Origin: Elusimicrobiota bacterium | GTDB lineage: Bacteria > Elusimicrobiota > Elusimicrobia > UBA1565 | Assembly: GCA_016196755.1 (NCBI GenBank) | Contig: JACPXC010000011.1 | Span: 1-64,000, forward strand | DNA length: 64,000 bases | Direction of reading: 5' to 3' | Shown here: piece after piece, positions 1 to 64,000 of the stretch | Layout: the number at the start of each line of letters is the position of its first letter | Position numbering within the stretch: position 1 is the first letter of the stretch | Translations under genes and position numbers: made by a program | Notes under the pieces: generated by a model | Told to the model about the DNA's origin: nothing | The model's input: the letters and a program-made list of their open reading frames with translations, nothing else | The model's database searches: none

Positions 1-92
1 AGATGGCCCTCATGTATTCCCATTTGGCCCGTGGGCTCATCTTCGACGCCTCCGAAAGGCGCGTTATATTGCGCCGTTCGGTAACATCTTAA
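1..92 (+). other. possible 3' end of an upstream gene cut by the window edge
   Basis: One + frame is open from the left edge to a TAA at 90-92 and reads as about 29 plausible residues (ending RRVILRRSVTS) with moderately GC-rich third positions. It may be the tail of a gene that begins outside the window. It is too short to assign to a family, and it may simply be a chance open frame. Confidence 0.2.
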
Positions 93-125
93 GTGAGTAA
101 GCGACCCCCGTTTCGGTAACATCTT
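77..125. repeat. 14-bp direct repeat, 35 bp apart, upstream of the M23 gene
   Basis: TTCGGTAACATCTT occurs at 77-90 and again, unchanged, at 112-125. The 35-bp period (just over three helical turns) and the position upstream of the promoter at 146-174 fit a pair of activator or repressor sites. No regulator is identified; a simple local duplication is the alternative. Confidence 0.5.
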
Positions 126-145
126 GGCTGATTAAATACGGAGAC

Positions 146-174
146 TTGACAGGGGCCGGACATGACACTAACCT
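146..174 (+). promoter_or_regulatory. sigma70-type promoter of the M23/caspase operon
   Basis: TTGACA (146-151), a 17-bp spacer, then TAACCT (169-174). The -10 ends 6 bases before the GTG at 181, so transcription should start at or next to the start codon and give a leaderless message. Confidence 0.6.
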
Positions 175-180
175 AAGCGG

Positions 181-873
181 GTGCGCGCGTTGCTCTGCCT
201 CTTGGGGGCTTGGGCCGTCCTCGCGGCTCAGCCTGGAACCTCCTCCGCGGACGATGGTGTCGAATACGGCCCGGCCGACCCCGGAGAGGGAGGCGACGAT
301 TTCACGGCGGCCGCAAGGGGGGTGGACGGCCGTGATCCCGAGGACCTTGACGAGGAGGCCTTGATGAGGGTCCTGCACGGAGCCGGGATGTCCCTCCCCC
401 CCGGGGTCAAGAGCAAGCTCCTGACCAAATTCCCGGTCAAGGTCTACAAAGGCCGGTGGCGCTGGCCCACGCAAGAGGGGCGAATCTCTTCGGAGTACGG
501 ACCCCGCTGGGGCAAGGAGCACCGCGGGATCGACGTCGCCGCCGCGCCCGGCGTCCCCGTTTACGCGGCCGCCGCGGGCGAGGTCTTGTACGCCGACAAC
601 GGGCTCCGCGGCTGGGGCAACGTCGTCCTGATCCAACACGACCTCAAGACCATGACGGTCTACGCCCACAACACCGAGATGTTCGCGAAGAAGGGACAAA
701 AGGTCAAGCCGGGCGAGAAGATCGCGACCGTCGGTTCGACGGGAATTTCCACCGGCCCGCACCTTCACTTCGAGATCCGCGGCAGCAAGGGGCCCGTCGA
801 TCCGCGGAGGATACTCCCGAAGAACAAGCGCCCCTTGGCGGCGGGAATGGGGCGCAATGGAGTGGGAAAATGA
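181..873 (+). CDS. secreted M23 (LytM-type) peptidase
   Basis: A 230-residue zinc endopeptidase expected to cut peptidoglycan cross-links in the periplasm. Residues 1-23 form a signal peptide; an acidic linker follows; the M23 domain covers about 95-215. Metal ligands are visible: H114 and D118 (HRGID), H163 (YAH), and H194/H196 in GPHLHFE, so the site looks intact. The GTG start at 181 is preferred because the signal peptide begins there and a promoter sits directly upstream. The stop overlaps the start of the next gene (ATGA), so it heads a translationally coupled operon of four genes. Its cell-wall role is inferred from the family; the linked cyclic-nucleotide and caspase genes suggest regulated wall remodelling or a stress response. 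Confidence 0.88.
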   Translation: MRALLCLLGAWAVLAAQPGTSSADDGVEYGPADPGEGGDDFTAAARGVDGRDPEDLDEEALMRVLHGAGMSLPPGVKSKLLTKFPVKVYKGRWRWPTQEGRISSEYGPRWGKEHRGIDVAAAPGVPVYAAAAGEVLYADNGLRGWGNVVLIQHDLKTMTVYAHNTEMFAKKGQKVKPGEKIATVGSTGISTGPHLHFEIRGSKGPVDPRRILPKNKRPLAAGMGRNGVGK

Positions 874-1370
874 TCGAGGCGATAAAATCCTATTTCTGGG
901 ACCCGGAAACCGAGCGGCGCGAGACCTTCCTGCGCGGGGTACCGCTTTTCGAGCGGCTCGGGCGAAGGGACCTCGCGCGTCTGGCGTCGATCATGACCGA
1001 GTGCGCCTACAGCGAGGGGGAAACGGTGTTTAGGGAGGGGGATGTCGGCCGGGCGCTGGCCTTGGTATGTTCCGGCCGGATCGAGATTTCAAGGAGCCTC
1101 GCCGGCGGAAAATCCGTCACCCTGCGCCTCGTCGAGCCGGGCGGCTACATCGGCGAGATGGCTCTCCTCGACGAGGCTCCTCGCTCGGCCACCGCCGTCG
1201 CGGTCGAGGCCTCCCGAGTCTATCTGCTCCACAAGGCCAGGCTTTCGGGACTCATGCTGAGCCGCCCGGCGATGGGGATGCAGATCATCGGCGAGTTCGG
1301 GAAGCTCCTCGCCAAGCGCTTCAGGGAAGCCGAAACCAAAGCCCTCCTGGCCGCCGAAACCCCCCGATGA
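870..1370 (+). CDS. cyclic-nucleotide-binding domain protein without a DNA-binding domain
   Basis: A 166-residue protein made almost wholly of one cNMP-binding domain (about residues 25-145). The phosphate-binding cassette is recognisable in GEMALLDEAPRSA, with the conserved Glu and Arg. No helix-turn-helix follows, so this is not a Crp/Fnr transcription factor; it more likely acts as a nucleotide-sensing partner of another protein. The ATG at 870 overlaps the stop of the M23 gene by four bases, and its own stop overlaps the next start in the same way. A longer upstream reading of the frame (from about 456) is out-of-frame translation of the peptidase gene and was discarded. Confidence 0.85.
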   Translation: MIEAIKSYFWDPETERRETFLRGVPLFERLGRRDLARLASIMTECAYSEGETVFREGDVGRALALVCSGRIEISRSLAGGKSVTLRLVEPGGYIGEMALLDEAPRSATAVAVEASRVYLLHKARLSGLMLSRPAMGMQIIGEFGKLLAKRFREAETKALLAAETPR

Positions 1371-2512
1371 GCCTTTCGCGGCTCCTCGCCTACTGCTTCC
1401 CTCTCGGCTCCGCCGCACTCGCGGCCGCGCTGCTCTGGGCCGCAAGGCCGGTGCTCATGCCGTTTCTTCTCGCGTTGGCCTTCGCCTACCTCGCCGATCC
1501 CGCCGTCCGGTCGTTCCAATCCCTGGGACTCCGACGCGCCCCGAGCGTCGGACTCGTCCACCTCATCCTGATCGCGGCCGTGGTCGCGGGGGCCTCTTTC
1601 GCCGTAAAGCGGCTCAGGGCCGAGACGGCCCGCATCGAATCGGGCACCTCGGCGCCGTGGGAGGAGCTCGACTCGAGCGACGCCGGGCAATTGGAGAACG
1701 CCGCCCGGCTCAGCCCCGTCGCCGAAAAATTCGACGATCTCCTCGCGGCCGCCGAGCCTTGGGTCCTCGAGGCCAACGAGTGGACGCTTGGAGTCGACAT
1801 GGAGGGTTGGCGCTCTAAGGCGGCCGCCGGGGCGGCGTCCGGACTCGGCGTCGGCGTTTCCGAGTTCGGGGCGCTGCTCATACGGGCGCTCTCGTGGCTT
1901 CTCCTGATCCCCTTCGCGTCATATTTCATCCTGCTGGCCGGCCCCGGGGCCCTCGACTCCCTGCTCCGGCTGGCCTCGGGACGCCACATCGAGAAGACCC
2001 TGCACGTCCTCTGGTCGCTCGATGAATCGGTGGGGCGCTATTGCCGGGGGATCCTGCTCGAAAGCCTCGGGATAGGCCTGCTCACCTACGCCGGTCTGCG
2101 CGCCCTGGGCGTCGATTTCGCCTTGTGGCTCTCGCTCCTATCCGGGGCGGCCAACGTGATTCCCGTCGCGGGCCCGGCCGCGGCGGCCGCGGCCGCGCTC
2201 CTCGTTTCCTTCGGAGGGGTACTCCAACCGGGCGCGGGGACGGTTCTCGGTCTTTTCGCGGCCTTGCGCGCGGTCGACCACTGGGCCCTCAAACCGGCTC
2301 TCATGCACGGCGCGGGAGAGCTCCACCCCCTCGCGGTCCTTTTCTCGGTCTGCTGCGGCGCGGCGCTCGGAGGACCCGCGGGCTTGCTGCTCGCGGTCCC
2401 GGCCGCCTGCGTCCTGCGGGTCTTCCTCGTCTCCGGATGGGAATGGACTCGGGACGAACTGGGGCTCAAGGCCCCTCCCGGGGACCTTCGCGCGGAGCGG
2501 GCCCTTGTTTGA
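1367..2512 (+). CDS. AI-2E family (PerM-like) membrane transporter
   Basis: A 381-residue polytopic inner-membrane protein. Two hydrophobic segments lie at the N-terminus (residues about 10-40), followed by one near 60, a soluble loop of roughly 100 residues, and a C-terminal cluster of at least four segments. This is the layout and length of the AI-2E/PerM exporter family, whose members include autoinducer-2 exporters and Na+/H+ antiporters. The substrate cannot be told from sequence. The start overlaps the previous stop (ATGA), and the last eight bases overlap the TTG start of the caspase gene, so expression should be coupled within the operon. Confidence 0.82.
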   Translation: MSLSRLLAYCFPLGSAALAAALLWAARPVLMPFLLALAFAYLADPAVRSFQSLGLRRAPSVGLVHLILIAAVVAGASFAVKRLRAETARIESGTSAPWEELDSSDAGQLENAARLSPVAEKFDDLLAAAEPWVLEANEWTLGVDMEGWRSKAAAGAASGLGVGVSEFGALLIRALSWLLLIPFASYFILLAGPGALDSLLRLASGRHIEKTLHVLWSLDESVGRYCRGILLESLGIGLLTYAGLRALGVDFALWLSLLSGAANVIPVAGPAAAAAAALLVSFGGVLQPGAGTVLGLFAALRAVDHWALKPALMHGAGELHPLAVLFSVCCGAALGGPAGLLLAVPAACVLRVFLVSGWEWTRDELGLKAPPGDLRAERALV

Positions 2513-5498
2513 GGCCCGGGCGGGCGTCCTCGCGGCCATTCTTTGGATGCTTCCCCTCTCGGTCCTCTTCGCGGAGGCGCCTTCCGAGAAGCCCTTCCTG
2601 CGCATCGAGGCAGGGATGCACACGGCCTTGATCACCGCAATCGCGATGGACGCCTCGGGCAGGCTCCTCGCGACCGCCTCTCTCGACAAGACCGCGCGGA
2701 TCTGGGACCTCGCCGATTGGACGGCGGGCGGAGTCCCCGAACCCGTCCGGATCCTCCGGCCCCCGATCGGAGCGGGAGCCGAGGGCGCGATTTACGCGAT
2801 CGCGCTGTCTGCGGACGGGAAAACCGCGGCCGCGGCGGGCCACACCGGGACCGCCTGGGGAAAGACAGCGATCTATCTGTTCGACGTCGACAGCGGCGAA
2901 CTGCGCAAGCGGCTTTCGCTCAGGGTCAGCGACGCCGTGAACCGGCTCGCATTCTCGAAGGACGGGCGCTACCTCGCCGCGGCTCTCGGCGGCCGGGGCG
3001 GGATCCGGCTATTCGACTCCGCCGAGGACTACGCCTTCGTCGCCGGCGACACGGACTTCAAGGGGCCGAGCTACGGCCTCGATTTCGACCGCGAGGGGCG
3101 CCTGGCCGCTTCAGCCTACGACGGGACCGTCCGCCTCTACGGGGACGGCTACCGCAAGGGTTCGAAGGCCTCCCCGAAGCGCGTCTCCCCGCTCGCCGCC
3201 CGCCAGACACGGGCCGGGCGGCAGCCGGCGGGGCTCGCCTTTTCTCCCGACGGAAAAAGCCTGGCCGTCGGCTTCAACGACTCACCAGGCGTCGTCGTCC
3301 TTGACGCGCGCGACCTCGCAGTCCGCTTCACCCCGGACCCCGGCGGCGTGAACGGGCCTTTATCCGCGGTCGCTTGGTCGACCGACGGAAGCTTCCTTTT
3401 CGCCGGGGGAAAGAACGCCCTCAAGGGCCGCTTCGCCGTCCGCCGCTGGACGGCCGGGGGCCGGAACCCGGTCGACGTCGCCGCCGCCGGAGACACCCTC
3501 ACAGCCATTCTCCCGCACGGCGAGCGCGGCGCCCTGTTCAGTTCGGCCGAACCCTCCTTCGGGGTGATCGACGCCGCCGGAAAACCCGGACGGGTCCGCG
3601 CGCCCGTGACCGCGGATTTCCGCGGCCACCGCGAAGGTCTGCGTCTCTCGAGCGATGGTTCGATCGTGGACTTCTCCTTCAAGAACGGCGGGGAGGCCCC
3701 CGCGCGATTCTCGGTCTTCGGCCGGTCCTTGATCCCCGACCCGCCGCCCGCAAGCGAGCTCGCCGGGCCGGCGCTTTCAGCCAAGGGACTCGTGGTCTCC
3801 GATTGGAAGAACGACACCCGCCCCAAGCTCAACGGGCGGGGCCTCGTCTTGGACTTAGACGAGAGATCGCGCAGCCTGTCCGTCGAACCCGGGGGACGGG
3901 GTTTCCTCCTCGGGACGGAACGGCGCCTGCGGCGCTACGACGCGCGGGGAGCGCGGATCTGGGAGCGGCCTGTTCCAGGTCCCGCCTGGGCCGTCAACGT
4001 CGCCGGAAAGGAACCCCTGGTTTCGGCGGCGCTCGGGGACGGCACGATTCGCTGGTATTCGCTCCAAAGCGGGGCCGAGCTGTTGGCGCTGTTCCCCCAC
4101 CCCGACGGCCGGAGGTGGGTGATGTGGACCCCGACAGGCTATTACGACGCCTCGGTCAACGGCGAGGATCTGATCGGCTGGCACGTGAACAACGGTCCGG
4201 ACAAGGCCGCCTCGTTCTACTCGGCCGGACAGTTCCGGTCTCTCTATTCCGCCCCGCGAGTCGTCGCCGAGATCCTCGACCGATTCAACGAGGACGAGGC
4301 CGTTCGCGTCGGCCTCAAGCAAGCCAGGCGCGAGCTCGACAAGGGCCTCCTGCCCCCCGGCTTCGTCCTCCTCGGCGAGCCCGAGGTCGCGGGCCTGGAC
4401 GTCGCGGTTCGCTACCGCGTCGCGGACGCCGCGGGGGGGCCGCCGGGTGAGGACGCCTCCGTCGCGGTGCTGTTCGACGGCCGCCCCGTGCACGCGGCGA
4501 CCCCCCCCTCGGGCGGCGAAGGGACGATGCGCTTCACGGTCCCGCGGACCTCGGGCCTCTTGTCGTTTATCACGAAGAGCCGCTTCGCGGTCGGGCGGCC
4601 GGTCTCGATCGCCTTGGGAAAGCCGGACCCCCGCGATTTCACCCCGCGCGCCAGGTCCGCGTTCAAGGCCTCGGCGCGCTCGAGCGCGAAGCCCTCGGCG
4701 CCCGAGGTCGGCGGGCTTCCCAACTTGTGGATACTCGCGGTCGGGGTCTCGCGCTTCCTCGACAAGGCCACCAATCCACTGAGCTTCGCCCATCTCGACG
4801 CCCAAGCCTTCGTTGAGAGCATGAAAAAACAGCAGGGAAAGCTCTACGCGAAGGTGTCCGCGGGCCGCCCCCTCCTCAACGAACTCGCGACGAAGAACAA
4901 CATCGAGGAGGGCCTCCAGTGGCTGAGCCGGGTGACGGGGCCCGGCGACGTGGGGGTCGTCTACATGTCGAGCCACGGCACGACAGACGATAAGGGAAAC
5001 TACCTCTTCGTCAACTACGATGCGGGAAAAGACGCCGGCTCGCTTCTCTCGGGAGAGAAGATCCGCGATATTCTCGGGAAAGCGCGGGGCAAGCTCGTGG
5101 TTTTCCTCGACACCTGCCATTCGGGAGAGGTCATGGGAGCCAACCGGGGCGTCAACGTGGACGGGTTCGTCAACCAACTGGCCAGCCCCGAGAGCGGGGT
5201 CGTGGTTTTCACGGCGGCGACGGGCAGCCAACTCTCCTACGAGTACCCCGCCTGCGGTCATGGGATTTTCACGCAGGCCCTTCTGGAAGGTGTCGAGGGA
5301 CGGGCGGCGTATCGCGACGACAAAGCGACCATCGGTTCCCTCGACGACTACATCTGGGGGAAAGTCAGTTGGGTCTCCAAAAAGGCCAACACGGTCCAGA
5401 CCCCTTCCTCCGCCAAGCCCTACCTGATGCCCAATTTTCCGCTCGCTTCGAGCATCCCGGAGAGCCAACGGACGAAGATCTGTTTTCCCCGCCCGTAA
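2505..5498 (+). CDS. secreted WD40-repeat / caspase-fold (C14) protease
   Basis: A 997-residue protein. A hydrophobic leader (about residues 8-23) predicts export. WD40-like repeats occupy about 40-540 (for example DKTARIWDL and DGTVRLYGD) and should form a propeller. A caspase/metacaspase domain covers about 740-975, with the catalytic dyad visible as H824 in SSHG and C871 in DTCHSG. Bacterial proteins of this type cleave after basic or acidic residues and are often linked to regulated proteolysis or cell death; the target here is unknown. The start is a TTG at 2505 that overlaps the stop of the transporter gene; no better start precedes the leader. It is the last gene of the M23 operon. Confidence 0.87.
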   Translation: MFEARAGVLAAILWMLPLSVLFAEAPSEKPFLRIEAGMHTALITAIAMDASGRLLATASLDKTARIWDLADWTAGGVPEPVRILRPPIGAGAEGAIYAIALSADGKTAAAAGHTGTAWGKTAIYLFDVDSGELRKRLSLRVSDAVNRLAFSKDGRYLAAALGGRGGIRLFDSAEDYAFVAGDTDFKGPSYGLDFDREGRLAASAYDGTVRLYGDGYRKGSKASPKRVSPLAARQTRAGRQPAGLAFSPDGKSLAVGFNDSPGVVVLDARDLAVRFTPDPGGVNGPLSAVAWSTDGSFLFAGGKNALKGRFAVRRWTAGGRNPVDVAAAGDTLTAILPHGERGALFSSAEPSFGVIDAAGKPGRVRAPVTADFRGHREGLRLSSDGSIVDFSFKNGGEAPARFSVFGRSLIPDPPPASELAGPALSAKGLVVSDWKNDTRPKLNGRGLVLDLDERSRSLSVEPGGRGFLLGTERRLRRYDARGARIWERPVPGPAWAVNVAGKEPLVSAALGDGTIRWYSLQSGAELLALFPHPDGRRWVMWTPTGYYDASVNGEDLIGWHVNNGPDKAASFYSAGQFRSLYSAPRVVAEILDRFNEDEAVRVGLKQARRELDKGLLPPGFVLLGEPEVAGLDVAVRYRVADAAGGPPGEDASVAVLFDGRPVHAATPPSGGEGTMRFTVPRTSGLLSFITKSRFAVGRPVSIALGKPDPRDFTPRARSAFKASARSSAKPSAPEVGGLPNLWILAVGVSRFLDKATNPLSFAHLDAQAFVESMKKQQGKLYAKVSAGRPLLNELATKNNIEEGLQWLSRVTGPGDVGVVYMSSHGTTDDKGNYLFVNYDAGKDAGSLLSGEKIRDILGKARGKLVVFLDTCHSGEVMGANRGVNVDGFVNQLASPESGVVVFTAATGSQLSYEYPACGHGIFTQALLEGVEGRAAYRDDKATIGSLDDYIWGKVSWVSKKANTVQTPSSAKPYLMPNFPLASSIPESQRTKICFPRP

Positions 5499-5561
5499 TC
5501 ACTTCCGACGGAGACTCGCAACATAAGGGAACTTTTTCGGGGGGGTCGGCGTACTAGCAGT

Positions 5562-5936
5562 ATGGAAAACCCCAACGAGCCGTTCGTCCCGCCCATCGTC
5601 ACCGTCCGCGGCATGCGCGTCGTCCTCGACGCGGACGCCGCCGTCCTCTACCAGGTCCCCCTCGAAGAGCTGCGCCGCCGGGTGCGGCGCGAGTCCCGGC
5701 GCTTCCCCGAGGACTTCATGGTCTGCCTCTCGCCCGCGGAGGCCGACCGCCTGGCCGCGCGCTGCGGCGGGGAGGCGCCGCGCTTCGCCTTCCTCCCGGA
5801 GGGCATAGCGATGCTGGCGGCCGTGCTCGACAGCGGGCTGGCGGTCAACGGCAACGTGAACATGACCCGCGCCTTCGTCATGCTCGACCGCCTGGCCTGC
5901 GCGGGCCTGCCCGCGCCGACCATCTGCCCGAATTGA
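5562..5936 (+). CDS. ORF6N domain protein
   Basis: A 124-residue protein whose first 95 residues match the ORF6N (KilA-N associated) DNA-binding domain: VRGMRVVLDAD, a tyrosine in LYQVPLEELRRRV, RRFPEDFMVCLS, and an alanine-rich helix containing FLPEGIAMLAAVL. The domain was first noticed in phage proteins and is often found as single chromosomal copies. No phage genes are adjacent, so a host regulatory role is as likely as a prophage remnant. It lies alone, 63 bases after the caspase gene, and ends against the convergent receiver gene. Confidence 0.8.
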   Translation: MENPNEPFVPPIVTVRGMRVVLDADAAVLYQVPLEELRRRVRRESRRFPEDFMVCLSPAEADRLAARCGGEAPRFAFLPEGIAMLAAVLDSGLAVNGNVNMTRAFVMLDRLACAGLPAPTICPN

Positions 5937-5939
5937 GGG

Positions 5940-6311
5940 TTATTTGGCCAAGGCCGCGGAGACGGCCAGGTGGAAGGAGTCGATGAGGAACGGCTTCGAG
6001 AGGAACCCAGCCACGTAGGGCGCCTTCTTGACCGAGTCGTCGATGGACACGCTTCCGGTCACGATCAGGATCTTGAGGGACTTCAGGCGCTCCTCGTTCT
6101 GGACGCGCTTGGCCAGCGACAGGCCGTCGAGGCCGCGCATCATGACGTCGCTGATGAGGAGGTCCGGTACGGGCCGGAGCGCGTCGGCAAGGAAGATGAA
6201 CGCCCGCACGGGATCGTCGGTGGCCGTGACCTCGTGGCCGCGCGCCGCGAGGGTCGCCTGCATCATCTCGAGGAGCGGCTTGTCGTCGTCTACGAGCAGG
6301 ATCCGAGCCAT
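5940..6311 (-). CDS. stand-alone response-regulator receiver (twin 1)
   Basis: A 123-residue single receiver domain. The acidic cluster D8-D10, phospho-acceptor D55 (SDVMM), T85 and K106 (SKPF) are all present, so it should be phosphorylated normally. There is no output domain, so it should act by protein contact or as a phosphate relay. It lies four bases downstream of a closely similar receiver, and the two share many residues (PDLLISDVMM, LIVT), which indicates tandem duplication. No histidine kinase is adjacent. Confidence 0.88.
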   Translation of the reverse strand: MARILLVDDDKPLLEMMQATLAARGHEVTATDDPVRAFIFLADALRPVPDLLISDVMMRGLDGLSLAKRVQNEERLKSLKILIVTGSVSIDDSVKKAPYVAGFLSKPFLIDSFHLAVSAALAK

Positions 6312-6315
6312 GATC

Positions 6316-6690
6316 TCAGGTCTTTGCCAGGGCCGCGGCCACCGTGTCGCGGAAGAGGTCGATCTTGAACGGCTTGGGGATGAAGCCCACGACGTTGGGG
6401 ACCTCTTTGAACATCTCGTCGAGCTGGGGCTTGGCCGTGACGATGAGGACCTTGAGGCTCCGGAGCCGCTCGTCCTCCATGAGCCGCCGCGTCAGCGTCA
6501 GGCCATCGATCCCGGGCATCATGACGTCGCTGATGAGGAGGTCCGGGACGGGGCTGCCGACGTCGACTAAGACGGTCCAAGCCTGGACCGGGTCGGCGAA
6601 GGCGACGACCTCATAGCCGAGGACACCCAGGGTGTCCTCCATCATATCGAGCAGGGCGCGGTCATCGTCTAGGACCATGATGGTCGCCAT
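6316..6690 (-). CDS. stand-alone response-regulator receiver (twin 2)
   Basis: A 124-residue single receiver domain with D8-D10, D55, T85 and K106 in place. It is the upstream partner of the twin receiver pair and probably transcribed with it. A TACACT box ends six bases before its ATG, suggesting a leaderless message. No DNA-binding or enzymatic output domain is present, and the cognate kinase is not obvious in the neighbourhood. Confidence 0.88.
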   Translation of the reverse strand: MATIMVLDDDRALLDMMEDTLGVLGYEVVAFADPVQAWTVLVDVGSPVPDLLISDVMMPGIDGLTLTRRLMEDERLRSLKVLIVTAKPQLDEMFKEVPNVVGFIPKPFKIDLFRDTVAAALAKT

Positions 6691-6696
6691 GGTCCG

Positions 6697-6702
6697 AGTG
6701 TA
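6697..6702 (-). promoter_or_regulatory. -10 box of the twin receiver operon
   Basis: On the minus strand TACACT is followed by six bases and then the ATG at 6690. The -35 region at the usual spacing (TGGCCT) is weak. It is the same arrangement as at several other first genes in the window. Confidence 0.45.
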
Positions 6703-6717
6703 GCGGAAAGTCCGAGG

Positions 6718-6945
6718 CTAGGCCATACCCGGGATGGGCCCGCAGCGCTCGGCGACCCGCCGCAGGGTCATGCCGGAGTTCCGCAACTGCACCACCCGGG
6801 CGACCGGCTTGCCCGAGCGCTTGGAGATGGCCAGGACTTGCCGGACCTCTCCCCACCCCAGGCCCTGGCCGCGCAGGGCCGCCGCCTCATGGACGCTGAT
6901 GCCGAACTCGGCCGCCACCGCCGCGGCCCGTTGGAATTCTCCCAT
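6718..6945 (-). CDS. small helical-repeat protein, function unknown
   Basis: A 75-residue protein with two or three copies of a short helical motif: a hydrophobic helix, then G-x-GW or G-M-T, then a helix (for example ALRGQGLGWGEVRQVLA and LRNSGMTLRRVAE). The pattern looks like small helix-turn-helix-like repeats, but no named family is claimed. It sits between the twin receivers and the ATP synthase region. Base composition matches the neighbours. It could be a small DNA- or protein-binding factor. Confidence 0.55.
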   Translation of the reverse strand: MGEFQRAAAVAAEFGISVHEAAALRGQGLGWGEVRQVLAISKRSGKPVARVVQLRNSGMTLRRVAERCGPIPGMA

Positions 6946-7016
6946 GAGGTAAGGATGGATGAGCGCCCCAAGGTCGGCGTCAGATAGCGGTCAAGAAAGT
7001 CTCAAATCCCCCCTGA

Positions 7017-8012
7017 CTACTTCTTGGAGGTTATAGGCACGTCCCGGCGCCCCGAGAGCCGGAGCGGGGAAAGGTCGTTGCCGGGCACGACGGTCAGCCG
7101 CGGGACGCCCTTCATCGCCGCCTGGATCATGTGCAGGGTGCGCCAGTACTCCTGCAGGTCGTCGAAGCGACCTTTGACTGGCAGGGCAACGTCCAGGTAG
7201 TTGTCGAGCACGTAGGCCGCGCTGCCGGCCAGGAGCACCGGTCCCCCGTCTAGGTTCACCCACAGTCCGAGCGTCCCCGGGGTGCGGCCGGGCAGGTTCA
7301 CGAGCATCAAGCTCCCGTCGCCCAGGAGGTCCATGCCGTTCTCGAAGGGGCCAAAGGACGGGCTGTTGGCGAGGTCGACGAGCTTGAGCTTGATCCGCCC
7401 CTCGAAGGCGGCCGGGTCGAGCGGCGCGGGCGGGGACTTCTGGCGGCCCTTGCGCCAATCCCACTCGCGCTCGCTGAGGACCACGGTGGCCTCGGGGAAT
7501 GCGTCGAGGAAGCCCGCCTGCTCGGGCTCGAGCGCGGAGACCACGACCCAGCGCACCTCCGAGACCCCGATGCCCTGCAGGGCCAGCTGGCTCACGATGT
7601 CTTGGCCGCGCTTCTGCTTGAAGGTGAACGGCCGCTGCTGGAGGACGTCCAGCACGCTCTCGGGGCGGCGCGCCGAAGAGCTCGAGAGCCCGGTCCCGAA
7701 CAGCACGACGCCGGCCGAGGAATGACGGATGACGAAGACCGGGGCGTCGAGCTTGAGCTTGGCGTGGAAGCTCTTCATCGCCGAGACGGTCTCCCCGTGC
7801 GTGCGGACGGTCCCGGTGTTGACCGCCGACATGCGGACGCTGTCGGCGCCGCGCCCAGAGAGCAAGGACAGCGCGAAGGTATGGGGGATCTTCCGGATGT
7901 CGGTCGGCTTGGGCGGCGGCATGACCAGCCAGGGGTTCTTGCCCTGAGGAAGCTCGGGAAGACAGCCCGCCAGGGCGGCGAGCAGGGCGGCCGCGGCCAG
8001 GGCGCGCCTCAC
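7017..8012 (-). CDS. metallo-beta-lactamase-fold lipoprotein lacking all metal ligands
   Basis: A 331-residue lipoprotein (lipobox ending LAGC, Cys17). The fold and order of motifs match the lactonase branch of the metallo-beta-lactamase family, yet each metal ligand is replaced: the HxHxDH segment reads SALEPEQAG (A160, E162, E164, Q165), the second motif LPGRTPG has R243 for His, AGSAAY has S264 for Asp, and PGND has N312 for His. It is therefore very probably not a hydrolase and may bind a ligand or a partner. The GTG start overlaps the stop of the preceding secreted protein by four bases. It is the last gene of the extended atp operon. Confidence 0.72.
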   Translation of the reverse strand: MRRALAAAALLAALAGCLPELPQGKNPWLVMPPPKPTDIRKIPHTFALSLLSGRGADSVRMSAVNTGTVRTHGETVSAMKSFHAKLKLDAPVFVIRHSSAGVVLFGTGLSSSSARRPESVLDVLQQRPFTFKQKRGQDIVSQLALQGIGVSEVRWVVVSALEPEQAGFLDAFPEATVVLSEREWDWRKGRQKSPPAPLDPAAFEGRIKLKLVDLANSPSFGPFENGMDLLGDGSLMLVNLPGRTPGTLGLWVNLDGGPVLLAGSAAYVLDNYLDVALPVKGRFDDLQEYWRTLHMIQAAMKGVPRLTVVPGNDLSPLRLSGRRDVPITSKK

Positions 8013-8587
8013 CGCGGGGCTTCTTCGAGGGCGAGGTTGAGGAGGACCTTGTCCTGGGAATCCTTCCAGGACCGCTCCACCTCCTCAAGGTGAGCGACGA
8101 TCTCGGCCGCCGCCGCGAAGGCGGCCGGATAGCGCGCCGCGTCGGCGCCCGCGGCGGCTCGCTCGGCGCTCAGGCTCTGGAGCTTGACCGGGATGTCGTC
8201 GGTCCCGGGCAGGAGGTTCTCGGTCTGGGTCTCGCGCTTGACGGCGCCGAGCTTTCTCAAGTCCTCGAGCGCCTTGGCCGCCGCGTCGCGCGAGAGGACG
8301 TAGGACCACTGCATGTAGCGGACCTTCTCCGAGCCGACCTGGCTCGAGGCCGGGACGGTGGAGACGCCCTTGCGCTTGGCCAGGACCTTCTCGACCTTCT
8401 CGCGGGCCTTGGCAAAATCCTTGGCCGCGACCTCGAGGTGCCAGAAGGCGCCATAGGCGCGCACCGGGTAGCGCTTCATCCAGAAGCCGCCCGGCGGCGG
8501 AGCCGCCAAGGCGACCGGGCCGGGCTGGGCCGTCTCGACGGCACGGGCCCCCGCCGCGCCTAAGAGGACCGTCAGGAGGGCGACCAT
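8009..8587 (-). CDS. secreted hypothetical protein downstream of atpC
   Basis: A 192-residue protein with an N-terminal signal peptide (about residues 1-16), a compact alpha/beta region (about 35-125), and a C-terminal helical stretch rich in Ala, Glu and Lys. No family is recognised with confidence; the middle resembles small domains that pair a strand-rich sheet with a long helix. It starts 11 bases after atpC and overlaps the lipoprotein gene by four bases, so it is probably co-expressed with the ATP synthase genes. Confidence 0.65.
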   Translation of the reverse strand: MVALLTVLLGAAGARAVETAQPGPVALAAPPPGGFWMKRYPVRAYGAFWHLEVAAKDFAKAREKVEKVLAKRKGVSTVPASSQVGSEKVRYMQWSYVLSRDAAAKALEDLRKLGAVKRETQTENLLPGTDDIPVKLQSLSAERAAAGADAARYPAAFAAAAEIVAHLEEVERSWKDSQDKVLLNLALEEAPR

Positions 8588-8598
8588 GCCCCCCGCGC

Positions 8599-9048
8599 TC
8601 AGTGGTCCGACTCCGGCGGGTTGGCGCCGGGGTGACGGCGCCCCCGGACCTCGGCGATGCGCACACGCACCTGGGCGCGCCTGAGCGAGGCCTCGGCCTG
8701 AGCCAGGGTCAGAGCGTCGCCCTGCGCCTGCTGGGCCTCGGCCTTCGCGCGCTCCAAGGCCTGGCGGGCGCGCTCGGCGTCGATCTCGGTGGCCATCTCG
8801 GCGGTCTCGGCGAAGATCGAGACCTTGTCGTGGTTGACCTCGGCGAAGCCGCCGGAGACCGCGAAGCTCTTGAGGTCGGCGCCCGAGCGCACACGCACCT
8901 CGCCGGCCTTGAGCTGGACGAGGAACGCCTCATGGCCCGGGAGCACGCCCATCTCCCCCTCGAAGGCGGGGAGCACCACGAAGTCGGCGGACGCGGTGAG
9001 CGCCACCTTCTCGGGCGTGACCAGCTCTAGCGTGAGGGTCTTGGACAT
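8599..9048 (-). CDS. atpC: F1Fo ATP synthase subunit epsilon
   Basis: A 149-residue subunit of the F1 central stalk. The N-terminal beta-sandwich (residues 1-85) shows the usual LELVTPEKV and FEGEMGVLPGHEAFL segments; a C-terminal helical hairpin follows, with a tail slightly longer than usual. It couples rotation of the gamma stalk to the Fo ring and can inhibit ATP hydrolysis. It follows atpD by five bases at the usual position in the operon. Confidence 0.95.
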   Translation of the reverse strand: MSKTLTLELVTPEKVALTASADFVVLPAFEGEMGVLPGHEAFLVQLKAGEVRVRSGADLKSFAVSGGFAEVNHDKVSIFAETAEMATEIDAERARQALERAKAEAQQAQGDALTLAQAEASLRRAQVRVRIAEVRGRRHPGANPPESDH

Positions 9049-9053
9049 CGCGC

Positions 9054-10831
<1,778 letters not shown>

Positions 10832-10849
10832 GTCGTTTCCTGGGAAGCG

Positions 10850-11758
<909 letters not shown>

Positions 11759-11759
11759 G

Positions 11760-12692
11760 TTATGCCCCAGCCGCGGCTTTTACGGGCGCAGCGCCGAGGT
11801 AGTCGCGGATGCCGTCCTCGGGCGCCCAGGCCGCCGAGAAGCCCAGGCCCTCGCGGGCGGCCGCGGGGTCGCCCTGCGTCTCGTTCTGATAGAAGGGATA
11901 CGGGTTCTTGAAGTACTCGGGCTCGAGGCGCGTGCCCAAGACTGAGTTGAGGACCTCGATGATCCGGTTGAAGGTCGTCGTCTTGCCGGTGCAGACGTTG
12001 TAGACCCCGGAGGCCTTGGCTTCGGCGGCTTTGAGGTTGGCGGCGACGACGTCCTTGACGTAGATGTGGTCGCGGTACTGCTCGCCGTGCTCGAAGACCC
12101 GGGGGCGCTTGCCGGCCTTCATCTGGAGGTGGAGTTGGTGGATCATGCTCGAGACCTTGCCCTTATGGGCCTCGCGGGGGCCGAAGACGTTGAAGTAGCG
12201 CAGGCCCACGACGCACAGGGACGGCTCCTCCTTGAGGAAGCCGTCGGCGACGCGCTCCATGACCATCTTGGAGAATCCGTAGACGTTCATCGGCGTGGGC
12301 GCCTGGCTCTCGCGCATCGGCAGGGTCCCCGCGCCGTAGGTCCCGGCGGAGGAGGCGTAGACGACCCGGCGCACGCCGGACTCCAGGGCGAAGGAGAGGA
12401 TGTTGCGGAAGCCTTCGACGTTGACCTCCATCATCCTCTTCTGGTCCATGACCGTGGTGTCGGTGATGGCGGCTTGATGGAAGATCGCGTCGACCGGCCC
12501 GACCCGGCCCACCCATTCCTGCGGCTTGGCGATGTCGGCGGCCACGCAGTCGCCGGAAAAGCCCGCCAGGTTCTCGAAGTGCCCGGAGGAGAAGTCGTCG
12601 ACGACGACGACCGACACGCCGCGCCGCTCCAGCTCGAGCGCCAGGTTCGAGCCGACGAACCCCGCGCCGCCGGTGACGAGGACCCGCCTCAT
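11760..12692 (-). CDS. NAD-dependent epimerase (extended SDR, HldD-like) inside the atp operon
   Basis: A 310-residue extended short-chain dehydrogenase. The NAD motif GGAGFVGSN (8-16), SSAGTYG, and catalytic Y138/K142 (YGFSK) are present. The pattern of residues, including RYFNVFGPRE and EHGEQYRDHIYVKD, is closest to ADP-glyceromanno-heptose 6-epimerases that act in lipopolysaccharide core synthesis; other nucleotide-sugar substrates remain possible. The start overlaps the preceding secreted-protein gene by four bases and its stop lies one base before atpG, so it is embedded in the ATP synthase operon. Confidence 0.83.
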   Translation of the reverse strand: MRRVLVTGGAGFVGSNLALELERRGVSVVVVDDFSSGHFENLAGFSGDCVAADIAKPQEWVGRVGPVDAIFHQAAITDTTVMDQKRMMEVNVEGFRNILSFALESGVRRVVYASSAGTYGAGTLPMRESQAPTPMNVYGFSKMVMERVADGFLKEEPSLCVVGLRYFNVFGPREAHKGKVSSMIHQLHLQMKAGKRPRVFEHGEQYRDHIYVKDVVAANLKAAEAKASGVYNVCTGKTTTFNRIIEVLNSVLGTRLEPEYFKNPYPFYQNETQGDPAAAREGLGFSAAWAPEDGIRDYLGAAPVKAAAGA

Positions 12693-13143
12693 CGGGGGAC
12701 CCCCGCCCGGCGCTGGACCAGGACCTCCAGCGGAACGCCGGTGGCCAGCGAGAGCCGGCTGATGCGGTCGACCAGCGACTTCTTGACGGGCTTGACGCCC
12801 GGGACGCTCGCGCCGCCCGCGGTGGCGGCGACGAGGTGGAGGAAGACCTCCTTGTCCCAATTGTTTATGACCTGCGTCGTCTTGAGGTCAGCCTCGCCTT
12901 TCTTCACGAAGCCCTTGAGGGCGTCGGGCTTGCGCAGCAGATAATCGGCCAAGGCCAGGGGTGCTGCCCCCTCGGGGACGAACGCGAACACCCCGGCCAG
13001 CTCGGCATGGTCGGTCGCGACGAGCGCCTCGATCACGCTCATGTTGATGAGCTGGGGCATGGCGGGAGCGTCGCTGTTCATGAACTGCGCCCGCGACGGG
13101 CCCGCGAGGAAGGCGGCGAGAACTGCCGCCGCCAGGAACTCTC

Positions 13144-13147
<4 letters not shown>
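12689..13147 (-). CDS. secreted hypothetical protein between atpA and the epimerase
   Basis: A 152-residue protein starting with a GTG that overlaps the atpA stop (GTGA). A signal peptide (about residues 1-20, ending GPSRAQ) predicts export. The mature part is helical, with an [16 protein letters not shown] segment and a basic C-terminus. No family is recognised. Overlaps on both sides show tight translational coupling to atpA and to the epimerase gene. An exported protein here is unexpected, since the ATP synthase has no periplasmic subunit. Confidence 0.66.
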
Positions 13148-14658
<1,511 letters not shown>

Positions 14659-14660
14659 GG

Positions 14661-15197
14661 TCAGTTCCCCGCTAGGCGGGCGCCGAGCGCCCGCAGTTTG
14701 CCTTTAAGGCTTCCGTCCAAGACCCAGTCGCCGACGCGCACCGAAACGCCGGCCATGAGCTCAGGGTCTTCCTTTACGTCTAAAAGCACGCGCTTGCCGA
14801 GGAACGCCCCCAGGCGCTCCGAGAGCAGCTTCGAGTCGACCTCGGTCAGCGGCCGGGCCGTCTTGACCGAGGCGTGGACGAGGCCCGCGCCCTCGTCGGA
14901 GAGCCGCTGAAAATCGCCCGCCATCGCCGGCAGGAGGGCGAAGCGCTTCTTCTCGATGAGCAGCTCCAAGAAGCGCAGGACGCGCTTGGAGACCGTGTCG
15001 CCCAGCTCGGCCCGGAGGGCCGCCTTCTTGTCGGCGGTGCTGGTGCGCGGGTGGCGGAACTCTGCCATCCTGGCCGCGAGGGCGCGCGAGGCGCGCGCGA
15101 GCTCGGCGCCGACCTTCTCCGACTCCTGGGCGCCCGCCGCGCTCAGGTAGAGGGCCGAGGCGTAGCGGCGGGCCAGGGCGCGGTCCGAGAGCTGCAT
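14661..15197 (-). CDS. atpH: F1Fo ATP synthase subunit delta
   Basis: The 178-residue peripheral-stalk subunit that ties F1 to subunit b. The N-terminal helical domain begins [11 protein letters not shown], and the C-terminal part carries the usual [20 protein letters not shown] segment. It overlaps the atpF stop by one base and precedes atpA by two, the canonical order. Confidence 0.94.
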
Positions 15198-15697
15198 CAG
15201 TTCTTCTTCTCCGCCAGCTCGGTGAAGAACTGGCCGAGGACGGCCTTCTGGGTGGCCTCGTCGACCGACTTCTTGACCAGCCGCTCGGCCGCGAGCAGCG
15301 AGAGCTCGGAGACCTCCTTGCGCAGGTCGGAGACGATGCGGCGCTTGTCTTCGTCGAGCTGGGCCCGGGTCTTGTCGAGCATGGACTTGGACTCCGCCTC
15401 GGCCTCACCCTTGAGGCGGGCGCGCAGGACCTCGGCGTCCGCGGTCACCTTGGCGAAGACGGCCTTGGCCTCGTCGGCGGCCTTGGCCAGGCGAGCCTCG
15501 AGCTCGCCCTGGATGCGCTCGGCCTCGGAGCGGGCCTTCTCGGCGCGCTCGCGCTCCTCGCGCATCTTCTCCTCGCGGGCCTCGACGGCGCCGAGCAGAG
15601 GGCCCCAGGCGAGGGCCCGGAGCAGGCCCACCAGGATGAGGAAGGACATGATGGTCCAGATGATCAGGCCTTTGTCGGGGTTGAGCAGCGCGTCCAT
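15197..15697 (-). CDS. atpF: F1Fo ATP synthase subunit b
   Basis: A 166-residue subunit with one N-terminal membrane helix (about residues 12-32, LIIWTIMSFLILVGLL) and a long charged coiled coil to the C-terminus. It forms the peripheral stalk. An AAGGAG ribosome-binding site precedes the ATG. A single b gene is present; no b' paralogue is seen. It is separated from atpE by a 73-base spacer with a strong hairpin. Confidence 0.94.
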   Translation of the reverse strand: MDALLNPDKGLIIWTIMSFLILVGLLRALAWGPLLGAVEAREEKMREERERAEKARSEAERIQGELEARLAKAADEAKAVFAKVTADAEVLRARLKGEAEAESKSMLDKTRAQLDEDKRRIVSDLRKEVSELSLLAAERLVKKSVDEATQKAVLGQFFTELAEKKN

Positions 15698-15735
15698 GTC
15701 GGCTCCTTGGGTATTATCGTCTAAATCAGTGCCGG

Positions 15736-15763
15736 GCGGGGGCGCCCCGGAGGGCGCCCCCGC
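15736..15763 (-). terminator. 12-bp GC-rich hairpin between atpE and atpF
   Basis: A perfect stem (GCGGGGGCGCCC pairing with GGGCGCCCCCGC) and a four-base loop lie just after the atpE stop. No T-run follows, so it is more likely an RNA-stability or attenuation element than a full terminator. It would help raise the c-subunit message over the downstream genes, as the c ring needs many copies. Confidence 0.5.
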
Positions 15764-15770
15764 CGCGGTC

Positions 15771-16061
15771 TTAGTGCGACGCCGCGGCCGACGGGGCCGC
15801 GTTCGAGCCCGCCGTGACGCCGCTGTTGAGCGCGCCGCCGGCCAGGAAGAAGATCACGAGCGCGAAGAGCGCCGCGCCTTCGATCATGGCGGCCGGGATG
15901 ATCATCATCGTCTGCAGCTGACCGGCCGCCTCGGGCTGGCGGGCCGCGCCCTCGAGGGCGGCGGAAGCGAGCTTGGCGATGCCGAAGCCGGCGGCGACGA
16001 GGACGAGACCGGCGCCGAGACCGACGCCGATGTAACCGAACGCAAGGTACCACATGGCCAT
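15771..16061 (-). CDS. atpE: F1Fo ATP synthase subunit c (proton type)
   Basis: A 96-residue ring subunit with two membrane helices, the ARQPE loop (about 40-44), and the ion-binding carboxylate E61. The residues that mark Na+-binding rings are missing: the position of the helix-1 Gln is Ile, and E61 is followed by GAALF rather than ST and Tyr. The ring should therefore carry protons. An Ala/Ser/Asn-rich tail of about 20 residues extends past helix 2, longer than usual. Confidence 0.95.
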   Translation of the reverse strand: MAMWYLAFGYIGVGLGAGLVLVAAGFGIAKLASAALEGAARQPEAAGQLQTMMIIPAAMIEGAALFALVIFFLAGGALNSGVTAGSNAAPSAAASH

Positions 16062-16156
16062 CTAAGTTCCTCTCTCGTTACGGCTTGCGGCCTCGCGGTG
16101 CGCCGGGCGGGCCGGGTACGACCTCGCCGGACCCGAAGGCCCGGCGGTATGCGTCA

Positions 16157-16966
16157 TCAATGGTGCTGCATCACCCCGCCGACGAAGACGGCCGTCAGCA
16201 GCGTGAAGATGAAGGCCTGGAGGAACGCCACCAAAAGCTCCAGGCAGTTCACGAACGTCACCATGAAAAGGGCGAACGGGCCGGCGACGAAGACGCCGGA
16301 GCGGCCGATGATGAAGATCAGCGAGAAGAAGCCGATGATGACGATGTGGCCGGCGATCATGTTCGCGAACAGGCGGATGGTCAGTGCGAAGATCTTGACC
16401 GCGAGGCCGACGATCTCGATGACGAAGAGGACCGCCCCGAGGACGGGCGTGGCGATGACGGACATCGGCAGGCCCGCGGGTACCGGGGCGAAGTGCTTGA
16501 GAAAGCCGATGAGCCCCTGGGCGCGCACGCCGCCGAGGACGATGAGGCCCAGCGTGCACAAGGCCAGGCCCGCCGTGACGCCCACGTTGCCGGTGGCCGT
16601 GCCCGAGATACCCGGGTTTCCGGGAATGGCGTCGAGCGGCAGCATGCCCGCCAGGTTGCAGAAGAAGATGAAGAAGAACAGGGTCAGGAAGTAGTGCAGG
16701 TACTTGTGGCCGTCATGGCCGAGCAGGGGGTCCACGATGTTGTCGCGGATATAGAGAGCCAGGGTCTCGACCCCGCCGCGCAGGATCCGGGCCGCGGGAC
16801 CCGTCCCGCGCGCCGCGTAGCCGAGGGAGAGGACGGAGAAGGCGCTCACCAGCCAGATCATGACCAGGTGCTTGGTCAGGTTCATCGCCACGCCGCCTGG
16901 CAGCGTGAAAAGGGTGAAGAAAGAGTGGTCGAGGAGGTGGTGCCCTAGGACTTGTTCGATGTTCAT
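16157..16966 (-). CDS. atpB: F1Fo ATP synthase subunit a
   Basis: A 269-residue Fo membrane subunit that forms the proton half-channels. The essential arginine is R198 in ALTIRLFANM, followed by the conserved GH motif. Five or six hydrophobic segments are visible. The start overlaps the stop of the AtpI-like gene by four bases. The 95-base gap before atpE holds no gene. Confidence 0.95.
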   Translation of the reverse strand: MNIEQVLGHHLLDHSFFTLFTLPGGVAMNLTKHLVMIWLVSAFSVLSLGYAARGTGPAARILRGGVETLALYIRDNIVDPLLGHDGHKYLHYFLTLFFFIFFCNLAGMLPLDAIPGNPGISGTATGNVGVTAGLALCTLGLIVLGGVRAQGLIGFLKHFAPVPAGLPMSVIATPVLGAVLFVIEIVGLAVKIFALTIRLFANMIAGHIVIIGFFSLIFIIGRSGVFVAGPFALFMVTFVNCLELLVAFLQAFIFTLLTAVFVGGVMQHH

Positions 16967-17337
16967 TTCGTCTTCACCATAAGCTGCCTATATTCGACCA
17001 GCAACAGCCCCAACACGCCCAACGCGTAGGCCCCCAAGAGCGGGGCCTGCAAGTCCCAACCGTCGCCCATAGCACCCGCCATCAGCGCGGCGAGGACGAG
17101 CCCGCGGAGCATGACGCCCGCGCCGAACGCGCGCATAAAATCCCTCGGCGCCCCGGCTTGCGCCGCGATGAGCAGGGCGACGCTGGCAGTCGACGCGACC
17201 CAGGCCGCGGCCAGGCCGACGAGCGCGCGGCTCCAGGCCGCGGGCTCGAGGCGCGCCTTCAGCGCCGCGGCCGCCAGAGCGGCCAGGACGCCGCCCTCGA
17301 GCGCGCTAATCGCCGTCCGGCGGAATCCCTTTGGCAC
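16963..17337 (-). CDS. AtpI-like (ATP synthase I) membrane protein
   Basis: A protein of about 124 residues with four hydrophobic segments, the size and layout of the ATP synthase subunit I family that helps c-ring assembly or Mg2+ supply. Conservation is weak, and assignment rests mostly on position directly before atpB. The GTG at 17337 is the best start; it overlaps the end of the upstream gene by 32 bases. A longer frame upstream is out-of-frame translation of that gene. Confidence 0.65.
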   Translation of the reverse strand: MPKGFRRTAISALEGGVLAALAAAALKARLEPAAWSRALVGLAAAWVASTASVALLIAAQAGAPRDFMRAFGAGVMLRGLVLAALMAGAMGDGWDLQAPLLGAYALGVLGLLLVEYRQLMVKTK

Positions 17338-17545
17338 TCTTGACCAGGATATAGAGTCCGCCGGCGAACCCCAGCGCCGTTCCCAGGAGCAGCATCGCCG
17401 GGGAGGTCCCGAGCTTGGCGTCGGCCCAGCGTCCGGCGCCGACGCCGAGCAGCATCGCCACGGCAAGCTCCAACCCCAGGCTGAGCGCCGCCCCCAAGTT
17501 CCCCCCGGGCCGTTTCGGGCTTTTCGGGTCGGAATCGCGCGTCAT
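17306..17545 (-). CDS. AtpR/ATPase gene1-like small membrane protein
   Basis: A 79-residue protein with a charged N-terminus and two membrane helices containing LGLELAVAMLLGVGAGRWAD and the GTALGFAGGLYILVK hairpin. This matches the small ATPase gene1 family found at the head of atp operons, which aids assembly of Fo. The ATG at 17545 is chosen; an ATG further upstream at 17626 adds residues with no family support. It is the first gene of the operon. Confidence 0.75.
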   Translation of the reverse strand: MTRDSDPKSPKRPGGNLGAALSLGLELAVAMLLGVGAGRWADAKLGTSPAMLLLGTALGFAGGLYILVKSAKGIPPDGD

Positions 17546-17571
17546 CGCTTCGTCCAAAGAGCTACACCGCG

Positions 17572-17577
17572 ATTCTA
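17572..17577 (-). promoter_or_regulatory. possible -10 box of the atp operon
   Basis: TAGAAT on the minus strand lies 26 bases before the ATG at 17545, in the 127-base divergent region shared with the receiver-GGDDF gene. No good -35 is seen at the expected spacing, so this is tentative. Confidence 0.25.
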
Positions 17578-17636
17578 TGAAATGCCGGAGGTGCGGTGGT
17601 TGATTAAGATCATTGACCGCCGTCAATCATGGGCGC

Positions 17637-17665
17637 TTGTCAACCTCGGGCGGATAAGGTAGATT
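17637..17665 (+). promoter_or_regulatory. promoter of the receiver-GGDDF gene
   Basis: TTGTCA (17637-17642), a 17-bp spacer, TAGATT (17660-17665), then seven bases to the ATG at 17673. The start of transcription should coincide with the start codon. A small inverted repeat (TTGAC-cgcc-GTCAA) lies just upstream at about 17613-17626 and may be an operator. Confidence 0.6.
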
Positions 17666-17672
17666 CCGCGCC

Positions 17673-18611
17673 ATGCCCGACGTGGTGCGCTTGGTCGTGG
17701 CCGACGACACCCCCGACCTTCTTTCCTTAATAATGGAAGCCCTCCAGATGGACGGCTACGAGGTCCGGGGCGCCGCCGATGGCCTCGAGGCCCTGGAGCT
17801 CATCACGGCCGATCCGCCGGACGCCGTCGTCCTCGACCTGCAGATGCCGAACCTCGACGGCTTCGGCGTCGTGCGCAAGCTCAAGGAGGACGTCCTGCTC
17901 CAGCACCTGCCGGTGCTCATCATGTCGGCGGCCGGCACGCAGGCCAACAAGATCGAGGGCCTCGAGCTCGGCGCCGACGACTTCATCACCAAACCCCTGG
18001 ACCTCCCTGAGCTCATCGCGCGGGTGCGCATGATCCTGCGCCGCTCGCGCCAGGGCATCGACGCGAACCCCCTGACCCGCCTGCCCGGCAACACGACGAT
18101 CCAGACCCGCATCGCCGGCGCGGTGGCCGCGGGCGGGCCGCTGGCCGTCCTCTACGCCGACCTCAACCACTTCAAGGCTTACAACGACGCCTACGGCTAC
18201 GAGGCCGGCGACCAGGTCATCAAGGCCACCTCGCGCTGCGTGCTCGACGCGGTCAAGGCCGCCGGGGACGCGCGCGCCGACTTCGTCGGGCACATCGGCG
18301 GCGACGACTTCATCGTCGTCACGCGGCCGGAACGCATGGAGGCGCTCGCCGGCGAGATCGTCGGACGCTTCGACGCCCTGGCCCCGGGCTTCTACAAGGA
18401 GGAGGACCGCAGGCGCGGGACCCTGCTCTCCAAGGACCGCAAGGGCAACGACACCGAGTTCCCGCTGCTGTCGATCGCGGTGGGGGTCTGCCACAACGTG
18501 CTCAAGCCGCTCTCGAGCTACGCCGAGGTCAGCGCGCTGGGCGCCGAGCTCAAGAAGGTGGCCAAGAAAGACCCGCGCTCGGCGTTCTTCATCGACCGCC
18601 GCACGCGCTGA
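17673..18611 (+). CDS. receiver-GGDDF response regulator (possible diguanylate cyclase)
   Basis: A 312-residue protein. An N-terminal receiver (residues 5-125) has D11/D12, phospho-acceptor D55 and K107 (TKPL). A GGDEF-family domain follows (about 130-308) with D163 in the metal-binding strand and the signature GGDDF at 209-213. Asp replaces the usual Glu of GG(D/E)EF, and no RxxD inhibitory site is seen. Cyclic-di-GMP synthesis is possible but not certain; a ligand-binding role is the alternative. It is divergent from the ATP synthase operon, which encodes a PilZ protein, so a local signalling link is suggested. Confidence 0.83.
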   Translation: MPDVVRLVVADDTPDLLSLIMEALQMDGYEVRGAADGLEALELITADPPDAVVLDLQMPNLDGFGVVRKLKEDVLLQHLPVLIMSAAGTQANKIEGLELGADDFITKPLDLPELIARVRMILRRSRQGIDANPLTRLPGNTTIQTRIAGAVAAGGPLAVLYADLNHFKAYNDAYGYEAGDQVIKATSRCVLDAVKAAGDARADFVGHIGGDDFIVVTRPERMEALAGEIVGRFDALAPGFYKEEDRRRGTLLSKDRKGNDTEFPLLSIAVGVCHNVLKPLSSYAEVSALGAELKKVAKKDPRSAFFIDRRTR

Positions 18612-18633
18612 GCGCGGGTCCTCGCCTCAGCGC
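18605..18633. terminator. hairpin between convergent genes
   Basis: GCGCTGAG and CTCAGCGC form an 8-bp stem with a 13-base loop in the short space between two convergent stop codons. It could end transcription from both sides. There is no clear T-run. Confidence 0.4.
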
Positions 18634-19173
18634 TCAGTCGTCGGCTTCGTCGTCATCGCCATGGTCCGGGGCGTCGTCGTTGGGCGCGTGCCTCCAAGCC
18701 TCGCCGTCCCCGCCCCCCTTGCCGCCGCGCATGCCGTGCCCGCCTCGTCCGCCGAAGCCCTTGCGCCCCATGACGCGCATCTTGCCGTGGTGCATGGCGA
18801 GCGCGGCCTTGGCGCGCTGCTCGGCGGTCAGGACCGCCGCGGCCTTGTCGAGGAACTTCTCGCGCTCGGCCTGGAGCGCCTTGCGCGTCTCGCGGATGCG
18901 GTCGACCGAGGCGGCCAGGTCCTTCTCCGCGGCCTTGGACTCGACTAAGCCCCGGAGTCTGTCCATCTCGTCCTCGAGCTTATCTTTGAGCGGGGTGGAG
19001 GCGTCGCGCAGCGCGCGCCGCGCCGCCTTGAGCTTGGCCCCCTGGTCGTCGGTAAGGCCCATCCTCTCCTTCCAATGCTTCCCGCCGCCTTTCCCATGGG
19101 GCATGGCCAGAACCGCCGAGACCGCCACGCCCGAGAGCACGAACGCCAACGCCGAGACCAGGAACCTTTTCAT
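18634..19173 (-). CDS. Spy/CpxP-like periplasmic LTxxQ protein
   Basis: A 179-residue exported protein: signal peptide (about 1-23), an all-helical core with two LTxxQ-type motifs (LTDDQ 40-44 and LTAEQ 115-119), and a Gly/His/Asp-rich tail. The core resembles Spy/CpxP/CnrX-like proteins that act as periplasmic chaperones or metal-stress sensors. The tail, rich in Gly, His and acidic residues, could bind metal ions. A clear GGAGGAAGG ribosome-binding site precedes the ATG, in contrast to the leaderless genes nearby. Confidence 0.78.
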   Translation of the reverse strand: MKRFLVSALAFVLSGVAVSAVLAMPHGKGGGKHWKERMGLTDDQGAKLKAARRALRDASTPLKDKLEDEMDRLRGLVESKAAEKDLAASVDRIRETRKALQAEREKFLDKAAAVLTAEQRAKAALAMHHGKMRVMGRKGFGGRGGHGMRGGKGGGDGEAWRHAPNDDAPDHGDDDEADD

Positions 19174-19247
19174 CCTTCCTCCTTCCGTCCCAGATTAGAC
19201 GCCCCGGCCCCGGGGAAAGTGTCGGTGCCGTTTGTTACCATGGCGCC

Positions 19248-20093
19248 ATGTCCCGCCCCCTGGACGGCAAGACCATCGCCCTGACCGGCGCCACGGCCGG
19301 CATCGGCCGCGCCGCGGCGCTGGAGCTGGCCGGGCGGGGCGCTCGGATGCTCCTGGTCTGCCGCGACCGCGCCAAGGGCGAAGCGGTGGTCGGGACGATC
19401 CGCGCGGCAGGCGGCGCGGCGGAGCTGGTGCTGGCCGACCTCTCGCTGCTCTCCGAGGTCCGCCGCGCCGGCGCCGAGCTCCTGGCGCTGGCCCCGCGCC
19501 TCGACGTCCTCGTCAACAATGCCGGGGCCCTCTTCCAGCGCCGCGAGCTGACCGCCGAGGGCCACGAGCTCACCTTCGCGACAAACCACCTCTCCTATTT
19601 CCTCCTGACCCGGCTCCTCCTCGAGCGACTCAAGGCCGGCGCGCCGGCCCGGGTCGTCAACGTGGCCTCGGCGGCTCACCGGCGCGCCAAGACCGAGGCC
19701 TTCGACGACCTCCGCGCCGAGCGCTGCTACGACGGCTGGCAGCGCTACGGCTTGAGCAAGCTCGCCAACATCCTGTTCACGCGCGAGCTGGCCCGTCGCC
19801 TGGAGGGGACCGGCGTGACGGCCAACTCCCTGCACCCCGGCGTCGTCGCCACCGGCTTCGGCCTCAACACGACGGGTCTGCTCAAGCTCCTCATCAAGGC
19901 CGCCCAACCCTTCGAGCTGACGCCCGAGCAGGGCGCCGACACCGTGGTCTGGCTGGCCGCCTCGCCCGAGGCGGCCGGCGTCACGGGGAAGTACTTCGCC
20001 AGGCGCGTCGAGGCGCGCTCGACCGCGGCGGCCCAGGACGACGACGCGGCGCGCCGGCTCTGGACCCTCAGCGAAGGACTCTGCGGCCTTTAG
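19248..20093 (+). CDS. short-chain dehydrogenase/reductase (retinol-dehydrogenase-like)
   Basis: A 281-residue classical SDR using NAD(P)H. Visible motifs are TGATAGIGR (13-21), NNAG (90-93), S141, Y167 and K171 (YGLSK). The sequence around NHLSYFLLTRLLLERL and the HPGVVATGF segment place it with retinol-dehydrogenase/WW-oxidoreductase-like enzymes; the substrate is unknown. R40 and D41 after the second strand (VCRDR) suggest NADP(H). A TACCAT box lies six bases upstream of the ATG. Its stop overlaps the stop of the convergent membrane-protein gene. Confidence 0.85.
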   Translation: MSRPLDGKTIALTGATAGIGRAAALELAGRGARMLLVCRDRAKGEAVVGTIRAAGGAAELVLADLSLLSEVRRAGAELLALAPRLDVLVNNAGALFQRRELTAEGHELTFATNHLSYFLLTRLLLERLKAGAPARVVNVASAAHRRAKTEAFDDLRAERCYDGWQRYGLSKLANILFTRELARRLEGTGVTANSLHPGVVATGFGLNTTGLLKLLIKAAQPFELTPEQGADTVVWLAASPEAAGVTGKYFARRVEARSTAAAQDDDAARRLWTLSEGLCGL

Positions 20094-21553
20094 GGCCGCG
20101 TAACGGATTCCGGCTCGGGCGCGTGCTCTTGCCGGCGGATGTAGAGCCAGCTAATGAACGCGACGACGGCGTAGGCCGCGTTCTGGAGCGCGTAGACGAG
20201 GAACTGGGTGCTCTCGGCGCCGGTCTGGGCGAACGCCGCCATCTGCAGGGTCCAGGCCAGGAAGCCGAGGGAAGTGGTCAAAAAGAGCAGGCTGAACATG
20301 CTCGTAAATCCCTTCGGCGCCTCGCCCTTCAAGATCGAGATGATGTCGGGAACGAAGAGCAGGAAGAACATCGCCCCGGTGGCGATCTGGATGCCCAGGC
20401 CGAGCAGGCTGATCGCCGCCGGGGTCATGACGGCGGCCAAGGCCGCCGGGACGGACGCCGCCGCGGCCAAGTAGAGCGCCCCGGCGGGCACGATCGTCAA
20501 TCCGGCCGTCAACCCCGTGAGGAGCGCCGCCCAGCCCGCGGAGAAGCCGCCCTTCTTGGTCCGGCTCAGCACGGGCCCCAGCAAGAGCGGCATCAGCAAG
20601 GACAGGCCGCCGAAGGTGTTCTGGATGCCCCAAAATTCCTGCCCCAACAGCGGCGCCGACACCAAGCCCAGGGTCAGCGAGGCCGTGGCCCCGACCATGG
20701 CACGCCAGGCCGGCGTGTTCTGGGCCCCGCCGTCCTTGAAGGTCTTGTAGATCTGGGGGATCGGGAAGATGAAGGCCACGACGTTGCCGAGCCAATAGCC
20801 GGCCGTCCCGAGGTGGTGAAGGGCGCTCAGCCAGGTCGAGCCGTCGGGGGCCTGGGCCCAGTTGGCGCCGGCGCCCATCGCCACGACGGCTGCCGCCGCC
20901 GCGGTCTTGCCGGCCATGACGGCGAGGCCCGAGGTCCGGGCCGGACGCGGGGCCTGGGAGGGGACCGGCGCGCCCTCCGGCGCCACGGCCGAGACGGCGC
21001 CTTTTGCCGCGCCGTCGAAGAGCGGCCCGGCGGTCTGGCCGGCGCGCGAGAACGAGAGGCCCTGCTTGAGGACGGTGGCCGCCGGGGCGGTCCGCCCGCC
21101 GGTCTCGGCAGCTACGGCCGCGCCGGCTTGGTCGACCCGCGGCGCGGCGACCATCACGGCAGGCGCCAAAGTCAGGACCGGCGCCGCCAGCGTCAAAGCC
21201 GCCGCTGTGGCCGGGGACGCCGCCGCCTGGACCGCGGCCGCGGGAGCGGCCGCCGCCGCGTTGGGAACGGCCGCCGCGGAGGCCGCCGTCGGCCGCACGG
21301 CGACCGTGGGCGCGACGCCTGCAGGCAAGACCAGGGAGACCGAGGACGACAGGGTCGGGGAAAGTGAGGGTGCCGAGAACGTCACCTGGACCGGCGCCGC
21401 GCCGGCCGCGCCGCCGCTAGGCGTGAGGACCGGCGTGGCCGCGCTGCGCCCGACCACCTGGGCGAAGGCATCGACGCCCGGGACGGCCAACAGGACGCAG
21501 GCCGAGAGGCCGGCGGCAAGAAGGCGCTTTATTAGGGAAGTCGTCCTGGTCAC
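20090..21553 (-). CDS. secreted-leader protein with a PQ-loop membrane domain
   Basis: A 487-residue protein in three parts: a signal peptide (about 1-32), a low-complexity region rich in Ala, Pro, Val and Thr (about 35-240), and a C-terminal membrane domain (about 245-475) with seven or so hydrophobic segments. The membrane part has two PQ-loop-like motifs, FPIPQIYKTFKDGG and FVPDIISILKGEAPKGF (the second with Asp for Gln), which relate it to the PQ-loop/SWEET transporter superfamily. The transported molecule is unknown. A similar exported Ala/Pro leader fused to a membrane protein occurs in the protease gene at 58480. Confidence 0.7.
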   Translation of the reverse strand: MTRTTSLIKRLLAAGLSACVLLAVPGVDAFAQVVGRSAATPVLTPSGGAAGAAPVQVTFSAPSLSPTLSSSVSLVLPAGVAPTVAVRPTAASAAAVPNAAAAAPAAAVQAAASPATAAALTLAAPVLTLAPAVMVAAPRVDQAGAAVAAETGGRTAPAATVLKQGLSFSRAGQTAGPLFDGAAKGAVSAVAPEGAPVPSQAPRPARTSGLAVMAGKTAAAAAVVAMGAGANWAQAPDGSTWLSALHHLGTAGYWLGNVVAFIFPIPQIYKTFKDGGAQNTPAWRAMVGATASLTLGLVSAPLLGQEFWGIQNTFGGLSLLMPLLLGPVLSRTKKGGFSAGWAALLTGLTAGLTIVPAGALYLAAAASVPAALAAVMTPAAISLLGLGIQIATGAMFFLLFVPDIISILKGEAPKGFTSMFSLLFLTTSLGFLAWTLQMAAFAQTGAESTQFLVYALQNAAYAVVAFISWLYIRRQEHAPEPESVTRP

Positions 21554-21611
21554 GGTCCTATAGGGTAGCGTTCTTACTCGGGACTAGGGAGGGCCGAACG
21601 GGCCGGCCGGC

Positions 21612-22235
21612 CTAGGTCCCTAGACCCGCGGCTTCCCGGAGAGCGGCGGCCTCGGCCTTGTCGACCGACACCCAGTCCCCCCCCAGCTCGAGGAAGAGTT
21701 GGGCATGGGGACCCGCCAAAAATATTTCAAGAAGCTCAATTATTTCCAGTGTTTTAAGTCCAGAGTCTGGGCACGTCTCACGCAGGGCCTCCTCGCTGGC
21801 GAAGGCCATGAGAGCCGTCACTTCGCCGTTGGTCGAGAACCAGGGCGAGCCGTCGGCCGACACCGGAAGCTTCAGCGGCTGGGCGCGCAGGCCGGCCAAC
21901 AGCGCCAAGCGGTGCTCGCGCGCGGTGTCCTCCTCGCTCGCGCGCTGCCAGCCGGGGTCGGCCTTCCAGGCCGGGTCGCCGGCGCAGAATTGCCGAAACA
22001 AGGCCTCTACCCGGGGCGCTTCCGGCGCCCGGTGGACGAAGCGCACCGATCCCTCCTGTCGTTCCAGGATGAGGCGGCCGTCCGAGCGCGTGGCCTGCAG
22101 GTACTCGCCGTCGGTCCCGGCTAGGATGGCATAGGCCTCGCGCTCGAGCTCGAGGCGCCGCAGGGCGGCCTCGAGCGCGGGGACGTCGGGGTCTTCGCGC
22201 TCGCCTTCGTCGGTGGTCAAGGTCAGGCCCGGCAC
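21612..22235 (-). CDS. hypothetical protein, possibly SseB-like
   Basis: A protein of about 207 residues from a GTG at 22235 (an ATG at 22295 would add 20 residues). No firm family. The C-terminal part has a strand-then-EEALRE pattern and a helix-strand ending (LFLELGGDWVSV) that loosely recall SseB-type domains. A stretch of about 60 bases near 21715-21780 is far richer in A and T than the rest of the gene and encodes LKTLEIIELLEIFLAG. No neighbouring gene gives a clear context. Confidence 0.5.
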   Translation of the reverse strand: MPGLTLTTDEGEREDPDVPALEAALRRLELEREAYAILAGTDGEYLQATRSDGRLILERQEGSVRFVHRAPEAPRVEALFRQFCAGDPAWKADPGWQRASEEDTAREHRLALLAGLRAQPLKLPVSADGSPWFSTNGEVTALMAFASEEALRETCPDSGLKTLEIIELLEIFLAGPHAQLFLELGGDWVSVDKAEAAALREAAGLGT

Positions 22236-22339
22236 CCCCGAAGTATGGGACCGGCGCGCGGGGCCGTCAAGCGTCCAACGGCTATGCTCCGCCATTGACG
22301 TAACTAATTACGTCAGCTATCCCCGCCGCATGGTGCCGG

Positions 22340-23260
22340 CTAAGAGCCGCTTCCTCGTCGAAGAGATCCTCGAAGCGCCGCCCAAGAACGGGTAAGGGCC
22401 GGCTCCGCGACACCGGGGCGCCCTACCTCGGCCAGCAGGGCGAAGGGTGCCGCGTCCCCGCGCTCCCAAGTCGCATCCGCCGCGGGCCGCAGGGTCTTGA
22501 CGCCTTCCCAGGCGCGCCGCGCGGAGGCCAGGCCTTCGGGTGTCTCATGAGCGCGAATGGCCGCCGTCGCCTCCGCCATGTCCGGCGCTTCCCGTCCGCG
22601 CAAGCGCGACCAGGCGGAGACGAAGGCCAGGCCGCGCAGGACGTCGTACTCGTAGAAGCGCGGGAACGTCAGCCTCAGCCAGACCGGGTCGATGACGGCG
22701 CCGCCCTTAGACAAAGAACGGAACAGACGGCGCTCGAGGAGGTAGGAGGCGCCGGCGTCCAGCGCCGCCTCCTCCTCGGCCGTGCGCGAGCGCAGGCCCA
22801 ACAGCGCCTCCAAGACCGGCACGGTCGAGACCACGCTCGAGCGCGGCGTGGGCTTGAGATAGGCAGCCTCGTCGCAGTTCCAGCCCCCGTCGAGGAGCCG
22901 GTAGCGCAGGAACCACGGCCGGACCCAGGGCAGGCGCGCGTCCACGTCGATGCCGCAGGCGGCCAGCACCTGCCAGACGGTCCCAAGAGCGCAGTGGCAA
23001 GCCACGTCGCGCTGCAGGCTCTTGCCGGGCGGAAGCTCCCCCTCGCTGAAGGGAAAGACGCGGAGGTAATGCCGGTCCACGGCCTCGGTCAGCGCCCCGG
23101 CGATGGCGGAGGGGATCCTAGCGGCCTCGCCGAGCTCCCAGAGCAGGGTCATGCGCCACCACGGCGAGTCCCATTTGGGCCAGTAGGGGTCGCGGGTGAT
23201 GGCCGCGCGCGCCTCGGGCGAGGCGAGATAGGCGACGGTCTCGGCCAGCGCGCCCGTCAC
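22340..23260 (-). CDS. prenyltransferase/terpenoid-cyclase-like helical repeat protein
   Basis: A 306-residue, mostly helical protein. The segment LLDGGWNCDEA followed by SSVVSTVPVLEALLGL resembles the repeat of alpha/alpha-barrel prenyltransferases and squalene/oxidosqualene cyclases, but no DxDD or other catalytic motif is obvious. An enzymatic role is therefore unproven. The GTG at 23260 overlaps the stop of the preceding gene (GTGA), so the two are coupled; a longer frame upstream is out-of-frame translation of that neighbour. Confidence 0.6.
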   Translation of the reverse strand: MTGALAETVAYLASPEARAAITRDPYWPKWDSPWWRMTLLWELGEAARIPSAIAGALTEAVDRHYLRVFPFSEGELPPGKSLQRDVACHCALGTVWQVLAACGIDVDARLPWVRPWFLRYRLLDGGWNCDEAAYLKPTPRSSVVSTVPVLEALLGLRSRTAEEEAALDAGASYLLERRLFRSLSKGGAVIDPVWLRLTFPRFYEYDVLRGLAFVSAWSRLRGREAPDMAEATAAIRAHETPEGLASARRAWEGVKTLRPAADATWERGDAAPFALLAEVGRPGVAEPALTRSWAALRGSLRRGSGS

Positions 23261-24645
23261 TTCGTCATGGCGCCGGGCGGGTCGAGACTCTCGATGGCGC
23301 GCATGAACTGGTCGAGCCGGGCCTCGCGGGCCGCCAGGCTGGGGTAGTTGTATCGGATCTCGATGATATATGGAGAATAGAGGACCTGAAAGACGTCCGA
23401 CCCGGCCCCATCGGCGGACTTCCCGGCGACCGGGGACTGCTTGCAGATGGCGGCGGGATTGCCCTTGAACGTCAACCGGCTGAGGTACTGCGGGCGCCCA
23501 CGGCAGGCGTCCCCCAGATTCTCCTTGGCTGCGTCGAAGGGAGGCTTGCGGCATTGGAGTACGATCCAATAACCGACTTCCTTAGGAACGAGCACGGTGG
23601 CGCCGCCGGCACAATCGATCTGGCGGCCGGTCAGATTCGAGAACTCGGCGTGCGCCCGGAAAGTCCAACCGCTCGTCCCCACGGGCACCCGCGGTCCGAT
23701 GTCCAACGCCGCAGCGGACTTCTTCTGCCCCGCCTCGGGATCGGGGGGGATCTCCTCGCGGTCGAGCTTGGGGACGATGAGGCTGCCGGTGACGAGATGG
23801 CCCTTTCCGTCGACGACGCGCTGGGTGATCCGGCCGTCCTTGACGCTGCGAAACTGCCGGGCCGACATCAGCGCGGCCCCCGACGGCATGGGGAGGGAAG
23901 GCCCGGCCTCGGACACGCCGTTCTTGGCCAGCCCCGTCACCGTGGGGACCCAGGAGCGGCCGGGCCGGGCCGTCTCCTCGGCGCGCGACGTGAGGCCGAG
24001 GCCGACGCTCTCGAGCATGAGGGAGCGCGGCACGACGGCGGGGTTGGAATAGAGGTTGAGCCACTGCTCGGCCGGCAGGCGATCGAACAACGCCTGGGCG
24101 AGCTCGGGGTCGCGGGCCTTGATGTCGCCCAGGCTGACGCCGACGCCGAGCAGGCGCTCGAACGGCGGCCCGGGGAAGGTGAGCGCCGCGCGCAGGACGG
24201 GGTCGATGGCTCCCCCGTGAGCGATGACGCGCAGACGCATGCCCTTGGCCGCGGCCCAGGCCGCGGCGGAGGCAGCCTCCGCCTCGGCGCGTACGAGGTC
24301 GGTCGAATCGGTGGAGTCCAGACGCCAGGTGACGAACGCCTCCTCGCGGCCGAGGGCCTGCAGGAAAGCGAGCTCGCGCGGCTCGCCGAACCAGGCGTTC
24401 ATCATCGTGCGCTTCTTGGGGGCGCTGTCCCAGGGGTCGGCTTCCTTGAACGGCTCGGAGAAGACCAGGGTGGCCACGACCGAGCCCGGGGTGCGGCCTT
24501 CGAAGACGCCGCGCGAGATGAGGTCCTCGAGCTGTTCGACGATGGCCGGGGTGGGCTCGACCTTGCCGCGCATCTGCTCGCGCCAGAACCAGAAGACGAG
24601 CAGGGTGACGCCGACGGCGGCCAGCATGAGGATGAGGGCGCGCAT
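23257..24645 (-). CDS. membrane-anchored hypothetical protein
   Basis: A 462-residue protein with one N-terminal membrane anchor (about 3-20) and a large extracytoplasmic part. It has no recognised catalytic motif. Four cysteines in the C-terminal third (CAGG, QCRK, DACRG, ICKQ) could form disulfides. A TATCGT box ends eight bases before the ATG, with TGGACG 17 bases further upstream. It is the first gene of a two-gene unit with the prenyltransferase-like gene. Confidence 0.6.
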   Translation of the reverse strand: MRALILMLAAVGVTLLVFWFWREQMRGKVEPTPAIVEQLEDLISRGVFEGRTPGSVVATLVFSEPFKEADPWDSAPKKRTMMNAWFGEPRELAFLQALGREEAFVTWRLDSTDSTDLVRAEAEAASAAAWAAAKGMRLRVIAHGGAIDPVLRAALTFPGPPFERLLGVGVSLGDIKARDPELAQALFDRLPAEQWLNLYSNPAVVPRSLMLESVGLGLTSRAEETARPGRSWVPTVTGLAKNGVSEAGPSLPMPSGAALMSARQFRSVKDGRITQRVVDGKGHLVTGSLIVPKLDREEIPPDPEAGQKKSAAALDIGPRVPVGTSGWTFRAHAEFSNLTGRQIDCAGGATVLVPKEVGYWIVLQCRKPPFDAAKENLGDACRGRPQYLSRLTFKGNPAAICKQSPVAGKSADGAGSDVFQVLYSPYIIEIRYNYPSLAAREARLDQFMRAIESLDPPGAMTK

Positions 24646-24689
24646 GGTCCCTTACGATAGCCGTGTGGCGGGGGTTCGTCCAGTGCGGC

Positions 24690-25349
24690 TCAGGCTTTCG
24701 CGAGGAGGTAGCCGACCCCGCGCAGGGTCTTGAGCCGCTTGCCCTGAGTCCCGAGCTTCTTGCGCAGCGCCGCCACGACCTTGTCGACGGCTTCGACGAC
24801 GGCGTCCGAGCCCAGGCGGTCGAGGAGGTCGCGGCGCTCGAACGCCTTGCCCGGCGCGCCGGCCAGCACGCTCAGGACGTCGAACTCGCGGGCGCTCAAG
24901 CCCCCCACGAGCTTCCATGACTTCCCGCGCCGGACGTGGACCTCACGCACGCGCGCGTCGAGCCTGAGGCCGTCGTCGGAGAAGAGCCCCGGGGGCTTGG
25001 CCGACGGGAACAGGCGCTTGAGGTGCGCGCGCAGGCGCGCTTCGAGCGCATCATCGGGAGCTCCTTGGTCGAAATAGTCGAGCGCCCCGCCGGCCAGCGC
25101 CGCCGAGAGGACCTGGGGTGCTGCCCCCACGTCCGCGCAGGCCACGACATGGAGCCCGGGGCGCTTGGCGCGATGGGCGCAAAGAGCATCCCCGCCCAAG
25201 AGCGACAGATCGACCAAGGCCAAGCCGCGTTCTCTAGGAAGCTCGTCTAAGCGGGACAACAGCGGGGCCGTCAGCCCCAGCGCCCGCCAAAGCCTTTCCC
25301 AGCGCGCGGCCCGCGCGCGAGGGCATACCGTCCACGTGGACAGTCTCAT
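24690..25349 (-). CDS. winged-helix regulator with degenerate receiver (motor operon)
   Basis: A 219-residue OmpR-like protein. The C-terminal winged helix (about 120-219) is well formed, with SAREFDVLSVLAGAPG, a recognition helix around VDKVVAALRKKLG and the GVGYLL wing. The N-terminal half has a receiver-like outline but no acidic pair and no switch lysine, so phosphorylation is unlikely. Its ATG overlaps the motB stop by four bases, so it is the last gene of the motor operon and may regulate it. A similar pseudo-receiver regulator is encoded at 51648-52361. Confidence 0.78.
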   Translation of the reverse strand: MRLSTWTVCPRARAARWERLWRALGLTAPLLSRLDELPRERGLALVDLSLLGGDALCAHRAKRPGLHVVACADVGAAPQVLSAALAGGALDYFDQGAPDDALEARLRAHLKRLFPSAKPPGLFSDDGLRLDARVREVHVRRGKSWKLVGGLSAREFDVLSVLAGAPGKAFERRDLLDRLGSDAVVEAVDKVVAALRKKLGTQGKRLKTLRGVGYLLAKA

Positions 25350-26035
25350 CCGCCGCGCAGGAGGCTGATCTCGATGCGGCGGTTCTTGGCCCGCCCCTCG
25401 GCCGACTTGTTGTCGCCCGCCGGCCGGTACTCGCCGTAGCCCACGCCGGAGATGCGGCGCGGGTCGACGCCGCTGGCCTCGAGCTGGCGGATGACGGCGT
25501 AGGCGCGCGCCATCGAGAGCTCCCAGTTGGACTTGTACGGCCCTTTGCGCACCGGCACGTTGTCGGTGTGACCCTCGACGCGGACCTCGTTTTTGAGATT
25601 GATCATGTCCTTGGCGATGGCCTCGAGGAGCGGCGACGCCGCCGCCTTGAGGTCGGCCTTGCCGGAATCGAAGAGCACGCCCTCGCCCAAGGACAACGAG
25701 ATGCGCTTCTCGGTGACGATGACGCTGGCGGAGGCCCCAAGCTCGCCGCCCTCGGCCTTGGCGGTCAGGGCTTGCCCCAGCACCAGCTCCTTGTCGGCCT
25801 GCTCGGCCTTCGCGGCCACGGCGGGGCTCACCCGCCCGCCGAAGACGCGCTGGATCTCGCTGAGCGACTTTTCGACCGGGTCCTGCTCCTCCACGTCCTT
25901 CGAGAGGCTAAATGAGAGCATCAAGAGGAAGAGGATCATGAGGTAGCTCATCATGTCCCCGTAGACGATGGCCCAGAGGGCGTTCTTGTTGAGGTGGCCC
26001 TCGAGCTCCTCTTTGCGGAAGCGGTAGACGGCCAT
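25346..26035 (-). CDS. motB: MotB-like stator protein with OmpA-type anchor
   Basis: A 229-residue stator subunit. A basic N-terminus precedes one membrane helix with the proton-carrying aspartate D27 (IVYGDMMSYLMILFLLM). A linker follows, then an OmpA/MotB peptidoglycan-binding domain (about 110-225) with VRVEGHTDNVPV and RISGVGYGEYRP. It should anchor a MotA ring to the cell wall and drive torque with the proton gradient. motA lies one base upstream. No flagellar filament, hook or export genes are nearby. Confidence 0.9.
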   Translation of the reverse strand: MAVYRFRKEELEGHLNKNALWAIVYGDMMSYLMILFLLMLSFSLSKDVEEQDPVEKSLSEIQRVFGGRVSPAVAAKAEQADKELVLGQALTAKAEGGELGASASVIVTEKRISLSLGEGVLFDSGKADLKAAASPLLEAIAKDMINLKNEVRVEGHTDNVPVRKGPYKSNWELSMARAYAVIRQLEASGVDPRRISGVGYGEYRPAGDNKSAEGRAKNRRIEISLLRGG

Positions 26036-26036
26036 C

Positions 26037-26774
26037 TTATTTGTAGGAGAGGAGCCTGCGCTCGAGCACCAGCGGCACGGTCCCCTGCATCATCCCGATG
26101 ACGCCTTCGACGACCATGGCCTTCATCTTGATCTCCTGCCACAGGCGCATGCGCAGCTTGCCGGCGATCGGGATGCAGAAGAGGTTCGCGAACATGATCC
26201 CGTAGAAGGCCGAGGTGATCGCCACGGCCATCGAGCCGCCGACCGCCTTGGGGTCGGCGATCTGCTGGAGGACCTTGATGATGCCGAGCAGGGTCCCGAT
26301 CAGGCCGAACATCGGCGAGACCACGCCGGCCGTGCGGATGACGTTGATGACCTCGTTGGCGCGGTCGACCTGGTTGTTGACCTCGGTCTCGAGCACGCGG
26401 CGGACGAACTCGGGGTTGTTGTACTCGAGCGCCGTCGTCGCCGCCGCTCCCAAGAAGCCCCCCGCCGCCTGGGGGTCGGCCGCCCGCAAGGCCTGCAGGC
26501 CGCCCTGCTGGACCTGCTCGGAGAGCCGCACGATGATCGGCACGAGCTCGGCCGGGTCGGCGTAGGGGTCGGACCGGAACATGTTGAGGCAGGCCAGGAA
26601 GGTGTCCTTCACGTAGACGATCGGCGTGTTGATGAGCATCGCCGCGAAGGTGCCGCCGAACACGATGAGGATCCCGTGGGCGTTGACGAAGATGGAGCCC
26701 ACCTCGCCGCTGATCACACCCAGCGCGATCAGAAATAGGATCCCCGCCGTGCCTGCGATGGTCGCTAGGTCCAT
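26037..26774 (-). CDS. motA: MotA-like stator protein
   Basis: A 245-residue protein with four membrane helices: one at the N-terminus, one around HGILIVFGGTFAAMLI, and a pair near 145-200 (VVSPMFGLIGTLLGI and MAVAITSAFYGIMFANLF). The layout is that of MotA/PomA, with a large cytoplasmic loop. In that loop the segment usually written AR(K/R)xGxLALE reads VQQGGLQALR, so the Arg and Glu that contact FliG are Gln and Arg. The start ATG overlaps the stop of the coiled-coil gene by one base. It forms the stator with the MotB encoded next. Confidence 0.9.
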   Translation of the reverse strand: MDLATIAGTAGILFLIALGVISGEVGSIFVNAHGILIVFGGTFAAMLINTPIVYVKDTFLACLNMFRSDPYADPAELVPIIVRLSEQVQQGGLQALRAADPQAAGGFLGAAATTALEYNNPEFVRRVLETEVNNQVDRANEVINVIRTAGVVSPMFGLIGTLLGIIKVLQQIADPKAVGGSMAVAITSAFYGIMFANLFCIPIAGKLRMRLWQEIKMKAMVVEGVIGMMQGTVPLVLERRLLSYK

Positions 26775-27871
26775 CAGGTCTCCCCCATTTGCCGCTTCAC
26801 CCAGGCCTGCACGAGAGCCAACTGCTTGTCGAGCTCGGCCTGCAGCTCGCTCATGCGCTTGTGCGCCGCCGCCAGCCGGCCGCGCATCTCGACGGCGGCC
26901 TCGGAGCCCTGAGGCTCGTCCTTCAAGGCCGACACCAGCCGGCTCATCTCGAGCTGGAGCGTGTCGCGCTGGCGGACACACTCTATCACGGCCTCCAGAG
27001 CCGCTTCAACAAGGAGCTGGGCCCCGCCCGAGCGTTCGAAGCGCGACGCCGAGAACGACATCTCGCGCACGAGCTCGGTCTCGCGCCGCACCGCCTCGGC
27101 GCGCTCCTTCTCGCGCGCCTTCTGGGACTCCTCGAGCCGCGCCTCCAAGTCGCCGACCCGCCCCAGGACGACCGCCAGCTGGTCGGCCGGCAGACCCGGA
27201 CCGGAGACCGGCGGCAGCGGGCGCTCGCCCGCCGCGGGCGGCTCGGGCGGCGCGGCCGCGGCGCCGAGCTGGGCTTCCAGGCGCCGGGTCAGCTCCGCGC
27301 GCGCCTCCTCGCTGTGGACCGCCCGCAGGACGTCCTCGGCCGGCACCATGCGCAGCTCGGCCAGGGCCAGGCGGGCCTCGAGCTCCTTGACGCGCTGGGC
27401 GGAGGAGGAGGCGCTCTCCCTCAAGGTCTTGTCATAGGCCGCCGCGCGCTGGGACTCGCGGATCGAGCGGAAGAGCTCCTCGACCTCCCCCTGGGCGCGG
27501 CGCTGGGCGTCTTCGCGCTCGCGCAGGAGCATCCCCGAGCGCAGGGCCTCCTGCTGGGCCATGTCGAGCTTCTTCTCGAGCAGCTCGACGCGCGTGTGGA
27601 GGAAGAGCGCCAGCTCCGTGGGCGCTTGCGGCGCCTCCGGAGCGGGCAACGCGGGCAGGGCGGGCGGCACCTCCTCGGTCGGCGGCGCCTCCTCCATGGC
27701 CGGCGGCGCCCCCTGGGCCAGCCTCTCCTCTATCGAGGCCAGCTTGGCCTTGAGCGCCTCGAACTCCGCCGAGGGTACGGCCGCCTCGCCGGGGGCGGCC
27801 GACATCGGCGGGGCCTCCTCGGGGGGGGTCTCGCCGCGCAAAGTCGCCAGGAGGCGGTCTACCTTGGCCAT
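26774..27871 (-). CDS. coiled-coil protein between rotor and stator genes
   Basis: A 365-residue soluble protein with Pro/Ala-rich stretches (about 15-90 and 205-230) separated by long charged helices likely to form coiled coils (about 90-200 and 240-360). No family is recognised. Position, four bases after the rotor fusion gene and overlapping motA by one base, argues for a structural or regulatory role in the motor, perhaps joining rotor, stator or a cytoplasmic partner. It has no FliH, FliJ or FliM signature that can be seen. Confidence 0.7.
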   Translation of the reverse strand: MAKVDRLLATLRGETPPEEAPPMSAAPGEAAVPSAEFEALKAKLASIEERLAQGAPPAMEEAPPTEEVPPALPALPAPEAPQAPTELALFLHTRVELLEKKLDMAQQEALRSGMLLREREDAQRRAQGEVEELFRSIRESQRAAAYDKTLRESASSSAQRVKELEARLALAELRMVPAEDVLRAVHSEEARAELTRRLEAQLGAAAAPPEPPAAGERPLPPVSGPGLPADQLAVVLGRVGDLEARLEESQKAREKERAEAVRRETELVREMSFSASRFERSGGAQLLVEAALEAVIECVRQRDTLQLEMSRLVSALKDEPQGSEAAVEMRGRLAAAHKRMSELQAELDKQLALVQAWVKRQMGET

Positions 27872-27874
27872 ACG

Positions 27875-30334
27875 CTATGCCGCCTGGGCCTCGGTGAAGG
27901 CGGGCGGACCGTCGAGGGCGCCGCGCCTCTCCACCGGGTTCTGGATGCGTCCCGAGCCGGCCAGCTTCATGACGACCCCCGCGATCTGCTCCTGGGCTTT
28001 GTCGATGGCTTGGGTCGTGGGCCGCGCCCCGGCGATCATCTGCTCGAGGATGGCCCAGGTCTTGGGCAGCATCTGGGCCTTGAGGCTCTCGCGCACGCGC
28101 GGCTCGCCCTCGTGGAGCGCCGCCGCCCACTGCTCGAGGCTTACCTGGCCCATGACCAGCGACCAGTCGCGCTGGTCGAGGAACGCTACGTCCTCGAAGA
28201 GCAGGACCCGCGAGCGCACCACCGCGTAGAGCTCGGGGTCGCGCAGCTCGAGGAGCGAGAGCAGGTCGCGCTTGGAGCGCATGTCGGCGGCCTCGATGAG
28301 CTCGAGCAGTTCGCGGCGGCCGCCCACCGCGCTGTCGAGGCGCCGTTCGAGCTCGTCCTTGACGGTCTGCACCACGTCGGGCTCGACGAACTTGATCGAG
28401 CCCATGCTGAGCAGGACCTCGCTGTAGGCCGCCGATGAGAGGCGGGCCAGGAAGGCCTTGCGCACCTCGGGCTTGAGATGGGCCGCGATCAGGGCCAGGT
28501 TCTCGGGCTCTTGGCCGCGCAGGATCTCGAGCAAAGTGTCGATCTGGTGCAGGCCGACGTCGAAGGTGACCTTCTGGACCTGGGCCTCGACGGCGGCCGC
28601 CGCCGCGGCGGCACCCTCCTTGTCGCCCTCCTCCCCTTCCGTGCCCTCTTTCTTCTTCTCGTCCTGGCCGAAATCCATCTGGAGCTGGTGGGCCTGGGCC
28701 TGGGCCATCGAGTCCATGGCCTCGGCGAGCTTGAGGAAGCAGGCCGCGACGACGACCAACGTGATGAGGGTCATGAGGGCGATCAGGCCGTACTTAAAGA
28801 GCAGGCCCATCGCCTCGGGCTGGTACCAGATCGTCTTCCAGGCCGGGGCGAACTTGGCCGGGGCGATGTCGAGCGTATCGTCGCGCTGGCGGTCGAGCCC
28901 CAGCACGTCGGGCAGGATCTTGGCGATGCGGTCGCGCTCCGGTATCGTCACCGACTCGTCGACGACCACGGTGATGGCCAGGCGCTTGACGAAGGAGGTT
29001 GGGAAGGACTGCTGGCGCTCGTAGGACTTGGTCTGCCCGAAGCCGGGGGCCTGGGCCTGGGGGTCGGGGATGCCGGGCAAGAGCTCCTGGCCGCCGGGGC
29101 TTTCGGCGCCGATGTTCTGCCAGAGGAACACCGAGCCCGCGTCCTTGTCGGCCGCCCCGCCGGTCTTCACGTCGAACTTCTCGATGCGCGTGAAGTCGAG
29201 CGTGGCGTTGACGATGACGCGCGAGCGGCTCGGCCCCAGGATCGAGAGCAGGACCGACTCGGCCCGCGCCTCGAGCGAGCGCTCGAACTTGGCCTTCTCC
29301 TCCAAGGGGATGGTCTGCTGGGCGCGCGCCGCGCCGCCCAAGGAGGCCAGCAGCCCCAACGCCAGGACGGCGGAGGCGGCCAGGACGGGCATGCGGGCGG
29401 GCTTGAGCGGCACCTTGTACCAGAAGGTCGAGCCCTTGCCGAGGCCCGGCGAGTCCACTCCGATCTCGCCGCCGTGGCCGCGGACGATCTCGGTGGCGAT
29501 GGCCAAGCCCAGGCCCCAGCCCTTCTTCTTGTTCTTCATGTCCTGGAATTGGGACTGGTAGAACTTCTCGAAGACCTTCTTGCGCTCGGAGGGATGGATG
29601 CCGGCGCCGTTGTCCTTGACCGCCAGAGTCAGGACGCGCCCGACGACCTTGGCGCCGAGCTCGACCTTGCCGCCCGACGGGGTGAACTTGACCGCGTTGT
29701 TTAGGAAGTTCATGAGCGCCTGGACCAGGCGGAAGCGGTCGCCGACGATCTCGACCGGGGGGACGACGGCCGGCGGGACCAGGACCACCCCGTTCTGCCT
29801 GGCGATGACGTCGATGGCCGGGACGATGTCTTCCAGCATCTGCGCCAAGGGAAACGGCTTGCGCTCGAGGCGCAGCTTGCCGGCCTCGATGACGGCGAGG
29901 TCGGTCAAATCGCCCATGAGGCGGTTTATCTGGTCGGTGCCGCGTACGATGTAGTCGACGTACTTCTTCTGCTGGCCGCCCAGCTCCTGGCGCGAGAGCA
30001 TCTCGCCGAAGCCCTTGATCGAGGCCAGCGGCGTGCGCACGTCGTGGACCGCCATGGACAGGAACTTAGATTTCATCGAATTCAAACGCTCGAGCTCCTC
30101 GTTGGAGTCCTGCAGGCGCGCGGAGAGCTTCTCGAGCTCCACCTTGCGCCTGGCGACCTGGCTCTGCGCCATAGCGAGCTTGGTCATGAACTGTTCCAGT
30201 TCCTCGCGGTCTCGGCGCCGCCGGCCCGAGTACTTCCCGAACTGAAAGAAGCCCGAGAGCTGGCTCACGACCAGCATGCTCGCCGCCAGCACCAGGAACA
30301 TCACCGGCAGAAGGACGACGATGACTACCTCCAT
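27875..30334 (-). CDS. sensor histidine kinase fused to FliF-C and FliG-like domains
   Basis: An 819-residue protein with three modules. Residues 5-30 are a membrane helix; 45-310 a histidine kinase with H97 (VHDVRTPL), N-box LNNAVKF, DNGAGI and GWGLGLA. A second hydrophobic helix (315-338) looks like a signal peptide. Residues 345-500 match the FliF C-terminal periplasmic region (KRLAITVVVDE and the following helix), then a membrane helix (511-534). After an acidic/Ala linker, 597-700 match FliG middle domain and 705-770 FliG-C (LLFEDVAFLDQR). The FliF N-terminal ring domains and the FliF-binding FliG-N are absent. The topology is consistent throughout: kinase inside, FliF part outside, FliG inside. 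A GGAGGG ribosome-binding site precedes the ATG. An internal ATG at 29392 could also yield the rotor part alone. Confidence 0.85.
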   Translation of the reverse strand: MEVVIVVLLPVMFLVLAASMLVVSQLSGFFQFGKYSGRRRRDREELEQFMTKLAMAQSQVARRKVELEKLSARLQDSNEELERLNSMKSKFLSMAVHDVRTPLASIKGFGEMLSRQELGGQQKKYVDYIVRGTDQINRLMGDLTDLAVIEAGKLRLERKPFPLAQMLEDIVPAIDVIARQNGVVLVPPAVVPPVEIVGDRFRLVQALMNFLNNAVKFTPSGGKVELGAKVVGRVLTLAVKDNGAGIHPSERKKVFEKFYQSQFQDMKNKKKGWGLGLAIATEIVRGHGGEIGVDSPGLGKGSTFWYKVPLKPARMPVLAASAVLALGLLASLGGAARAQQTIPLEEKAKFERSLEARAESVLLSILGPSRSRVIVNATLDFTRIEKFDVKTGGAADKDAGSVFLWQNIGAESPGGQELLPGIPDPQAQAPGFGQTKSYERQQSFPTSFVKRLAITVVVDESVTIPERDRIAKILPDVLGLDRQRDDTLDIAPAKFAPAWKTIWYQPEAMGLLFKYGLIALMTLITLVVVAACFLKLAEAMDSMAQAQAHQLQMDFGQDEKKKEGTEGEEGDKEGAAAAAAAVEAQVQKVTFDVGLHQIDTLLEILRGQEPENLALIAAHLKPEVRKAFLARLSSAAYSEVLLSMGSIKFVEPDVVQTVKDELERRLDSAVGGRRELLELIEAADMRSKRDLLSLLELRDPELYAVVRSRVLLFEDVAFLDQRDWSLVMGQVSLEQWAAALHEGEPRVRESLKAQMLPKTWAILEQMIAGARPTTQAIDKAQEQIAGVVMKLAGSGRIQNPVERRGALDGPPAFTEAQAA

Positions 30335-30386
30335 CGACCTCCCTCCGCCCCAGCGTAGCCGGGCGCTGTTACGGTTCCATTACCCT

Positions 30387-31946
30387 TCACTCGACCCCCT
30401 GGGCGCTCATGAACGCCTTGAGCTTCTCGTCGCCCGGGTTGATCTCGAGCGCCTTCTTCCAAGCCGCGGCGGCGCGCGGCTTGTCGCCCATCGCGAAGTA
30501 GGCCGAGCCGAGCCGCGTCCAGGCCGCCGCGTTGTTGGGCTCGAGCCACAAGGCGTCCCGCAGCGACTCGACGGCGGCCGGGAAGCGCCGCTGGTAGACC
30601 GCGTCCACACCCTGCTTCATGCGCAGGGCCGCCAGGCGCGCCGGGGGCAGGATCGAGTCGCGGTCTACCTTGCGGCCGGTGAGCCGGCCCATGGCGTCTA
30701 GCAGGCGGCGGTAGCCGGCGTGGCGGTTGATGGTCCCGGCCGCGGCGTGGGCCAGGAGCATGGCCCGGTCCTCCTCGCCGTCGAGCCAGGCGCTGACGAC
30801 CTGGTAGACCATGAAGGCCGCCGGGTTGTCCTGGCGGAAGGACTCCTGGTCGCCCGGATGGGCCTCGAGGTCGAGCTCCTTGACGAGGCGCCGCAGGCGC
30901 GCGGCGCGCTCCTTCCAGGACCCGTCGCCGACGTTGGGGTCGATGCCGAGCGCGGTGTCGAAGTCCTTGGAGGCGCGCAGATAGTCGCGCTTCTGGAGTT
31001 CGCTCTGGCCGTTGGCCAGGTACTCTCCGGCGAAGGCCTGCATCTTGGGCGACTTGCCCTCGGCCAGGGCCTGGCGCTGGCCGAAGCGATAGCCCACCGA
31101 GAGGCGCTGGGACATCCCGAGCGTCGGGTGGCTCAGGAGCGCCAGGTCGAAGCGGTACTTGGAGCGGAAGTGCAGGCCGCCGCCGAAGGAGAGCTGGCGG
31201 TCCTCGAGGCCGGCGCGCAGGGCGCCGATCCCCCAGGCGTACTCGGTGCCGACCCGGAACTCGCCGTCGGGCGAGACGTCGGCCGCCAGCGAGAGCGGCC
31301 CCACGAGGCGGTAGGCCGCCCCGACGCGGACCACCAGCCCCAGCTTGTCGTCGGTGTCGCCCTGCGAGAGCGCGAAGGCGTTTTGGACCACCGCGCCCAG
31401 CATGAGCTTGCCCGTGTTGAACGGCCCGGCCTGAAAGCCCAGGTCCGCGCCGATGAGGCGGTCCGAGGAGCCGGCCAGCGCGCGATTGAGCATCTTGCCC
31501 TTCACCCCGACCGAGAGCGCGGGATGGAAGACCCCGCGCCAGCCGTGGGCCACGCTCATCGCCGTCTCCGACCAGCCGAAGCCCCCGCTCTTGTTGTTGA
31601 GCTCGTCGCGCCCGTCGGCGCCCGAGATGCCGAGCCGGACGAACTCGAGGCCCCAGCCGCCGGCGCGCTTCTTCTTGTTCTGGGCGTAGCCCAGGTAGTC
31701 GTAGGTGGCGCCCTCGAAAAGGTTGGCGCGCATGAGGGTGACTTCGCGCGCGGGCAAGAGGCCCAGGCCGGCGGGGTTGTAGTAGACCGAGGTGACGTCG
31801 TTGACGCCGGCGGTGTTGGCGCCGCCCATGGCCAGCCCGCGGGCGTTGGCGCCGAACTGGAAGATCTCGCCGGGGCGGCCGCCGAGGTCGGCGCGGGCGG
31901 GCGCGGCGACGAGGACGGCGAGCAGGGCGGCGAGCACGCGGCGCAT
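30387..31946 (-). CDS. PorV-like outer-membrane beta-barrel with C-terminal TPR domain
   Basis: A 519-residue exported protein. Signal peptide 1-19; then a PorV/PorQ/FadL-like outer-membrane barrel (about 25-310) with the typical ANARGLAMGGA and YYNPAGLGLL motifs; then helical TPR-like repeats (about 325-515), for example AAWTRLGSAYFAMGDKPRAA. In Bacteroidota PorV shuttles type IX cargo to the attachment complex, so a role in exporting FlgD-Ig-tailed proteins is suggested. The start overlaps the stop of the stand-alone FlgD-Ig gene by one base. The TPR part would lie in the periplasm or at the surface. Confidence 0.8.
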   Translation of the reverse strand: MRRVLAALLAVLVAAPARADLGGRPGEIFQFGANARGLAMGGANTAGVNDVTSVYYNPAGLGLLPAREVTLMRANLFEGATYDYLGYAQNKKKRAGGWGLEFVRLGISGADGRDELNNKSGGFGWSETAMSVAHGWRGVFHPALSVGVKGKMLNRALAGSSDRLIGADLGFQAGPFNTGKLMLGAVVQNAFALSQGDTDDKLGLVVRVGAAYRLVGPLSLAADVSPDGEFRVGTEYAWGIGALRAGLEDRQLSFGGGLHFRSKYRFDLALLSHPTLGMSQRLSVGYRFGQRQALAEGKSPKMQAFAGEYLANGQSELQKRDYLRASKDFDTALGIDPNVGDGSWKERAARLRRLVKELDLEAHPGDQESFRQDNPAAFMVYQVVSAWLDGEEDRAMLLAHAAAGTINRHAGYRRLLDAMGRLTGRKVDRDSILPPARLAALRMKQGVDAVYQRRFPAAVESLRDALWLEPNNAAAWTRLGSAYFAMGDKPRAAAAWKKALEINPGDEKLKAFMSAQGVE

Positions 31947-32326
31947 CAGTGCCGGACCCCCACCTTGAGGACCAGGACGTCGCCGCCGGCGCGCAGGGCC
32001 GCTAGGTAGATCCCCTTGCCGAGCTTGCGGCCGGTCTCGTTGGTGCCGTCCCAGGTGACCTCGTTGAGCCCCGCCCGCCCGCCCACGGCGCCGGCCGCGT
32101 ACGAGCGCCGCAAGACCCGGACGCCGAAGACGGTGTAGACCGAGAGCTCGGCCGGGAAATCCTCGGCCAGGCGCCAGCGCAGCGTGGCGCGGCCGGTCCG
32201 GGAGTCGAAGGGGTTCGGATAGCTTGCCGGCTCGGTGATGAAGTCTGCGCGCTTGGGTGTGGTGAACGCCGCCACCGGAGCTAGGGCCAAGGCCGCGGAC
32301 GCCGCCGCAGCCCATAAGATGCGCAT
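31946..32326 (-). CDS. stand-alone exported FlgD-Ig (type IX-like C-terminal) domain
   Basis: A 126-residue protein: signal peptide (about 1-21), then a single FlgD-Ig-like domain with YPNPFDSRTG, LSVYTVFGVRV, VTWDGTNETGRKLGKGIY and the ending VLKVGVRH. The giant protein upstream ends with the same domain (YPNPFDSRKR, WDGADDSGTKVAKGMY, LKVGVIH). Here it is not attached to any cargo, which is unusual for a sorting tail. It shares a promoter motif with the giant gene and is coupled to the PorV-like gene. It may act as a competitor, cap or sensor for the export machinery; that is inference. Confidence 0.82.
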   Translation of the reverse strand: MRILWAAAASAALALAPVAAFTTPKRADFITEPASYPNPFDSRTGRATLRWRLAEDFPAELSVYTVFGVRVLRRSYAAGAVGGRAGLNEVTWDGTNETGRKLGKGIYLAALRAGGDVLVLKVGVRH

Positions 32327-32332
32327 GACGGA

Positions 32333-32376
32333 AGTGTAGCGGCGGGGTGAGCGTCAATCACGAAAGCATTACGAAG
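32333..32376 (-). promoter_or_regulatory. promoter of the FlgD-Ig/PorV operon
   Basis: On the minus strand: TTTCGTGATTG with GTGATT as -35 (32356-32361), 17-bp spacer, TACACT (32333-32338), six bases, ATG. A second TTCGTAAT copy lies just upstream. The same arrangement precedes the giant gene. Confidence 0.6.
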
Positions 32377-32390
32377 GGGACGGCATTGAA

Positions 32391-32413
32391 AAGCGCTGTA
32401 TTTACTAGCGCTT
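32391..32413 (-). terminator. terminator of the giant gene
   Basis: On the minus strand, AAGCGCT, a nine-base loop, AGCGCTT and further T residues. The left arm overlaps the TAA stop of the giant gene. Stem of seven pairs, short T-run. Confidence 0.5.
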
Positions 32414-35400
32414 AATGGATGACGCCGACCTTCAGAACCGCCTTGGCCCCGCCCGAGGTGATGACCATGATGTACATGCCCTTGGCCACCTTGGTCCCCG
32501 AGTCGTCGGCGCCGTCCCAGGCGACGGTGTTGGAGCCCGCCACGCCGCCGCTTGAGCCCGGCGCGAAGCTCATCTCGCGCAGCAGCCGCCCGAAGACGCT
32601 GTAGACCTTGATCGACACCTCGGCGTTAGCACTCAGCGCGTAGTGGATGTTCCCCGCGCGCTTGCGCGAGTCAAACGGGTTCGGGTAGAGGCTGGCGTCG
32701 GTGATCCCGTCCTTGGGCAAAGGCCCGAGCTGGACCTGCACCGGGTCGCTGGCGCTCGAGAGCACGCCCGAGCCGGTGACCGCGCTGACGCGCACAAACA
32801 GAGTCCCCGCCGGCAGACCGCCGGCTTGGAACGAATTGCTCGTGACGAGCGAGTCGGTCGACACCGCCAGGACGCGCAGCTCGGCCGGCCTGGCCCCGGG
32901 GGCGGCCGCCAGCGTCATCGCTTTCACGCTGGTCTTCTCGCCGGTCTTCGCGTTGATCCACTGCGGGCTGGCGCCGGTGCGGTACTCGACTAGGTAGCCG
33001 ATGATGCCCGAGGGGCCGCCCGGGATGTTGGCCCAGGTCACGAGCAGAGCGCCCGAGCCCGTCGTCACCGACGGGGCCGGAGAGAGCGGGACCTGGAAGT
33101 CCATGAGGATGCCGTCGGAGACCCCGACCGGGCTGTCGAAGGCGAAGCTCGACTGGGTCTTCACCGCGACGTAATATGTGGTGGCCTGGTTGAGGGCGAA
33201 GCCCGTGGCGCGCACCGTGGTCAGGGCGGCCGCGATCGCCGTCCAGCCGCGCACGTCGGTGCCGCCGGCCGTCGTCCCCACCGCGTAGAAGGCCCCGGCC
33301 AGCGTGCCGCTGCCCACGCTCGATACCCAAGTGAAGTCGAGGCCCTCGAAGTCGCTCGTCGAGGCGCCGGCGTCGGTCACCACCGGGCGCGAGGGGGTCT
33401 TGGCGTCGAGCACCGGAGCCGCGCCGGTGTTGAACGGCAAGCCGGCCGCCCCCACCGTGTCCGGCGAGCCCAGGGTGAAGTCGGCGGTCTGCAGCGAGAG
33501 CCGGATGTCGGCGCCGACCGTGGCCGAGATGTTGGGCTGGACGGCCAGGAAATAGGTCTGGGTCGCCACCCCCACCGTCTGCACCGTCGAGAAGAAGACC
33601 GAGGCCTGCGAGCCCGAGAACGTGGCGCTGCCCACGTAGAGGTCGGCCGAGCCAAGCGCCAGATCGCCGTCCACGTCGCGCCAGACGCCGACGAAGTCGA
33701 TCTCACCGGCGCCGAGGTTGCCGTTCTGGCGCACGACCAGCGCGCTCCAGCTCACGCGGTTGCGCGACGCCCTAGTCGAGAGGCGCGCCAAGGCCTGGCG
33801 CGCGCCCTGGTTGACCCCTCCCACCACCAGGTCGGCCGGCGTCACCACCAGCTCCTCCTCGAGCTTGCGCAGGGTAGCGTTGGCATCCGACTGGGCCGGG
33901 AAGCCCGCGGGCACGACGAAGTTGGGCGAGGAGACGCTCAAGGACGCCGTCGACTGAAGAAGGACCGCGAAGGTGCGGCCGGGCTCCGCGAACGGCGCCG
34001 GGTCGACGGTGAGGAGGTAGCGCTTCTGGCTGGTGCCCACGTCCTGGACCGAAGCGAAGCTCAGGACGGCGACGCCGCCCAGGAAGGCATTGAGGCCCGA
34101 GGTGATCTTGGTGTCGGTGCCGACGTCGACGACGCCGTTGATGTTCGCGTCGTGCCAGAGGCTTATGGCCTTGATGTCGGAGTCCGCGGCGCTCCCGGTC
34201 GAGCGCACGGTCAGGGCGGACCAGGTCAAGGCGAACTGGGTCGTCTGCACGGCCAAAGACATCAGCACCTGCTCGGTGGCGGCCTGCTTGAGCTCGCCCG
34301 GCGCGAGGTTCGTGGCCGTCACGAACAGGCCGGCCTGCGTGGCGACCACGGCCGCGTTGGTCGACTGCAGCGGGAAGCCCGCGGTGGAGACCGTGTCGGG
34401 CGTCTCGACGCGCAGGTCGCCGGCCGCCGCGATGCGCGCCCCCGCGGTGTCGCCCGCGGTCGCCGTGGTCTTGAAGTCGTAGGTGACGAAGTAGGTGACC
34501 GTGGCGACGGTGATGGTCTGGGTCGAGAAGCCCAGGAGGGCGGTCCCGCCGCTGAACACCGTCGTGCTAAGCCGCTCGTCGAGCGAGATGTCGAGCGTGC
34601 CGTCGCCGTCGGCGTCGCGGTAAAGCTTGACCGACGGCACGTGGCCGTCCTGGCCCGTGCCGGTCCGCGTCACGCGCAACTGGTTCCAGCGCGCCGTGAA
34701 GGCCGCCGTGCGGACCTTCAAGGTCAGCATCGGCACGTTCGGGGTCCCCTGGGTGACCGTCGCCGGAGCCGAATCGGTCCCTACCACGAACATCGTCGTG
34801 GGCGGGGCGTTGACGTTGAGCGCCGCCGACACGAAGTTCACGCTCGGGTCGACCCGATTCGGCGCGTCGACCGTGAAGAAGGCGCCGGTCGAGGCGCGCA
34901 CCACGACCGTGCGCGCGGGGACGGCCGCCGTGGAGAGGTCGAGGACGAGGAAGTAGCGCTTCGGCGCGGTCCCCAGGACCTGCGGGGTCGAGAACGACAC
35001 GACCACGCTGGCCGGGCCGTTGCTGCCGAAGCGCTGGCCGGAGGAGGTCACCAGCAGATAGTTGTTGAGGTTCGAGGAGTCGAAGTTCCCCGTGTCGTTG
35101 GTGTCGTAGTAGAGCTTGACCTGCTTGACGTCCGCGTCGGCCGCGGTGCCGGCCTGGTCGACGCGCAGGCTCTGGAACGCGGCGTTCGAGACGTCGGTCC
35201 GCAGCGCCAGGCTCATAAACGGCACGTCGATGGCGCCGGGCTCCGCGCCGACGCCGGGGACGACGCTGGCGGTCGTCACGGTGACCGTGTTCTGGAACTG
35301 GTTGACCGGCACGAGGCCGGTCTGGATGGGGAAGGCCGTGGCCGTCGAGACCGTGTTGGGCGCGATGAGGTTGAAGGAGGCCGTCGTCGAGATCCGCACG

Positions 35401-38400
35401 CCGAGGGTCTTGCCCGACTCCGCACCCGCCGCCACGCTCAGGGTCACGAAGTAGGTCTTCGTCGAGGCCGAGACGGTCTGGACCTGGGGCAAGGTCAGCG
35501 TGGCCGTGCTGTTGGAGAAGACGTCGGCGCCCCCCGTCACCCGCGAGTCCACGGCGACGTCGAAGGAACCGTTGCCGTCGAAGTCCCGGAAGACGTTCAC
35601 GGCCGAGACCGCCGAGTCGGGGGCGGTCCCCAGGCGCTCCACCGAGAGGCCCAGCCACGAGAAGTCGTTCTTGTCGCTGATGACGTCGAGCCGCAGCATC
35701 GCGGCGTGCTGCTGGCCCTGGAGCAGCGCGCCGGGGGAGACGTCTTTGATGGCGTTGGTGATGACCATCCGGTTGACCGTGGCCTGTACGGTTCGCGAGG
35801 AGCTCTCGATCGGGAGGTTGCCGGCCACGGTCGTGCCCGAGTTGCCCGCGCGCACGTCGCCGGCGTTGAGCTTCATGCCCAGCGTCACCCCCGGCGCGGC
35901 GGCGGGCTCGACGACGTAGGCCAAAAAGAACACAGCACTCGTCCCGGAGAGTATGGTCTGGGTGTCGATGTCGACGACGGCCAGGCCGCCCGAGTAAGGT
36001 GCTGAGCCGACCCGCGTGTCGAGCACGGCACTCAGACCCTGCCCGTCGGTCGTCGCGTCGCGCCAGACCTCCACCGCCGCGATGTCGGAGCCCTGCCCGT
36101 TGCCGGTCAGCCGGGCGGTGACCCGGTTGACCTGGGCCGCACCCACGTCGACGGTCATCGTCGCCCGCAGGATGGTGAAGCGCTCGCCCTGGACGTAGGC
36201 TGCCGGGGTCTCATCGACCGCGGCCACGGTCAGGACGTTGTTGAGGATGACGCTAACCGTGCTCGAGAGCACGGCCGCCGAGAACGCCACGGTGTCGGCC
36301 AGGTTCTGGAGCGTGACGGCCGAGGTCGAGGCCAACCCGAGGCGGAAGACACTGTCCTGAGGGGCGTCCGCCGCCAGGCTGACGGTGATAAAGAAGCGCC
36401 GGGCCGACGTCGTCACCGTCCGCGAGGAGACCTGAAAGCCCGTGATCGACATCGTCGCGGTGTTTCCTCCCCCGAAGGCGTCGATGTCGCTGGTGAGCCT
36501 GATGTCGCCGGGGCCGAAAAGGCCGTCGACCGGGTCGGCGTCGCGCCAGAGGTTGATCGAGCGAACCTTGCTCGGCGGCGTCGTGCCGGTCATCGTCACC
36601 GTGACGCTCGATATGATCGAGGTCCCGGTGTCGGTGACGGCGCGCAGTTCTAGTACGGGGATATCGTTGCTGCCGGCCTGCATCGCGGCCGGGGCCAAGC
36701 TCGTGGGGATGATGTTGAGGACGTTGGCGCCGTCCGAGACCGGGATGGGTGCTACGACGGCCGGGAAACTGCCCTGAGCGCGCGCCGGGTGCTGGAGGCC
36801 GACGCTGGTCGTCGAGCTTATCTCGAGCCCCACGGTGTCGTCGGTGACGGCCCCGGCGTTCATCTTGAAGACCACGTGGAACGTGCTGGCCGCCACGTCG
36901 AGCGGGATCCCGGCCCCGGCGAGGACGAGCACGGCCTCGCCCAGCGCGAGGCCGGCCGCGGTCTGCTGGGTGTCGCCGCCCGAGAACACCCCGTCGCCGT
37001 CGGCCTCGGCGTAGAGCTGGACCTGGTCGACGCTGGAGTCGGGTGCGGTCCCGGTCTTGCGCGCGCGCAAGGACAGCAGGCGCGAGGTGCTGCCCGGCTT
37101 GGAGGCCAGGCGCAGGGTCAGCATCGGGACGAAGGCGCCCTGCAGGGCCGAGGGCGGCGCGGCGATCTGGGTGGTCAGGAACACCGTCCCGAAGGTGGCC
37201 GTGGCCAGCTCCACCGTGGGGGTCGAGACGTTGAGCAGTTGGTCGCGCGACCAGACCCGCACCCAGTAGGTGGTGGCGTCGATCAGGCCCGTGAAGGTAT
37301 AGGTGGTCTGGGCGATGAATCCCGAGGAGGACAGCGGGGCGGCGAAGGCCTGTGACGTGGAGGCCTCGAAGAGGAAGTCGCGCAGGCCCGAGCCGGCCGT
37401 GTTGTCGGTGCCCGTCGAGATCACCGCGATCTGGTCGGTGGCGGTGGGGGCCAGCGAGAGGACGACCGGCGTGGGCACCGATGTGTCGACGCGCACCGCG
37501 AAAGGACCCATCGTCCGGACCGAACCGGCGCGGTCGGGAGCGAAGAACTGGACCTGGTTCGTGGCCAGGCAGGGCGAGACCTGGCCGCAGACCGCCGTCA
37601 CGGTCGACTGGCGCAGGGGGAGACCGACGATCTGGATCGTCTCGTCCGAGGTCGCGCCGTTATTGCCCGTGAACGCCAGGCGCGGCCCCGCCCCGAAGGT
37701 CGAGGAGACCGCGCTCCAGGAGGCCCCGGCGTCGGTGGAGAACGCCACCGCGAAGGGGGCCCCGTCGGCCTCGCGGCGGACCGCGGCGGCCGAGAGCGGC
37801 GCCGAGAAGAGCCGCACCTCGTCGAGGAAGCCCTCGTAGGCGTCGATCGAGCCGATCCCGGTCACCCCGTCGGCCAAGAGGCGCAGGCGGGTGTCGCCGG
37901 CCGAAGACGCCCCCGAGCAGGAGGCCGCCAGCTCCCCATCGACGTAGAGGCGGTTCTCGTTGGCGCCGGGGTCGGCCACGAAGGCCACGTGCTGCCAGGC
38001 CCCCAAGGGATAGGTCTGCGCCGTGTTGAGCGCGCAGCCGCCGGCACCCGTGGCGCGCGCGCCGTAGAGCACGCGGCCCTGGGCGGACTGGGCGTAGACC
38101 TGGTTGCGGACCGTGGCAAAGAGGGTCATCAGGGCCGAGGCGTTCCGCGTGGGCTTGGCCCAGCCGGCGACCGTGAGGCCGGTCCAGGTCGTCGCCGGGG
38201 AACTAGCTATATTGACCGCGAAGGTCCCCGAGCCGCGCAGGCCGAGGCCCCGGTAGCCGGAGCCGGAGCGGACGATGGCCGCGTCGAGCGTGGCGTTGTG
38301 CCCCCGCCCCGAGAAGTCCAGCGACGACGTGCCCGAGTCCTCGAACGACCAGGCCCCGACCCGGGCCTGGCTCCCCAACGGCTCCAAGAGCAGGCCGGAG

Positions 38401-41400
38401 GCCGGGTCACGCACCGTGAACTCGATGGTCGAGCCGGCCGCCAGGTCGGTGAACTGCGACTCGGCCAACGCCCCGCCGGTCGAGTTGAGGTGGCGATAGG
38501 CGCTAGTCGAGGGTGCGGCGGGGTCGACGGCGAAGTTGACGGTCGGGGAGAACGCCGAGCCCACCGAGAAGGCGTTGAGCGCCTTCACGCGCCAGTAGTA
38601 GGTCGTGTCGTTGGCCAAGGACGCCGTGGCACCCAGCAGGTAGTGGGCGGTCGTCTGGTTGATCGTCAGCGCCGTGAAGTCGGGGCCGGTCGACACCTGG
38701 ACCTGGTGCTGGGGCATCGTGCTGGCCTCGATCCAGGCGAAGTCGGGCAGGGTCTCGCGGACCCAGCGCGCCGGGGCCGGGTAGTAGGCCGTGGGCTGGC
38801 TCAATAGGCTGTCGACGAGGACGGCGAAAGGGCCGGCCTGGCCGACCCGCCCGCCGCGGTCCAGCGCCGCGAAGCGCACCTGGTTGGTGGCCGTGCAGGA
38901 GGGGTTGCCCGCGCAGACCGTGCCGGTCAGCGAGGGCTCGAAGCTCAGGCCCGAGGCCGAGAGGGTCTGGGGCGCCGCGCTGCCCTCCGCCCCGCTAAGC
39001 GAAGTGACCAGCGGCGTCGACACGAACACCTCGGCGTTGCCGGAGGCGGGCTCGAGTCCGGCGTAGAGTCGGCCGCCGAAGGCGGCCAGGGCGCTTATCT
39101 TGTCGGCGGCGTTGGGCAGAGTGCGGACCAGGACCCAGCTCTTGGCGTCATAGGCGTAGAGCCGGCCGTTGGACGGCTCGGCGCTGGCCGCGTAGAGCCG
39201 GCCGGCGTGCACGGTCAGGACCGAGGACTCGGTCTCGGGCGGGTCGTTGGAGACCGTCCAGGCTTGGCCGTCGAACTGGCTGATGATGCCGGAGTTGTTG
39301 GTGGCCGCGAACAGCTTGCCGTCGTAGGCCTTGAGCGCGAGGATCGACGCGCTGGCGGTGAAGGAGAGGCTCCAGGTGCTCGTGTCGAGTACGTAGACGT
39401 TGGGATTGGCCCCGGCGAAGAGCCGGCCGTCATATACTCCCAGCGACTGCACGCCCACCCCCGGGGGCGCGGCGAAGACGTGCAAGAGCTCCCAGCGCCC
39501 GTTGGAGGGTTCGTACTGCATGAGGCGCCCCGAGCTCAGACCGGCATAGAGCCGCCCGTTGTAGGCTTCGAGGGTCTGGACGTCGTCGGGGGCCGTAAAG
39601 CTGGCCGACAGGCTCCAGGCCGCGCCGTTGAACTCCCAGACCTGGCCGTTGGCCGACAGGCCGGCGTAGAGCTTGCCGCCGAAGGCCTTGAGGGCCAGGA
39701 CCCTCTGCGCCCCGAGGGTCGTCGAGAGGGCCCAGACGCTGCCGTCGAACCGCCAGACCCGGCCGGTGTCGGCGCCCATGAACAAGGCACCCCCGTAGCG
39801 CGCCAGGGAGCGCGCCGCGGTAGCCCCCGCGTCGGTCAGCGTGGGGCCCCAGGAGCCGTCGTTCCAGAGCCCGGCGCCGTTGGTCGTGTACATCACGCCA
39901 TAGGGGACGGCGTCGTCGAGCTCGGCGTGGGCCAGTCCCGCCGGGCCGGTGTCCTGCACGGTGAGCTGGACCGTGACGCCGGCGGCCAGGGTGATGCCGA
40001 TAGACTCGCCGACGAGGCCTCCGGTCGAGTTGAGCGAGGCGAAGGCCGAACCGGCCGGCGCCAAGTAGTCGGTGACGAAGCTCGACACCGTCAGCGGCTG
40101 GGAGTAGATCCCCAGGAAGTCCCGGGCGCGCACGCGCCAGTAGTAGGTCGTGCCGTGGAGCAGCGAGAAGGTCGAGACATAGACCCCCTGCGTGAAGGCC
40201 GTGGCCGTGCCGGCGATGACGACCGGCGTCGACACCGCGATGGCGGGCGAGGAGAAGTCGGCTTGGTCGTCGGCCTCGAGCAGGAACAGCGCTCCGGCCC
40301 CCATCCCGGCCGCGGTCGTCGTGCTGGGGCCGCCCCAGGCGAAGTCGGGACGGGTGCTCACGAAGACGCCGGGGGCCGGCAGGGTCGGAGTCGACACCGC
40401 CGCGGCGGCCACGGTGTCGACGAGCAGCGTGAAGGGGCCCGCCAGCGTGAAGTTGCCGCGCCGGTCCGCCGACAGGAAGCGCAGGAGGTTCGTGCCCAGG
40501 GAGCCGACGGCCGCGGTCGTGGAATGCGCCGGCGCCAGGTCGCGGACCGTGAGGACTTCCGGTCCGGCCGAGCCGTCCACCCCGGTCTGCGCTATATAAG
40601 GGAAGCCCGCGCCGGGGAAGGTGGCGCTGACCACGTTCCAGGCGGCCCCGGCCGTCGTCGAGTACTCCACCGCGAAGCGCCCGGGGACGCCGCGGGCGAA
40701 GTCCGCGGCCACCTCGTCGGGTCCGGAGGCGGTGGAGAACACCTTGACCTCGTCTAAGTCGCCGTTGAAGAAGGCTTCGGCCACGGCGGTGTTGCGGATG
40801 CCGGCTCCGACCGAGAACGCCATCGTCCCGCCGCCCGAGTTGCCGCTCCAGCCTTGGGAGTGGCGCAGGACGCCGTTGATGTAGAACCAGGCCTTGGTGC
40901 CCTGCTGGACGACGGTGACATGCTGCCAGACCCCGTTCTGGATAAGGCCGGCCGGGCTCAAGACCCCGCCGCCGGTGGCGTTGGTCAGGCGCAGGGCGCC
41001 GGTGTTGTTGACCCAGACAACCCAGTTGCTTCCGCCCGGCGTCAACGGCGCGCCGACGGCGGCCAGCACCTGGTTGACGGAAGCCGTGGGGCGGACCCAA
41101 GCCGAGACGGTGAAGGTCGAGGCCGGGGCGAACTGGAAAGCCGTGTTGGGCGCCGACATGTACTGCCCCGCTCCGCTCAGGGCCAGGCCGGCCCCGAAGG
41201 GCGTGAGTCCGTAGCGCCCGCCCACCAGCACGCCGACCGCACCCGCCGCCTCATCGAGCGGCGCGGCCCCGTGACGCTCGCTGAAACGCCAGGACGCCGC
41301 CGTCCCGGGACCGACCGTCAGAGCGTTGGCGGCCCCGAGGCCGCTGACCGTGTCGGCGGCCGTGACCTGGACCGTGACGCCTTGGCGCAGGTCGATCGGG

Positions 41401-44400
41401 CCGGTCTCGCTGAAGGCCCCGCCCGTCGAGTTGTAGACGAGGAAGGATGAGACCGTCGGCGAGGAGGTGTCGACCACAAAGCCCCCGACCGGCCCCCAGG
41501 CTCCATCGACCCCCAGCGAACTCCGCGAGCGCACCCGCCAGTAGTACGTCGTGCCCCCGGTCAGCGTGAAAGTCGAGAGGTAGACCCCGGTGACGCGGAC
41601 GAAGGCGGGGTCGGTGACCGCGGCCGGCGTGGCGACGCTGATGACGAGGCTGGGTGCTGCGAAGGCCGGGTCGGCGCTCGACACCTGCACGAAGAACTGG
41701 CCGCCCATGCCCTGCACCACGCTCGTCGACGGTCCAGTCCAGTAGAAGTCCGGGCGCGTGCCGGTGTAGCTGCCCGGCGCGGGAAGGCTGGGCGTGGAGA
41801 AGGCCACCGAGGCGTTGGTGTCGACGAGGACCGCGAACGGGCCCATCGTCCTCACGTTGCCGGCCACATCGGCGAAATGGAAGCGCGCCTGGTTCGTGGC
41901 CGAGCCCCCGGTCTGGGCCGAGGTCGAGACCGCCAGCGACAGGCCCGAGGCCGAGAGGGTCTGGTTCCCCGTGGCGCCGTGCGCGCCGGTCAGGGCCGCG
42001 TAGGGCCCCAGAGCCGGGACCGTCGAGTTGATGACGACCCAGGAGGCGCCGGCGTCACTCGAGAAGCTGACGTAGTAGGGGTCGCCGCGCAGCGCCGAGG
42101 CGGCGATTTCGGCGTCGGAGAACGCCCGCGCGCTCACGCGCGCCTCGTCGATGGCGCCGCGGAAACCTTGGCCCGCCTCGTTGTTGCCGATGGTTAGCGT
42201 CCCGGCCGCCGAGGCCTGGGCGCCGTAGGTCTGCGAGGCGACGCGGACGCCGTCGAGGTAGAAGCGTCCGACCGAGCCGTCGTAGGTGAGGGCGACGTGG
42301 TGCCAGACCCCGGTGCTGACCGCCGCCGACGTGGGGGTCGACGCGCAGCCCAGGTCCGCCCAAAGACGGCCGCCGAGGAGGCCGAGGCGGGTGGCGCTGC
42401 CGCAGGCGCCGTCGCTCCAGGAGACCGCCGCCTGCGTCCCCGAAGTCGAGACCGTGTTGATCCAGGCCTCCAGGGTACGCGCGGCGTTGCCCACCGGCAG
42501 TCCCGCGGGCGCGGCGCGCTGGGCGAAGGAGGCGGCGTCGAGCAAAAGCCCCGCGCCGAAGCGCCCGGGCCCCCGGCCCGGGGTCCCCGAAGCCGAGAGG
42601 GCGTTGCCCGCCGGACCCGAGTCCGCCCAGTTCCCCGAGGTCTCGTCGAGGTGCCAGAGGCTGACGGCACCGCTCGACGGGGCGTAAGGGGCCGGGCCGT
42701 CCACGTTGAGACCCGAGACGGCGTCCGAGACGACGAGCTGGACCGTGACGCCCGCCGCCAGGTCGCCGAACTGGGTCTCGGCCACCGCCCCTCCGGTCGA
42801 GTTGAGACTCAGGTAGGAGCCCCCGACCGGGACGGTGCGGTCGAGCCAGAACGGCCCCAGGTCCGTCTGGAGGCCGGGGTCGTCGAAGGTATCGAAGGCG
42901 CGCGCGTGGAAGTACCAGTTGCTGTTGTCGGAGGCAGCCGTCACCGTGGTCTTCCCGGAGCTCCAGGCCGGCAGCTCGCCGCCGTCGACCGCGCTGGCCG
43001 GCGACTGGTCCCAGCGCCAATGCAGGTGGTCGATGTTGCCCGAGCCGAAGGCGGCCCGGAACACCACCGAGGAGACGTTGAGCCAGGTCCCGCTCGAGGT
43101 GTCGGCCGAGACCAGGGCCTGGGCGGCGACGATCGGCGCCGTCCCCGAGGCCAGCGGGAAGACCGAGGCCGAGACCGTGTCGGTGGCCCCGGAGAGGACG
43201 AACTCGGCGCTCGAGACCAGGACGACGCCGATGTCGGCCCCGGTCTGGGCCGAGACCGAGACGTTCCAGGCCAGGAAGAAGGTGCGGGTGGAGGGGCTCA
43301 GGGTCTGGGAGGTCCCCGCCCCGGAGAGCGAGAAGGTGGCCTTGCCGAGCAGGAAGGACTGCCCCAGGGTCAGCGCGGTGTCGGACCCGGCGTTGAAGAG
43401 CCCGTCGCCGTCGTCGCGGTAGAGCTTGAGCTGGCTGACGCTCGAGGCCGCGGCCGTCCCGGTGGCGGCCACCGAGAGCTGGTCGAGGGTGATGAAATCT
43501 CCCCCGGTCCAAAGCCGCAGGCGCATGACCGCCACGTTCTGGTCGTTGCGGAACAGGGCCGGCGGCAAAAGCGGCGCGGCGTCGGCGAATAGGGTATCGC
43601 GCGCGTCGGTGAGCGCCGTGCCGGTCGAGCGCGCGTAGCCGGCCGCGCCCCCCTGGAGCGTACCGTCGATCCCGCTTATAGAGGAGTCCACGGCGCGGTT
43701 GGCCACGACCGGCGCGTCGAAGTGGTAGAGCACGAGAGCGCCGCTGGCCGTGTTGCGGCGCAGCGGGGGCAGTTCGGCGGGATAGCGCACGAAGGCCGTG
43801 AGGCGCGCCTCGTCGAGCTCGCCGATGAAGTAGGAGGCCACGCCCGAGCCGTTGGGCCCGCCGACCGCCAGGTCGCTGGCGCCGTCGGCAAGGGTGCCGC
43901 CCATGGCGCCTGAGTTCATCGGCACGCCGTCGACAAACAGCCGGCCCACGCCGGCGTCGAATACCGCGGCCACATGGTGCCAGCGGCCGTCGGTGACCGA
44001 TACCTGGCCCGAGCCGTTATCGGCGCAGAGCACGGAGGAGCCCACGAAAAAGCTCGGCACGCCCGCGGAGCAGCCCCCGGCGCCGAGCCACAGCCGGTAG
44101 CCCGCGTCGCCGCCGGCGTTGCCGCGGGTGATGACGGCCATGTTCGCCCGCGCGGTGTCGGTCGAGCGAAGCCAGGCCTCGAGGGTAAACTGGCCGATCC
44201 CGCCCAAGTCGAGCGCGGCGGCGTAGGGCGCGGTGACCCGGTCGTCGACGCCGTCGAAGGCCAGGGCCGGGAGGTCGGTCTGCTCGACGCCCGCCCCGCG
44301 TACGCGTACCGCCTCGCCGTCTAGGTGCAGCGCGATGGAGGCGCCCTCCACCGGGAGGAAGTCCGGCCGGACGGTCGCGCCGACGAAATAGGTGCGGGTC

Positions 44401-47400
44401 GAGTTCTGCAGAGTGTCGGGAGCCGCCAAGGACAGCGTCACCGCGCTCGAGACGAAGCTCGCCGGCGAGGTGAGCAGGCTCAGCTCGTCGGAGGCGGTGA
44501 AGGCCCCGTCGCCGTCGTCCAAGTAGAGGCCGACGTTCGAGAGCGCCGCGTCGGGAAGGGTGCCGGTCTTGCGCACCGAGAGCTTGAGCAGATCGGCCGT
44601 GGCGCCCGTCCCTTCCGTCCAGAGTCGGAGCTTGAGGAACGCCGTGGTGCCGCCCTGCAGGGTCGTCGTCAGGGAGACGTCGTCGACGCGGCCGACGACG
44701 ACGCGGGCGTAGGCGTTGGGCGAGTTGGAGAGCGCGGAGCGCGAGCCGACGGAGTCTTTCGTGGTCAGGGCGAAGTACCAAGTCTTGCCGGGCTCGACCG
44801 ACACGCGCAGAGTGACCGGGGCGCCGGCGGTGCCCACTGCGGAGAGGGCCTGCGCGTAGGGCGCGGCGGCGTACCTGGCCAGGGTGTCCAAGGCCCCCGC
44901 CGAGGACCAGCGCACGTCGTAGACCGCCCCCGCGGCCAGGTCGCCCACGCCGGCGTCCTCGCCCGGGGCGTTGAAAGTCAATGCGATCCAGGCCGTCGAG
45001 GAAGTCTCCACCGTCGAGTCCTGGGCCGCGGAGAGGACCACGGCCGAGGGGGGCACGATGTTGGCGACCTGGGCGGCCGACTCGCCGGAGCGCAGGGACT
45101 CCCCGTCCTCGGTGACGACCGCCCAGTGGACCGTGGCCCCCTTCGACATGACCAGCTTCAGCCCGCGCTGGGAGTCGGAGAGCTTCGTGCTGTAGAGGAA
45201 GGAACCGCCGCCCGAATAGCCGTCGAGCGAATAGCGCGCCGGGATCTTTTGGACCGTGCTGGACCCGGCCGTCCCGGTGCCTACGCGCACGAAGTAGCGC
45301 AGCGCCGCCGCCGGGGTCTCGGCGTCGGAGGCGTCGCCCCACCGGAGGTACAGCAGGCCGGAACTCGACGACAGCGAGTATTCCGAGAACGAAGCGGAGA
45401 AGCCGGAGGCCGGCGCCGCGGGGCTGGAATGGCTGACCGAGACGTCGTTGCGCAAGAGTACCTCGTCAGCTGGGCCGTAGTTGGCCACCAGCGCGTCGAG
45501 GTCCCCGTCCTCGTCGTAGTCGCCCCAGGAGACGCCTTGTGAGCCGCCGGCCGACCCCGCCAGCGTCACCTTGGTCAGGACGCCCCCCCCGTCGTTGCGC
45601 AGCAGGACCTCGTCTTGTCCGGAAGAGTTGCCCACCAGGGCGTCGAGGTCTCCGTCGTTGTCATAGTCGCCCCAGGCGACGCTCCCTGAGTCCCCTCCGG
45701 TTCCCGTCAGCGTCACCGTCGTCAGCGTCCCCCCGCCGTCGTTGCGCAGCAAGACCTCGTCGGACCCATAATTTGCCACCAAGGCGTCGAGGTCCCCGTC
45801 GTTGTCGTAGTCGCCCCAAGCGACGCCGCTCGAGTTTCCGCCGGTGCCCGTCAGCGTCATGCTGCTCAGGACACCGCCCCCGTCGTTGCGCAGCACGTAC
45901 TCGTCTTGGCCGGCGGCGTTAGAGACGATGGCGTCAAGGTCGCCGTCGTTGTCATAGTCGCCCCAAGCGACGCCGACCGACGTCCCGCCGGTGCCGGTCA
46001 GGGTCACCTTAGTAAAGGTCCCGCCGCCGTCGTTGCGCAGCAGGACCTCGTCCTGCCCGGAATAGTTGGCCACCAGGATGTCGAGGTCCCCGTCGTTATC
46101 GTAGTCGCCCACCGCCACGCCGTAGGAATCGCCCCCGGTGCCCGTCAAGGTCACCTTGGTAAAGGTCCCGCCGCCGTCGTTGCGCAGCAGGACCTCGTCC
46201 TGGCCGGACGCATTGGCGATGATGGCGTCGAGGTCGCCGTCATTGTCAAAGTCGCCCCAGGCCACGCCCGTCGAATCGCCGCCGGTGCCCGTCAGCGTCA
46301 CCTTGGTCAGGACCCCGCCGCCGTCGTTGCGCAGCAGGACCTCGTCGGCGCCGGCGGCGTTGGCTATCAGCGCGTCGAGGTCCCCGTCATTGTCATAGTC
46401 CGCCCAGGCCACGCCGACCGAAGAACCGCCGGTGCCGGTCAGCGAGTTCGCGTAGGCCTGGGCAGTGGCTGGGTTGGAGAGCCCCGAGCGCACGCCGACC
46501 CCATCCTTGGTGGTGAGCGCGAAATAGTGCGTGGTCCGCGCGTCGAGCAACCCTATGCTGTAGCTTTGGCGCGCGCCCGGGGCGACGCTGGTCGCGACGA
46601 GGACGGAGAATACCGCAGGCGCCCCGGCATATGCCCCCGTGCTCGTCATCGGCGCCAGTGTGGAATAGCGGATGTCGAAGGCGCCGCCCATGATCGCCCC
46701 CGAGTCGCCGTCGTCGCCGGGGGCGGTCCAGGAGAGGGTCACCGTCATCGAGGAGGCGCCCAAGCCCGTCGAGACGATGCTGACGGCCAAGTCGGTCACG
46801 CGGCGCGGGGCGCTCAGCCGGGTCTCCTGGGCGGCGGACTCCGCCGAGCGCAGCGACTCCCCGTCCTCCGTGACCACGGCCCAGTAAGCCGTGGCCTCCT
46901 TCTGCATGACGAGCTTGAGCCCCCGCTGCGAGGCCGAGAGCTTGGTGCTGTAGAGGAAGGAGCCACCGCCGGAGTACCCGTCGAGCGAATAGCGCGGCGG
47001 GACCTTGTAGGTGGTGCTCGAGCCCGCCGTCGTGGTGCCGACCCGCGCGAAGTAGCGCAGCGCCGCGGCCGGGGTCTCGGCGTCCGAGCCGTCGCCCCAT
47101 AGCAGGCTCAGCACGCCCGAGGACGACGACGCCGAGTATTCCGCGAAAGAGGCCGAGAAGCCGGCGGAGGGCGCGCTCGGGCTGGAATGGCCGACCGAGA
47201 CGTCGTTGCGCAAGACGGCCTCGTTTCCCGCGCTGACGTTGGCCAGCAGGGCATCGAGGTCGCCGTCATCGTCGTAGTCCCCCCAGGAGACGCCATGCGT
47301 GTCGCCGCCGGTGCCGGTCAGCGTCACCTTGGTCAGGACCCCGCCCCCGTCGTTGCGCAGCAGGACCTCGTCTTGTCCCGAGGTGTTCCCCACCAGGGCG

Positions 47401-49664
47401 TCGAGGTCGCCGTCGTTGTCGAAATCCCCCCAGGCCACGCCTTCCGAATAGCCGCCGGTGCCGGTCAGCGTCACCTTGGTCAGGACCCCGCCCCCGTCGT
47501 TGCGCAGCAGGACCTCGTCTTGGTCGACGTCATTGGCCACGATGGCGTCGAGGTCGCCGTCATTGTCGTAGTCCCCCCACGCGACGCCTCTGGAGTTTCC
47601 CCCCGTGCCGGTCAGCGTCACCTTGGTCAGGACCCCGCCCCCGTCGTTGCGCAGCAGGTACTCGTCCTGTCCCGTGGTGTTGGCCACCAGGGCGTCGAGG
47701 TCGCCGTCATTGTCGTAATCCCCCCAGGCGACGCCGTTTGAATCGCCCCCGGTGCCCGTCAACGTCACCTTGGTCAGGACCCCGCCCCCGTCGTTGCGCA
47801 GCAGGACTTCGTCCTCCCCGAAGGTGTTCGCCACCAGGGCGTCGAGGTCCCCGTCATTGTCGTAGTCGCCCCACGCGACGCCGATCGAGAACCCTCCGGT
47901 ACCCGTGAGGGTCACCTTGGTCATGACCCCGCCCCCGTCGTTGCGCAAGATGACCTCGTCCTCCGTCCCCCCGTTGGCCACCAGGGCGTCGAGGTCGCCG
48001 TCGTTGTCGTAGTCGGCCCAGGCGACCCCCCACGAGTCTCCGGCGGTTCCGGCCAGCGTCAGCTTGGTCAGGACCCCGCCCCCGTCGTTGCGCAGAATGA
48101 CCTCGTCCTGCACGCCGTCGTTGGCTAGGAGGGCGTCGAGGTCGCCGTCGTTGTCGTAATCCCCCCACGCGGCTCCTCTCGTGTCCCCCCCCGTGCCCAA
48201 GAGGCCGATGACGTACGCCTGGGCGGTGGCCGCATTCGAGATGTCCGAACGCAGGCTCTGCAGGTCCGAGATAGTGATGGCGAAGTACCAGGTCGTGCGC
48301 GGGTCGAGGTTGGCGATGGCCGTGCTCTGGCGCACCCCGGCCGCCAGCGAGGTCGAGCGCACCGAGGCGTAGGGGGCGATATTGTAGGAGGCCATCGACG
48401 ATATCGGGAAGGTGGCCCAGCGGATGTCGTAGTTGTTGGAGGCCCCCGCTATGCCCGGCGCCGGGGCGGTCCAGGTCAGGGTGACGGTCTGGGAGGAGGC
48501 TCCCAGGCCGGTCGAGACCACCGAGGCGGCCAGGTCGGTTATCGCCCCAGGCTGGGGAAACGCCGTCCCATCGGCGCCCGCCAGCGCCGCGCCGCCGGCG
48601 CCGGCCGCGCCGGCCGTGACCGAGTAGGTCCACGTGGAGCCGTTGTAGCCCGACACCGCCACGACGACGCGCCCGCCGCCGCCGCCGCCGCCGGGGTCGT
48701 CGCCGAGGTTGGCGTCATCACCGCCCTTGCCGCCGCGCCCATGGATGGTCCCCGCCCCGCGCGCCGTGGCGGCGGTCAGGACCACCGTGCCGCCCGAGCC
48801 GCCGCCGCCCGCGCCCTGGTCCGTACCCGCCCCGTTGCCGTCGGTCCCGGCCGAGCCGTTGGCGGTCACGTAGCCGTCGAGGGTGAGCCGGCCGCCGACC
48901 GAAAGGAACACCGCCCCGCCGCCGTCGCCGCCGTTAAAGCCCGCCGAACACGAGCTCCCGCCGCCGCCGCCGGAGCCCAGGTCGCTCGGCGCGGCCGCCG
49001 TCTCGTAGGCCCCGCCGCCGGTCGGAGCGGCGCCGTCCCCTCCCGCGCCGCCGGCGCCGCCGTGGCCGGCCCCCGCGCCGCCCGCGTGCGCGGCATCGGT
49101 GGCCGCGCCGCCGCCGCCCGAGCCGAGCCCGGCCGTCCCCCCAGGGCAGCTCCCCGAGGTCCCGCCGGAGTAGCCGCGCCCCTGGACCGACACCGTGGCA
49201 CCCGCCGCCACGTCGAAGTCGCCGCTCACCGCGATGTTGACGAGGTATTGACGCACGGTGGAGTTGCTCCGGCTGCGCAGGACGGCCCCGGAGGCCAACA
49301 GCGCCGAGGCGGCCAGGAACTGGTGGGTCGTCCCCTGGTTCAAGGTCCCCCCCGAGGAGATCGTCAGGGCGGCGGTGATGACGGCCGAGGTGTCGATGAA
49401 GACCGCCGGGGCGCTCGTGCCGCCGATCGACAAGGAATTGACCCGCACGGTCGGCGAGGAGGCCGAGGCCGTTACGGTGACGGCGGCGTCGATGGTGACG
49501 TCGTCGGCCACGCCCGGGTTCACGTCGCCCGACCAGTTGGCCGAGGTATACCAGTTCCCGTCCCCGCCGCCGTCGTCCCAGCTCACGGCGGCCGCCCAGG
49601 AGGCGGAGGCGCAGCCCAACCATAGGGCGGCGGCCAAGAGACTTCTGAGCCAGGGGGCCTTCAC
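32412..49664 (-). CDS. giant exported multidomain surface protein (about 5750 residues)
   Basis: A signal peptide (about 1-25), a beta-rich NWY/NW segment, a Gly-rich region, then two large repeat units, each with a fibronectin-like part, seven FG-GAP/VCBS repeats of 49 residues (DYDNDGDLD calcium loops) and a shared module. Next come four LamG-type domains (coding near 44.3-43.7, 42.7-42.1, 41.3-40.7 and 38.4-37.8 kb) and a Kelch-like propeller (near 39.9-39.0 kb). Eight tandem copies of a roughly 155-residue module (37.2-33.4 kb) follow, with two more copies earlier, then fibronectin-like domains and a C-terminal FlgD-Ig domain. Such a protein should be a cell-surface adhesin or glycan binder. 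The GTG at 49664 is chosen because the signal peptide and promoter fit; a TTG at 49697 lies inside the -35 box. Confidence 0.9.
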   Translation of the reverse strand: MKAPWLRSLLAAALWLGCASASWAAAVSWDDGGGDGNWYTSANWSGDVNPGVADDVTIDAAVTVTASASSPTVRVNSLSIGGTSAPAVFIDTSAVITAALTISSGGTLNQGTTHQFLAASALLASGAVLRSRSNSTVRQYLVNIAVSGDFDVAAGATVSVQGRGYSGGTSGSCPGGTAGLGSGGGGAATDAAHAGGAGAGHGGAGGAGGDGAAPTGGGAYETAAAPSDLGSGGGGGSSCSAGFNGGDGGGAVFLSVGGRLTLDGYVTANGSAGTDGNGAGTDQGAGGGGSGGTVVLTAATARGAGTIHGRGGKGGDDANLGDDPGGGGGGGRVVVAVSGYNGSTWTYSVTAGAAGAGGAALAGADGTAFPQPGAITDLAASVVSTGLGASSQTVTLTWTAPAPGIAGASNNYDIRWATFPISSMASYNIAPYASVRSTSLAAGVRQSTAIANLDPRTTWYFAITISDLQSLRSDISNAATAQAYVIGLLGTGGDTRGAAWGDYDNDGDLDALLANDGVQDEVILRNDGGGVLTKLTLAGTAGDSWGVAWADYDNDGDLDALVANGGTEDEVILRNDGGGVMTKVTLTGTGGFSIGVAWGDYDNDGDLDALVANTFGEDEVLLRNDGGGVLTKVTLTGTGGDSNGVAWGDYDNDGDLDALVANTTGQDEYLLRNDGGGVLTKVTLTGTGGNSRGVAWGDYDNDGDLDAIVANDVDQDEVLLRNDGGGVLTKVTLTGTGGYSEGVAWGDFDNDGDLDALVGNTSGQDEVLLRNDGGGVLTKVTLTGTGGDTHGVSWGDYDDDGDLDALLANVSAGNEAVLRNDVSVGHSSPSAPSAGFSASFAEYSASSSSGVLSLLWGDGSDAETPAAALRYFARVGTTTAGSSTTYKVPPRYSLDGYSGGGSFLYSTKLSASQRGLKLVMQKEATAYWAVVTEDGESLRSAESAAQETRLSAPRRVTDLAVSIVSTGLGASSMTVTLSWTAPGDDGDSGAIMGGAFDIRYSTLAPMTSTGAYAGAPAVFSVLVATSVAPGARQSYSIGLLDARTTHYFALTTKDGVGVRSGLSNPATAQAYANSLTGTGGSSVGVAWADYDNDGDLDALIANAAGADEVLLRNDGGGVLTKVTLTGTGGDSTGVAWGDFDNDGDLDAIIANASGQDEVLLRNDGGGTFTKVTLTGTGGDSYGVAVGDYDNDGDLDILVANYSGQDEVLLRNDGGGTFTKVTLTGTGGTSVGVAWGDYDNDGDLDAIVSNAAGQDEYVLRNDGGGVLSSMTLTGTGGNSSGVAWGDYDNDGDLDALVANYGSDEVLLRNDGGGTLTTVTLTGTGGDSGSVAWGDYDNDGDLDALVGNSSGQDEVLLRNDGGGVLTKVTLAGSAGGSQGVSWGDYDEDGDLDALVANYGPADEVLLRNDVSVSHSSPAAPASGFSASFSEYSLSSSSGLLYLRWGDASDAETPAAALRYFVRVGTGTAGSSTVQKIPARYSLDGYSGGGSFLYSTKLSDSQRGLKLVMSKGATVHWAVVTEDGESLRSGESAAQVANIVPPSAVVLSAAQDSTVETSSTAWIALTFNAPGEDAGVGDLAAGAVYDVRWSSAGALDTLARYAAAPYAQALSAVGTAGAPVTLRVSVEPGKTWYFALTTKDSVGSRSALSNSPNAYARVVVGRVDDVSLTTTLQGGTTAFLKLRLWTEGTGATADLLKLSVRKTGTLPDAALSNVGLYLDDGDGAFTASDELSLLTSPASFVSSAVTLSLAAPDTLQNSTRTYFVGATVRPDFLPVEGASIALHLDGEAVRVRGAGVEQTDLPALAFDGVDDRVTAPYAAALDLGGIGQFTLEAWLRSTDTARANMAVITRGNAGGDAGYRLWLGAGGCSAGVPSFFVGSSVLCADNGSGQVSVTDGRWHHVAAVFDAGVGRLFVDGVPMNSGAMGGTLADGASDLAVGGPNGSGVASYFIGELDEARLTAFVRYPAELPPLRRNTASGALVLYHFDAPVVANRAVDSSISGIDGTLQGGAAGYARSTGTALTDARDTLFADAAPLLPPALFRNDQNVAVMRLRLWTGGDFITLDQLSVAATGTAAASSVSQLKLYRDDGDGLFNAGSDTALTLGQSFLLGKATFSLSGAGTSQTLSPSTRTFFLAWNVSVSAQTGADIGVVLVSSAEFVLSGATDTVSASVFPLASGTAPIVAAQALVSADTSSGTWLNVSSVVFRAAFGSGNIDHLHWRWDQSPASAVDGGELPAWSSGKTTVTAASDNSNWYFHARAFDTFDDPGLQTDLGPFWLDRTVPVGGSYLSLNSTGGAVAETQFGDLAAGVTVQLVVSDAVSGLNVDGPAPYAPSSGAVSLWHLDETSGNWADSGPAGNALSASGTPGRGPGRFGAGLLLDAASFAQRAAPAGLPVGNAARTLEAWINTVSTSGTQAAVSWSDGACGSATRLGLLGGRLWADLGCASTPTSAAVSTGVWHHVALTYDGSVGRFYLDGVRVASQTYGAQASAAGTLTIGNNEAGQGFRGAIDEARVSARAFSDAEIAASALRGDPYYVSFSSDAGASWVVINSTVPALGPYAALTGAHGATGNQTLSASGLSLAVSTSAQTGGSATNQARFHFADVAGNVRTMGPFAVLVDTNASVAFSTPSLPAPGSYTGTRPDFYWTGPSTSVVQGMGGQFFVQVSSADPAFAAPSLVISVATPAAVTDPAFVRVTGVYLSTFTLTGGTTYYWRVRSRSSLGVDGAWGPVGGFVVDTSSPTVSSFLVYNSTGGAFSETGPIDLRQGVTVQVTAADTVSGLGAANALTVGPGTAASWRFSERHGAAPLDEAAGAVGVLVGGRYGLTPFGAGLALSGAGQYMSAPNTAFQFAPASTFTVSAWVRPTASVNQVLAAVGAPLTPGGSNWVVWVNNTGALRLTNATGGGVLSPAGLIQNGVWQHVTVVQQGTKAWFYINGVLRHSQGWSGNSGGGTMAFSVGAGIRNTAVAEAFFNGDLDEVKVFSTASGPDEVAADFARGVPGRFAVEYSTTAGAAWNVVSATFPGAGFPYIAQTGVDGSAGPEVLTVRDLAPAHSTTAAVGSLGTNLLRFLSADRRGNFTLAGPFTLLVDTVAAAAVSTPTLPAPGVFVSTRPDFAWGGPSTTTAAGMGAGALFLLEADDQADFSSPAIAVSTPVVIAGTATAFTQGVYVSTFSLLHGTTYYWRVRARDFLGIYSQPLTVSSFVTDYLAPAGSAFASLNSTGGLVGESIGITLAAGVTVQLTVQDTGPAGLAHAELDDAVPYGVMYTTNGAGLWNDGSWGPTLTDAGATAARSLARYGGALFMGADTGRVWRFDGSVWALSTTLGAQRVLALKAFGGKLYAGLSANGQVWEFNGAAWSLSASFTAPDDVQTLEAYNGRLYAGLSSGRLMQYEPSNGRWELLHVFAAPPGVGVQSLGVYDGRLFAGANPNVYVLDTSTWSLSFTASASILALKAYDGKLFAATNNSGIISQFDGQAWTVSNDPPETESSVLTVHAGRLYAASAEPSNGRLYAYDAKSWVLVRTLPNAADKISALAAFGGRLYAGLEPASGNAEVFVSTPLVTSLSGAEGSAAPQTLSASGLSFEPSLTGTVCAGNPSCTATNQVRFAALDRGGRVGQAGPFAVLVDSLLSQPTAYYPAPARWVRETLPDFAWIEASTMPQHQVQVSTGPDFTALTINQTTAHYLLGATASLANDTTYYWRVKALNAFSVGSAFSPTVNFAVDPAAPSTSAYRHLNSTGGALAESQFTDLAAGSTIEFTVRDPASGLLLEPLGSQARVGAWSFEDSGTSSLDFSGRGHNATLDAAIVRSGSGYRGLGLRGSGTFAVNIASSPATTWTGLTVAGWAKPTRNASALMTLFATVRNQVYAQSAQGRVLYGARATGAGGCALNTAQTYPLGAWQHVAFVADPGANENRLYVDGELAASCSGASSAGDTRLRLLADGVTGIGSIDAYEGFLDEVRLFSAPLSAAAVRREADGAPFAVAFSTDAGASWSAVSSTFGAGPRLAFTGNNGATSDETIQIVGLPLRQSTVTAVCGQVSPCLATNQVQFFAPDRAGSVRTMGPFAVRVDTSVPTPVVLSLAPTATDQIAVISTGTDNTAGSGLRDFLFEASTSQAFAAPLSSSGFIAQTTYTFTGLIDATTYWVRVWSRDQLLNVSTPTVELATATFGTVFLTTQIAAPPSALQGAFVPMLTLRLASKPGSTSRLLSLRARKTGTAPDSSVDQVQLYAEADGDGVFSGGDTQQTAAGLALGEAVLVLAGAGIPLDVAASTFHVVFKMNAGAVTDDTVGLEISSTTSVGLQHPARAQGSFPAVVAPIPVSDGANVLNIIPTSLAPAAMQAGSNDIPVLELRAVTDTGTSIISSVTVTMTGTTPPSKVRSINLWRDADPVDGLFGPGDIRLTSDIDAFGGGNTATMSITGFQVSSRTVTTSARRFFITVSLAADAPQDSVFRLGLASTSAVTLQNLADTVAFSAAVLSSTVSVILNNVLTVAAVDETPAAYVQGERFTILRATMTVDVGAAQVNRVTARLTGNGQGSDIAAVEVWRDATTDGQGLSAVLDTRVGSAPYSGGLAVVDIDTQTILSGTSAVFFLAYVVEPAAAPGVTLGMKLNAGDVRAGNSGTTVAGNLPIESSSRTVQATVNRMVITNAIKDVSPGALLQGQQHAAMLRLDVISDKNDFSWLGLSVERLGTAPDSAVSAVNVFRDFDGNGSFDVAVDSRVTGGADVFSNSTATLTLPQVQTVSASTKTYFVTLSVAAGAESGKTLGVRISTTASFNLIAPNTVSTATAFPIQTGLVPVNQFQNTVTVTTASVVPGVGAEPGAIDVPFMSLALRTDVSNAAFQSLRVDQAGTAADADVKQVKLYYDTNDTGNFDSSNLNNYLLVTSSGQRFGSNGPASVVVSFSTPQVLGTAPKRYFLVLDLSTAAVPARTVVVRASTGAFFTVDAPNRVDPSVNFVSAALNVNAPPTTMFVVGTDSAPATVTQGTPNVPMLTLKVRTAAFTARWNQLRVTRTGTGQDGHVPSVKLYRDADGDGTLDISLDERLSTTVFSGGTALLGFSTQTITVATVTYFVTYDFKTTATAGDTAGARIAAAGDLRVETPDTVSTAGFPLQSTNAAVVATQAGLFVTATNLAPGELKQAATEQVLMSLAVQTTQFALTWSALTVRSTGSAADSDIKAISLWHDANINGVVDVGTDTKITSGLNAFLGGVAVLSFASVQDVGTSQKRYLLTVDPAPFAEPGRTFAVLLQSTASLSVSSPNFVVPAGFPAQSDANATLRKLEEELVVTPADLVVGGVNQGARQALARLSTRASRNRVSWSALVVRQNGNLGAGEIDFVGVWRDVDGDLALGSADLYVGSATFSGSQASVFFSTVQTVGVATQTYFLAVQPNISATVGADIRLSLQTADFTLGSPDTVGAAGLPFNTGAAPVLDAKTPSRPVVTDAGASTSDFEGLDFTWVSSVGSGTLAGAFYAVGTTAGGTDVRGWTAIAAALTTVRATGFALNQATTYYVAVKTQSSFAFDSPVGVSDGILMDFQVPLSPAPSVTTGSGALLVTWANIPGGPSGIIGYLVEYRTGASPQWINAKTGEKTSVKAMTLAAAPGARPAELRVLAVSTDSLVTSNSFQAGGLPAGTLFVRVSAVTGSGVLSSASDPVQVQLGPLPKDGITDASLYPNPFDSRKRAGNIHYALSANAEVSIKVYSVFGRLLREMSFAPGSSGGVAGSNTVAWDGADDSGTKVAKGMYIMVITSGGAKAVLKVGVIH
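33400..37190 (-). repeat. eight tandem copies of a ~155-residue beta module
   Basis: Within the giant gene, each copy carries a strand rich in Leu (for example VPMLTLKVRT), a TGT-x-D motif, a KLYRDADGDG-like acidic loop, a SGG-x-A strand and a TYFVTYD-like strand. Copies are diverged, so the duplication is old. Two related copies occur earlier in the protein (near 44.6 and 43.5 kb). They probably form a stalk. Confidence 0.75.
45443..46443 (-). repeat. second block of seven FG-GAP/VCBS repeats
   Basis: Seven copies of a 49-residue repeat built around TGTGGDS, GVAWGDYDNDGDLDALVAN and LLRNDGGG; the fifth copy is one residue shorter. Seven blades match a closed beta-propeller; the DxDxDGxxD loops should bind Ca2+. 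Confidence 0.85.
47195..48200 (-). repeat. first block of seven FG-GAP/VCBS repeats
   Basis: Seven 49-residue copies of the same repeat, followed by the same 120-residue module (SLDGYSGGGSFLYSTKL) as the second block. The two blocks start about 1757 bases apart, so the whole unit seems to have been duplicated. Confidence 0.85.
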
Positions 49665-49672
49665 GCTATAGG

Positions 49673-49716
49673 AAGGTAGCCGGGGACCTGCCCCCAATCA
49701 CGAAAAAATCACGAAG
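49673..49716 (-). promoter_or_regulatory. promoter of the giant gene
   Basis: On the minus strand: TTTCGTGATTG with GTGATT (49696-49701), 17-bp spacer, TACCTT (49673-49678), eight bases, GTG at 49664. A further TTCGTGAT copy lies upstream. Nearly identical to the promoter at 32333-32376. Confidence 0.6.
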
Positions 49717-49722
49717 GCAGCT

Positions 49723-49768
49723 TAGACCGTACTCTAAAAAGGTCTTGACTTTTTTAGAGTACGGTCTA
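49723..49768. repeat. 18-bp perfect inverted repeat in the divergent intergenic region
   Basis: TAGACCGTACTCTAAAAA (49723-49740) is the exact inverse of the arm at 49751-49768; the spacer is 10 bases. Both flanking genes are transcribed away from it, so it is not a gene-end terminator. It may be an operator or the trace of a mobile element. Confidence 0.7.
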
Positions 49769-49857
49769 GCGCCTGCCCGCATGGAACGAGCTGGACATGC
49801 TCCCCTGACGGAAAGAGGCGTTGTGGGAGTCGTATATTAATATCAACGCGTTGTTTA

Positions 49858-49863
49858 TATAAT
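49858..49863 (+). promoter_or_regulatory. -10 box of the DUF4143 ATPase gene
   Basis: TATAAT lies seven bases before the ATG at 49871 in a strongly AT-rich stretch (about 49830-49870). No convincing -35 is seen. The spacing implies a leaderless message. Confidence 0.5.
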
Positions 49864-49870
49864 TAAAGTA

Positions 49871-51229
49871 ATGAAAAGAGTTGTTGAGTCCCGGCTTGAC
49901 GCCTGGCTGACCGACCCTGCCCGCCGACCTCTTGTTCTGCGCGGAGCCAGGCAGGTGGGAAAGACTTGGCTGGTGCGCGACCTGGCCGCCCGCGCCGGGC
50001 GCCAACTCATCGAGGTGAATTTTGAGCGTGACCCGGCGTTAAAGCGTCTTTTCAGCACCAACGACCCCCGCCAGATTCTAGGGGAGCTCTCGCTGGCCCT
50101 TTCGGTCGATATCGATCCGGAGCGCAGCCTGCTCTTCCTAGACGAGATTCAGGCCGCCGGCGAGGTGCTTGCCAAATTGCGCTGGTTCTATGAGGAAATG
50201 CCCCATTTGCCGGTGGCGGCGGCGGGGTCTCTGCTCGAGTTCTCCCTTGCCGAACACGCCTTCAGCATGCCGGTCGGACGCATCGCCTTTCAGCATATCG
50301 AGCCGATGGGCTTTTCCGAATACCTGCTGGCTCACGGACAGCAGCGCCTGCTGTCCGCCATCCGGGCGTGGCGCCCCGGTCAAGCGTTATCCGCGACGGC
50401 GCACGAACAAACGGCGCGCTGGTTCTTTCGCTTCGCGATGGTGGGCGGCATGCCGGCGGTCGTGGCCGCCGACGTCGCGGGGCGCGAGCCGCGCCAGGTG
50501 CGGGAACTGCAGAAAGAACTGCTCGCCGCCTATCGCGCCGACTTCGCCAAGTATGCCGGCCGGATGGACCGAGACATCCTCGATTCCGTCCTCAACGCCG
50601 TCGCCGCCTCGCTGGGCCGGAAGTTCGTGTGCGCCCATGTCGGTGAAGGCGTCAAACAGCACCAGGCCAAGCGCGCACTGGATTTGCTCAGCATGGCCGG
50701 GCTTGTGCACCAGGTCCGCTACACGGCCGCCAACGGCTTGCCTCTGGGCGCCGAGGTGAAGGGCTCGTTTCGAAAGGCGGTGGCGGCGGATGTCGGCATC
50801 GTCCATGCGCTGCTGGGCACCCCGGCCGCCCAGGCCTTCCCGTCATGGGAGTCGTTGGCGCCCTCCTTGCGGGGTCAACTGACCGACCAACTAGCCGCAC
50901 AGCAGTTGCGGCTGACCGATTCCGGCGCCGGCGACGGCCCGGAGCTTTACTACTGGCAGCGAAAGGGGGGGCGCCCCGGCGAGATCGATTACATCATGCA
51001 GGTCCACGGAGGCGTCATCCCGATCGAACTCAAGGCGGGAGCGGCCGGTTCCATGAAAAGCCTGCACCAGTTCATGTTCGAACGGAGCCTGGGCCTGGCC
51101 GTGCGCGTGGACGCCAATCCCCCCTCGGTCATGGATTTGGATCTCAAGACCACGCAAGGCCAGGCGGTACGCTACCGGCTCGTGGGCGTGCCCTTCTACT
51201 TACTCTGGAATCTGCCGGACATCCTCTGA
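49871..51229 (+). CDS. AAA+ ATPase with DUF4143 nuclease-like C-terminus
   Basis: A 452-residue protein of the common AAA_14/DUF4143 family. Walker A is GARQVGKT (25-32), Walker B LLFLDEIQ (about 88-95). The C-terminal DUF4143 region (about 200-440) contains a PD-(D/E)xK-like pattern: GEIDYIMQ followed by IPIELKAG. Members are frequent in bacteria and are often found with mobile or poorly conserved genes; function is not established. The AT-rich leader and adjacent palindrome fit possible acquisition by transfer. Confidence 0.87.
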   Translation: MKRVVESRLDAWLTDPARRPLVLRGARQVGKTWLVRDLAARAGRQLIEVNFERDPALKRLFSTNDPRQILGELSLALSVDIDPERSLLFLDEIQAAGEVLAKLRWFYEEMPHLPVAAAGSLLEFSLAEHAFSMPVGRIAFQHIEPMGFSEYLLAHGQQRLLSAIRAWRPGQALSATAHEQTARWFFRFAMVGGMPAVVAADVAGREPRQVRELQKELLAAYRADFAKYAGRMDRDILDSVLNAVAASLGRKFVCAHVGEGVKQHQAKRALDLLSMAGLVHQVRYTAANGLPLGAEVKGSFRKAVAADVGIVHALLGTPAAQAFPSWESLAPSLRGQLTDQLAAQQLRLTDSGAGDGPELYYWQRKGGRPGEIDYIMQVHGGVIPIELKAGAAGSMKSLHQFMFERSLGLAVRVDANPPSVMDLDLKTTQGQAVRYRLVGVPFYLLWNLPDIL

Positions 51230-51265
51230 CACGTGAAGCGGGGCGGCGCCTCGCGCGTAGTCCAT

Positions 51266-51646
51266 CTACTTCTTGGCCGCCCGCCGCTCGAGCACCTTGA
51301 CCCGCACGAGCAGCATCTTGGAGTCGAAGGGCTTGGTCAGGTAGTCGTCGGCCCCGCGCGAGTAGCCCGAGACCTGGTCCTCGACCATCGCGCGCACGGT
51401 CAGGAGCAGGATCGGCAAGTCGCGGTACTTGGCGTCGTCGCGGATCTTGCGGGTGAGCTCGAGCCCGTCCATGCGCGGCATGTTGAGGTCGAGGACCGCC
51501 ATGTCGACCTTCTTGCGCTGCATCGCGTCCCAAGCGGCCAGGCCGTCCTCGGCGCGCACCACCGAGTAGCCGCCCTGGGTCAGGATCTCGGTCACGAGCT
51601 CGCGGAACATCTCGTCGTCGTCGGCGACCAGGACGGTCAAGGGCAT
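51266..51646 (-). CDS. stand-alone response-regulator receiver
   Basis: A 126-residue single receiver with D9-D11, phospho-acceptor D53 (LDLNMP), T83 and K105 (TKPF). It has no output domain. It follows the winged-helix regulator by one base and ends the three-gene regulatory operon that starts at 53223. It may pass phosphate or dock to one of its operon partners. Confidence 0.88.
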   Translation of the reverse strand: MPLTVLVADDDEMFRELVTEILTQGGYSVVRAEDGLAAWDAMQRKKVDMAVLDLNMPRMDGLELTRKIRDDAKYRDLPILLLTVRAMVEDQVSGYSRGADDYLTKPFDSKMLLVRVKVLERRAAKK

Positions 51647-51647
51647 C

Positions 51648-52361
51648 TCAATCCTCCCGCAGCGCGTAGCCTACGCCGTAGATCGTCCGGATGAGCGGGC
51701 CGTAGCGGCCGAGCTTCCGGCGCAGCGACTCGACGTGCTTGTCGACCGTCCCGGGCTGGACCTCGGCCGACTGTCCCTTCCAGACCGTCTCGAGGATAAA
51801 GCCGCGCTCGAGCACCTTGCCGGGCTGCTGGAGGAACAGGGCCAGGAAGTCGAACTCGGTGCGCGTGAGGCCGGGGATGAGCGACCAGCGCGTGCGCGTG
51901 CCCTTCACCCAGGCCTCCTGGCGCGAGCGGTCGATCTTGAGCTCGCCGCCCGAGGACTTGAGGACGTCCAGCGCCGAGGCCAGGCTGGGCAGGATGCGGC
52001 GCAGGTGGGCCTTCATCTTGGCCAGGAGCAGGCGGTCGTCGATGTCGTCGGGGAAGGAGTCGTCGCAGCCGGCCTCGAGCGCGGCGATCACTTTGTCGGC
52101 GCCGGCGTCGGCCCCGGCGATCAGGATGACCGAGACCCCGGTCGAGGCCGCCTTGACCCGCCGCACGGCCTCCTCGGGGCGGGGCCTAAAGAGCGACCAG
52201 TCGGCCAGCACCAGGCCGAAGCGCTGGCGGGCCACGTCGGCGGCCAAGGCGTTCACGTCGGAGGCGACGGACACCTGCCAGCCCTCGCGGGTCATCAGCG
52301 TCTCCCAGCGGCGCGCCCGCGCGGGGTCGGAGGAGGCGATCCAGAAGACGAGCTGGGACAT
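51648..52361 (-). CDS. winged-helix regulator with degenerate receiver
   Basis: A 237-residue OmpR-like protein. The C-terminal winged helix (about 140-237) is typical: TRTEFDFLALFLQQPGKVLER, VDKHVESLRRKLG, IYGVGYAL. The N-terminal receiver keeps an Asp near 55 (LADWS) but lacks the acidic pair and the switch lysine, so it is probably not controlled by phosphorylation. It resembles the regulator at 24690-25349, including the RARRWE segment near the start. It sits between two genuine receiver genes in one operon. Confidence 0.82.
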   Translation of the reverse strand: MSQLVFWIASSDPARARRWETLMTREGWQVSVASDVNALAADVARQRFGLVLADWSLFRPRPEEAVRRVKAASTGVSVILIAGADAGADKVIAALEAGCDDSFPDDIDDRLLLAKMKAHLRRILPSLASALDVLKSSGGELKIDRSRQEAWVKGTRTRWSLIPGLTRTEFDFLALFLQQPGKVLERGFILETVWKGQSAEVQPGTVDKHVESLRRKLGRYGPLIRTIYGVGYALRED

Positions 52362-52362
52362 G

Positions 52363-53223
52363 CTAGTCGAGCGGGGCGTCCATGCCGGTCAGCTCGCGGA
52401 TGTACTGGCGCATGAGCCGCCAGTCCACGGGCTTGTGCAAAAGACGCAGGTACGGGTCGGTCTTGGGGACGATCTTCTGGGCCTCGTGGGGCGGCATCCC
52501 GGTGACGAATATGACCGGCATGTCGCGGCGCACGAACGAGGAAGAGCGCAGCTTCTTGAGCGCGTCGACGCCGGTGCCGAAACCGGGCATCTCGATGTCG
52601 GAGATGATCAGCGACAGCTTCATCCCCTCGGCCTGGATGACCGACTGGGCCGCGTCCTCGGCGCAGGTGACTTTGAACCCCGCCCCCTCGAGCTTGGCCA
52701 CCAGCATGTCGCGGATCAAGGCGTCGTCGTCGACCACCAGCACGTAGGTGCGCTTGCTGATCGGAGTGCCGGCGGCCGGCGGCGTCGCGGCGGCCGGCGG
52801 CAGTTGGGCCGGCATCGGCGTTCCCGGCGGCCGCGTCGCGGGCGGCGGCGTCGACGGCTGGGCCGGAGGCTGCGCCGCCGGCGGCATCTGGGTGGGCGGC
52901 GGCGTGCGCGAGATCGGGATGCCGATCTGGGTCGGCGTACGGAACGGGAAGGCCTGCGGCGTGGCCCCGGGCGGGCGCGGGGCGGGCGGCTGGGTCGGCG
53001 GGGGGGTTTGGCCGGGCGGACGCTGGGTCGGCGGCTGCGTCGGCGGCTGGGCCGGGGCGGGCCCGGCTGCCGCCGGCGGCGTACCCGTCCCCATCGCCGC
53101 GATCGCCTGCTCGATCATCGCCTCGGGGACGCCCTGCTTGAGCAGGCCGGCCTTCAGCGTCGGGAGAGGGTACTTCCCCCGATACTGGTTGAGATACGCG
53201 AGTACCTGCTGCAGCGTGGCCAT
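52363..53223 (-). CDS. receiver protein with helical head and Pro-rich linker
   Basis: A 286-residue protein. Residues 1-45 form a small helical unit (YPLPTLKAGLLKQGVPEAMIEQA), 46-150 a Pro/Gln/Thr-rich linker, and 158-280 a receiver domain with DDD, a phospho-acceptor in SDIEMPG, a Thr in FVTG and a Lys in HKPV. The linker suggests a flexible tether between the helical head, possibly a docking domain, and the receiver. It is the first gene of the regulatory operon. Confidence 0.82.
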   Translation of the reverse strand: MATLQQVLAYLNQYRGKYPLPTLKAGLLKQGVPEAMIEQAIAAMGTGTPPAAAGPAPAQPPTQPPTQRPPGQTPPPTQPPAPRPPGATPQAFPFRTPTQIGIPISRTPPPTQMPPAAQPPAQPSTPPPATRPPGTPMPAQLPPAAATPPAAGTPISKRTYVLVVDDDALIRDMLVAKLEGAGFKVTCAEDAAQSVIQAEGMKLSLIISDIEMPGFGTGVDALKKLRSSSFVRRDMPVIFVTGMPPHEAQKIVPKTDPYLRLLHKPVDWRLMRQYIRELTGMDAPLD

Positions 53224-53279
53224 TTCAGCCGAAAATCGTAGCGCGCCCTCGGCGGACCGGGGCTCGGCGATGCTCCTCT

Positions 53280-53308
53280 AGTGTAGACGCGGCCATCGCT
53301 TTAGGCAA
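53280..53308 (-). promoter_or_regulatory. promoter of the three-gene regulatory operon
   Basis: On the minus strand TTGCCT (53303-53308), 17-bp spacer, TACACT (53280-53285). The start codon is 57 bases further down, so this message should have a leader, unlike the leaderless genes. Confidence 0.55.
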
Positions 53309-53319
53309 TACCGGAATCA

Positions 53320-54530
<1,211 letters not shown>

Positions 54531-54534
<4 letters not shown>

Positions 54535-55586
54535 ACGCCCTCCTTGGCCCACGCCAGCGGCCCCTTCGGCCAGAACAGGCCCAGCTTGGCGGCCTCCTCG
54601 ACGTCGTCGGGGCCGGCCACACCTTCGTCGACGATCGCGCGCGCCTCGACGGCGGCGGCCGAGCGCACCGCGGCGGCTACCTCGGCCGGCGTCGCCGGCG
54701 ACTCGGCCATGCCGGGGAGGAACTCCTCGAGCAGGGCGTTGACCGTCCCCGGCGCGTTCTCGCCGTAGGCGTAGAAGCCGCGGCTGTTGCGCCGCCCGCG
54801 GCAGCCGCGCACCAGCAGCTTCTGCTGCACGGCCGAGGGGCGCAGGCGCTCCGGACGGCCGAGCAGCTCGTAGATCGTCTCGCCGATGTGGAAGTCCTCG
54901 AGCAGGCCCCGGGCGTCGATGGTCTCGAACGGGCCGGCCTGGAAGCCCGCCTGGGAGCGCAGCGCCGCGTCGAGCGAGGCCGGCGTGCCGCGCCCGGCCT
55001 CGAGCAGGCGCAGGGCGGCGAGGAGCCACGCGCGCTGGAGCCGGTTGACCACGAAGCCCGCGCGGTCGCTCGTGCGCACCACGCGCTTGCCCAGGCGCAG
55101 CGCCCACTCCTGGGCGCGCTCGAGCGCGGCCTCCGAGGCGTGCTCGTAGCGCACCAGCTCGACTAAGCGGCCGATCGTGGCTGGCGGCGGCACGTGCACG
55201 CCGACCACGCGGTCGGGGTTCTCGACGAAGCGCGCCGTGATCGAGACCGGCAGCGCGTCGGTCTCCACGACGATGACCGTCGAGCGCTCGGTCCGCGAGT
55301 CGATGCGGCGCAGGAGGTCCTGCTTGGCCTGAGGCGTCTCCGAGCCGCACTCGACGACCAAGTCGCAGCCCTCCAGACGCTCGAGCCGGGTGGCTTTCCG
55401 CATGAGGCCGAACGCGCCGGGCTGCTCGGCGCGCTGGAGGCCGCGCAGGATCGACTCCTCGGCGCGGCACAGGATCTCATCGGTGTCGTCGATGAGGACG
55501 ACCGAGAAGCCGGCCTGCACGCAGGCCTGCGCCAAGGCCGGGCCGAGGCCCGTGGCGCCGACGATGCCGACCGAGCTGAGGTCCAT
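54531..55586 (-). CDS. 3-hydroxyacyl-CoA dehydrogenase-like protein
   Basis: A 351-residue NAD-dependent dehydrogenase. The Rossmann motif is GIVGATGLG; the catalytic His is probably H131 ([15 protein letters not shown]), and the C-terminal dimerisation domain contains [10 protein letters not shown] and SRGFYAYG. The usual FFNP after the His is VPPP and the glycine motif is atypical, so the enzyme is divergent. Together with the downstream thiolase it could carry out the last two steps of a beta-oxidation-type cycle. Confidence 0.83.
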
Positions 55587-55973
55587 CTATCGCAGCGGCA
55601 GGTGCTCGCCGACGGCGGCGGCCAGTTCGGTGAGCTGTATCGGCTTGCGGAGGATCTGCAGGCCGGGTCGGAACTCGACGAGGCGCGCCTGGCGGTCCTC
55701 GCTCTGGCCGGTGACGAAGATGATGGGGATGGCCTTGGTCTTGTCGGCCGTGCGCAGCAGAGCGTCGACCGTGCCGCCGCTTAGTCCCGGCATGTCGAGG
55801 TCCGAGATGATGAGGTCTGGCGGCCGCTCTCCGGCGCTCCGGTAGAGCGCGGCGCCGTCGGAGACCACGGTCACCTCGAAGCCCATCTCGGTGAGGACGT
55901 CGCGGATGAACGACGAGCACTCGGGGTCGTCGTCGGCCACCAGGATGCGGCGCTTGCGGGGGGTCTCCTTCAC
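55587..55973 (-). CDS. stand-alone response-regulator receiver
   Basis: A 128-residue receiver. The GTG at 55973 overlaps the acetyltransferase stop (GTGA). D13-D15, phospho-acceptor D57 (SDLDMPG), T87 and K109 are present. It ends one base before the dehydrogenase gene, so it is embedded among acyl-CoA enzymes, an odd place for a receiver; this may be chance. Confidence 0.84.
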   Translation of the reverse strand: MKETPRKRRILVADDDPECSSFIRDVLTEMGFEVTVVSDGAALYRSAGERPPDLIISDLDMPGLSGGTVDALLRTADKTKAIPIIFVTGQSEDRQARLVEFRPGLQILRKPIQLTELAAAVGEHLPLR

Positions 55974-56554
55974 TTTTTCCTCGTCGTAGGCTTGGCCGGG
56001 GCGCGGTCGCTCCGCAGCATCCCCCAGCACTCCTGGTCGATCCAGCGGTTGTTGAGGCGCTTGTCGGCGCGCAGGCATCCCTCGTAGCGGAAGCCCAGGC
56101 GCTTGAGCACGCGGCGGAAGGCCCGGTTGACCGGGTCGAGCCGCGCCGAGAGACGGCGCAGGGCCAGCGTCTTGAAGGCGTGCTCGACGACCAGGCGGCC
56201 GGCCTCGGTGGCGTAGCCGCGGTCGGTGCGGCCGGTGCGGACCCACAACGCCAGGCGCGCGTGGCCGCGCTCGGCGGGCTGGAGCTCGTCGAGCGACGCC
56301 ACGCCGGCCAGGGCCCCGCCCTTGGCCTCGAAGACACCCCAGCTCAGCGCCGTCCGGGCCTCGGCCGCGGCACGCACGGCGGCGATGAAGGCCGCGGCGT
56401 CGCCCGGCGCGGGGTCAGGAGCCGCCCACCCCAGGCGCTTGCGCAGCGCCTCCCGGGAGTCGGCGACCGCCGAGCCGAGCTCGGCGGCGTCCGCCTCGGC
56501 CAGCGGCCGGAGGACGAGACGGCGTCCTTCGAGGATGCCTTCAGCCATGACCAT
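55970..56554 (-). CDS. GNAT-family N-acetyltransferase (RimJ/RimL-like)
   Basis: A 194-residue acetyltransferase. The beginning (ILEGRRLVLRPLAEADAAEL), the central GRTDRGYATEAGRLVVEHAF acetyl-CoA loop and LDPVNRAFRRVLKRLGFRYEG are typical of the RimJ/RimL branch, which acetylates protein N-termini or small amines. Substrate unknown. An alternative ATG lies at 56548. The start overlaps the thioesterase gene. Confidence 0.87.
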   Translation of the reverse strand: MVMAEGILEGRRLVLRPLAEADAAELGSAVADSREALRKRLGWAAPDPAPGDAAAFIAAVRAAAEARTALSWGVFEAKGGALAGVASLDELQPAERGHARLALWVRTGRTDRGYATEAGRLVVEHAFKTLALRRLSARLDPVNRAFRRVLKRLGFRYEGCLRADKRLNNRWIDQECWGMLRSDRAPAKPTTRKK

Positions 56555-56957
56555 GGCGTGCCCCGGCCCGGGCCTCGCGCAGGAGCCGCGCGAAGCGCTC
56601 GCGCGGCATGACGATCTGCAGGTGCGAGCCCTCGCCGATCTTGCGATTCTTGCAAAAGGCCTCCAGGCGCGTCCACACGCGGCTGCCGCGCACGCGCACG
56701 AGCGTGGCGGTGACCCGCACGCGCGAGCGCATGCCGGCAGGGGCCAGGTGCTTGGCCAGGACCGCGCCGCCCACCGCCTCCTCGTGGGGCTCGAGGTAGG
56801 GGGCCAGGAGCGCGCGAGAGACGGTCTCCATGTGGTAGACCATGGCCCAGGTCGAGTAGAGCGGGTGCTTGACCAGGCCCTCCAGGCGCGGCTTCATCCA
56901 GGTCTCGACGAGGAAACCCAGCTCGATGCGCGCCCCGCGGCTGAGTCCCGGACGCAT
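56541..56957 (-). CDS. hotdog-fold thioesterase (FlK-like)
   Basis: A 138-residue hotdog protein. The pattern of a Thr (YSTWAM), a Glu two turns later (HMETVSR) and a His in LAKHLAP matches the Thr-Glu-His triad of fluoroacetyl-CoA thioesterase-type enzymes, followed by RKIGEGSH. It may hydrolyse a short acyl-CoA, in keeping with the thiolase and dehydrogenase of the same operon. Its ATG overlaps the stop of the glycosyltransferase gene by one base. Confidence 0.78.
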   Translation of the reverse strand: MRPGLSRGARIELGFLVETWMKPRLEGLVKHPLYSTWAMVYHMETVSRALLAPYLEPHEEAVGGAVLAKHLAPAGMRSRVRVTATLVRVRGSRVWTRLEAFCKNRKIGEGSHLQIVMPRERFARLLREARAGARHGHG

Positions 56958-58312
56958 CAGGCGCCCGCGGCCGGGGCGGCCGCGCCCAAGGCGGCGTCGA
57001 GCAGGCGCTCGGCGCCGCCGCCAAAGTCCATCGCGCGCGCGGCGGCCTTGGCCCGGGCCCCCATCCGGCGCAGCTCCTCGCGATCGCTCAAGAGCCCGCC
57101 CAGCGCCTCGGATAGCCGGCGGACCCGGCCCCCCGCGTCGGCGTACGGCACCGTGCGCCCGTAGTCGGGACGCAAGGTCTCCGCCACGCCGTAGTGGTCG
57201 GAGGCCAGGACCGGCAGGCCGGCCTGCAAGCCTTCCACCACGGTGAGACCGTAGCTCTCGTGCAGGGACGGCGAGACGAACAGGTCGGCCAGACGGAAGT
57301 AGGCCTGCTTGGCCGCGCTGTCGAGGTAGCCCGGGAAGAACACCCGGAAGCGCTTGAGCCGGTCGGCGGCCCGGCGTACGCGCCGGCCGTAGGCCTCGCC
57401 GCGCATGAAGGCGGTCTCGCCGCAGATGAAGGCGGCGACCTCGAGACCGCGGCCCAGCGGGGAGTCCTCGAGCCGGCCCAGGGCCTCGAGGAGGAGATGC
57501 AGGCCCTTCTCGGGGGAGATGCGGCTCAAGGTCATGACCACGCGGGTGCCCGAGCGCAACTGGTAGTGCGCGCGCAGGCGGGCGGCCTCGGCCGCCACCC
57601 GGGCCTCGTCGACCGGCTCCGTCCAGCCGCCCCACGGCAGGACCAGGGTCCGGCCGTCCAAGGACGCCCCGCCGGCCTCGCCCTCGTAGCAGCGCCGCAC
57701 CGTCTCCGCCATCTGGCGCGAGGGCAGGACCATCAGGGCCGAGAGGCGCACCGCCTGGCGCTGCTTGTCGAAGACCAGGCGCAGGACGTCGGGGGCGCCG
57801 CGGTCGAGGCCCCAGCGCGCCAGGCGCGCGTAGGCGCGCGTCCACAGCTCGGGGCGGAACACGCCGCCGAGGTAGATGCGGTTGAAGAACTCGACGACGT
57901 CGACGTGCCAGATCGACACGATGCGGTAGCCGGCGGCCCCCAGTCGCTCGAGGTCCGGGCTCTCCGAGAGGTCGTTGACGACGACGACGGTGTCCTCGGG
58001 CGGCAGCGCGGCGCGGCGCTCGAGGACCCAGGCCGTCGTCGCCGCCTCGAACTCGCGGCAGAAGCGCGCGTAGCCCAGCTCCGAGAGCCGGGTCAGCCCC
58101 GGACCGGCGCCGGGGTCTGCCAGCTGGACGTAGTCGAGGCCCTCGGCGGGCGGCACCGGCCCTGAACCCAGGACGGCCAGGCGGACGCCGCGTCTCGCGC
58201 AAGCCCCGGCCCAGCGCCGGGCCAGCTGCAGGCCGACCATGGCCCCGCCGCCCAAGGGCACCCGGTCCATCGGGTAACCTAGGTGGCTTCCTATTAAGAC
58301 GACGTTAGGCAC
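56957..58312 (-). CDS. GT4-type glycosyltransferase
   Basis: A 451-residue GT-B-fold glycosyltransferase of the GT4 family. The C-terminal half contains the ExxxxxxxE motif in HESYGLTVVEG and a donor-binding stretch; the N-terminal half begins with a Rossmann strand (NVVLIGSHLG). It probably adds a sugar to a surface polysaccharide or lipid; acceptor unknown. The GTG at 58312 is preferred to an ATG at 58360, as the latter lies inside a palindromic element and a TATCAT box ends six bases before the GTG. Confidence 0.87.
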   Translation of the reverse strand: MPNVVLIGSHLGYPMDRVPLGGGAMVGLQLARRWAGACARRGVRLAVLGSGPVPPAEGLDYVQLADPGAGPGLTRLSELGYARFCREFEAATTAWVLERRAALPPEDTVVVVNDLSESPDLERLGAAGYRIVSIWHVDVVEFFNRIYLGGVFRPELWTRAYARLARWGLDRGAPDVLRLVFDKQRQAVRLSALMVLPSRQMAETVRRCYEGEAGGASLDGRTLVLPWGGWTEPVDEARVAAEAARLRAHYQLRSGTRVVMTLSRISPEKGLHLLLEALGRLEDSPLGRGLEVAAFICGETAFMRGEAYGRRVRRAADRLKRFRVFFPGYLDSAAKQAYFRLADLFVSPSLHESYGLTVVEGLQAGLPVLASDHYGVAETLRPDYGRTVPYADAGGRVRRLSEALGGLLSDREELRRMGARAKAAARAMDFGGGAERLLDAALGAAAPAAGA

Positions 58313-58318
58313 GAGAGC

Positions 58319-58324
58319 ATGATA
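58319..58324 (-). promoter_or_regulatory. -10 box of the glycosyltransferase operon
   Basis: TATCAT on the minus strand, six bases before the GTG at 58312. The -35 position (TCTGGC) overlaps the palindromic element and is weak. Confidence 0.45.
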
Positions 58325-58338
58325 TCTAATCTCGCTCC

Positions 58339-58378
58339 GGTGCCAGATAGGTTCCCTCAATTCCCTATGTCTGGCACC
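58339..58378. repeat. REP-like imperfect palindrome
   Basis: GGTGCCAGATAGG (58339-58351) and CCTATGTCTGGCACC (58364-58378) pair with a two-base bulge and a 12-base loop. The GGTGCCAGA/TCTGGCACC arms look like a repetitive extragenic palindrome; only one copy was noticed in this window. Confidence 0.5.
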
Positions 58379-58467
58379 GCCTTAGGACTTCTGGGCCCGA
58401 GACGGGGGGGTCTATTGATGGGCGAAATGCGCCCTGTTGGGCCCTCTTGCTCCCCTGGGACGATTGT

Positions 58468-58473
58468 TAACCT
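58468..58473 (+). promoter_or_regulatory. -10 box of the CPBP-HtrA gene
   Basis: TAACCT lies six bases before the ATG at 58480, with TTGCTC (58447-58452) as a -35 candidate at a short 15-bp spacing. Confidence 0.45.
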
Positions 58474-58479
58474 CGAATC

Positions 58480-61125
58480 ATGCAACGCTCCCTAGCGACC
58501 CTCTTGTGCGCGGCGCTCTGCGCCGGCCTCTGGCCCGACACCGCCGCCGCCCAGTTCGCCGTCAGGGGAGTCCGCGCCGGCGGCACGGTCGCCACGGTCG
58601 GCCTGCCCGCGGCCGCGGCCGGCGCATCGCTCAACGCCGCCGCCGCGTCCCTGGGCGCTCCCGCGCCGTCGGTCTCGCCGGCCCCCGGTCTCCTGCCCAG
58701 CCCGGTCGTCGCCGTCCAGAGCCGGGCCGCCGCCGTTTTGTCCGCGGCCGTTCCTTCGGCCGCGGCGGCGTCACCCGCGCCCCTGGCCGCCGCCGCCCTG
58801 CCGGCGTCGGCGATCACCGCCATGCTGCCCGCGGCCGCGCCGTCCGCCGCGCCCGTCCCCCTTTCAGTCGTCGCCGACGCCGCGGCTCCCCGGCCCGGGA
58901 CCCCCTCGGCGGCCGTCGCCGGCACGCTCAAGACCATCCGCCGCTTCGGAACCGGCCCGGCGGCCGCCTCGGGCCGCCTGTTCGAGAACTCCTCCGCGCG
59001 TCCGGGAGCGGTCAACCCCGTCAAGGTCCCGGCCGCCGTCGGCCAAAGCCTCGACGCGGCCGCGCGCGGGGTCAAATGGCTCCTGGCCGCGTCCCCCCTG
59101 GGCCGGCTCCTCCCCACCGCCACGGCCGAGAGCTGGGGCCGCGCCCCCCCGCCGGCTCCCGAGCCCAAGCACGCCCTCTCCGACGACGAGTTCGGGGGAC
59201 CGCCCGCCCTCAAGACCGCCTCCGACGGTTCGCTGCTGCACCGCGCCGTCGCCCGGCTGAGCCGCGACCTCGCCTACGGCGCCAAATGGGCGGTCTCGAT
59301 GTTCGGGATCGCGTCGCTCTTGCAGATCACCCTCAAGCCGCTGGCCGCGATGCTCCCGTGGCAGCTGTGGATCCCGCAGAGCGCGCTCGGCGCCTTCGGG
59401 CGCGTCGAGCTCCTCACGGGCTTCGGCCCGGCCGACGTCACCGAGGCCGTGGCCGAGGCGCCGCTGAGCTTCCTCGGGCTGGCCCTCCCCTATTCGGTGC
59501 TCGTCGAGGAGCTGACCTACCGGCTCCTGAGCTTCGGCCTGGCCTTCGCCGTCCTCGCGGCGGCGCGGCCCGCGGCGCTGGCGGCCGTCAAGTTCCTCGA
59601 TAATATCCCCGACCTCTTCGGCCTGCGCAGCGCGGCGCAGTGGGCGTTGGGCAAGCTCGCCGGCGTCTCGAGCTACGCCTTCCCTCTGGCCGCGTTCTGG
59701 TCCGCGGCCTCCTTCGCGGTCGCGCACTTCGCGGCCTGGGGCGTGGCCCCACACACCTTGATCCTGCACCTGACGCTGGGCGCCGCCCTGGCTTGGACGG
59801 CCTACCGCAGCCGCGGGCTCATCGCCCCCTTCACGGCCCACCTGGGCTACAACCTGCTGGCCATCGCCGTGGGCACGGCCGCGCCGCTGTGGCTCTTGCC
59901 GCAGTACGCCGTGGTGGTCGCCATCGTGGCCGGGATCCTCTCCGCGGCCGTCGCCTATTACCAGTGGCGGGCTTGGCGCAAGGACAAGGCCGCGGCCCGC
60001 GCCGCGGCGCTGGGCCTGCCGCCCCCGGTCCCGGCGCCGTTCTGGCGCCGCGTCGCGGGCCTCTCCGGCCTGGCGGCGTTCCTTGTCGCGGTCTCGGTCG
60101 GGACCTTCTACACCACCTCGCCCACCCCGCACCCGCCGACACTGCCCGTGGCGCTCCTCGGCAAGGCGACCCCGGCCGGCGGCCTGCCCCCGGGCGCCGC
60201 CCTCCCGGCCGCCGCGGTCCGCCCGACGATGACCGTCGAGGCGCTGGTCCAGAAGGTGAAGCCCTCCGTCGTCATGGTGCGCACGCCCACCGGCTCGGGC
60301 TCGGGCTTCATCATCTCGGCCGACGGCCTGCTCGTCACCAACGGCCACGTGGTGGCCGCCGGCGAGAGCCAGGACCACCTCGCGAACTCGTACTCCAAGG
60401 TCGTGAAGATCCGCTTCGCCAACGGGCGCGAGGTCACGGCCGCGGTGGTGGGCTATCACGCCACCAAGGACCTGGCCCTCGTCCAACTGCCGCCCAACCC
60501 GTTCGGCTGGCCGTATGTCCCGCTCGGCGACTCCGCCGTCCTCAACGAGGGACAGGAGGTCGCGGCGATGGGCTACCCGCGCGCCCTGCCGTTCTCGGTG
60601 AGCCGCGGCATCATCAGCGGCACGGACTTCCGCTCCAACGGCTGGGTCGACTACCTCCAGCACGACGCCGCGGTCAATCCCGGCAACTCGGGCGGCCCGC
60701 TCTTCAACATGAGCGGCGAGGTGATCGGCGTCAACTCGATGATCATGACCGAGAGCGGCGGCTTCGACGGCATCTCCTACGCGATCACCTCCGCCGACGT
60801 CCAGAAGGCGCTCGACCAGTACGCCACGGTCGGCAACATCTCCCCGGCCTGGCTCGGCGTCATCCTCGAGCGTTCCGGCGGCGACGCGCCGCTGGGCGTA
60901 CGGATCGACGCCGTGCGCCCTGGCTCCCCGGCCGCCGCGGCCGGGCTCGAGCCGGGCGACCTCCTCATCGGCCTCGACGGCGGCTCAGTGGCGGGCGACC
61001 CCGTGCGGGCCCTGGGCGCGCTCTCGGCCGTCCTGCGCTCAAAGACGCCCAACGAGATCCTCGCGGTCCAGGTCTACCGCGCGGGTGCCGTAATAACCCT
61101 GTCCGTCAACCTCGGCCGCAAGTAA
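58480..61125 (+). CDS. CPBP intramembrane protease fused to HtrA-like serine protease and PDZ
   Basis: An 881-residue protein. Signal peptide (1-24); Ala/Pro/Val-rich region (about 25-260); a polytopic domain with CPBP (Abi, type II CAAX protease-like) motifs E343-E344 and R348 in EELTYR, H416 (VAHF) and H454 (HLGYN); another membrane helix near 525-545; then a trypsin-like domain with H623 (NGHVV), D664 (KDLALV) and S737 (PGNSGGP); and a C-terminal PDZ domain (about 785-880). Two different proteolytic sites, one in the membrane and one in the periplasm, are joined. It may act in envelope quality control or signal-driven proteolysis. Transcribed alone. Confidence 0.87.
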   Translation: MQRSLATLLCAALCAGLWPDTAAAQFAVRGVRAGGTVATVGLPAAAAGASLNAAAASLGAPAPSVSPAPGLLPSPVVAVQSRAAAVLSAAVPSAAAASPAPLAAAALPASAITAMLPAAAPSAAPVPLSVVADAAAPRPGTPSAAVAGTLKTIRRFGTGPAAASGRLFENSSARPGAVNPVKVPAAVGQSLDAAARGVKWLLAASPLGRLLPTATAESWGRAPPPAPEPKHALSDDEFGGPPALKTASDGSLLHRAVARLSRDLAYGAKWAVSMFGIASLLQITLKPLAAMLPWQLWIPQSALGAFGRVELLTGFGPADVTEAVAEAPLSFLGLALPYSVLVEELTYRLLSFGLAFAVLAAARPAALAAVKFLDNIPDLFGLRSAAQWALGKLAGVSSYAFPLAAFWSAASFAVAHFAAWGVAPHTLILHLTLGAALAWTAYRSRGLIAPFTAHLGYNLLAIAVGTAAPLWLLPQYAVVVAIVAGILSAAVAYYQWRAWRKDKAAARAAALGLPPPVPAPFWRRVAGLSGLAAFLVAVSVGTFYTTSPTPHPPTLPVALLGKATPAGGLPPGAALPAAAVRPTMTVEALVQKVKPSVVMVRTPTGSGSGFIISADGLLVTNGHVVAAGESQDHLANSYSKVVKIRFANGREVTAAVVGYHATKDLALVQLPPNPFGWPYVPLGDSAVLNEGQEVAAMGYPRALPFSVSRGIISGTDFRSNGWVDYLQHDAAVNPGNSGGPLFNMSGEVIGVNSMIMTESGGFDGISYAITSADVQKALDQYATVGNISPAWLGVILERSGGDAPLGVRIDAVRPGSPAAAAGLEPGDLLIGLDGGSVAGDPVRALGALSAVLRSKTPNEILAVQVYRAGAVITLSVNLGRK

Positions 61126-61142
61126 GCCGCCGCCGGTTTTCA

Positions 61143-61148
61143 TATGAT
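61143..61148 (+). promoter_or_regulatory. -10 box of the second thiolase gene
   Basis: TATGAT ends six bases before the ATG at 61155; no clear -35 is seen. Same layout as the other leaderless candidates. Confidence 0.45.
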
Positions 61149-61154
61149 GGGTGA

Positions 61155-62501
61155 ATGAACGCCCAATCCCACAAGATCGTCCTCTGCGGCGGCTGGCGCA
61201 GCCCCATCGGCCACCTCGCGCGCTCGCTCTCCGACATACGGCCCGCCGACCTCATGACCCGGACCGTCGTCGAGACCCTGACGCGCCTGAACGTCCCCAA
61301 GGCCGAGGTGGACGGGCTCATCGTGGGCTGGGTCGGGCAGGACTTCGCCGCTCCCAACATCGCGCGCGTGAGCCTTCTGCGCGCCGGCCTGCCCGAGCGC
61401 TCCCAGGCCATGACAGTGCAGAACAACTGCGTCTCCTCGATCGAGTCGGTGGCCGCGGCCGCGCGCTGCATCCTGGCCGGCGAAGGCGAGCTCTACGTGG
61501 CCGGCGGCGTCGAGGTCATGTCGCGCCTGCCCTACACGATCGCCGGCTCGCGCGCCTCCAAGGAGCTGCGCTCGCTCGACACCGTCAAGGGCAAGTGGGC
61601 CGAGCTTTTGGCCTCGGAGTCCGTCGCCGTCGTCGACTCCATGGAGCAGGGCCTGACCGACCCCGTGCGCGACATCAACATGGCCGGCACCGCCGAGGTG
61701 GCCGCCCAGATGTACGGCGTCGGCCGCGAGGCCCAGGACGCCTACGCCCACGAGAGCTTCAAGCGCTGTCTGGCCGGCTGGAAGCGCGGCTTCTACGCCA
61801 AGCACGTCTTCCCGCTCAAGGACGGCGAGAAAGGGCTCGAGCAGGACGAATACCCGTTCCTGCGCGAGGACTTAGTCGAAAAGCCCCAGAAGTTCGCCAA
61901 GGCCCCGGTGGCCTTCGACCGCCCGGGCTATTCCATCGCCGACTTCTACCGCGACTACGGCAAGTACATGGACGGCAAGGCCATGCCCGAGGGCGCGCAG
62001 GCGACGGTGACCTTGTTCAACTCCTGCGGCCGCTCCGACGGCGCCGCGGCCGTCGTCGTCGCCACCGAGGCGCGCGCCAAGGCCCTGAGCCTGCCCGTCC
62101 TCGCCGAGCTCAAGGGCTGGGGCTTCTACGGCAACGACCCCGCGCACATGGGCGTCTCGCCGGCCCTGGCCGCGCCGATCGCGCTCAAGGCCTCGGGGGC
62201 GCGCTTCGAGGACTTAGACCAGGTCGAGCTCCACGAGCCCTTCGCGGCCACCGTGCTCTCGATCTTCAAGCTCGGCAAGGAGCGCTTCGGCCACGACTGG
62301 GAGGCCAAGTTCAAGGCCGACGCGCTCAACCCCAACGGCGGCACGCTGGCGCTCGGCCACCCGCTCGGCGCCACCGGCGCGCGCCTGCTCCTCAACCTCT
62401 TAGGCGCCCTCCAGGAGAACCCGCGCGGCCGGCTCGGGATGCTGGCCGCCTGCGCCGGCGGCGGCATGGGCGGGGCGCTGGTCGTCGAGCGCCGCTCCTA
62501 G
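61155..62501 (+). CDS. acetyl-CoA acyltransferase (thiolase, FadI-like)
   Basis: A 448-residue thiolase, longer than the one at 53320. The nucleophile C92 lies in QNNCVSS; NPNGGTLALGHPLGATGAR and CAGGGMGG complete the active site. Length and the HEPFAATVL motif fit long-chain FadI-type or trifunctional-complex beta subunits. No hydratase/dehydrogenase partner is next to it. Its stop shares a base with the start of the DUF2721 gene. Confidence 0.88.
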   Translation: MNAQSHKIVLCGGWRSPIGHLARSLSDIRPADLMTRTVVETLTRLNVPKAEVDGLIVGWVGQDFAAPNIARVSLLRAGLPERSQAMTVQNNCVSSIESVAAAARCILAGEGELYVAGGVEVMSRLPYTIAGSRASKELRSLDTVKGKWAELLASESVAVVDSMEQGLTDPVRDINMAGTAEVAAQMYGVGREAQDAYAHESFKRCLAGWKRGFYAKHVFPLKDGEKGLEQDEYPFLREDLVEKPQKFAKAPVAFDRPGYSIADFYRDYGKYMDGKAMPEGAQATVTLFNSCGRSDGAAAVVVATEARAKALSLPVLAELKGWGFYGNDPAHMGVSPALAAPIALKASGARFEDLDQVELHEPFAATVLSIFKLGKERFGHDWEAKFKADALNPNGGTLALGHPLGATGARLLLNLLGALQENPRGRLGMLAACAGGGMGGALVVERRS

Positions 62502-62953
62502 TGCCCGAATCCCACCTGGCGGAGATCACCCACGTCATCGAGCTGGCGGTGGCGCCGGTCTTCATGCTGACGGCCATCGGCACGATGATCAACGCGGTCA
62601 ACGCCCGCCTCGGGCGCGCGGTGGACCGGCGGCGGCGGCTCGAGGAGCGCCTCTTTGGGCTGCCGGAAGCCGAGGCCGACAAGGCCCGCGCCGAGATCGA
62701 GCAGATCGGGCGGCGGATCCACCTGGTCTACCTGTCGATCCTTTCCGCGGTGGCCTCGGCGCTCTTCATATGCCTGCTCATCGCGGGGGCGTTCTTCGGG
62801 GCCTTTCTCGCCGCCGACCTCTCGCGCCTCGTCGCCGTCCTCTTCGTCCTAGGCGTCTTGTCCCTGGTGCTCTCGCTCTTGTTCTTCCTGCGCGAGATAT
62901 TCCTCGCCGTCTCCACGCCGCGGCACGTGCCCAGCCAGGGAACCGCCTCCTGA
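62501..62953 (+). CDS. DUF2721 family membrane protein
   Basis: A 150-residue protein with three hydrophobic segments (about 10-30, 70-95, 102-128) and a basic stretch RAVDRRRRLEERL between the first two. Size and layout match DUF2721 proteins, whose function is unknown. The GTG at 62501 overlaps the thiolase stop by one base. Confidence 0.75.
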   Translation: MPESHLAEITHVIELAVAPVFMLTAIGTMINAVNARLGRAVDRRRRLEERLFGLPEAEADKARAEIEQIGRRIHLVYLSILSAVASALFICLLIAGAFFGAFLAADLSRLVAVLFVLGVLSLVLSLLFFLREIFLAVSTPRHVPSQGTAS

Positions 62954-62956
62954 GCC

Positions 62957-62982
62957 TGTTACATCCCGGGCGTCCGCGCGTC
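62957..62982 (+). promoter_or_regulatory. ECF-type promoter of the sigma factor operon
   Basis: TGTTACA (62957-62963), 15-bp spacer, CGTC (62979-62982), shortly before the ATG at 62993. This is the form of many ECF promoters (-10 CGTC) and suggests autoregulation. Confidence 0.45.
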
Positions 62983-62992
62983 TAACTAGGCG

Positions 62993-63484
62993 ATGCTGGA
63001 CTTCGAACCGCTCTACCGCGAATGCCGCGACCGGGTCTTCCAGCTGGCGTTTCGGATGCTCGGGGACCGGGAGCGCGCGGTGGAGGCGACCCAGGCGGCG
63101 TTCGTAAAGGCCTACGAGGGCCGGGCCGGCTTCGCCGGCCGCTCGTCGCCACGCACCTGGCTCTATCGCATCGCCTTCAACGCCTGCCTCGACCAGCTCC
63201 GCCGGCGCGAGGCCGCCCCGGCGGCGCCGGAACCGCTGGTCGACGGTCCTGAGTCCCGCCCGGCGGCGCTCCTCGAGCGCGCGGAGACCGTCCGGCGCGT
63301 GCGCGCCGCGCTGGCCCGGCTCGGCGTGTCGGACCGCTCCCTGCTCTGCCTCTTGATGGAGCGCGACCTGCCGTATCGCGAGCTCGCCGTGGTGCTCGAC
63401 TGCCCGGAGTCCGCCGTGCGCATGCGCGTCTCGCGGGCCCGCCGCCGCCTGCGCGAGCTCTTGTCCCCCGTGGAGGAGCCGTGA
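62993..63484 (+). CDS. ECF RNA polymerase sigma factor
   Basis: A 163-residue sigma70-family ECF factor. Region 2 spans about 8-70 (MLGDREDAV-like MLGDRERAVEATQAAFVKAYE) and region 4 about 105-155 (ELAVVLDCPESAVRMRVSRARRRL). The stop overlaps the anti-sigma start by four bases, the usual coupling. The signal it responds to is unknown. Confidence 0.93.
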   Translation: MLDFEPLYRECRDRVFQLAFRMLGDRERAVEATQAAFVKAYEGRAGFAGRSSPRTWLYRIAFNACLDQLRRREAAPAAPEPLVDGPESRPAALLERAETVRRVRAALARLGVSDRSLLCLLMERDLPYRELAVVLDCPESAVRMRVSRARRRLRELLSPVEEP

Positions 63485-63924
63485 GCGAAGACTGCCGCTG
63501 GGCCCAAGACGGCTTGACCGCCTATCAGGACGGCGAGCTGACCGGCGACGAACCGGCCCGCCTCGAGGCCCACCTGACGGCCTGCCCCGCTTGCCGGGCC
63601 GAGGACGCCGCGCTGCGCCGGTCCTGGGCGGCCTTCGTCGCGGCTCATCCCGTCGAAGAGCTCCCCGCGGCGCTGCACGCCGATCCGTTTGCGCCCGTCG
63701 CGCGGACGCCGGTCCTGCGCCTGGTCTTCGCGGGCGCGGCGGCCTGCGTCGCGCTCATCCTCATCATCGGCAGGCGCGGGGAGCGCCCGCCGGTCCGCGA
63801 CGACGCTCCCGCGCCCGAGACGCGGCTCGGCGCCGGCCCGAGCTTCCTGCCCGCGCCGCCGCTGCCGCCGGCCGGCGCCACGGGTTTGGCCAGTCCGCCG
63901 TATTACGAACGCCGGCATGATTAA
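63481..63924 (+). CDS. anti-sigma factor with zinc-finger head
   Basis: A 147-residue membrane anti-sigma factor. The N-terminal ZAS-type zinc site comprises H31, C35 and C38 (HLTACPAC), with C5 possibly the fourth ligand; a membrane helix lies at about 78-97, and the periplasmic tail is Pro-rich. It should hold the ECF factor encoded just upstream at the membrane. Confidence 0.87.
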   Translation: MSEDCRWAQDGLTAYQDGELTGDEPARLEAHLTACPACRAEDAALRRSWAAFVAAHPVEELPAALHADPFAPVARTPVLRLVFAGAAACVALILIIGRRGERPPVRDDAPAPETRLGAGPSFLPAPPLPPAGATGLASPPYYERRHD

Positions 63925-63929
63925 GGAGG
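63923..63929 (+). promoter_or_regulatory. ribosome-binding site of the partial lipoprotein gene
   Basis: AAGGAGG lies four bases before the ATG at 63934, a strong Shine-Dalgarno site that fixes the start of a gene cut by the window edge. Confidence 0.7.
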
Positions 63930-63933
63930 CGGT

Positions 63934-64000
63934 ATGAACGGGAGTCGGACGCTCATGATGACGCTGTCGGCGCTGTTGATCGTGACGGGCTGCGGACAGC
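63934..64000 (+). CDS. lipoprotein, 5' end only
   Basis: Only 22 residues are in the window. They form a lipoprotein signal peptide with lipobox IVTGC, so the product should be anchored in the inner or outer membrane. It lies nine bases after the anti-sigma gene and is probably co-transcribed; it may belong to the regulon of the ECF factor. Confidence 0.7.
   Translation, partial: MNGSRTLMMTLSALLIVTGCGQ

Follow-up and report, generated by a model that had tools for sequence, protein, structure and literature searches.

A lactonase-like lipoprotein of Elusimicrobiota in which all seven metal ligands are replaced

The stretch of DNA analyzed here (the window) comprises positions 1–64,000 of contig JACPXC010000011.1 from an Elusimicrobiota bacterium (GCA_016196755.1; 64,000 nt). 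It encodes a lipoprotein that resembles AHL lactonases in sequence and predicted fold, but carries other residues at each of the seven positions where these enzymes bind metal. We think that this protein is probably (at roughly 0.6) a genuine pseudoenzyme that acts in the cell envelope as a module for binding or scaffolding rather than catalysis, most likely in partnership with the product of the neighboring gene X. The first-pass annotation of this DNA had already suggested a pseudoenzyme that kept its fold, and this suggestion gains support from the loss of ligands common to its relatives, from purifying selection, from intact relatives outside the phylum and from the predicted MBL fold. Our evidence is computational and consists of the fold, the ligand replacements, sequence conservation, the probable repetition of the loss and the coupling to X; the partner, the ligand and the role of the lipoprotein we infer.

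Loss of the Metal Site

The reading frame of the lipoprotein runs exactly from a GTG start at 8012 to a stop codon at 7017–7019 (minus strand, Table 1). As metal ligands we take the positions known from AiiA and glyoxalase II, and the equivalence of columns was established in this analysis by alignment with lactonases. The annotation had claimed that every metal ligand is replaced, and the residues it named (A160, E162, E164, Q165, R243, S264 and N312) are all present at the respective positions (0/7 ligands). Hence the di-metal site of AHL lactonases, which consists of an HxHxDH motif and an additional His, Asp and His, is absent. The segment S159-A-L-E-P-E-Q165 stands opposite S-H-x-H-x-D-H in the lactonases, and G242-R243-T-P-G opposite G-H-x-x-G. 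Since GcL at this column reads S-G-H-A-W-G, without the second His, and intact members of the family likewise keep the first His only, R243 is the correct equivalent of the fourth histidine. Among the histidines that might serve as substitutes only H97 is conserved in the whole family. This residue was rejected as a replacement ligand because active lactonases conserve it equally. Judged from the sequence, hydrolysis by the di-metal mechanism of MBL enzymes should be impossible for the window protein.

Table 1. Coordinates of the lipoprotein gene, its former ligand positions and its neighbors in the window
Feature	Position	Strand	Basis
MBL-fold (AttM/AhlX/GcL-like) lipoprotein, 331 aa, 0/7 metal ligands	7017..8012	-	ORF, family matches, alignment, model
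N312 replacing last ligand His (P-G-N312-D vs G-H-D)	7077..7079	-	alignment
S264 replacing metal-bridging Asp (A-G-S264 vs x-x-D)	7221..7223	-	alignment
R243 replacing ligand His of GHxxG motif; Arg in 7/7 of window's family	7284..7286	-	alignment
Degenerate HxHxDH loop S159-A-L-E-P-E-Q-A-G167, four ligand positions	7512..7538	-	alignment
Lipobox L-A-G-C17, lipid anchor cysteine	7962..7973	-	pattern match; 20/24 orthologs by pattern
Gene X, DUF4349-like exported protein of small size (192 aa)	8009..8587	-	signal peptide by eye; DUF4349 in orthologs
F-type ATP synthase operon 3' part (atpG, PilZ-like ORF, atpD, atpC), upstream of pair	8599..11758	-	order kept in relatives

Structure prediction and superposition assign the window protein to the AttM/AhlX/GcL/AiiA-type MBL fold, as the annotation had presumed when it described the fold as kept. 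The AlphaFold2 model, which was built from eight sequences (pLDDT 75.5, pTM 0.80; pLDDT below 50 at residues 9–26, 74–83, 113–128 and 268–277), is predicted to contain the alpha-beta/beta-alpha arrangement of this fold. Its neighbors according to Foldseek and VIA-align are GcL, AhlX, AiiA and 6cgy. Foldseek returned a best E value of 1.2e-18 (GcL) and TM values by target length of up to 0.83 (AhlX), and the VIA-align superposition on 6cgy covers 246 residues with a Z score of 25.8 and an rmsd of 2.8. A near-intact relative (L043) afforded a weak model (pLDDT 62.8, pTM 0.66), whose top Foldseek alignments had an rmsd of about 11. At the level of sequence, the closest solved protein is the AHL lactonase AhlX (9khq; E 5.8e-9, or 5.1e-25 with the family profile). 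The NCBIfam model for AttM-type AHL lactonases is matched with an E value of 1.8e-20, yet with 73.6 bits against a cut-off of 390. The Pfam model PF00753 finds each of the 22 aligned orthologs with an E value of 0.1 or less (best 7.6e-27).

Misalignment or a sequencing artefact could create the impression of a lost site while the true ligands lie elsewhere. The Pfam Lactamase_B model (PF00753) scores the window protein at 20.5 bits, below its gathering cut-off of 22.7, and this low score would fit such an explanation. However, phmmer, the profile search and MAFFT all pair the same columns with solved or annotated lactonases, and no gaps occur at these motifs when orthologs that kept their ligands are aligned. 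Since orthologs with 70–78% identity contain replacements of the same kind at the ligand positions, we can also rule out a sequencing error. An artefact of either type appears extremely improbable. The genome of the window encodes eight further PF00753 matches, which we inspected for a general degeneration of its MBL proteins; seven of them contain an H-x-[HD]-x-D-H motif. The eighth (L028) is an MBL protein with H-A-H-E-E-H in place of HxHxDH.

Distribution and Conservation among Relatives

To find relatives we surveyed 340 genomes of the phylum with a profile of the lipoprotein, scoring up to six candidates per genome. With a threshold of E ≤ 1e-20 this search identified 25 genomes, 24 of which belong to the order of the window, where 24 of 56 genomes carry an ortholog. 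The 25th match is a distant relative (G071) with 6/7 ligands, and two distant matches (L025 and L026) stand outside the member count. Of the seven matches with a name, six bear the title Elusimicrobia bacterium and one the title "bacterium".

The annotation had raised the question of whether relatives share the replacements, and full or near-full loss proved to be common to 18 of the 24 orthologs. These proteins, which keep zero or one of the seven ligands, make up the window's family (7 members) and a second clade (genus code g10, 11 members). The other orthologs contain four (G037), six (G009, G038 and G035) or all seven ligands (G040 and G049). An intact metal site is most likely the ancestral state, since five out of five plasmid-borne relatives from other phyla (five of 225 matched records) keep 7/7 ligands. 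Two orthologs, L016 (containing Ns) and L024 (containing a shifted stretch), were left out of the alignment (A1, 22/24 orthologs) and of the tree with the plasmid-borne relatives (22/24), but were included in the ligand counts and in the protein trees.

The annotation had also described the scaffold motifs as kept. For a quantitative comparison we used 29 columns that are invariant in seven intact rows, two from the lipoprotein family and five from plasmid-borne relatives. The window's family retains 20 of the 22 non-ligand columns and none of the seven ligand columns (Fisher p = 2.3e-5), a contrast greater than expected by chance. In the second clade, counted here with nine rows (without L016 and L024), the corresponding numbers are 16/22 and 1/7 (p 0.011).

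Pairwise dN/dS values for 14 pairs range from 0.086 to 0.390, with some dS values near saturation, and purifying selection on the lipoprotein gene is well supported by these sequence comparisons. We also considered a non-functional gene that decays while being carried along in the ATP-synthase operon. Such decay might explain why the gene is absent from 32 of the 56 genomes of the order, including the close relative G007, and why the copies L016 and L024 are broken or N-filled, although these two frames are possibly assembly errors. On the other hand, 22 of 24 frames are open, the lipobox is recognizable in 20 of 24 orthologs, and 28–29 columns are invariant across the order. With dN/dS well below 1, neutral decay is strongly disfavored and was rejected as very improbable.

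The former ligand positions evolved differently in the two inactivated clades. In the window's family R243 is the sole fixed residue among them. Columns 160, 162 and 165 are more variable than 72–80% of all columns, and thus no new site was fixed in this family except R243. The second clade has fixed new residues at five of the seven columns (A162, E164, W165, G243 and P264; 10 rows, without L024). At position 164 (7521–7523), which corresponds to the Asp of HxHxDH, each of the 24 members carries an acidic residue (Asp or Glu), including those that lost every other ligand. Plain decay of the metal site does not predict this acidic residue, which resists a simple story.

These residues bear on the idea of a re-invented enzyme that relies on a different metal site, or on metal-free chemistry, mediated by residues that became fixed once the ligands were lost (R243 with E74, H83, D270 and D274). 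All five residues are invariant within the window's family (7/7 members), and the acidic position 164 likewise speaks for this idea. However, fixation led to different residues in the two inactivated clades, with Glu or Asp at position 83 in the second one, and the only His common to all members, H97, also occurs in ordinary active lactonases. New catalysis of this kind seems quite unlikely to us.

Number of Ligand Losses

Protein trees were built without the ligand-motif columns. In these trees the window's family (99/96) and the second clade (100/100) each form one clade, and the window's family has L008, a protein with 6/7 ligands, as its sister (98/95). A single clade comprising all inactivated members is not rejected by the AU test, either with the protein tree (p 0.09) or with the tree that includes the plasmid-borne relatives (p 0.078). 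The latter tree does not recover the window's family as one clade, owing to the unplaced L007. The tree of linked operon genes (atpG, atpD, atpC and the epimerase; 18/24 genomes, three of them with less than half of the columns) rejects a single inactivated clade (AU p 0.00056) and unites the window's family and L008 (100/100). Because the operon genes reject a single origin of the inactivated clades, total ligand loss probably occurred at least twice, provided that the lipoprotein gene was inherited with its neighborhood. The remaining way out would be an exchange of the lipoprotein gene between the two clades.

Gene X and the ATP-Synthase Neighborhood

The stop codon of X overlaps the GTG start of the lipoprotein gene by 4 bp (GTGA). 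DUF4349 (PF14257) is matched by 12 of 22 X orthologs at E ≤ 1 (best 5.6e-6), and the copy in the window gave no match. The two genes adjoin each other in 22 of 24 genomes, and in 18 of 24 they share the 4 bp overlap, a count that depends on the choice of start codon. Since X occurs in 23 of the 24 genomes that contain the lipoprotein and in nine of the 32 genomes of the order that do not, X is, by gene content, the more widespread of the two, and the lipoprotein frequently accompanies it. X can occur without the lipoprotein, and the intact lipoprotein of G049 (7/7 ligands) is also encoded beside X, so that the pairing does not depend on the inactivated form. The nine genomes with X alone are represented by loci L080–L088; in G017, X follows atpC and overlaps an unrelated gene.

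The genes upstream of the pair are presumably ATP-synthase genes. In 18 of the 24 stretches examined, atpC is followed on the same strand by the lipoprotein gene, at a distance of less than 1 to about 7 kb. Of the other six, several end before atpC could appear, and different genes occupy this place in G005 and G040. The operon in this bacterial order (8599–15697, minus strand) carries as inserted genes an NDP-sugar-epimerase-like gene, a PilZ-like ORF that separates atpG from atpD and, behind atpA, a gene for a small exported protein. Many relatives share this arrangement. Elsewhere in the window, positions 2505–5498 (plus strand) code for a protein of 997 residues that combines a WD40 propeller at its N-terminus with a caspase-like domain at its C-terminus (Pfam WD40 and Peptidase_C14), and positions 5940–6690 (minus strand) for a tandem pair of stand-alone response-regulator receiver domains.

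Proposed Role

A non-enzymatic job for the lipoprotein is probable, because total loss of the ligands apparently occurred at least twice while the gene stayed intact. According to our proposal, this exported, lipid-anchored protein would derive from an MBL hydrolase of the di-metal lactonase type, the metal site of which was dismantled while the scaffold was held under selection. The resulting protein may act at the cell envelope as a binding or scaffold module together with X. The old active-site cleft could have become a surface for binding a protein or a ligand, with residues that differ by clade: Arg243 in the window's family, and Ala162, Glu164, Trp165, Gly243 and Pro264 in the second clade. 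A more far-reaching version of this scenario holds that within one order an exported lactonase turned into a pseudoenzyme on two or more occasions, each time in the same partnership with X, that the resulting envelope module of two proteins is encoded in and serves the ATP-synthase operon, and that the loss of catalysis was a repeated adaptive step rather than an accident. This version we regard as rather doubtful.

Alternatively, in line with the ligand-sensing role suggested by the annotation, the lipoprotein could be a small-molecule sensor or binding protein, in which the lactonase pocket still holds a lactone-like or acyl ligand but no longer cleaves it. The loop D270-N271...P278 just past the former bridging Asp would suit this function, as intact and inactivated members share it without variation, and D270 is invariant in outside relatives too. 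Yet residues 268–277 of this loop are modeled with low confidence, and the protein contains no domain for signal output. Homoserine lactones in particular are questionable ligands, since a search of the window's genome for LuxI (PF00765) and for the autoinducer-binding domain of LuxR (PF03472) gave no match at E ≤ 0.001. For this reason AHL sensing was disfavored as a leading idea, and sensing in general we consider unlikely. LuxI-like (Autoind_synth) matches occur in six of the 56 genomes of the order (G008, G012, G029, G042, G018 and G037; five above the Pfam cut-off), among which only G037 carries the lipoprotein. Weak matches to the LuxR binding domain were detected in three of the 56, two of which (G003 and G004) belong to the window's family.

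Comparison with Known Systems

The non-catalytic module that we propose has the same fold, the same order of motifs and the same scaffold columns as the AHL lactonases AttM, AhlX, GcL and AiiA. It differs from these enzymes by the replacement of all seven ligands, by the lipoprotein signal and by the DUF4349-like neighbor gene.

MBL-fold pseudoenzymes are already known. INTS9 and CPSF100 are MBL/beta-CASP pseudoenzymes that lost their metal ligands and were kept as protein partners, as described in part of PMC7980224. The likeness to the window protein lies in the loss of ligands while the MBL fold and the gene were retained under selection. INTS9 and CPSF100, however, are eukaryotic RNA-processing subunits that pair with active MBL proteins of their own kin, whereas the window protein is an exported bacterial lipoprotein and its neighbor X is not an MBL protein. 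The cyanobacterial flavodiiron proteins Flv1 and Flv2 contain an MBL-fold domain without canonical metal ligands, according to a section of PMC4390876. In this respect, and in being bacterial, they match the window protein. Flv1 and Flv2 are multi-domain flavoproteins and are not known to be lipoproteins, and their close paralogs Flv3 and Flv4 keep the ligands. In the MBL-fold protein PqsE, the role in binding a partner (RhlR) is separable from catalysis, as stated in a portion of PMC12077149. Unlike the proposed pseudoenzyme, PqsE keeps its catalytic activity. PqsE is also cytosolic.

A search of an open-access library found no paper on this lipoprotein family or on homoserine lactonase pseudoenzymes. 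To our knowledge, the inactivated MBL-fold proteins described so far are mostly eukaryotic subunits or flavodiiron paralogs, and we know of no exported lipoprotein among them. Here, one orthologous bacterial family spans the range from 7/7 to 0/7 ligands, mostly in the same gene neighborhood, and therefore offers a natural setting for testing how, and for what reason, an enzyme becomes a non-enzyme. The lipoprotein is also a candidate partner for the DUF4349-like protein X.

Follow-up and report, generated by a model that had tools for sequence, protein, structure and literature searches.

A flagellar-type rotor and stator without a flagellum are encoded beside a PorV-type barrel and a giant surface protein in Elusimicrobiota

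SprB, a giant adhesin that binds a barrel of its own (SprF), is moved by the GldLM motor (PMC8986121, PMC9143113). In Flavobacterium, GldLM both exports SprB and moves it (PMC8986121). Myxococcus uses AglRQS, a stator of the MotAB/TolQR type repurposed for gliding. A 2025 survey recorded orphan rotor proteins without explanation (PMC12199754), and a survey of MotAB does not mention Elusimicrobiota (PMC12505986). No published FliG or type IX secretion system (T9SS) in Elusimicrobiota was found in the open-access literature searched, subscription papers being outside its scope.

The window, the whole 64,000-nucleotide stretch of DNA analysed here, belongs to an Elusimicrobiota genome of 4.59 Mb in 67 contigs (G000), with an estimated completeness of 100% and contamination of 2.74%. 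The window contains a run of genes in one direction on the minus strand, which reads from the giant surface protein through the small C-terminal domain (CTD) protein, PorV-TPR, the kinase-FliF-FliG rotor, the coil protein, MotA and MotB to the regulator.

32412..49664, minus strand: giant surface protein, ~5750 aa (Pfam, CTD alignment)
31946..32326, minus strand: small secreted CTD protein, 126 aa (Pfam, NCBIfam, alignment)
30387..31946, minus strand: PorV-family outer-membrane beta-barrel with a C-terminal helical TPR domain, 519 aa (NCBIfam, model, Foldseek)
27875..30334, minus strand: rotor, a histidine kinase fused to FliF RBM3/collar, a TM helix and the FliG M and C domains, 819 aa (Pfam, PDB match, model)
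26774..27871, minus strand: coiled-coil-like protein of no known family, 365 aa (synteny)
26037..26774, minus strand: MotA stator subunit, 245 aa (Pfam, alignment)
25346..26035, minus strand: MotB stator subunit with proton-site Asp27 and a peptidoglycan-binding OmpA domain, 229 aa (Pfam, alignment)
24690..25349, minus strand: OmpR/PhoB-type regulator with a diverged receiver half, 219 aa (Pfam, NCBIfam)

An earlier note, made from the sequence alone, had described five close-packed genes at 24690-30334 as a rotary-motor operon. All five frames are intact and close-packed on the minus strand, and the proposed identities largely held: the kinase-FliF-FliG rotor is supported by Pfam and models, with only the RBM3/collar part of FliF present; MotA and MotB with the proton aspartate D27 are confirmed; the coil gene is intact and coiled-coil-like, with no family assigned by Pfam or NCBIfam; and the regulator is confirmed by its Trans_reg_C domain. 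The proposed limits of the operon partly failed, as PorV-TPR, the small CTD protein and the giant precede it on the same strand. This upstream half, which the earlier note missed, suggests a link to the outer membrane and type IX secretion. The source genome has six FliG_C genes and six rotor loci, among them the set in the window.

The 819-aa rotor frame contains HisKA (6.8e-17) and HATPase_c (1.1e-23) domains, together with FliF_C (2.5e-07), FliG_M (1.6e-09) and FliG_C (6.9e-16) in the same frame (27875-30334). The histidine kinase part occupies residues ~40-320, and its motifs are intact in appearance. The rotor half aligns in sequence with solved FliG (PDB 1lkv, 3e-16). An AlphaFold model built from 28 related rotors (mean pLDDT 79.8) matches FliG structures (Foldseek, 3e-11) and, in a separate match, the RBM3/collar of the Salmonella MS-ring 6sd1 (1.8e-05). 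Neither RBM1-2 nor the N-terminal FliF/YscJ family was detected in the window rotor by Pfam. As FliF_C is the only FliF family found, the predicted ring would consist of FliG and a collar resembling the S-ring; its assembly is inferred and not shown. The EHPQ motif of the FliG middle domain, which binds FliM, is absent from all 28 rotors aligned, and this loss fits the absence of FliM. The FliG torque helix is diverged in the window subtype and best retained in subtype A. Two other genomes (L064, L070) contain the same kinase-rotor fusion in frame, and a sequencing artefact was therefore rejected.

Window MotA matches MotA_ExbB (3e-23), and its prolines P154 and P202 are invariant in 32/32 homologues; the MotA charges opposite the FliG torque helix are diverged in the window subtype. 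Window MotB matches MotB_plug (1.4e-08) and OmpA (1.6e-20), and the proton-site Asp, D27 in this protein, is kept in 92% of the 38 MotBs aligned. The regulator carries Trans_reg_C (1.9e-12), with a receiver domain diverged beyond Pfam detection. The 365-aa coil protein has no match above noise in Pfam or NCBIfam; by synteny, a counterpart of similar style is present in most rotor loci.

The search for a flagellum in the source genome covered FlhA, FliM/FliN, rod and hook, with flagellin and FliI outside its scope. Whole-genome profile searches found no FlhA, no FliM/FliN (FliMN_C) and no rod/hook protein (Flg_bb_rod). Among the 199 phylum genomes, FliMN_C exceeds the cut-off only in G032, and Flg_bb_rod is found only in G032, apart from a stray match in G100. 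FlhA occurs in 1/199 genomes, again G032, which carries no such rotor and whose FliG is an ordinary separate protein of 355 aa. FliG_C is present in 60/199 genomes, therefore 59 of the 199 possess a FliF-FliG rotor without the export gate, in one to six copies each and with intact frames. The FlhA/SctV gate of a type III injectisome is likewise absent from the source genome and confined to the same single genome. The earlier observation that no rod, hook, FliM/FliN or export gene is visible in the window thus extends to the whole genome for FlhA, FliM/FliN, rod and hook. A full flagellar set elsewhere in the genome, which the earlier note named as its refutation, was looked for through these same components and all were absent; the gene order, when checked in relatives, proved conserved. 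The proposal that a rotary motor has been reused for something besides swimming is well supported.

The gene directly upstream of the rotor encodes a barrel related to PorV. It matches the NCBIfam model NF033709 PorV_fam at 2.6e-17, below the curated cut-off. Its predicted structure (pLDDT 85.3) contains a barrel and a long helical domain, in which the extension forms helical repeats. Foldseek matches include the T9SS translocon chains 6h3i_F and 8gl6_F, as well as FadL-type channels and barrels. In 37/46 rotor loci, a PorV gene is found upstream of the rotor at a distance of no more than three genes, and all 37 rotor-linked PorVs possess a C-terminal extension of 169-335 residues; rotors of the L009, L011 and L074 types have no PorV in front. 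The source genome has ~25 PorV genes, four of them rotor-linked. Among 19 of its PorVs without rotor linkage, 18 lack the extension. The single exception is located in an operon with a kinase and a response regulator but no rotor (L212/L223). The association between extension and rotor linkage is strong both overall (p ~9e-14) and within the source genome (p ~6e-4). The extension may be the coupling element between motor and barrel; this possibility is inferred, and no contact has been shown.

The other two upstream proteins resemble T9SS cargo. The giant has a signal peptide-like start, FG-GAP_3 repeats and lectin-like Laminin_G_3 domains (Pfam), and its FlgD_ig-type, T9SS-like CTD ends in KVGVIH. 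The small CTD protein is essentially a stand-alone FlgD_ig/T9SS-like CTD (Pfam 3.8e-05, just under the cut-off), with weak NCBIfam matches to the PorU C-terminus and TIGR04183. About 25 FlgD_ig-type CTDs are present in the source genome, mostly adjoining a PorV gene and matching TIGR04183 weakly. The top-scoring ones adjoin rotors, and the giant carries the best CTD match in the genome; the CTD profile was itself built partly from rotor-adjacent CTDs. A SprA-like protein, located with SprA_N, is encoded next to lptFG-like genes, and the phylum homologue matches TIGR04189 with 2.8e-51 and 174 bits (cut-off 200). With a phylum profile, SprA is found in 167/199 genomes, including the source genome (G000:C22) and 60/60 of the FliG-positive genomes. 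The PorV, CTD and SprA matches are genuine, but most do not reach the curated cut-offs, which belong to Bacteroidota models. GldM was found in 0/199 genomes, in a search that had no positive control, and no GldL exceeded the cut-off in the 199 genomes; diverged forms of either could escape these searches. SprA is present but FliG absent in about 107 genomes. A requirement of the rotor for all T9SS export is therefore unsupported, and the rotor is instead an add-on to certain surface-protein sets.

We examined 46 non-flagellar rotor loci across the phylum, which fall into several subtypes. Subtype A has the order PorV-TPR, rotor with a cytoplasmic TPR, coil, FlbD, MotA and MotB. The identity of its FlbD is certain (1.2e-22), and the position of FlbD beside MotA-MotB marks the flagellar ancestry of the gene order. 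Subtype B, to which the window belongs, includes a kinase: in the window, L064 and L070 it forms one protein with the rotor, and in a sister genome (L062) it is separate. In subtype C, two kinases are present and MotA and MotB form a divergently transcribed pair; subtype D combines a single MotA with two MotBs, and in subtype E the rotor lies near groES-groEL without MotAB. Kinases also adjoin rotors in several other subtypes, whereas loci of the commonest subtype (L007, L044, L072 and others) are kinase-free. In the rotor tree, the subtypes form separate clades, each found in several genomes and conserved across families. Support for the window clade is 100/99. Deeper in the tree, a number of branches are long and of uncertain order. 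One close pair gives dN/dS of 0.05-0.14 for the rotor, MotA, MotB and PorV, and a second pair gives 0.18-0.26 for the rotor and MotA, which indicates purifying selection on these genes in the pairs tested and a retained function. Distances of the rotor correlate with those of PorV and MotA (Mantel r 0.92), a correlation also expected from joint inheritance of one operon. These data show the parts, their conservation and their linkage. Distribution outside the phylum was little tested: a single pattern-based scan with a subtype A query returned named matches only from Elusimicrobiota.

We favour, by a modest margin, a reading in which an ion-driven, flagellum-derived motor is coupled through PorV-TPR to giant proteins exported by the T9SS, and either moves them or drives their export; both the coupling and the output are inferred. 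Based on homology and structure models, FliF RBM3/collar-FliG chains would form an inner-membrane ring, and peptidoglycan-anchored MotAB would turn the FliG ring using an ion gradient. The periplasmic collar may then act on the periplasmic TPR domain of the dedicated PorV-type barrel in the outer membrane, which would hold the giant delivered by the SprA translocon. Support for this second step comes from the linkage of the genes, their joint inheritance and the TPR domain associated with the motor. Finally, torque is inferred to move the giant along or on the cell surface (in gliding, adhesion or substrate contact) or to pull its export. Either output is plausible, as GldLM does both jobs in Flavobacterium. 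The predicted load is the giant with its lectin-like Laminin_G_3 and FG-GAP domains. In the window subtype, the rotor-fused kinase may link the state of the motor to gene control, or the reverse; since the commonest subtype lacks a kinase, sensing would be an add-on. Ring assembly, rotation, PorV-TPR contact and output are all inferred from genome evidence only, without any physical contact or function shown. A bolder reading, which we would neither back nor discount, is a new class of machine, in which a flagellar rotor-stator without export gate, switch or filament would turn against a PorV-TPR/SprA assembly to drive giant surface proteins, as a phylum-wide gliding or surface-protein engine.

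Among the alternatives, the most resilient is that the motor powers T9SS export itself, replacing GldL/GldM (PorL/PorM), and does not move surface-resident proteins. This remains possible: SprA accompanies every FliG, neither GldM nor GldL above cut-off was found in the 199 genomes, and PorV is a translocon partner in T9SS. However, export must work rotor-free in the many SprA genomes without FliG, the GldM search lacked a positive control, and just 4 of the ~25 PorV genes in the source genome are rotor-linked. We favour movement over export, since other members of the phylum must export without any rotor. A second alternative regards the set mainly as a surface or load sensor, in which rotor and stator would report the load on the giant and the fused kinase and OmpR-type gene would pass it to expression. 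In its favour are the kinase-rotor fusion in three genomes, kinases adjoining rotors in other subtypes, apparently intact kinase motifs and a regulator in the same gene run. The kinase-free loci of the commonest subtype and the diverged receiver argue against it, and we regard it as unlikely. A decaying leftover of a lost flagellum without a present role is very unlikely: the FlbD-MotA-MotB neighbourhood of subtype A is a remnant of flagellar gene order, but the frames are intact in 59 genomes, each with one to six copies, selection is purifying, catalytic residues are conserved and new conserved partners are present. A pseudogene or relic was rejected on conservation and dN/dS. A split locus of a normal flagellum with genes missed in assembly, for which only the 67-contig draft speaks, is all but excluded by the whole-genome and phylum searches, given a genome estimated as 100% complete, FlhA in just 1/199 genomes and never in a rotor-bearing one, the lost FliM-binding motif and a rotor without FliF RBM1-2.

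The motor-driven reading, if true, would connect the flagellar motor with the type IX gliding motor, two systems so far studied apart. It would also mean that the export apparatus normally housed inside a rotor ring can be missing while the ring itself is kept, and would make a minimal natural rotor-stator available for structural work. The loci offer a testable answer in one phylum, with conserved partners, a distinctive domain that may do the coupling and a load expected at the outer membrane.

The families involved are known, but no known machine joins a PorV/CTD surface-protein set with a FliF/FliG rotor that has no export gate, switch or filament; the combination is of a new kind, with its functional half unproven. 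Myxococcus AglRQS is similar in its MotAB/TolQR-type stator reused for surface movement (PMC8986121), but that system has no FliF/FliG rotor. In the non-flagellated Chlamydia, FliF and FliG are naturally fused (PMC4768692). That fusion keeps part of an SctJ-like region and only the middle domain of FliG, lacks RBM3 and coexists with FlhA (PMC4768692), whereas the Elusimicrobiota rotor keeps RBM3 and FliG M and C, is accompanied by MotAB and has no FlhA. The flagellar motor shares FliG M and C, FliF RBM3/collar, MotA, MotB with its proton-site Asp and peptidoglycan-binding domain, and the FlbD-MotA-MotB order of subtype A. In contrast to it, the Elusimicrobiota rotor has FliF and FliG fused, no detected RBM1-2 and no EHPQ, and the set lacks FliM, FliN, export gate, rod and hook, with PorV-TPR and CTD giants attached instead. 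The Bacteroidota GldLM/SprA/SprB/SprF system is similar in its SprA-type translocon, its CTD giant with a barrel partner of its own and its ion-driven inner-membrane motor (PMC8986121, PMC9143113), and the neighbouring CTD-PorV pairs of the source genome resemble the SprB-SprF pairing (PMC9143113). The Elusimicrobiota barrel, however, is PorV-like with a TPR domain and not PorP/SprF-like as in Bacteroidota gliding, and where GldL and GldM were not detected, a flagellar rotor ring and MotAB take the motor position.

The source genome carries further open frames with the T9SS-like C-terminal domain (CTD) on contigs C25, C14, C38, C33, and C37, ranging from 5,900 to 10,886 residues. Most of these frames are directly followed by a PorV gene, which suggests that the genome holds about 20 pairs of giant protein and PorV. 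The homologue of the T9SS translocon protein SprA adjoins LptF/LptG-like permease genes, an arrangement conserved phylum-wide (loci L095, L097, L098, L101, L105, L107, and others). The source genome has its own copy:

L222:4520-10036, SprA homologue

A CTD giant, a small CTD protein, PorV-TPR, a kinase, and a response regulator are found without a rotor at L223:11315-13999 with L212:1091-5501, possibly representing a rotor-free variant of subtype C. In genome G135, a rotor frame of 1220 residues (L081:7717-11379) is flanked on both sides by PorV-family genes. Moreover, a MotAB-less rotor with a very long branch (L011:7607-9004 and L061:8867-10267) keeps its position near groES-groEL in two genomes of the family.

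In two of the two-MotB loci, the proton-site Asp is apparently replaced in the second MotB (L054:7673-8326 and L080:11941-12684), hinting that their stators could be asymmetric. Close to the motor locus in the window lies an ATP synthase gene cluster of ordinary appearance (10850-17466).

A true flagellar locus, containing FlhA, FliMN, and rod/hook genes, is present in only one of the 199 sampled genomes of the phylum (G032, contig C2; L082 and L014), and its FliG is an ordinary, separate protein.

Follow-up and report, generated by a model that had tools for sequence, protein, structure and literature searches.

A set of flagellar-type motor genes in an Elusimicrobiota genome adjoins the genes for an outer-membrane barrel and a giant exported protein, which raises the question of what such a motor drives. 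The initial annotation proposed a gliding-like answer, in which the three would fill the roles of rotary motor, PorV and giant adhesin known from Bacteroidota gliding, the link being drawn from adjacency only. The stretch of DNA analysed here (the window, 64,000 nucleotides) is contig C44; its genome comprises 67 contigs with a total of 4.59 Mb.

Gene arrangement

The motor operon, the PorV-like protein and the 5750-residue protein were all recovered where the initial annotation had placed them, on the - strand. They form a single operon running from 49664 to 24690 in the order giant protein, mini-CTD, PorV-TPR, kinase-FliF-FliG (its rotor part is called FliFG below), coiled-coil protein, MotA, MotB and response-regulator-type protein. 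The intergenic distances are 85, -1, 52, 3, -1 and 1 bp (all ≤85 bp), and the response-regulator-type gene starts (25349) within the end of the MotB gene, with an overlap of 4 bp. The 126-aa mini-CTD gene is an operon member that had been overlooked. The features of the operon and of its upstream side are as follows.

32412..49664, - strand: giant secreted protein, 5750 aa; signal peptide, FG-GAP, Laminin_G_3 and FlgD_ig / T9SS type A sorting tail
31946..32326, - strand: mini-CTD, 126 aa; signal peptide and tail domain, nothing else
30387..31946, - strand: PorV-family outer-membrane barrel with C-terminal TPR domain, 519 aa
27875..30334, - strand: histidine kinase, FliF RBM3, one membrane helix, FliG middle and C-terminal domains, 819 aa
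26774..27871, - strand: coiled-coil protein, 365 aa; no Pfam domain
26037..26774, - strand: MotA, 245 aa; PomA/MotA flagellar type along its full length
25346..26035, - strand: MotB, 229 aa; membrane-helix Asp (YGDMMSYLM) and OmpA peptidoglycan-binding domain
24690..25349, - strand: response-regulator-type protein with DNA-binding Trans_reg_C domain, 219 aa; same position in genome G223
49871..51229, + strand: AAA/DUF4143 gene, between the giant and the upstream response regulators
51266..51646, - strand: single-domain response regulator (Pfam Response_reg, 106.6 bits), upstream of the giant
51648..52361, - strand: OmpR-type protein (Trans_reg_C), which stays with the gene at 51266..51646 in relatives
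52363..53223, - strand: protein with C-terminal receiver domain; upstream position kept in genus and family

The single-domain response regulator is found upstream of the giant in relatives as well (neighbours in loci L040, L044, L046, L048 and L052), and the AAA/DUF4143 gene is absent from the equivalent place in four of them (G223, G261, G282 and G227). Because the same order recurs in relatives, the gene arrangement is not due to chance. Searches of the window for Rfam families and tRNAs gave no matches. Elsewhere in the window, at 9054-14658, an ATP synthase operon is interrupted by unrelated genes: a 109-aa PilZ-looking protein follows atpD, and an epimerase-like gene separates atpG from atpA (both named by eye).

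The rotor fusion and the stator

Pfam assigns to the 819-aa reading frame the domains HisKA, HATPase_c, YscJ_FliF_C (score 31.7, cut-off 23.8), FliG_M (38.3, cut-off 25) and FliG_C (58.9, cut-off 23.3). A FliF-FliG profile built from 13 family members and compared with all PDB sequences matched FliG (1lkv, E 1.4e-53) and FliF (9yh6, E 1.9e-9; 8z5s, E 2e-7). The predicted model of the fusion (mean pLDDT 73.7, pTM 0.42) has fold matches to FliG structures (E 2.6e-11) and to the FliF RBM3 collar (E 1.5e-6). Among 100 distinct FliFG genes, 13 carry the kinase fusion (the window and 12 further non-redundant loci), and in genome G088 kinase and rotor are two genes that overlap by 4 bp. A gene-calling artefact was considered as the source of the fusion and rejected on the strength of these 12 further loci and of the split pair in G088. 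At the junction the window protein carries a signal-peptide-like stretch (..GGAARAQQ). All 13 fusions that were printed have a hydrophobic stretch at this place, followed by A-Q with one exception (L043, A-A-E). Signal peptidase may cut at this conserved A/Q position and so part the kinase from the rotor, as judged from the sequence pattern.

At the torque interface of FliG, 23 of 24 sequences carry K/R where the alignment places R281, and 19 of 24 have an acidic residue six positions further on. The window protein has Q-M at the D288-D289 sites and lacks this pair, so that the torque charges are only partly kept (alignment by eye). Locus L073 (5714-10906) has a tandem pair of FliF-FliG genes within one motor operon, and in seven phylum-level loci (L077, L078, L177, L179, L183, L190 and L200) FliF-FliG is followed by a coiled-coil-like protein of ~1600-2100 aa.

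The stator genes are of the flagellar type. MotA matches MotA_ExbB in Pfam with 82.4 bits and aligns along its full length with PomA (8brd, E 3e-30); MotB matches MotB_plug (34.6 bits) and OmpA (73.7 bits). Among 71 distinct MotB homologues examined by pattern, 64 have the Asp motif and 62 the peptidoglycan-binding motif, some of the misses probably being wrong gene starts. A coiled-coil protein of the same type as that of the window follows FliFG in relatives. Two MotB genes in a row are present in loci L185, L187, L191, L193, L197, L199 and L210. The genome of the window also has separate ExbB/ExbD-type sets, named by eye.

The barrel, the giant protein and its sorting tail

The PorV-like identity of the barrel was borne out by a profile of 29 relatives, which matches the PorV of the SprA complex (6h3i_F) with E 2.1e-20. 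The best PDB fold match of the predicted PorV-TPR model (pLDDT 86.8) is likewise 6h3i_F (E 1.1e-8). Taken alone, the window protein scores 62.3 bits against NCBIfam NF033709 (PorV_fam), which is under the cut-off of 90. Pfam places the TPR repeats C-terminal to the barrel.

The description of the giant as an exported protein with FG-GAP, LamG and a FlgD-Ig tail also held: it has a signal peptide, FG-GAP_3 (245 bits), three plus one stretches of Laminin_G_3, and FlgD_ig at 29.6 bits (cut-off 27) in Pfam. Its C-terminal tail ends in ...LKVGVIH, and orthologous giants were found in relatives. The tail scores 29.4 bits against TIGR04183, the NCBIfam model of type A sorting by the type IX secretion system (T9SS), above the cut-off of 23; a cargo with a type A C-terminal domain, which is a feature of type IX secretion, is thus present. 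The mini-CTD is under both cut-offs (16.2 bits for TIGR04183 and 24 bits for FlgD_ig), aligns with the giant tail at 43% identity and recurs ahead of PorV in relatives.

A tail profile matches 21 places in the genome, some of them away from motor loci. The best four matches (117-140 bits) are the giants of contigs C44, C38 and C25 and the mini-CTD of the window, all of which were members of the profile by construction; the remainder reach at most 45.5 bits. The giants of C25 (L162 whole, L060:1-6663) and C38 (L059) lie in open reading frames of 10886 and 6562 aa, respectively, and each is followed by PorV, FliF-FliG, MotA and MotB. On contig C3 the giant is tailless, and FliFG and MotAB are encoded on opposite strands.

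Linkage across the phylum

FliF-FliG matches were obtained in 121 of 294 genomes; of the 198 phylum genomes used in the searches below, 61 have one. A FliF-FliG profile scan of 84,980 species genomes returned 54 loci titled Elusimicrobia, Elusimicrobiota, Elusimicrobiales or just bacterium; the scan rests on three peptide patterns, by which distant relatives outside Elusimicrobiota could be missed. For the study of neighbours 155 loci including the window were fetched, their genes being taken from a simple gene caller and labelled with purpose-made profiles. The short loci L001-L038 (3-4 kb) were excluded from the neighbour counts. Eight loci that had been fetched for FliFG and in which none was called (L081, L083, L084, L132, L175, L176, L189 and L202) lie outside the 100 distinct genes counted.

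Within seven genes of these 100 FliFG genes, PorV was present in 85 cases, MotA in 71, MotB in 66 and a tail gene in 49, and a separate kinase gene of the same type was near 35. In 76 of 100, PorV precedes FliFG on the same strand at a distance of at most three genes, and eight have no upstream gene because of a locus edge. PorV is itself preceded by a tail gene, at a distance of at most two genes, in 42 cases; 33 have none, six are at a locus edge and 19 have no upstream PorV. In loci without a called FliFG, PorV made up 3 of 363 genes vs 113 of 1383 in the others, where contig copies are counted repeatedly and where 8 of the 37 loci without a called FliFG owe their inclusion to a FliFG match which the gene caller did not pick up.

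A tree of FliFG was built by a quick method from 96 of the 100 rows (four short ones, <380 aa, were dropped), and some of its branches are long. Neighbour labels cluster on this tree beyond what shuffled labels give. Conserved adjacency, which had been suggested as a check, was confirmed in the clade of the window, where a giant with a tail and PorV stand beside the motor in 13 of 13 evaluable loci among 14 rows; the fourteenth (L049) runs into the contig edge. By contrast, of the 32 rows in the largest class-level clade 31 have no nearby tail gene and one has. The genome of the window itself has four FliFG genes (contigs C44, C38, C25 and C3), each at a locus with a giant nearby. They fall in four separate clades, and the duplication is therefore probably old. 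The parts of the system and their conserved linkage are thus matters of observation.

Type IX export parts elsewhere in the genomes

Searches for SprA, PorU and GldK-N homologues had also been suggested. The Pfam SprA model matched 35 of 198 phylum genomes, and the genome of the window was without a match. A profile specific to Elusimicrobiota was built from 11 of those SprA-like proteins, all 11 of which match TIGR04189. It found SprA in 166 of 198 genomes, among them one place in the genome of the window (C22:6753-12032, 2038 bits). Its sole matches in the PDB are SprA (E 1.1e-39). The SprA of this genome gave no PDB match as a single sequence, and against TIGR04189 it reaches E 2.4e-42 and 144.4 bits, under the cut-off of 200. 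The SprA search thus bore fruit, with a divergent SprA in the genome of the window and in 61 of the 61 FliFG-bearing genomes of the 198. The other genomes have SprA in 105 of 137 cases (Fisher p 3.5e-6). Since SprA occurs in these 105 genomes without a FliFG match, the motor is not required for the retention of SprA. In many loci the Elusimicrobiota SprA-like genes have as neighbours two LptF/LptG-like permeases and a ComF-like gene, and the SprA of contig C22 (L243:4205-13067) lies beside two LptF/LptG-like genes, as in relatives (all by eye).

The search for PorU came out negative: Peptidase_C25 had no match in the genome of the window and one among the 198 genomes, with no control genome positive. 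GldL and GldM had been named as a rival motor that would speak against the proposal. GldM matched 0 of 198 genomes and GldL one, under the cut-off, and neither model matched any control genome. No rival motor above cut-off was thus found in the 198 genomes, a result that does not speak against the proposal and that, with no control genome positive, leaves the absence of these genes unproven. A peptidoglycan-crossing part such as GldM was likewise not found among the 198 genomes, again with no control genome positive.

Flagellar and chemotaxis genes

Of the flagellar core, FliG and MotAB are present. FlhA (PF00771) had no match in the genome of the window and matched 1 of 198 genomes (G032), FliM/FliN (PF01052) none and 1 of 149 (G032), and the N-terminal part of FliF (PF01514) none and 2 of 149, one of them above cut-off (G032). 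Each of these models was positive in 4 of 14 control genomes. An ordinary flagellum was therefore rejected: G032 is the one genome with confident matches to FlhA, FliM/N and full FliF, and the system is not a flagellum. This status rests on FlhA, FliM/N and the N-terminal part of FliF. The flagellar genes of G032 are on its contig C2 (L141 and L239-L241), and a true flagellum is probable in that Elusimicrobiota genome. The part of PMC7031533 that was consulted describes flagellar genes as absent in Elusimicrobia too.

Genes linked to motility were found near some loci. FlbD, a Pfam flagellar and swarming family, lies at most two genes from FliFG in eight loci, including C25 of the genome of the window, where it scores 79.7 bits and stands between the coiled-coil gene and MotA (L060:13841-14068). 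In genome G028, from a phylum in which flagella are otherwise mostly lacking, one FliFG locus, L069 (2-5360), continues with CheY/receiver, CheW, CheW, CheR, receiver, CheB and a CheA-like gene (CheA by eye); the long coiled-coil protein of this locus has weak Pfam matches only. CheW is present in 19 of 198 genomes, 16 of which are FliFG-positive (Fisher p 6e-7), and was not found in the genome of the window.

Interpretation and alternative explanations

In the best reading, the operon encodes a rotary motor of the flagellar type, without a filament, which drives adhesins exported by SprA and bound to PorV, with surface movement as the probable purpose; we give this reading a probability of about 55%. 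The gliding-like idea of the initial annotation is partly supported: of the two findings named as refuting it, neither a loss of adjacency nor a rival GldL/GldM motor above cut-off was seen (the latter in 198 genomes, no control genome positive), and SprA was found. From the parts we infer rotation, adhesion, surface display and movement in the following way. MotB would anchor the stator to peptidoglycan, and ion flow would turn MotA, which would rotate a ring of FliF-FliG subunits with its collar toward the periplasm. The giant would be exported via SprA and then be retained on PorV by its tail, this binding being proposed because no PorU-type sortase is present to cleave the tail. The TPR domain of PorV, or else the mini-CTD, may couple the PorV-adhesin complex to the rotating ring, and the giant would move along the cell surface and pull the cell when stuck. 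The histidine kinase and the response regulators would control the motor, a part that chemotaxis genes may play in some relatives. FlbD near eight loci and the co-occurrence of CheW with FliFG count in favour of this reading. Against it stand the largest class-level subtype, with no tail gene near the motor in 31 of 32 rows, SprA in 105 of 137 genomes without a FliFG match, the scores of PorV and SprA under their NCBIfam cut-offs and the missing PDB match of SprA alone, the partly kept torque charges, the lack of CheW in this genome and the tailless giant of contig C3 with its MotAB on the other strand. The transfer of force across the peptidoglycan is the weakest point of this model. A wider claim can be put forward tentatively, at a little less than even odds: that Elusimicrobiota possess a new class of ion-driven rotary machine, made of a stator and a fused FliF-FliG without export gate or filament, which drives giant type IX adhesins held by PorV, which was duplicated early, with at least four copies here, and which came to be controlled by a kinase that forms one polypeptide with the rotor.

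Other explanations have been weighed against this reading. The motor could power SprA export, as PorL/PorM do in Bacteroidota, with the giant as main cargo and no surface-moved adhesin. PorV and tail genes adjoining the motor, SprA in 61 of 61 FliFG-positive genomes and the lack of GldL/GldM above cut-off in the 198 genomes (no control genome positive) are in keeping with such a role. SprA is, however, kept in 105 of 137 genomes without a FliFG match, so that export there is independent of such a motor, and the genome has four FliFG loci with giants against one SprA match, which makes this explanation unlikely in our judgement. Less probable again is an envelope or contact sensor, in which load on the giant would pass via PorV to the FliF-FliG ring and the fused kinase, with MotAB tuning the ring. 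The kinase fusion seen in 13 of the 100 FliFG genes, a kinase gene near 35 of them and the response regulators flanking the operon at both ends would suit a sensor; yet deep FliFG clades are without such a kinase beside FliFG, so the kinase is an addition, and the signal-peptide-like stretch at the fusion point may split the halves.

Slightly less probable than the sensor is shared regulation only, with the giant as a static adhesin and the motor serving another job, e.g., TolQRA-like maintenance of the outer membrane. One subtype does have motor and PorV with no tail gene nearby, and tail genes of this genome also occur away from motor loci (21 matches in all), but rotor, stator, PorV and tail genes stay together across deep clades and the genome has its own ExbB/ExbD-type sets (by eye). 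Remnants of a lost flagellum are a very improbable explanation, although the parts of PMC12199754 consulted describe filament-less flagellar homologues in other non-motile bacteria. The frames are open, functional residues are conserved, four paralogues of this genome lie in four separate clades and the constant partner, PorV, is not flagellar; the conserved residues and the separate paralogues led us to reject the flagellar remnant as the main reading.

Comparison with known systems

No description of such a motor-PorV-giant system was found in the literature searched. All parts belong to known families; what is new is the combination, the conserved linkage and the failing of the flagellum-defining features tested. 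If the preferred reading, a filament-less motor acting on PorV-bound adhesins, is true, SprA/PorV export extends with a different motor beyond the FCB superphylum, i.e., the Fibrobacteres-Bacteroidetes-Chlorobi group in which the consulted part of PMC11205867 places type IX secretion. A hybrid would also join the three pmf-driven rotary motors named in the portion of PMC9127263 used here. A flagellar rotor-stator pair would work, or once have worked, as a free-standing engine, with a bearing on the origin and reuse of the flagellum and on movement or attachment in uncultured Elusimicrobiota. The role of rotor proteins in filament-less bacteria is left open in the 2025 survey PMC12199754, as far as its consulted text goes. 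Compared with that text, from which the string Elusimicrob is absent, the present analysis names a genetic partner and proposes a testable function, and the conserved PorV partner is a concrete, testable answer for such proteins.

In comparison with the flagellar motor, the likeness lies in flagellar-type MotA/MotB, FliF RBM3, the middle and C-terminal domains of FliG, and FlbD near some loci. The differences are that FliF and FliG are fused and that the genome is without the N-terminal part of FliF, FliM/N and FlhA. Myxococcus Agl/Glt offers another likeness, as a filament-less MotAB-type motor that acts on surface adhesins; it is not known to include the flagellar rotor protein FliG or type IX outer-membrane parts. 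Bacteroidota gliding and type IX secretion share with the present system an SprA-like translocon, a PorV-family barrel, a type A tail on a giant protein and an ion-driven motor in the inner membrane. In F. johnsoniae the barrel gene sprF is directly downstream of sprB (PMC9127263, in the part consulted), an order that resembles that of giant and PorV here. Unlike in Bacteroidota gliding, the motor here consists of MotAB and a FliF-FliG rotor, with no GldL/GldM above cut-off (198 genomes, no control positive); PorV has an added TPR domain, one protein of the operon is a tail on its own and PorU was matched in 1 of 198 genomes. Overall, the closest working analogue is the SprB gliding of Flavobacterium, in which GldLM and GldKN would be replaced here.

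Follow-up and report, generated by a model that had tools for sequence, protein, structure and literature searches.

The window analysed here is a stretch of 64,000 nucleotides from the genome of an Elusimicrobiota bacterium. Its minus strand carries an open reading frame that runs from position 30334 to position 27875 and encodes 819 aa without interruption (Table 1). An earlier note on this DNA had proposed that a histidine kinase, the C-terminal region of FliF and the middle and C-terminal domains of FliG are joined there in one frame, with coordinates that proved right and to which only the minus strand has to be added. Indeed, Pfam searches recovered HisKA (residues 87-152, 6.8e-17), HATPase_c (residues 198-311, 1.1e-23), YscJ_FliF_C (residues 364-495, 2.5e-7), FliG_M (residues 600-670, 1.6e-9) and FliG_C (residues 695-798, 6.9e-16), all above their gathering scores, and the gene is conserved. 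Upstream lie genes for a PorV-like protein, a small sorting-domain-like protein and a giant secreted protein, and downstream genes for a coiled-coil protein, MotA, MotB and an OmpR-type regulator.

Table 1 Features of the fused open reading frame and its neighbours, with positions in the window.
Feature	Positions	Strand	Basis
Whole fused ORF: histidine kinase, signal peptide, FliF C-terminal region (RBM3/collar), TM helix, FliG M and C	27875..30334	minus	819 aa, uninterrupted
Histidine kinase part, residues 1-311	29402..30334	minus	Pfam; alignment with sister-group kinases encoded on their own (~313 aa); model
Junction, residues 312-339: signal-peptide-like segment ending ARA/Q, predicted signal peptidase I site Ala338/Gln339	29318..29401	minus	Sequence comparison
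FliF C-terminal region, RBM3/collar, periplasmic, residues 364-495	28850..29245	minus	Pfam YscJ_FliF_C; Foldseek FliF RBM3, TMt about 0.6
Second FliF transmembrane helix, about residues 510-538	28721..28807	minus	One of the protein's most conserved segments
FliG middle domain, residues 600-670	28325..28537	minus	Pfam; PDB profile match
FliG C-terminal domain, residues 695-798	27941..28252	minus	Pfam; Foldseek match to FliG C of T. maritima, TMt 0.80-0.90
Coiled-coil protein without family assignment, in a conserved position between FliF-FliG and MotA/MotB	26774..27871	minus	
MotA/PomA-type stator subunit, 245 aa, start within a longer listed ORF	26037..26774	minus	Pfam MotA_ExbB 3e-23; PomA model 2e-43
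MotB-type stator subunit, TM Asp27, OmpA peptidoglycan-binding domain	25346..26035	minus	
OmpR-type DNA-binding regulator, degenerate receiver	24690..25349	minus	Only Trans_reg_C found; alignment
Outer-membrane protein, PorV/PorQ-like, with TPR repeats at the C-terminus, start approximate	30387..31949	minus	NCBIfam PorV_fam 3.2e-17; adjoins the fused gene in all relatives with enough flank
Small protein with signal peptide and FlgD-Ig/sorting-domain-like fold	31946..32326	minus	FlgD_ig 3.8e-5, below cut-off
Giant secreted protein of 5761 aa with repeats of FG-GAP and LamG-like type and a type IX type A sorting domain at the C-terminus	32412..49697	minus	Por_Secre_tail

The kinase part is laid out as one N-terminal TM helix, a long coiled coil, HisKA with H97 and HATPase_c. 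Its H97, N and G boxes are intact, in agreement with the earlier description of a complete kinase, and H97 is found in every fused copy whose N-terminus is present. Neither Pfam nor alignment revealed a sensor domain of its own: only the TM helix and the coiled coil precede HisKA, with no periplasmic sensor domain.

The rotor part was recognized by both profile and structure. A profile built from 31 related FliF-FliG sequences matched solved FliG (3.4e-36) and solved FliF (2e-6) in the PDB, although the FliG part alone found no match there as a single-sequence query. The AlphaFold model of the FliF-FliG part has a mean pLDDT of 75, and its Foldseek matches are the FliF RBM3/collar and the FliG M and C domains; residues 555-595 form a low-confidence linker. 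The predicted topology is consistent, as had been suggested. The full-length model is confident for the kinase and rotor domains; its junction, however, is poor (pLDDT about 38-55) and its pTM low (0.38), so that it does not fix the placement of the kinase relative to the rotor.

Several features of the flagellar proteins are missing from the fused frame. No Pfam match to the N-terminal RBM1-RBM2 region of FliF (YscJ_FliF) was found at E values up to 1, and there is also no room for it between residues 339 and 364. FliG_N gave only a sub-threshold match overlying FliG_M. The earlier note had ascribed the missing FliG-N to the covalent link; the domain is indeed absent, but FliF-FliG proteins encoded by separate genes have the same shorter form, so its absence is no consequence of the kinase fusion. 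In our own mapping through the profile match, of the E. coli FliG torque residues K264, R281, D288, D289 and R297, R281 alone has a like residue (Lys), whereas His, Gln, Met and Thr occupy the remaining positions. The fused protein is only partly a FliF/FliG family member, by virtue of the domains listed above, and lacks several defining features.

Across 341 genomes of the phylum Elusimicrobiota, the same open frame was found in 14 genomes besides this one (15 in all), which belong to three families (f1-f3) of one order. These 14 relatives are Elusimicrobia MAGs out of several independent projects, and distant members of the order that carry the fusion share about 40% identity. The concern that an assembly or base-calling error near 29370-29410 hides a stop codon is met by these genomes, which come from several unrelated projects and read through the same place. 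Moreover, the junction codons vary among the fused genomes, which shows that one error was not copied from genome to genome. One relative, G188, does have a stop at the junction; against 15 independently assembled genomes that read through it, such an error is extremely improbable. These data indicate that the fusion is conserved and old, and is no assembly error.

In the sister families f8 and f12, the orthologous FliF-FliG protein is encoded by a separate gene (mostly about 500-560 aa), and the kinase by another gene close upstream in the same cluster. These separate kinases are ~313 aa long, mostly 54-57% identical, and have the same single N-terminal TM helix. In G188, the one member of the window's family without the fusion, the two genes are also separate, the kinase stop overlapping the FliF-FliG start as ATGA (L061, 6990-7155); this split looks like either a re-split or a retained ancestral state. 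The FliF-FliG tree requires two changes of state and its root is not fixed by the data. The history is most simply read from the sequences as one fusion at the base of the order followed by one split in G188. Relatives with a stop between the kinase and the FliF part, which the note would have taken as evidence against the fusion, thus exist in G188 and the sister group, next to 14 relatives that lack it. As the kinase and FliF-FliG are separate in the sister group and in G188, the covalent link is not essential.

Other apparent fusions were rejected. A second one in the same genome (contig C3) consists of two genes with a TAG stop between them. Apparent FliF-FliG proteins of 950-1200 aa in L090 and L091 have an extra N-terminus that looks like a neighbouring gene read out of frame, and the protein of such apparent length in L092 is a separate case with a run of unknown residues.

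Comparison with the separate proteins clarified the nature of the junction. Separate FliF-FliG proteins start with a signal peptide whose last residue is in most of them a small one, before Gln and a conserved mature start. At the end of the junction, the fused proteins have Ala at -1, a signal-peptidase-allowed residue at -3 and, nearly always, Gln at +1, with the same mature start directly after. Mean identity across the fused proteins is 24% at the junction (with many gaps) versus 49% in the kinase TM helix and 53% in the FliF TM helix; within family f1, the corresponding values are 35%, 78% and 92%. The junction is also less hydrophobic, with a hydropathy of 1.1-2.15 versus 2.2-3.0 for true TM helices in nearly all copies. 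This comparison identifies the junction as the N-terminal signal peptide that FliF-FliG once carried. The membrane segment that had been noticed after the kinase is therefore a hydrophobic segment as described, but one that represents a former cleavable signal peptide with a conserved AxA/Q site, so the kinase and the rotor may be separated after synthesis. A pure linker helix would have no reason to keep AxA/Q amid such drift, which favours one product that is cut after insertion. Translation from an internal start was also considered. Met315 in the window is not conserved as a start of a separate FliF-FliG protein: two relatives have no ATG, GTG or TTG there, and others have one only within the hydrophobic stretch. 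Since several relatives lack a usable internal start and none has a Shine-Dalgarno or ribosome-binding motif, FliF-FliG must there arise from translation through the junction. The protein is probably synthesized as a single-chain precursor and cut at Ala338/Gln339 by signal peptidase I.

The main rival to such a cleaved precursor is a chain that stays whole, in which every rotor subunit permanently carries a kinase; rotation or load would then alter the kinase, or phosphorylation would alter the motor. The persistence of the in-frame fusion across the order at this level of divergence, the consistent topology and the intact kinase motifs all fit a lasting link, and in the model the junction segment could act as a TM helix. 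However, the junction has diverged as a signal peptide would while retaining its cleavage site, it is the poorly modelled segment of the chain, and the link is missing in G188 and in an entire sister group that has the same genes. We therefore regard the whole chain as an unlikely alternative, albeit one to be taken seriously. Prokaryotic polyprotein precursors with an internal signal peptide exist, for example the Bradyrhizobium FbcH precursor of cytochromes b and c1. In them, as in the protein studied here, a membrane protein is joined in frame to another protein that has kept its signal peptide and its cleavage site; their products, however, are cytochromes rather than a kinase and a rotor, and the cleavage proposed here is predicted from sequence. 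A search of the open literature on such a polyprotein precedent returned no paper.

The order of the operon is conserved: giant secreted protein, PorV-like/TPR protein, kinase-FliF-FliG, coiled-coil protein, MotA, MotB and OmpR-type regulator. In the 20 ortholog loci with enough flank, a histidine kinase and a PorV-TPR gene are nearby in all 20, and MotA and MotB in 19 each. The ion-binding TM Asp of MotB is invariant in 13/13 sequences compared and MotA resembles PomA, which suggests that the stator is likely active. The OmpR-type regulator, the only linked one, has a DNA-binding domain and a receiver without the usual acidic pocket. The rotor could pass on a signal by phosphorylation, as the note had proposed, though the degenerate receiver of this sole linked regulator counts against it.

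The PorV_fam match of the PorV-like/TPR protein reaches 63 bits, below the curated cut-off of 90. The giant protein scores 32.9 bits against the NCBIfam Por_Secre_tail model (cut-off 23), while the Pfam model for the same domain stays below its cut-off; the protein ranges from about 1300 to 5800 aa among relatives, and it is presumed from its sequence to be a cargo or adhesin. A sorting-domain cargo gene is present in most f1-f3 loci. A small sorting-domain/FlgD-Ig-like protein is also encoded just before the PorV-like gene in distant relatives (L009, 15278-15640; L089, 10340-10729; L092, 9613-9999).

The genome holds four further FliF-FliG genes, on contigs C3, C25, C33 and C38 (L009, L011, L012 and L010, respectively), which encode signal peptides and have no kinase fusion. 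These genes also lie near MotA/MotB and PorV-like/TPR-type genes, in the case of C3 only by weak or more distant matches. Five FliF-FliG modules thus occur in one flagellum-free genome. In another genome (G125, L086), the FliF-FliG gene is duplicated in tandem within one operon (5714-7417 and 9050-10906).

The earlier note had compared the frame with the FliF-FliG fusions of Salmonella and spoken of a rotor, but the genomic setting contradicts a flagellar one. No FlhA was detected in this genome, which is 100% complete, nor in 55 of 56 genomes of the order, and the FliMN_C model found neither FliM nor FliN in this genome; both models recovered their targets in four control genomes. Because FlhA and FliM/FliN are absent and MotAB is encoded beside PorV-like and type IX-type genes, we conclude that the rotor is not flagellar. 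A full FlhA gene does occur on contig C59 of G187 (L093), in the same family, where a true flagellum and contig contamination are both possible. The FliF-FliG-MotAB module might alternatively be the decaying relic of a lost flagellum, a reading consistent with the absence of FlhA, FliM and FliN and with mostly altered torque residues. It is largely refuted by conservation: all five FliF-FliG copies in this genome are intact, most of them beside MotA/MotB, the operon is conserved across families, and the MotB Asp and kinase motifs are invariant. We consider a relic very improbable.

Type IX secretion has been described as confined to Bacteroidota (e.g. PMC7906972). In Flavobacterium, GldLM motors power type IX export and gliding (PMC8986121), and the response regulator PorX, once phosphorylated, binds to GldL/PorL, a protein of the motor (PMC10951265); by analogy, a kinase in such a system would not be strange. 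The present genome encodes a SprA-like protein of 1850 aa (L137, contig C22, 6483-12035) that scores 144 bits, below the curated cut-off of 200. SprA/Sov-like proteins of about 1800-2000 aa occur in 292/341 Elusimicrobiota genomes, many of them without detectable FliF-FliG, and in 145 of the 153 genomes that have FliF-FliG. Strict co-occurrence of the two was not borne out, the SprA-like proteins being far more widespread, and the translocon therefore does not need a FliF-FliG motor everywhere. A GldM model, searched without a positive control, gave no match in 56 genomes. The module could be a true motor with another envelope task, such as Tol-like maintenance or cell-surface remodelling, and have no tie to type IX-like export. 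That SprA-like proteins occur without the module and that the PorV-like and SprA-like matches lie under their cut-offs would suit this explanation, which we nevertheless think improbable given the adjacent PorV-TPR gene in every ortholog locus with enough flank, the cargo genes in most loci of families f1-f3 and the presence of a SprA-like protein in nearly all FliF-FliG genomes.

We propose that the frame encodes a ring subunit of a non-flagellar rotary envelope machine, made in one chain with a dedicated histidine kinase, driven by MotAB, probably cleaved and tied to a type IX-like apparatus, a proposal that we rate about equally likely to be right or wrong as a whole. The ancestral signal peptide would thread FliF through the membrane, after which signal peptidase I would probably cut at the predicted site and the kinase and rotor would part. 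A bare rotor ring would be built from periplasmic FliF-RBM3 (the collar), the TM helix and cytoplasmic FliG-M/C, and MotA and MotB, encoded just downstream, would turn it by ion flow. Torque would probably reach the periplasm via the collar and then the PorV/SprA-like outer-membrane parts or the giant surface protein. The type IX-like apparatus, comprising the PorV-like/TPR protein and the SprA-like translocon, may export or move the giant protein encoded just upstream, and the sensor-less kinase, set beside the ring in a fixed ratio, may report on or adjust the motor. What counts against this proposal is that most torque residues have been replaced, that neither the SprA-like nor the PorV-like score reaches its cut-off, that SprA-like proteins are phylum-wide and that the regulator's receiver is degenerate. 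The broader scenario, in which Elusimicrobiota without flagella have turned FliF-FliG and MotAB into the motor for type IX-like secretion or gliding and synthesize every rotor subunit together with a kinase in a single chain, is tentative and somewhat short of even likelihood.

If this proposal is right, the protein would act as a flagellar-type rotor within a type IX-like context. As in the flagellar rotor (FliF MS-ring plus FliG), the RBM3/collar and the second TM helix are present, here followed by FliG M and C in one chain, with MotA/MotB encoded beside them; a full-length FliF-FliG fusion has been made in the laboratory in Salmonella (PMC6079021). In contrast to the flagellar rotor, no RBM1-RBM2, FliG_N, FliM/FliN or FlhA was found, a kinase stands in front, and the FliM-binding EHPQ motif and most torque charges are altered. 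With GldLM, the GldKN ring (PMC8986121) and PorX/PorY (PMC10951265), the system would share a MotAB-related proton motor, PorV-like and SprA-like proteins, sorting-domain cargo, a giant surface protein and a histidine kinase link, but here MotA/MotB and FliF-FliG would stand in place of GldL/GldM and GldK/GldN, the organism lies outside Bacteroidota, and the SprA and PorV matches are remote. No paper on FliF-FliG with a kinase or on this operon was found in the open literature (excluding most subscription journals and all preprints), and none on Elusimicrobiota with FliG or type IX.

More than the covalent link itself, what makes the locus interesting is that a FliF-FliG-MotAB module with a dedicated kinase is conserved in the absence of a flagellum. 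The conserved kinase-rotor gene with its retained signal peptide would be a rare bacterial membrane polyprotein in which a signalling enzyme is coupled to a motor. In a recent survey, 11% of non-motile species had rotor proteins but no filament, and whether these proteins serve another purpose was left as a question (PMC12199754). The present module, a minimal ring of FliF-FliG with MotAB that lacks genes for flagellar export and shares its operon with genes for a PorV-like and a giant sorting-domain protein, offers a concrete, conserved and testable answer. Our results suggest that flagellar rotor parts have been reused in a different cell-surface machine in this group of uncultured, non-flagellated bacteria. 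If true, this would show flagellar motor parts working outside the flagellum, give type IX-like export a different motor, and reveal in Elusimicrobiota a rotary machine distinct from both the flagellum and GldLM.
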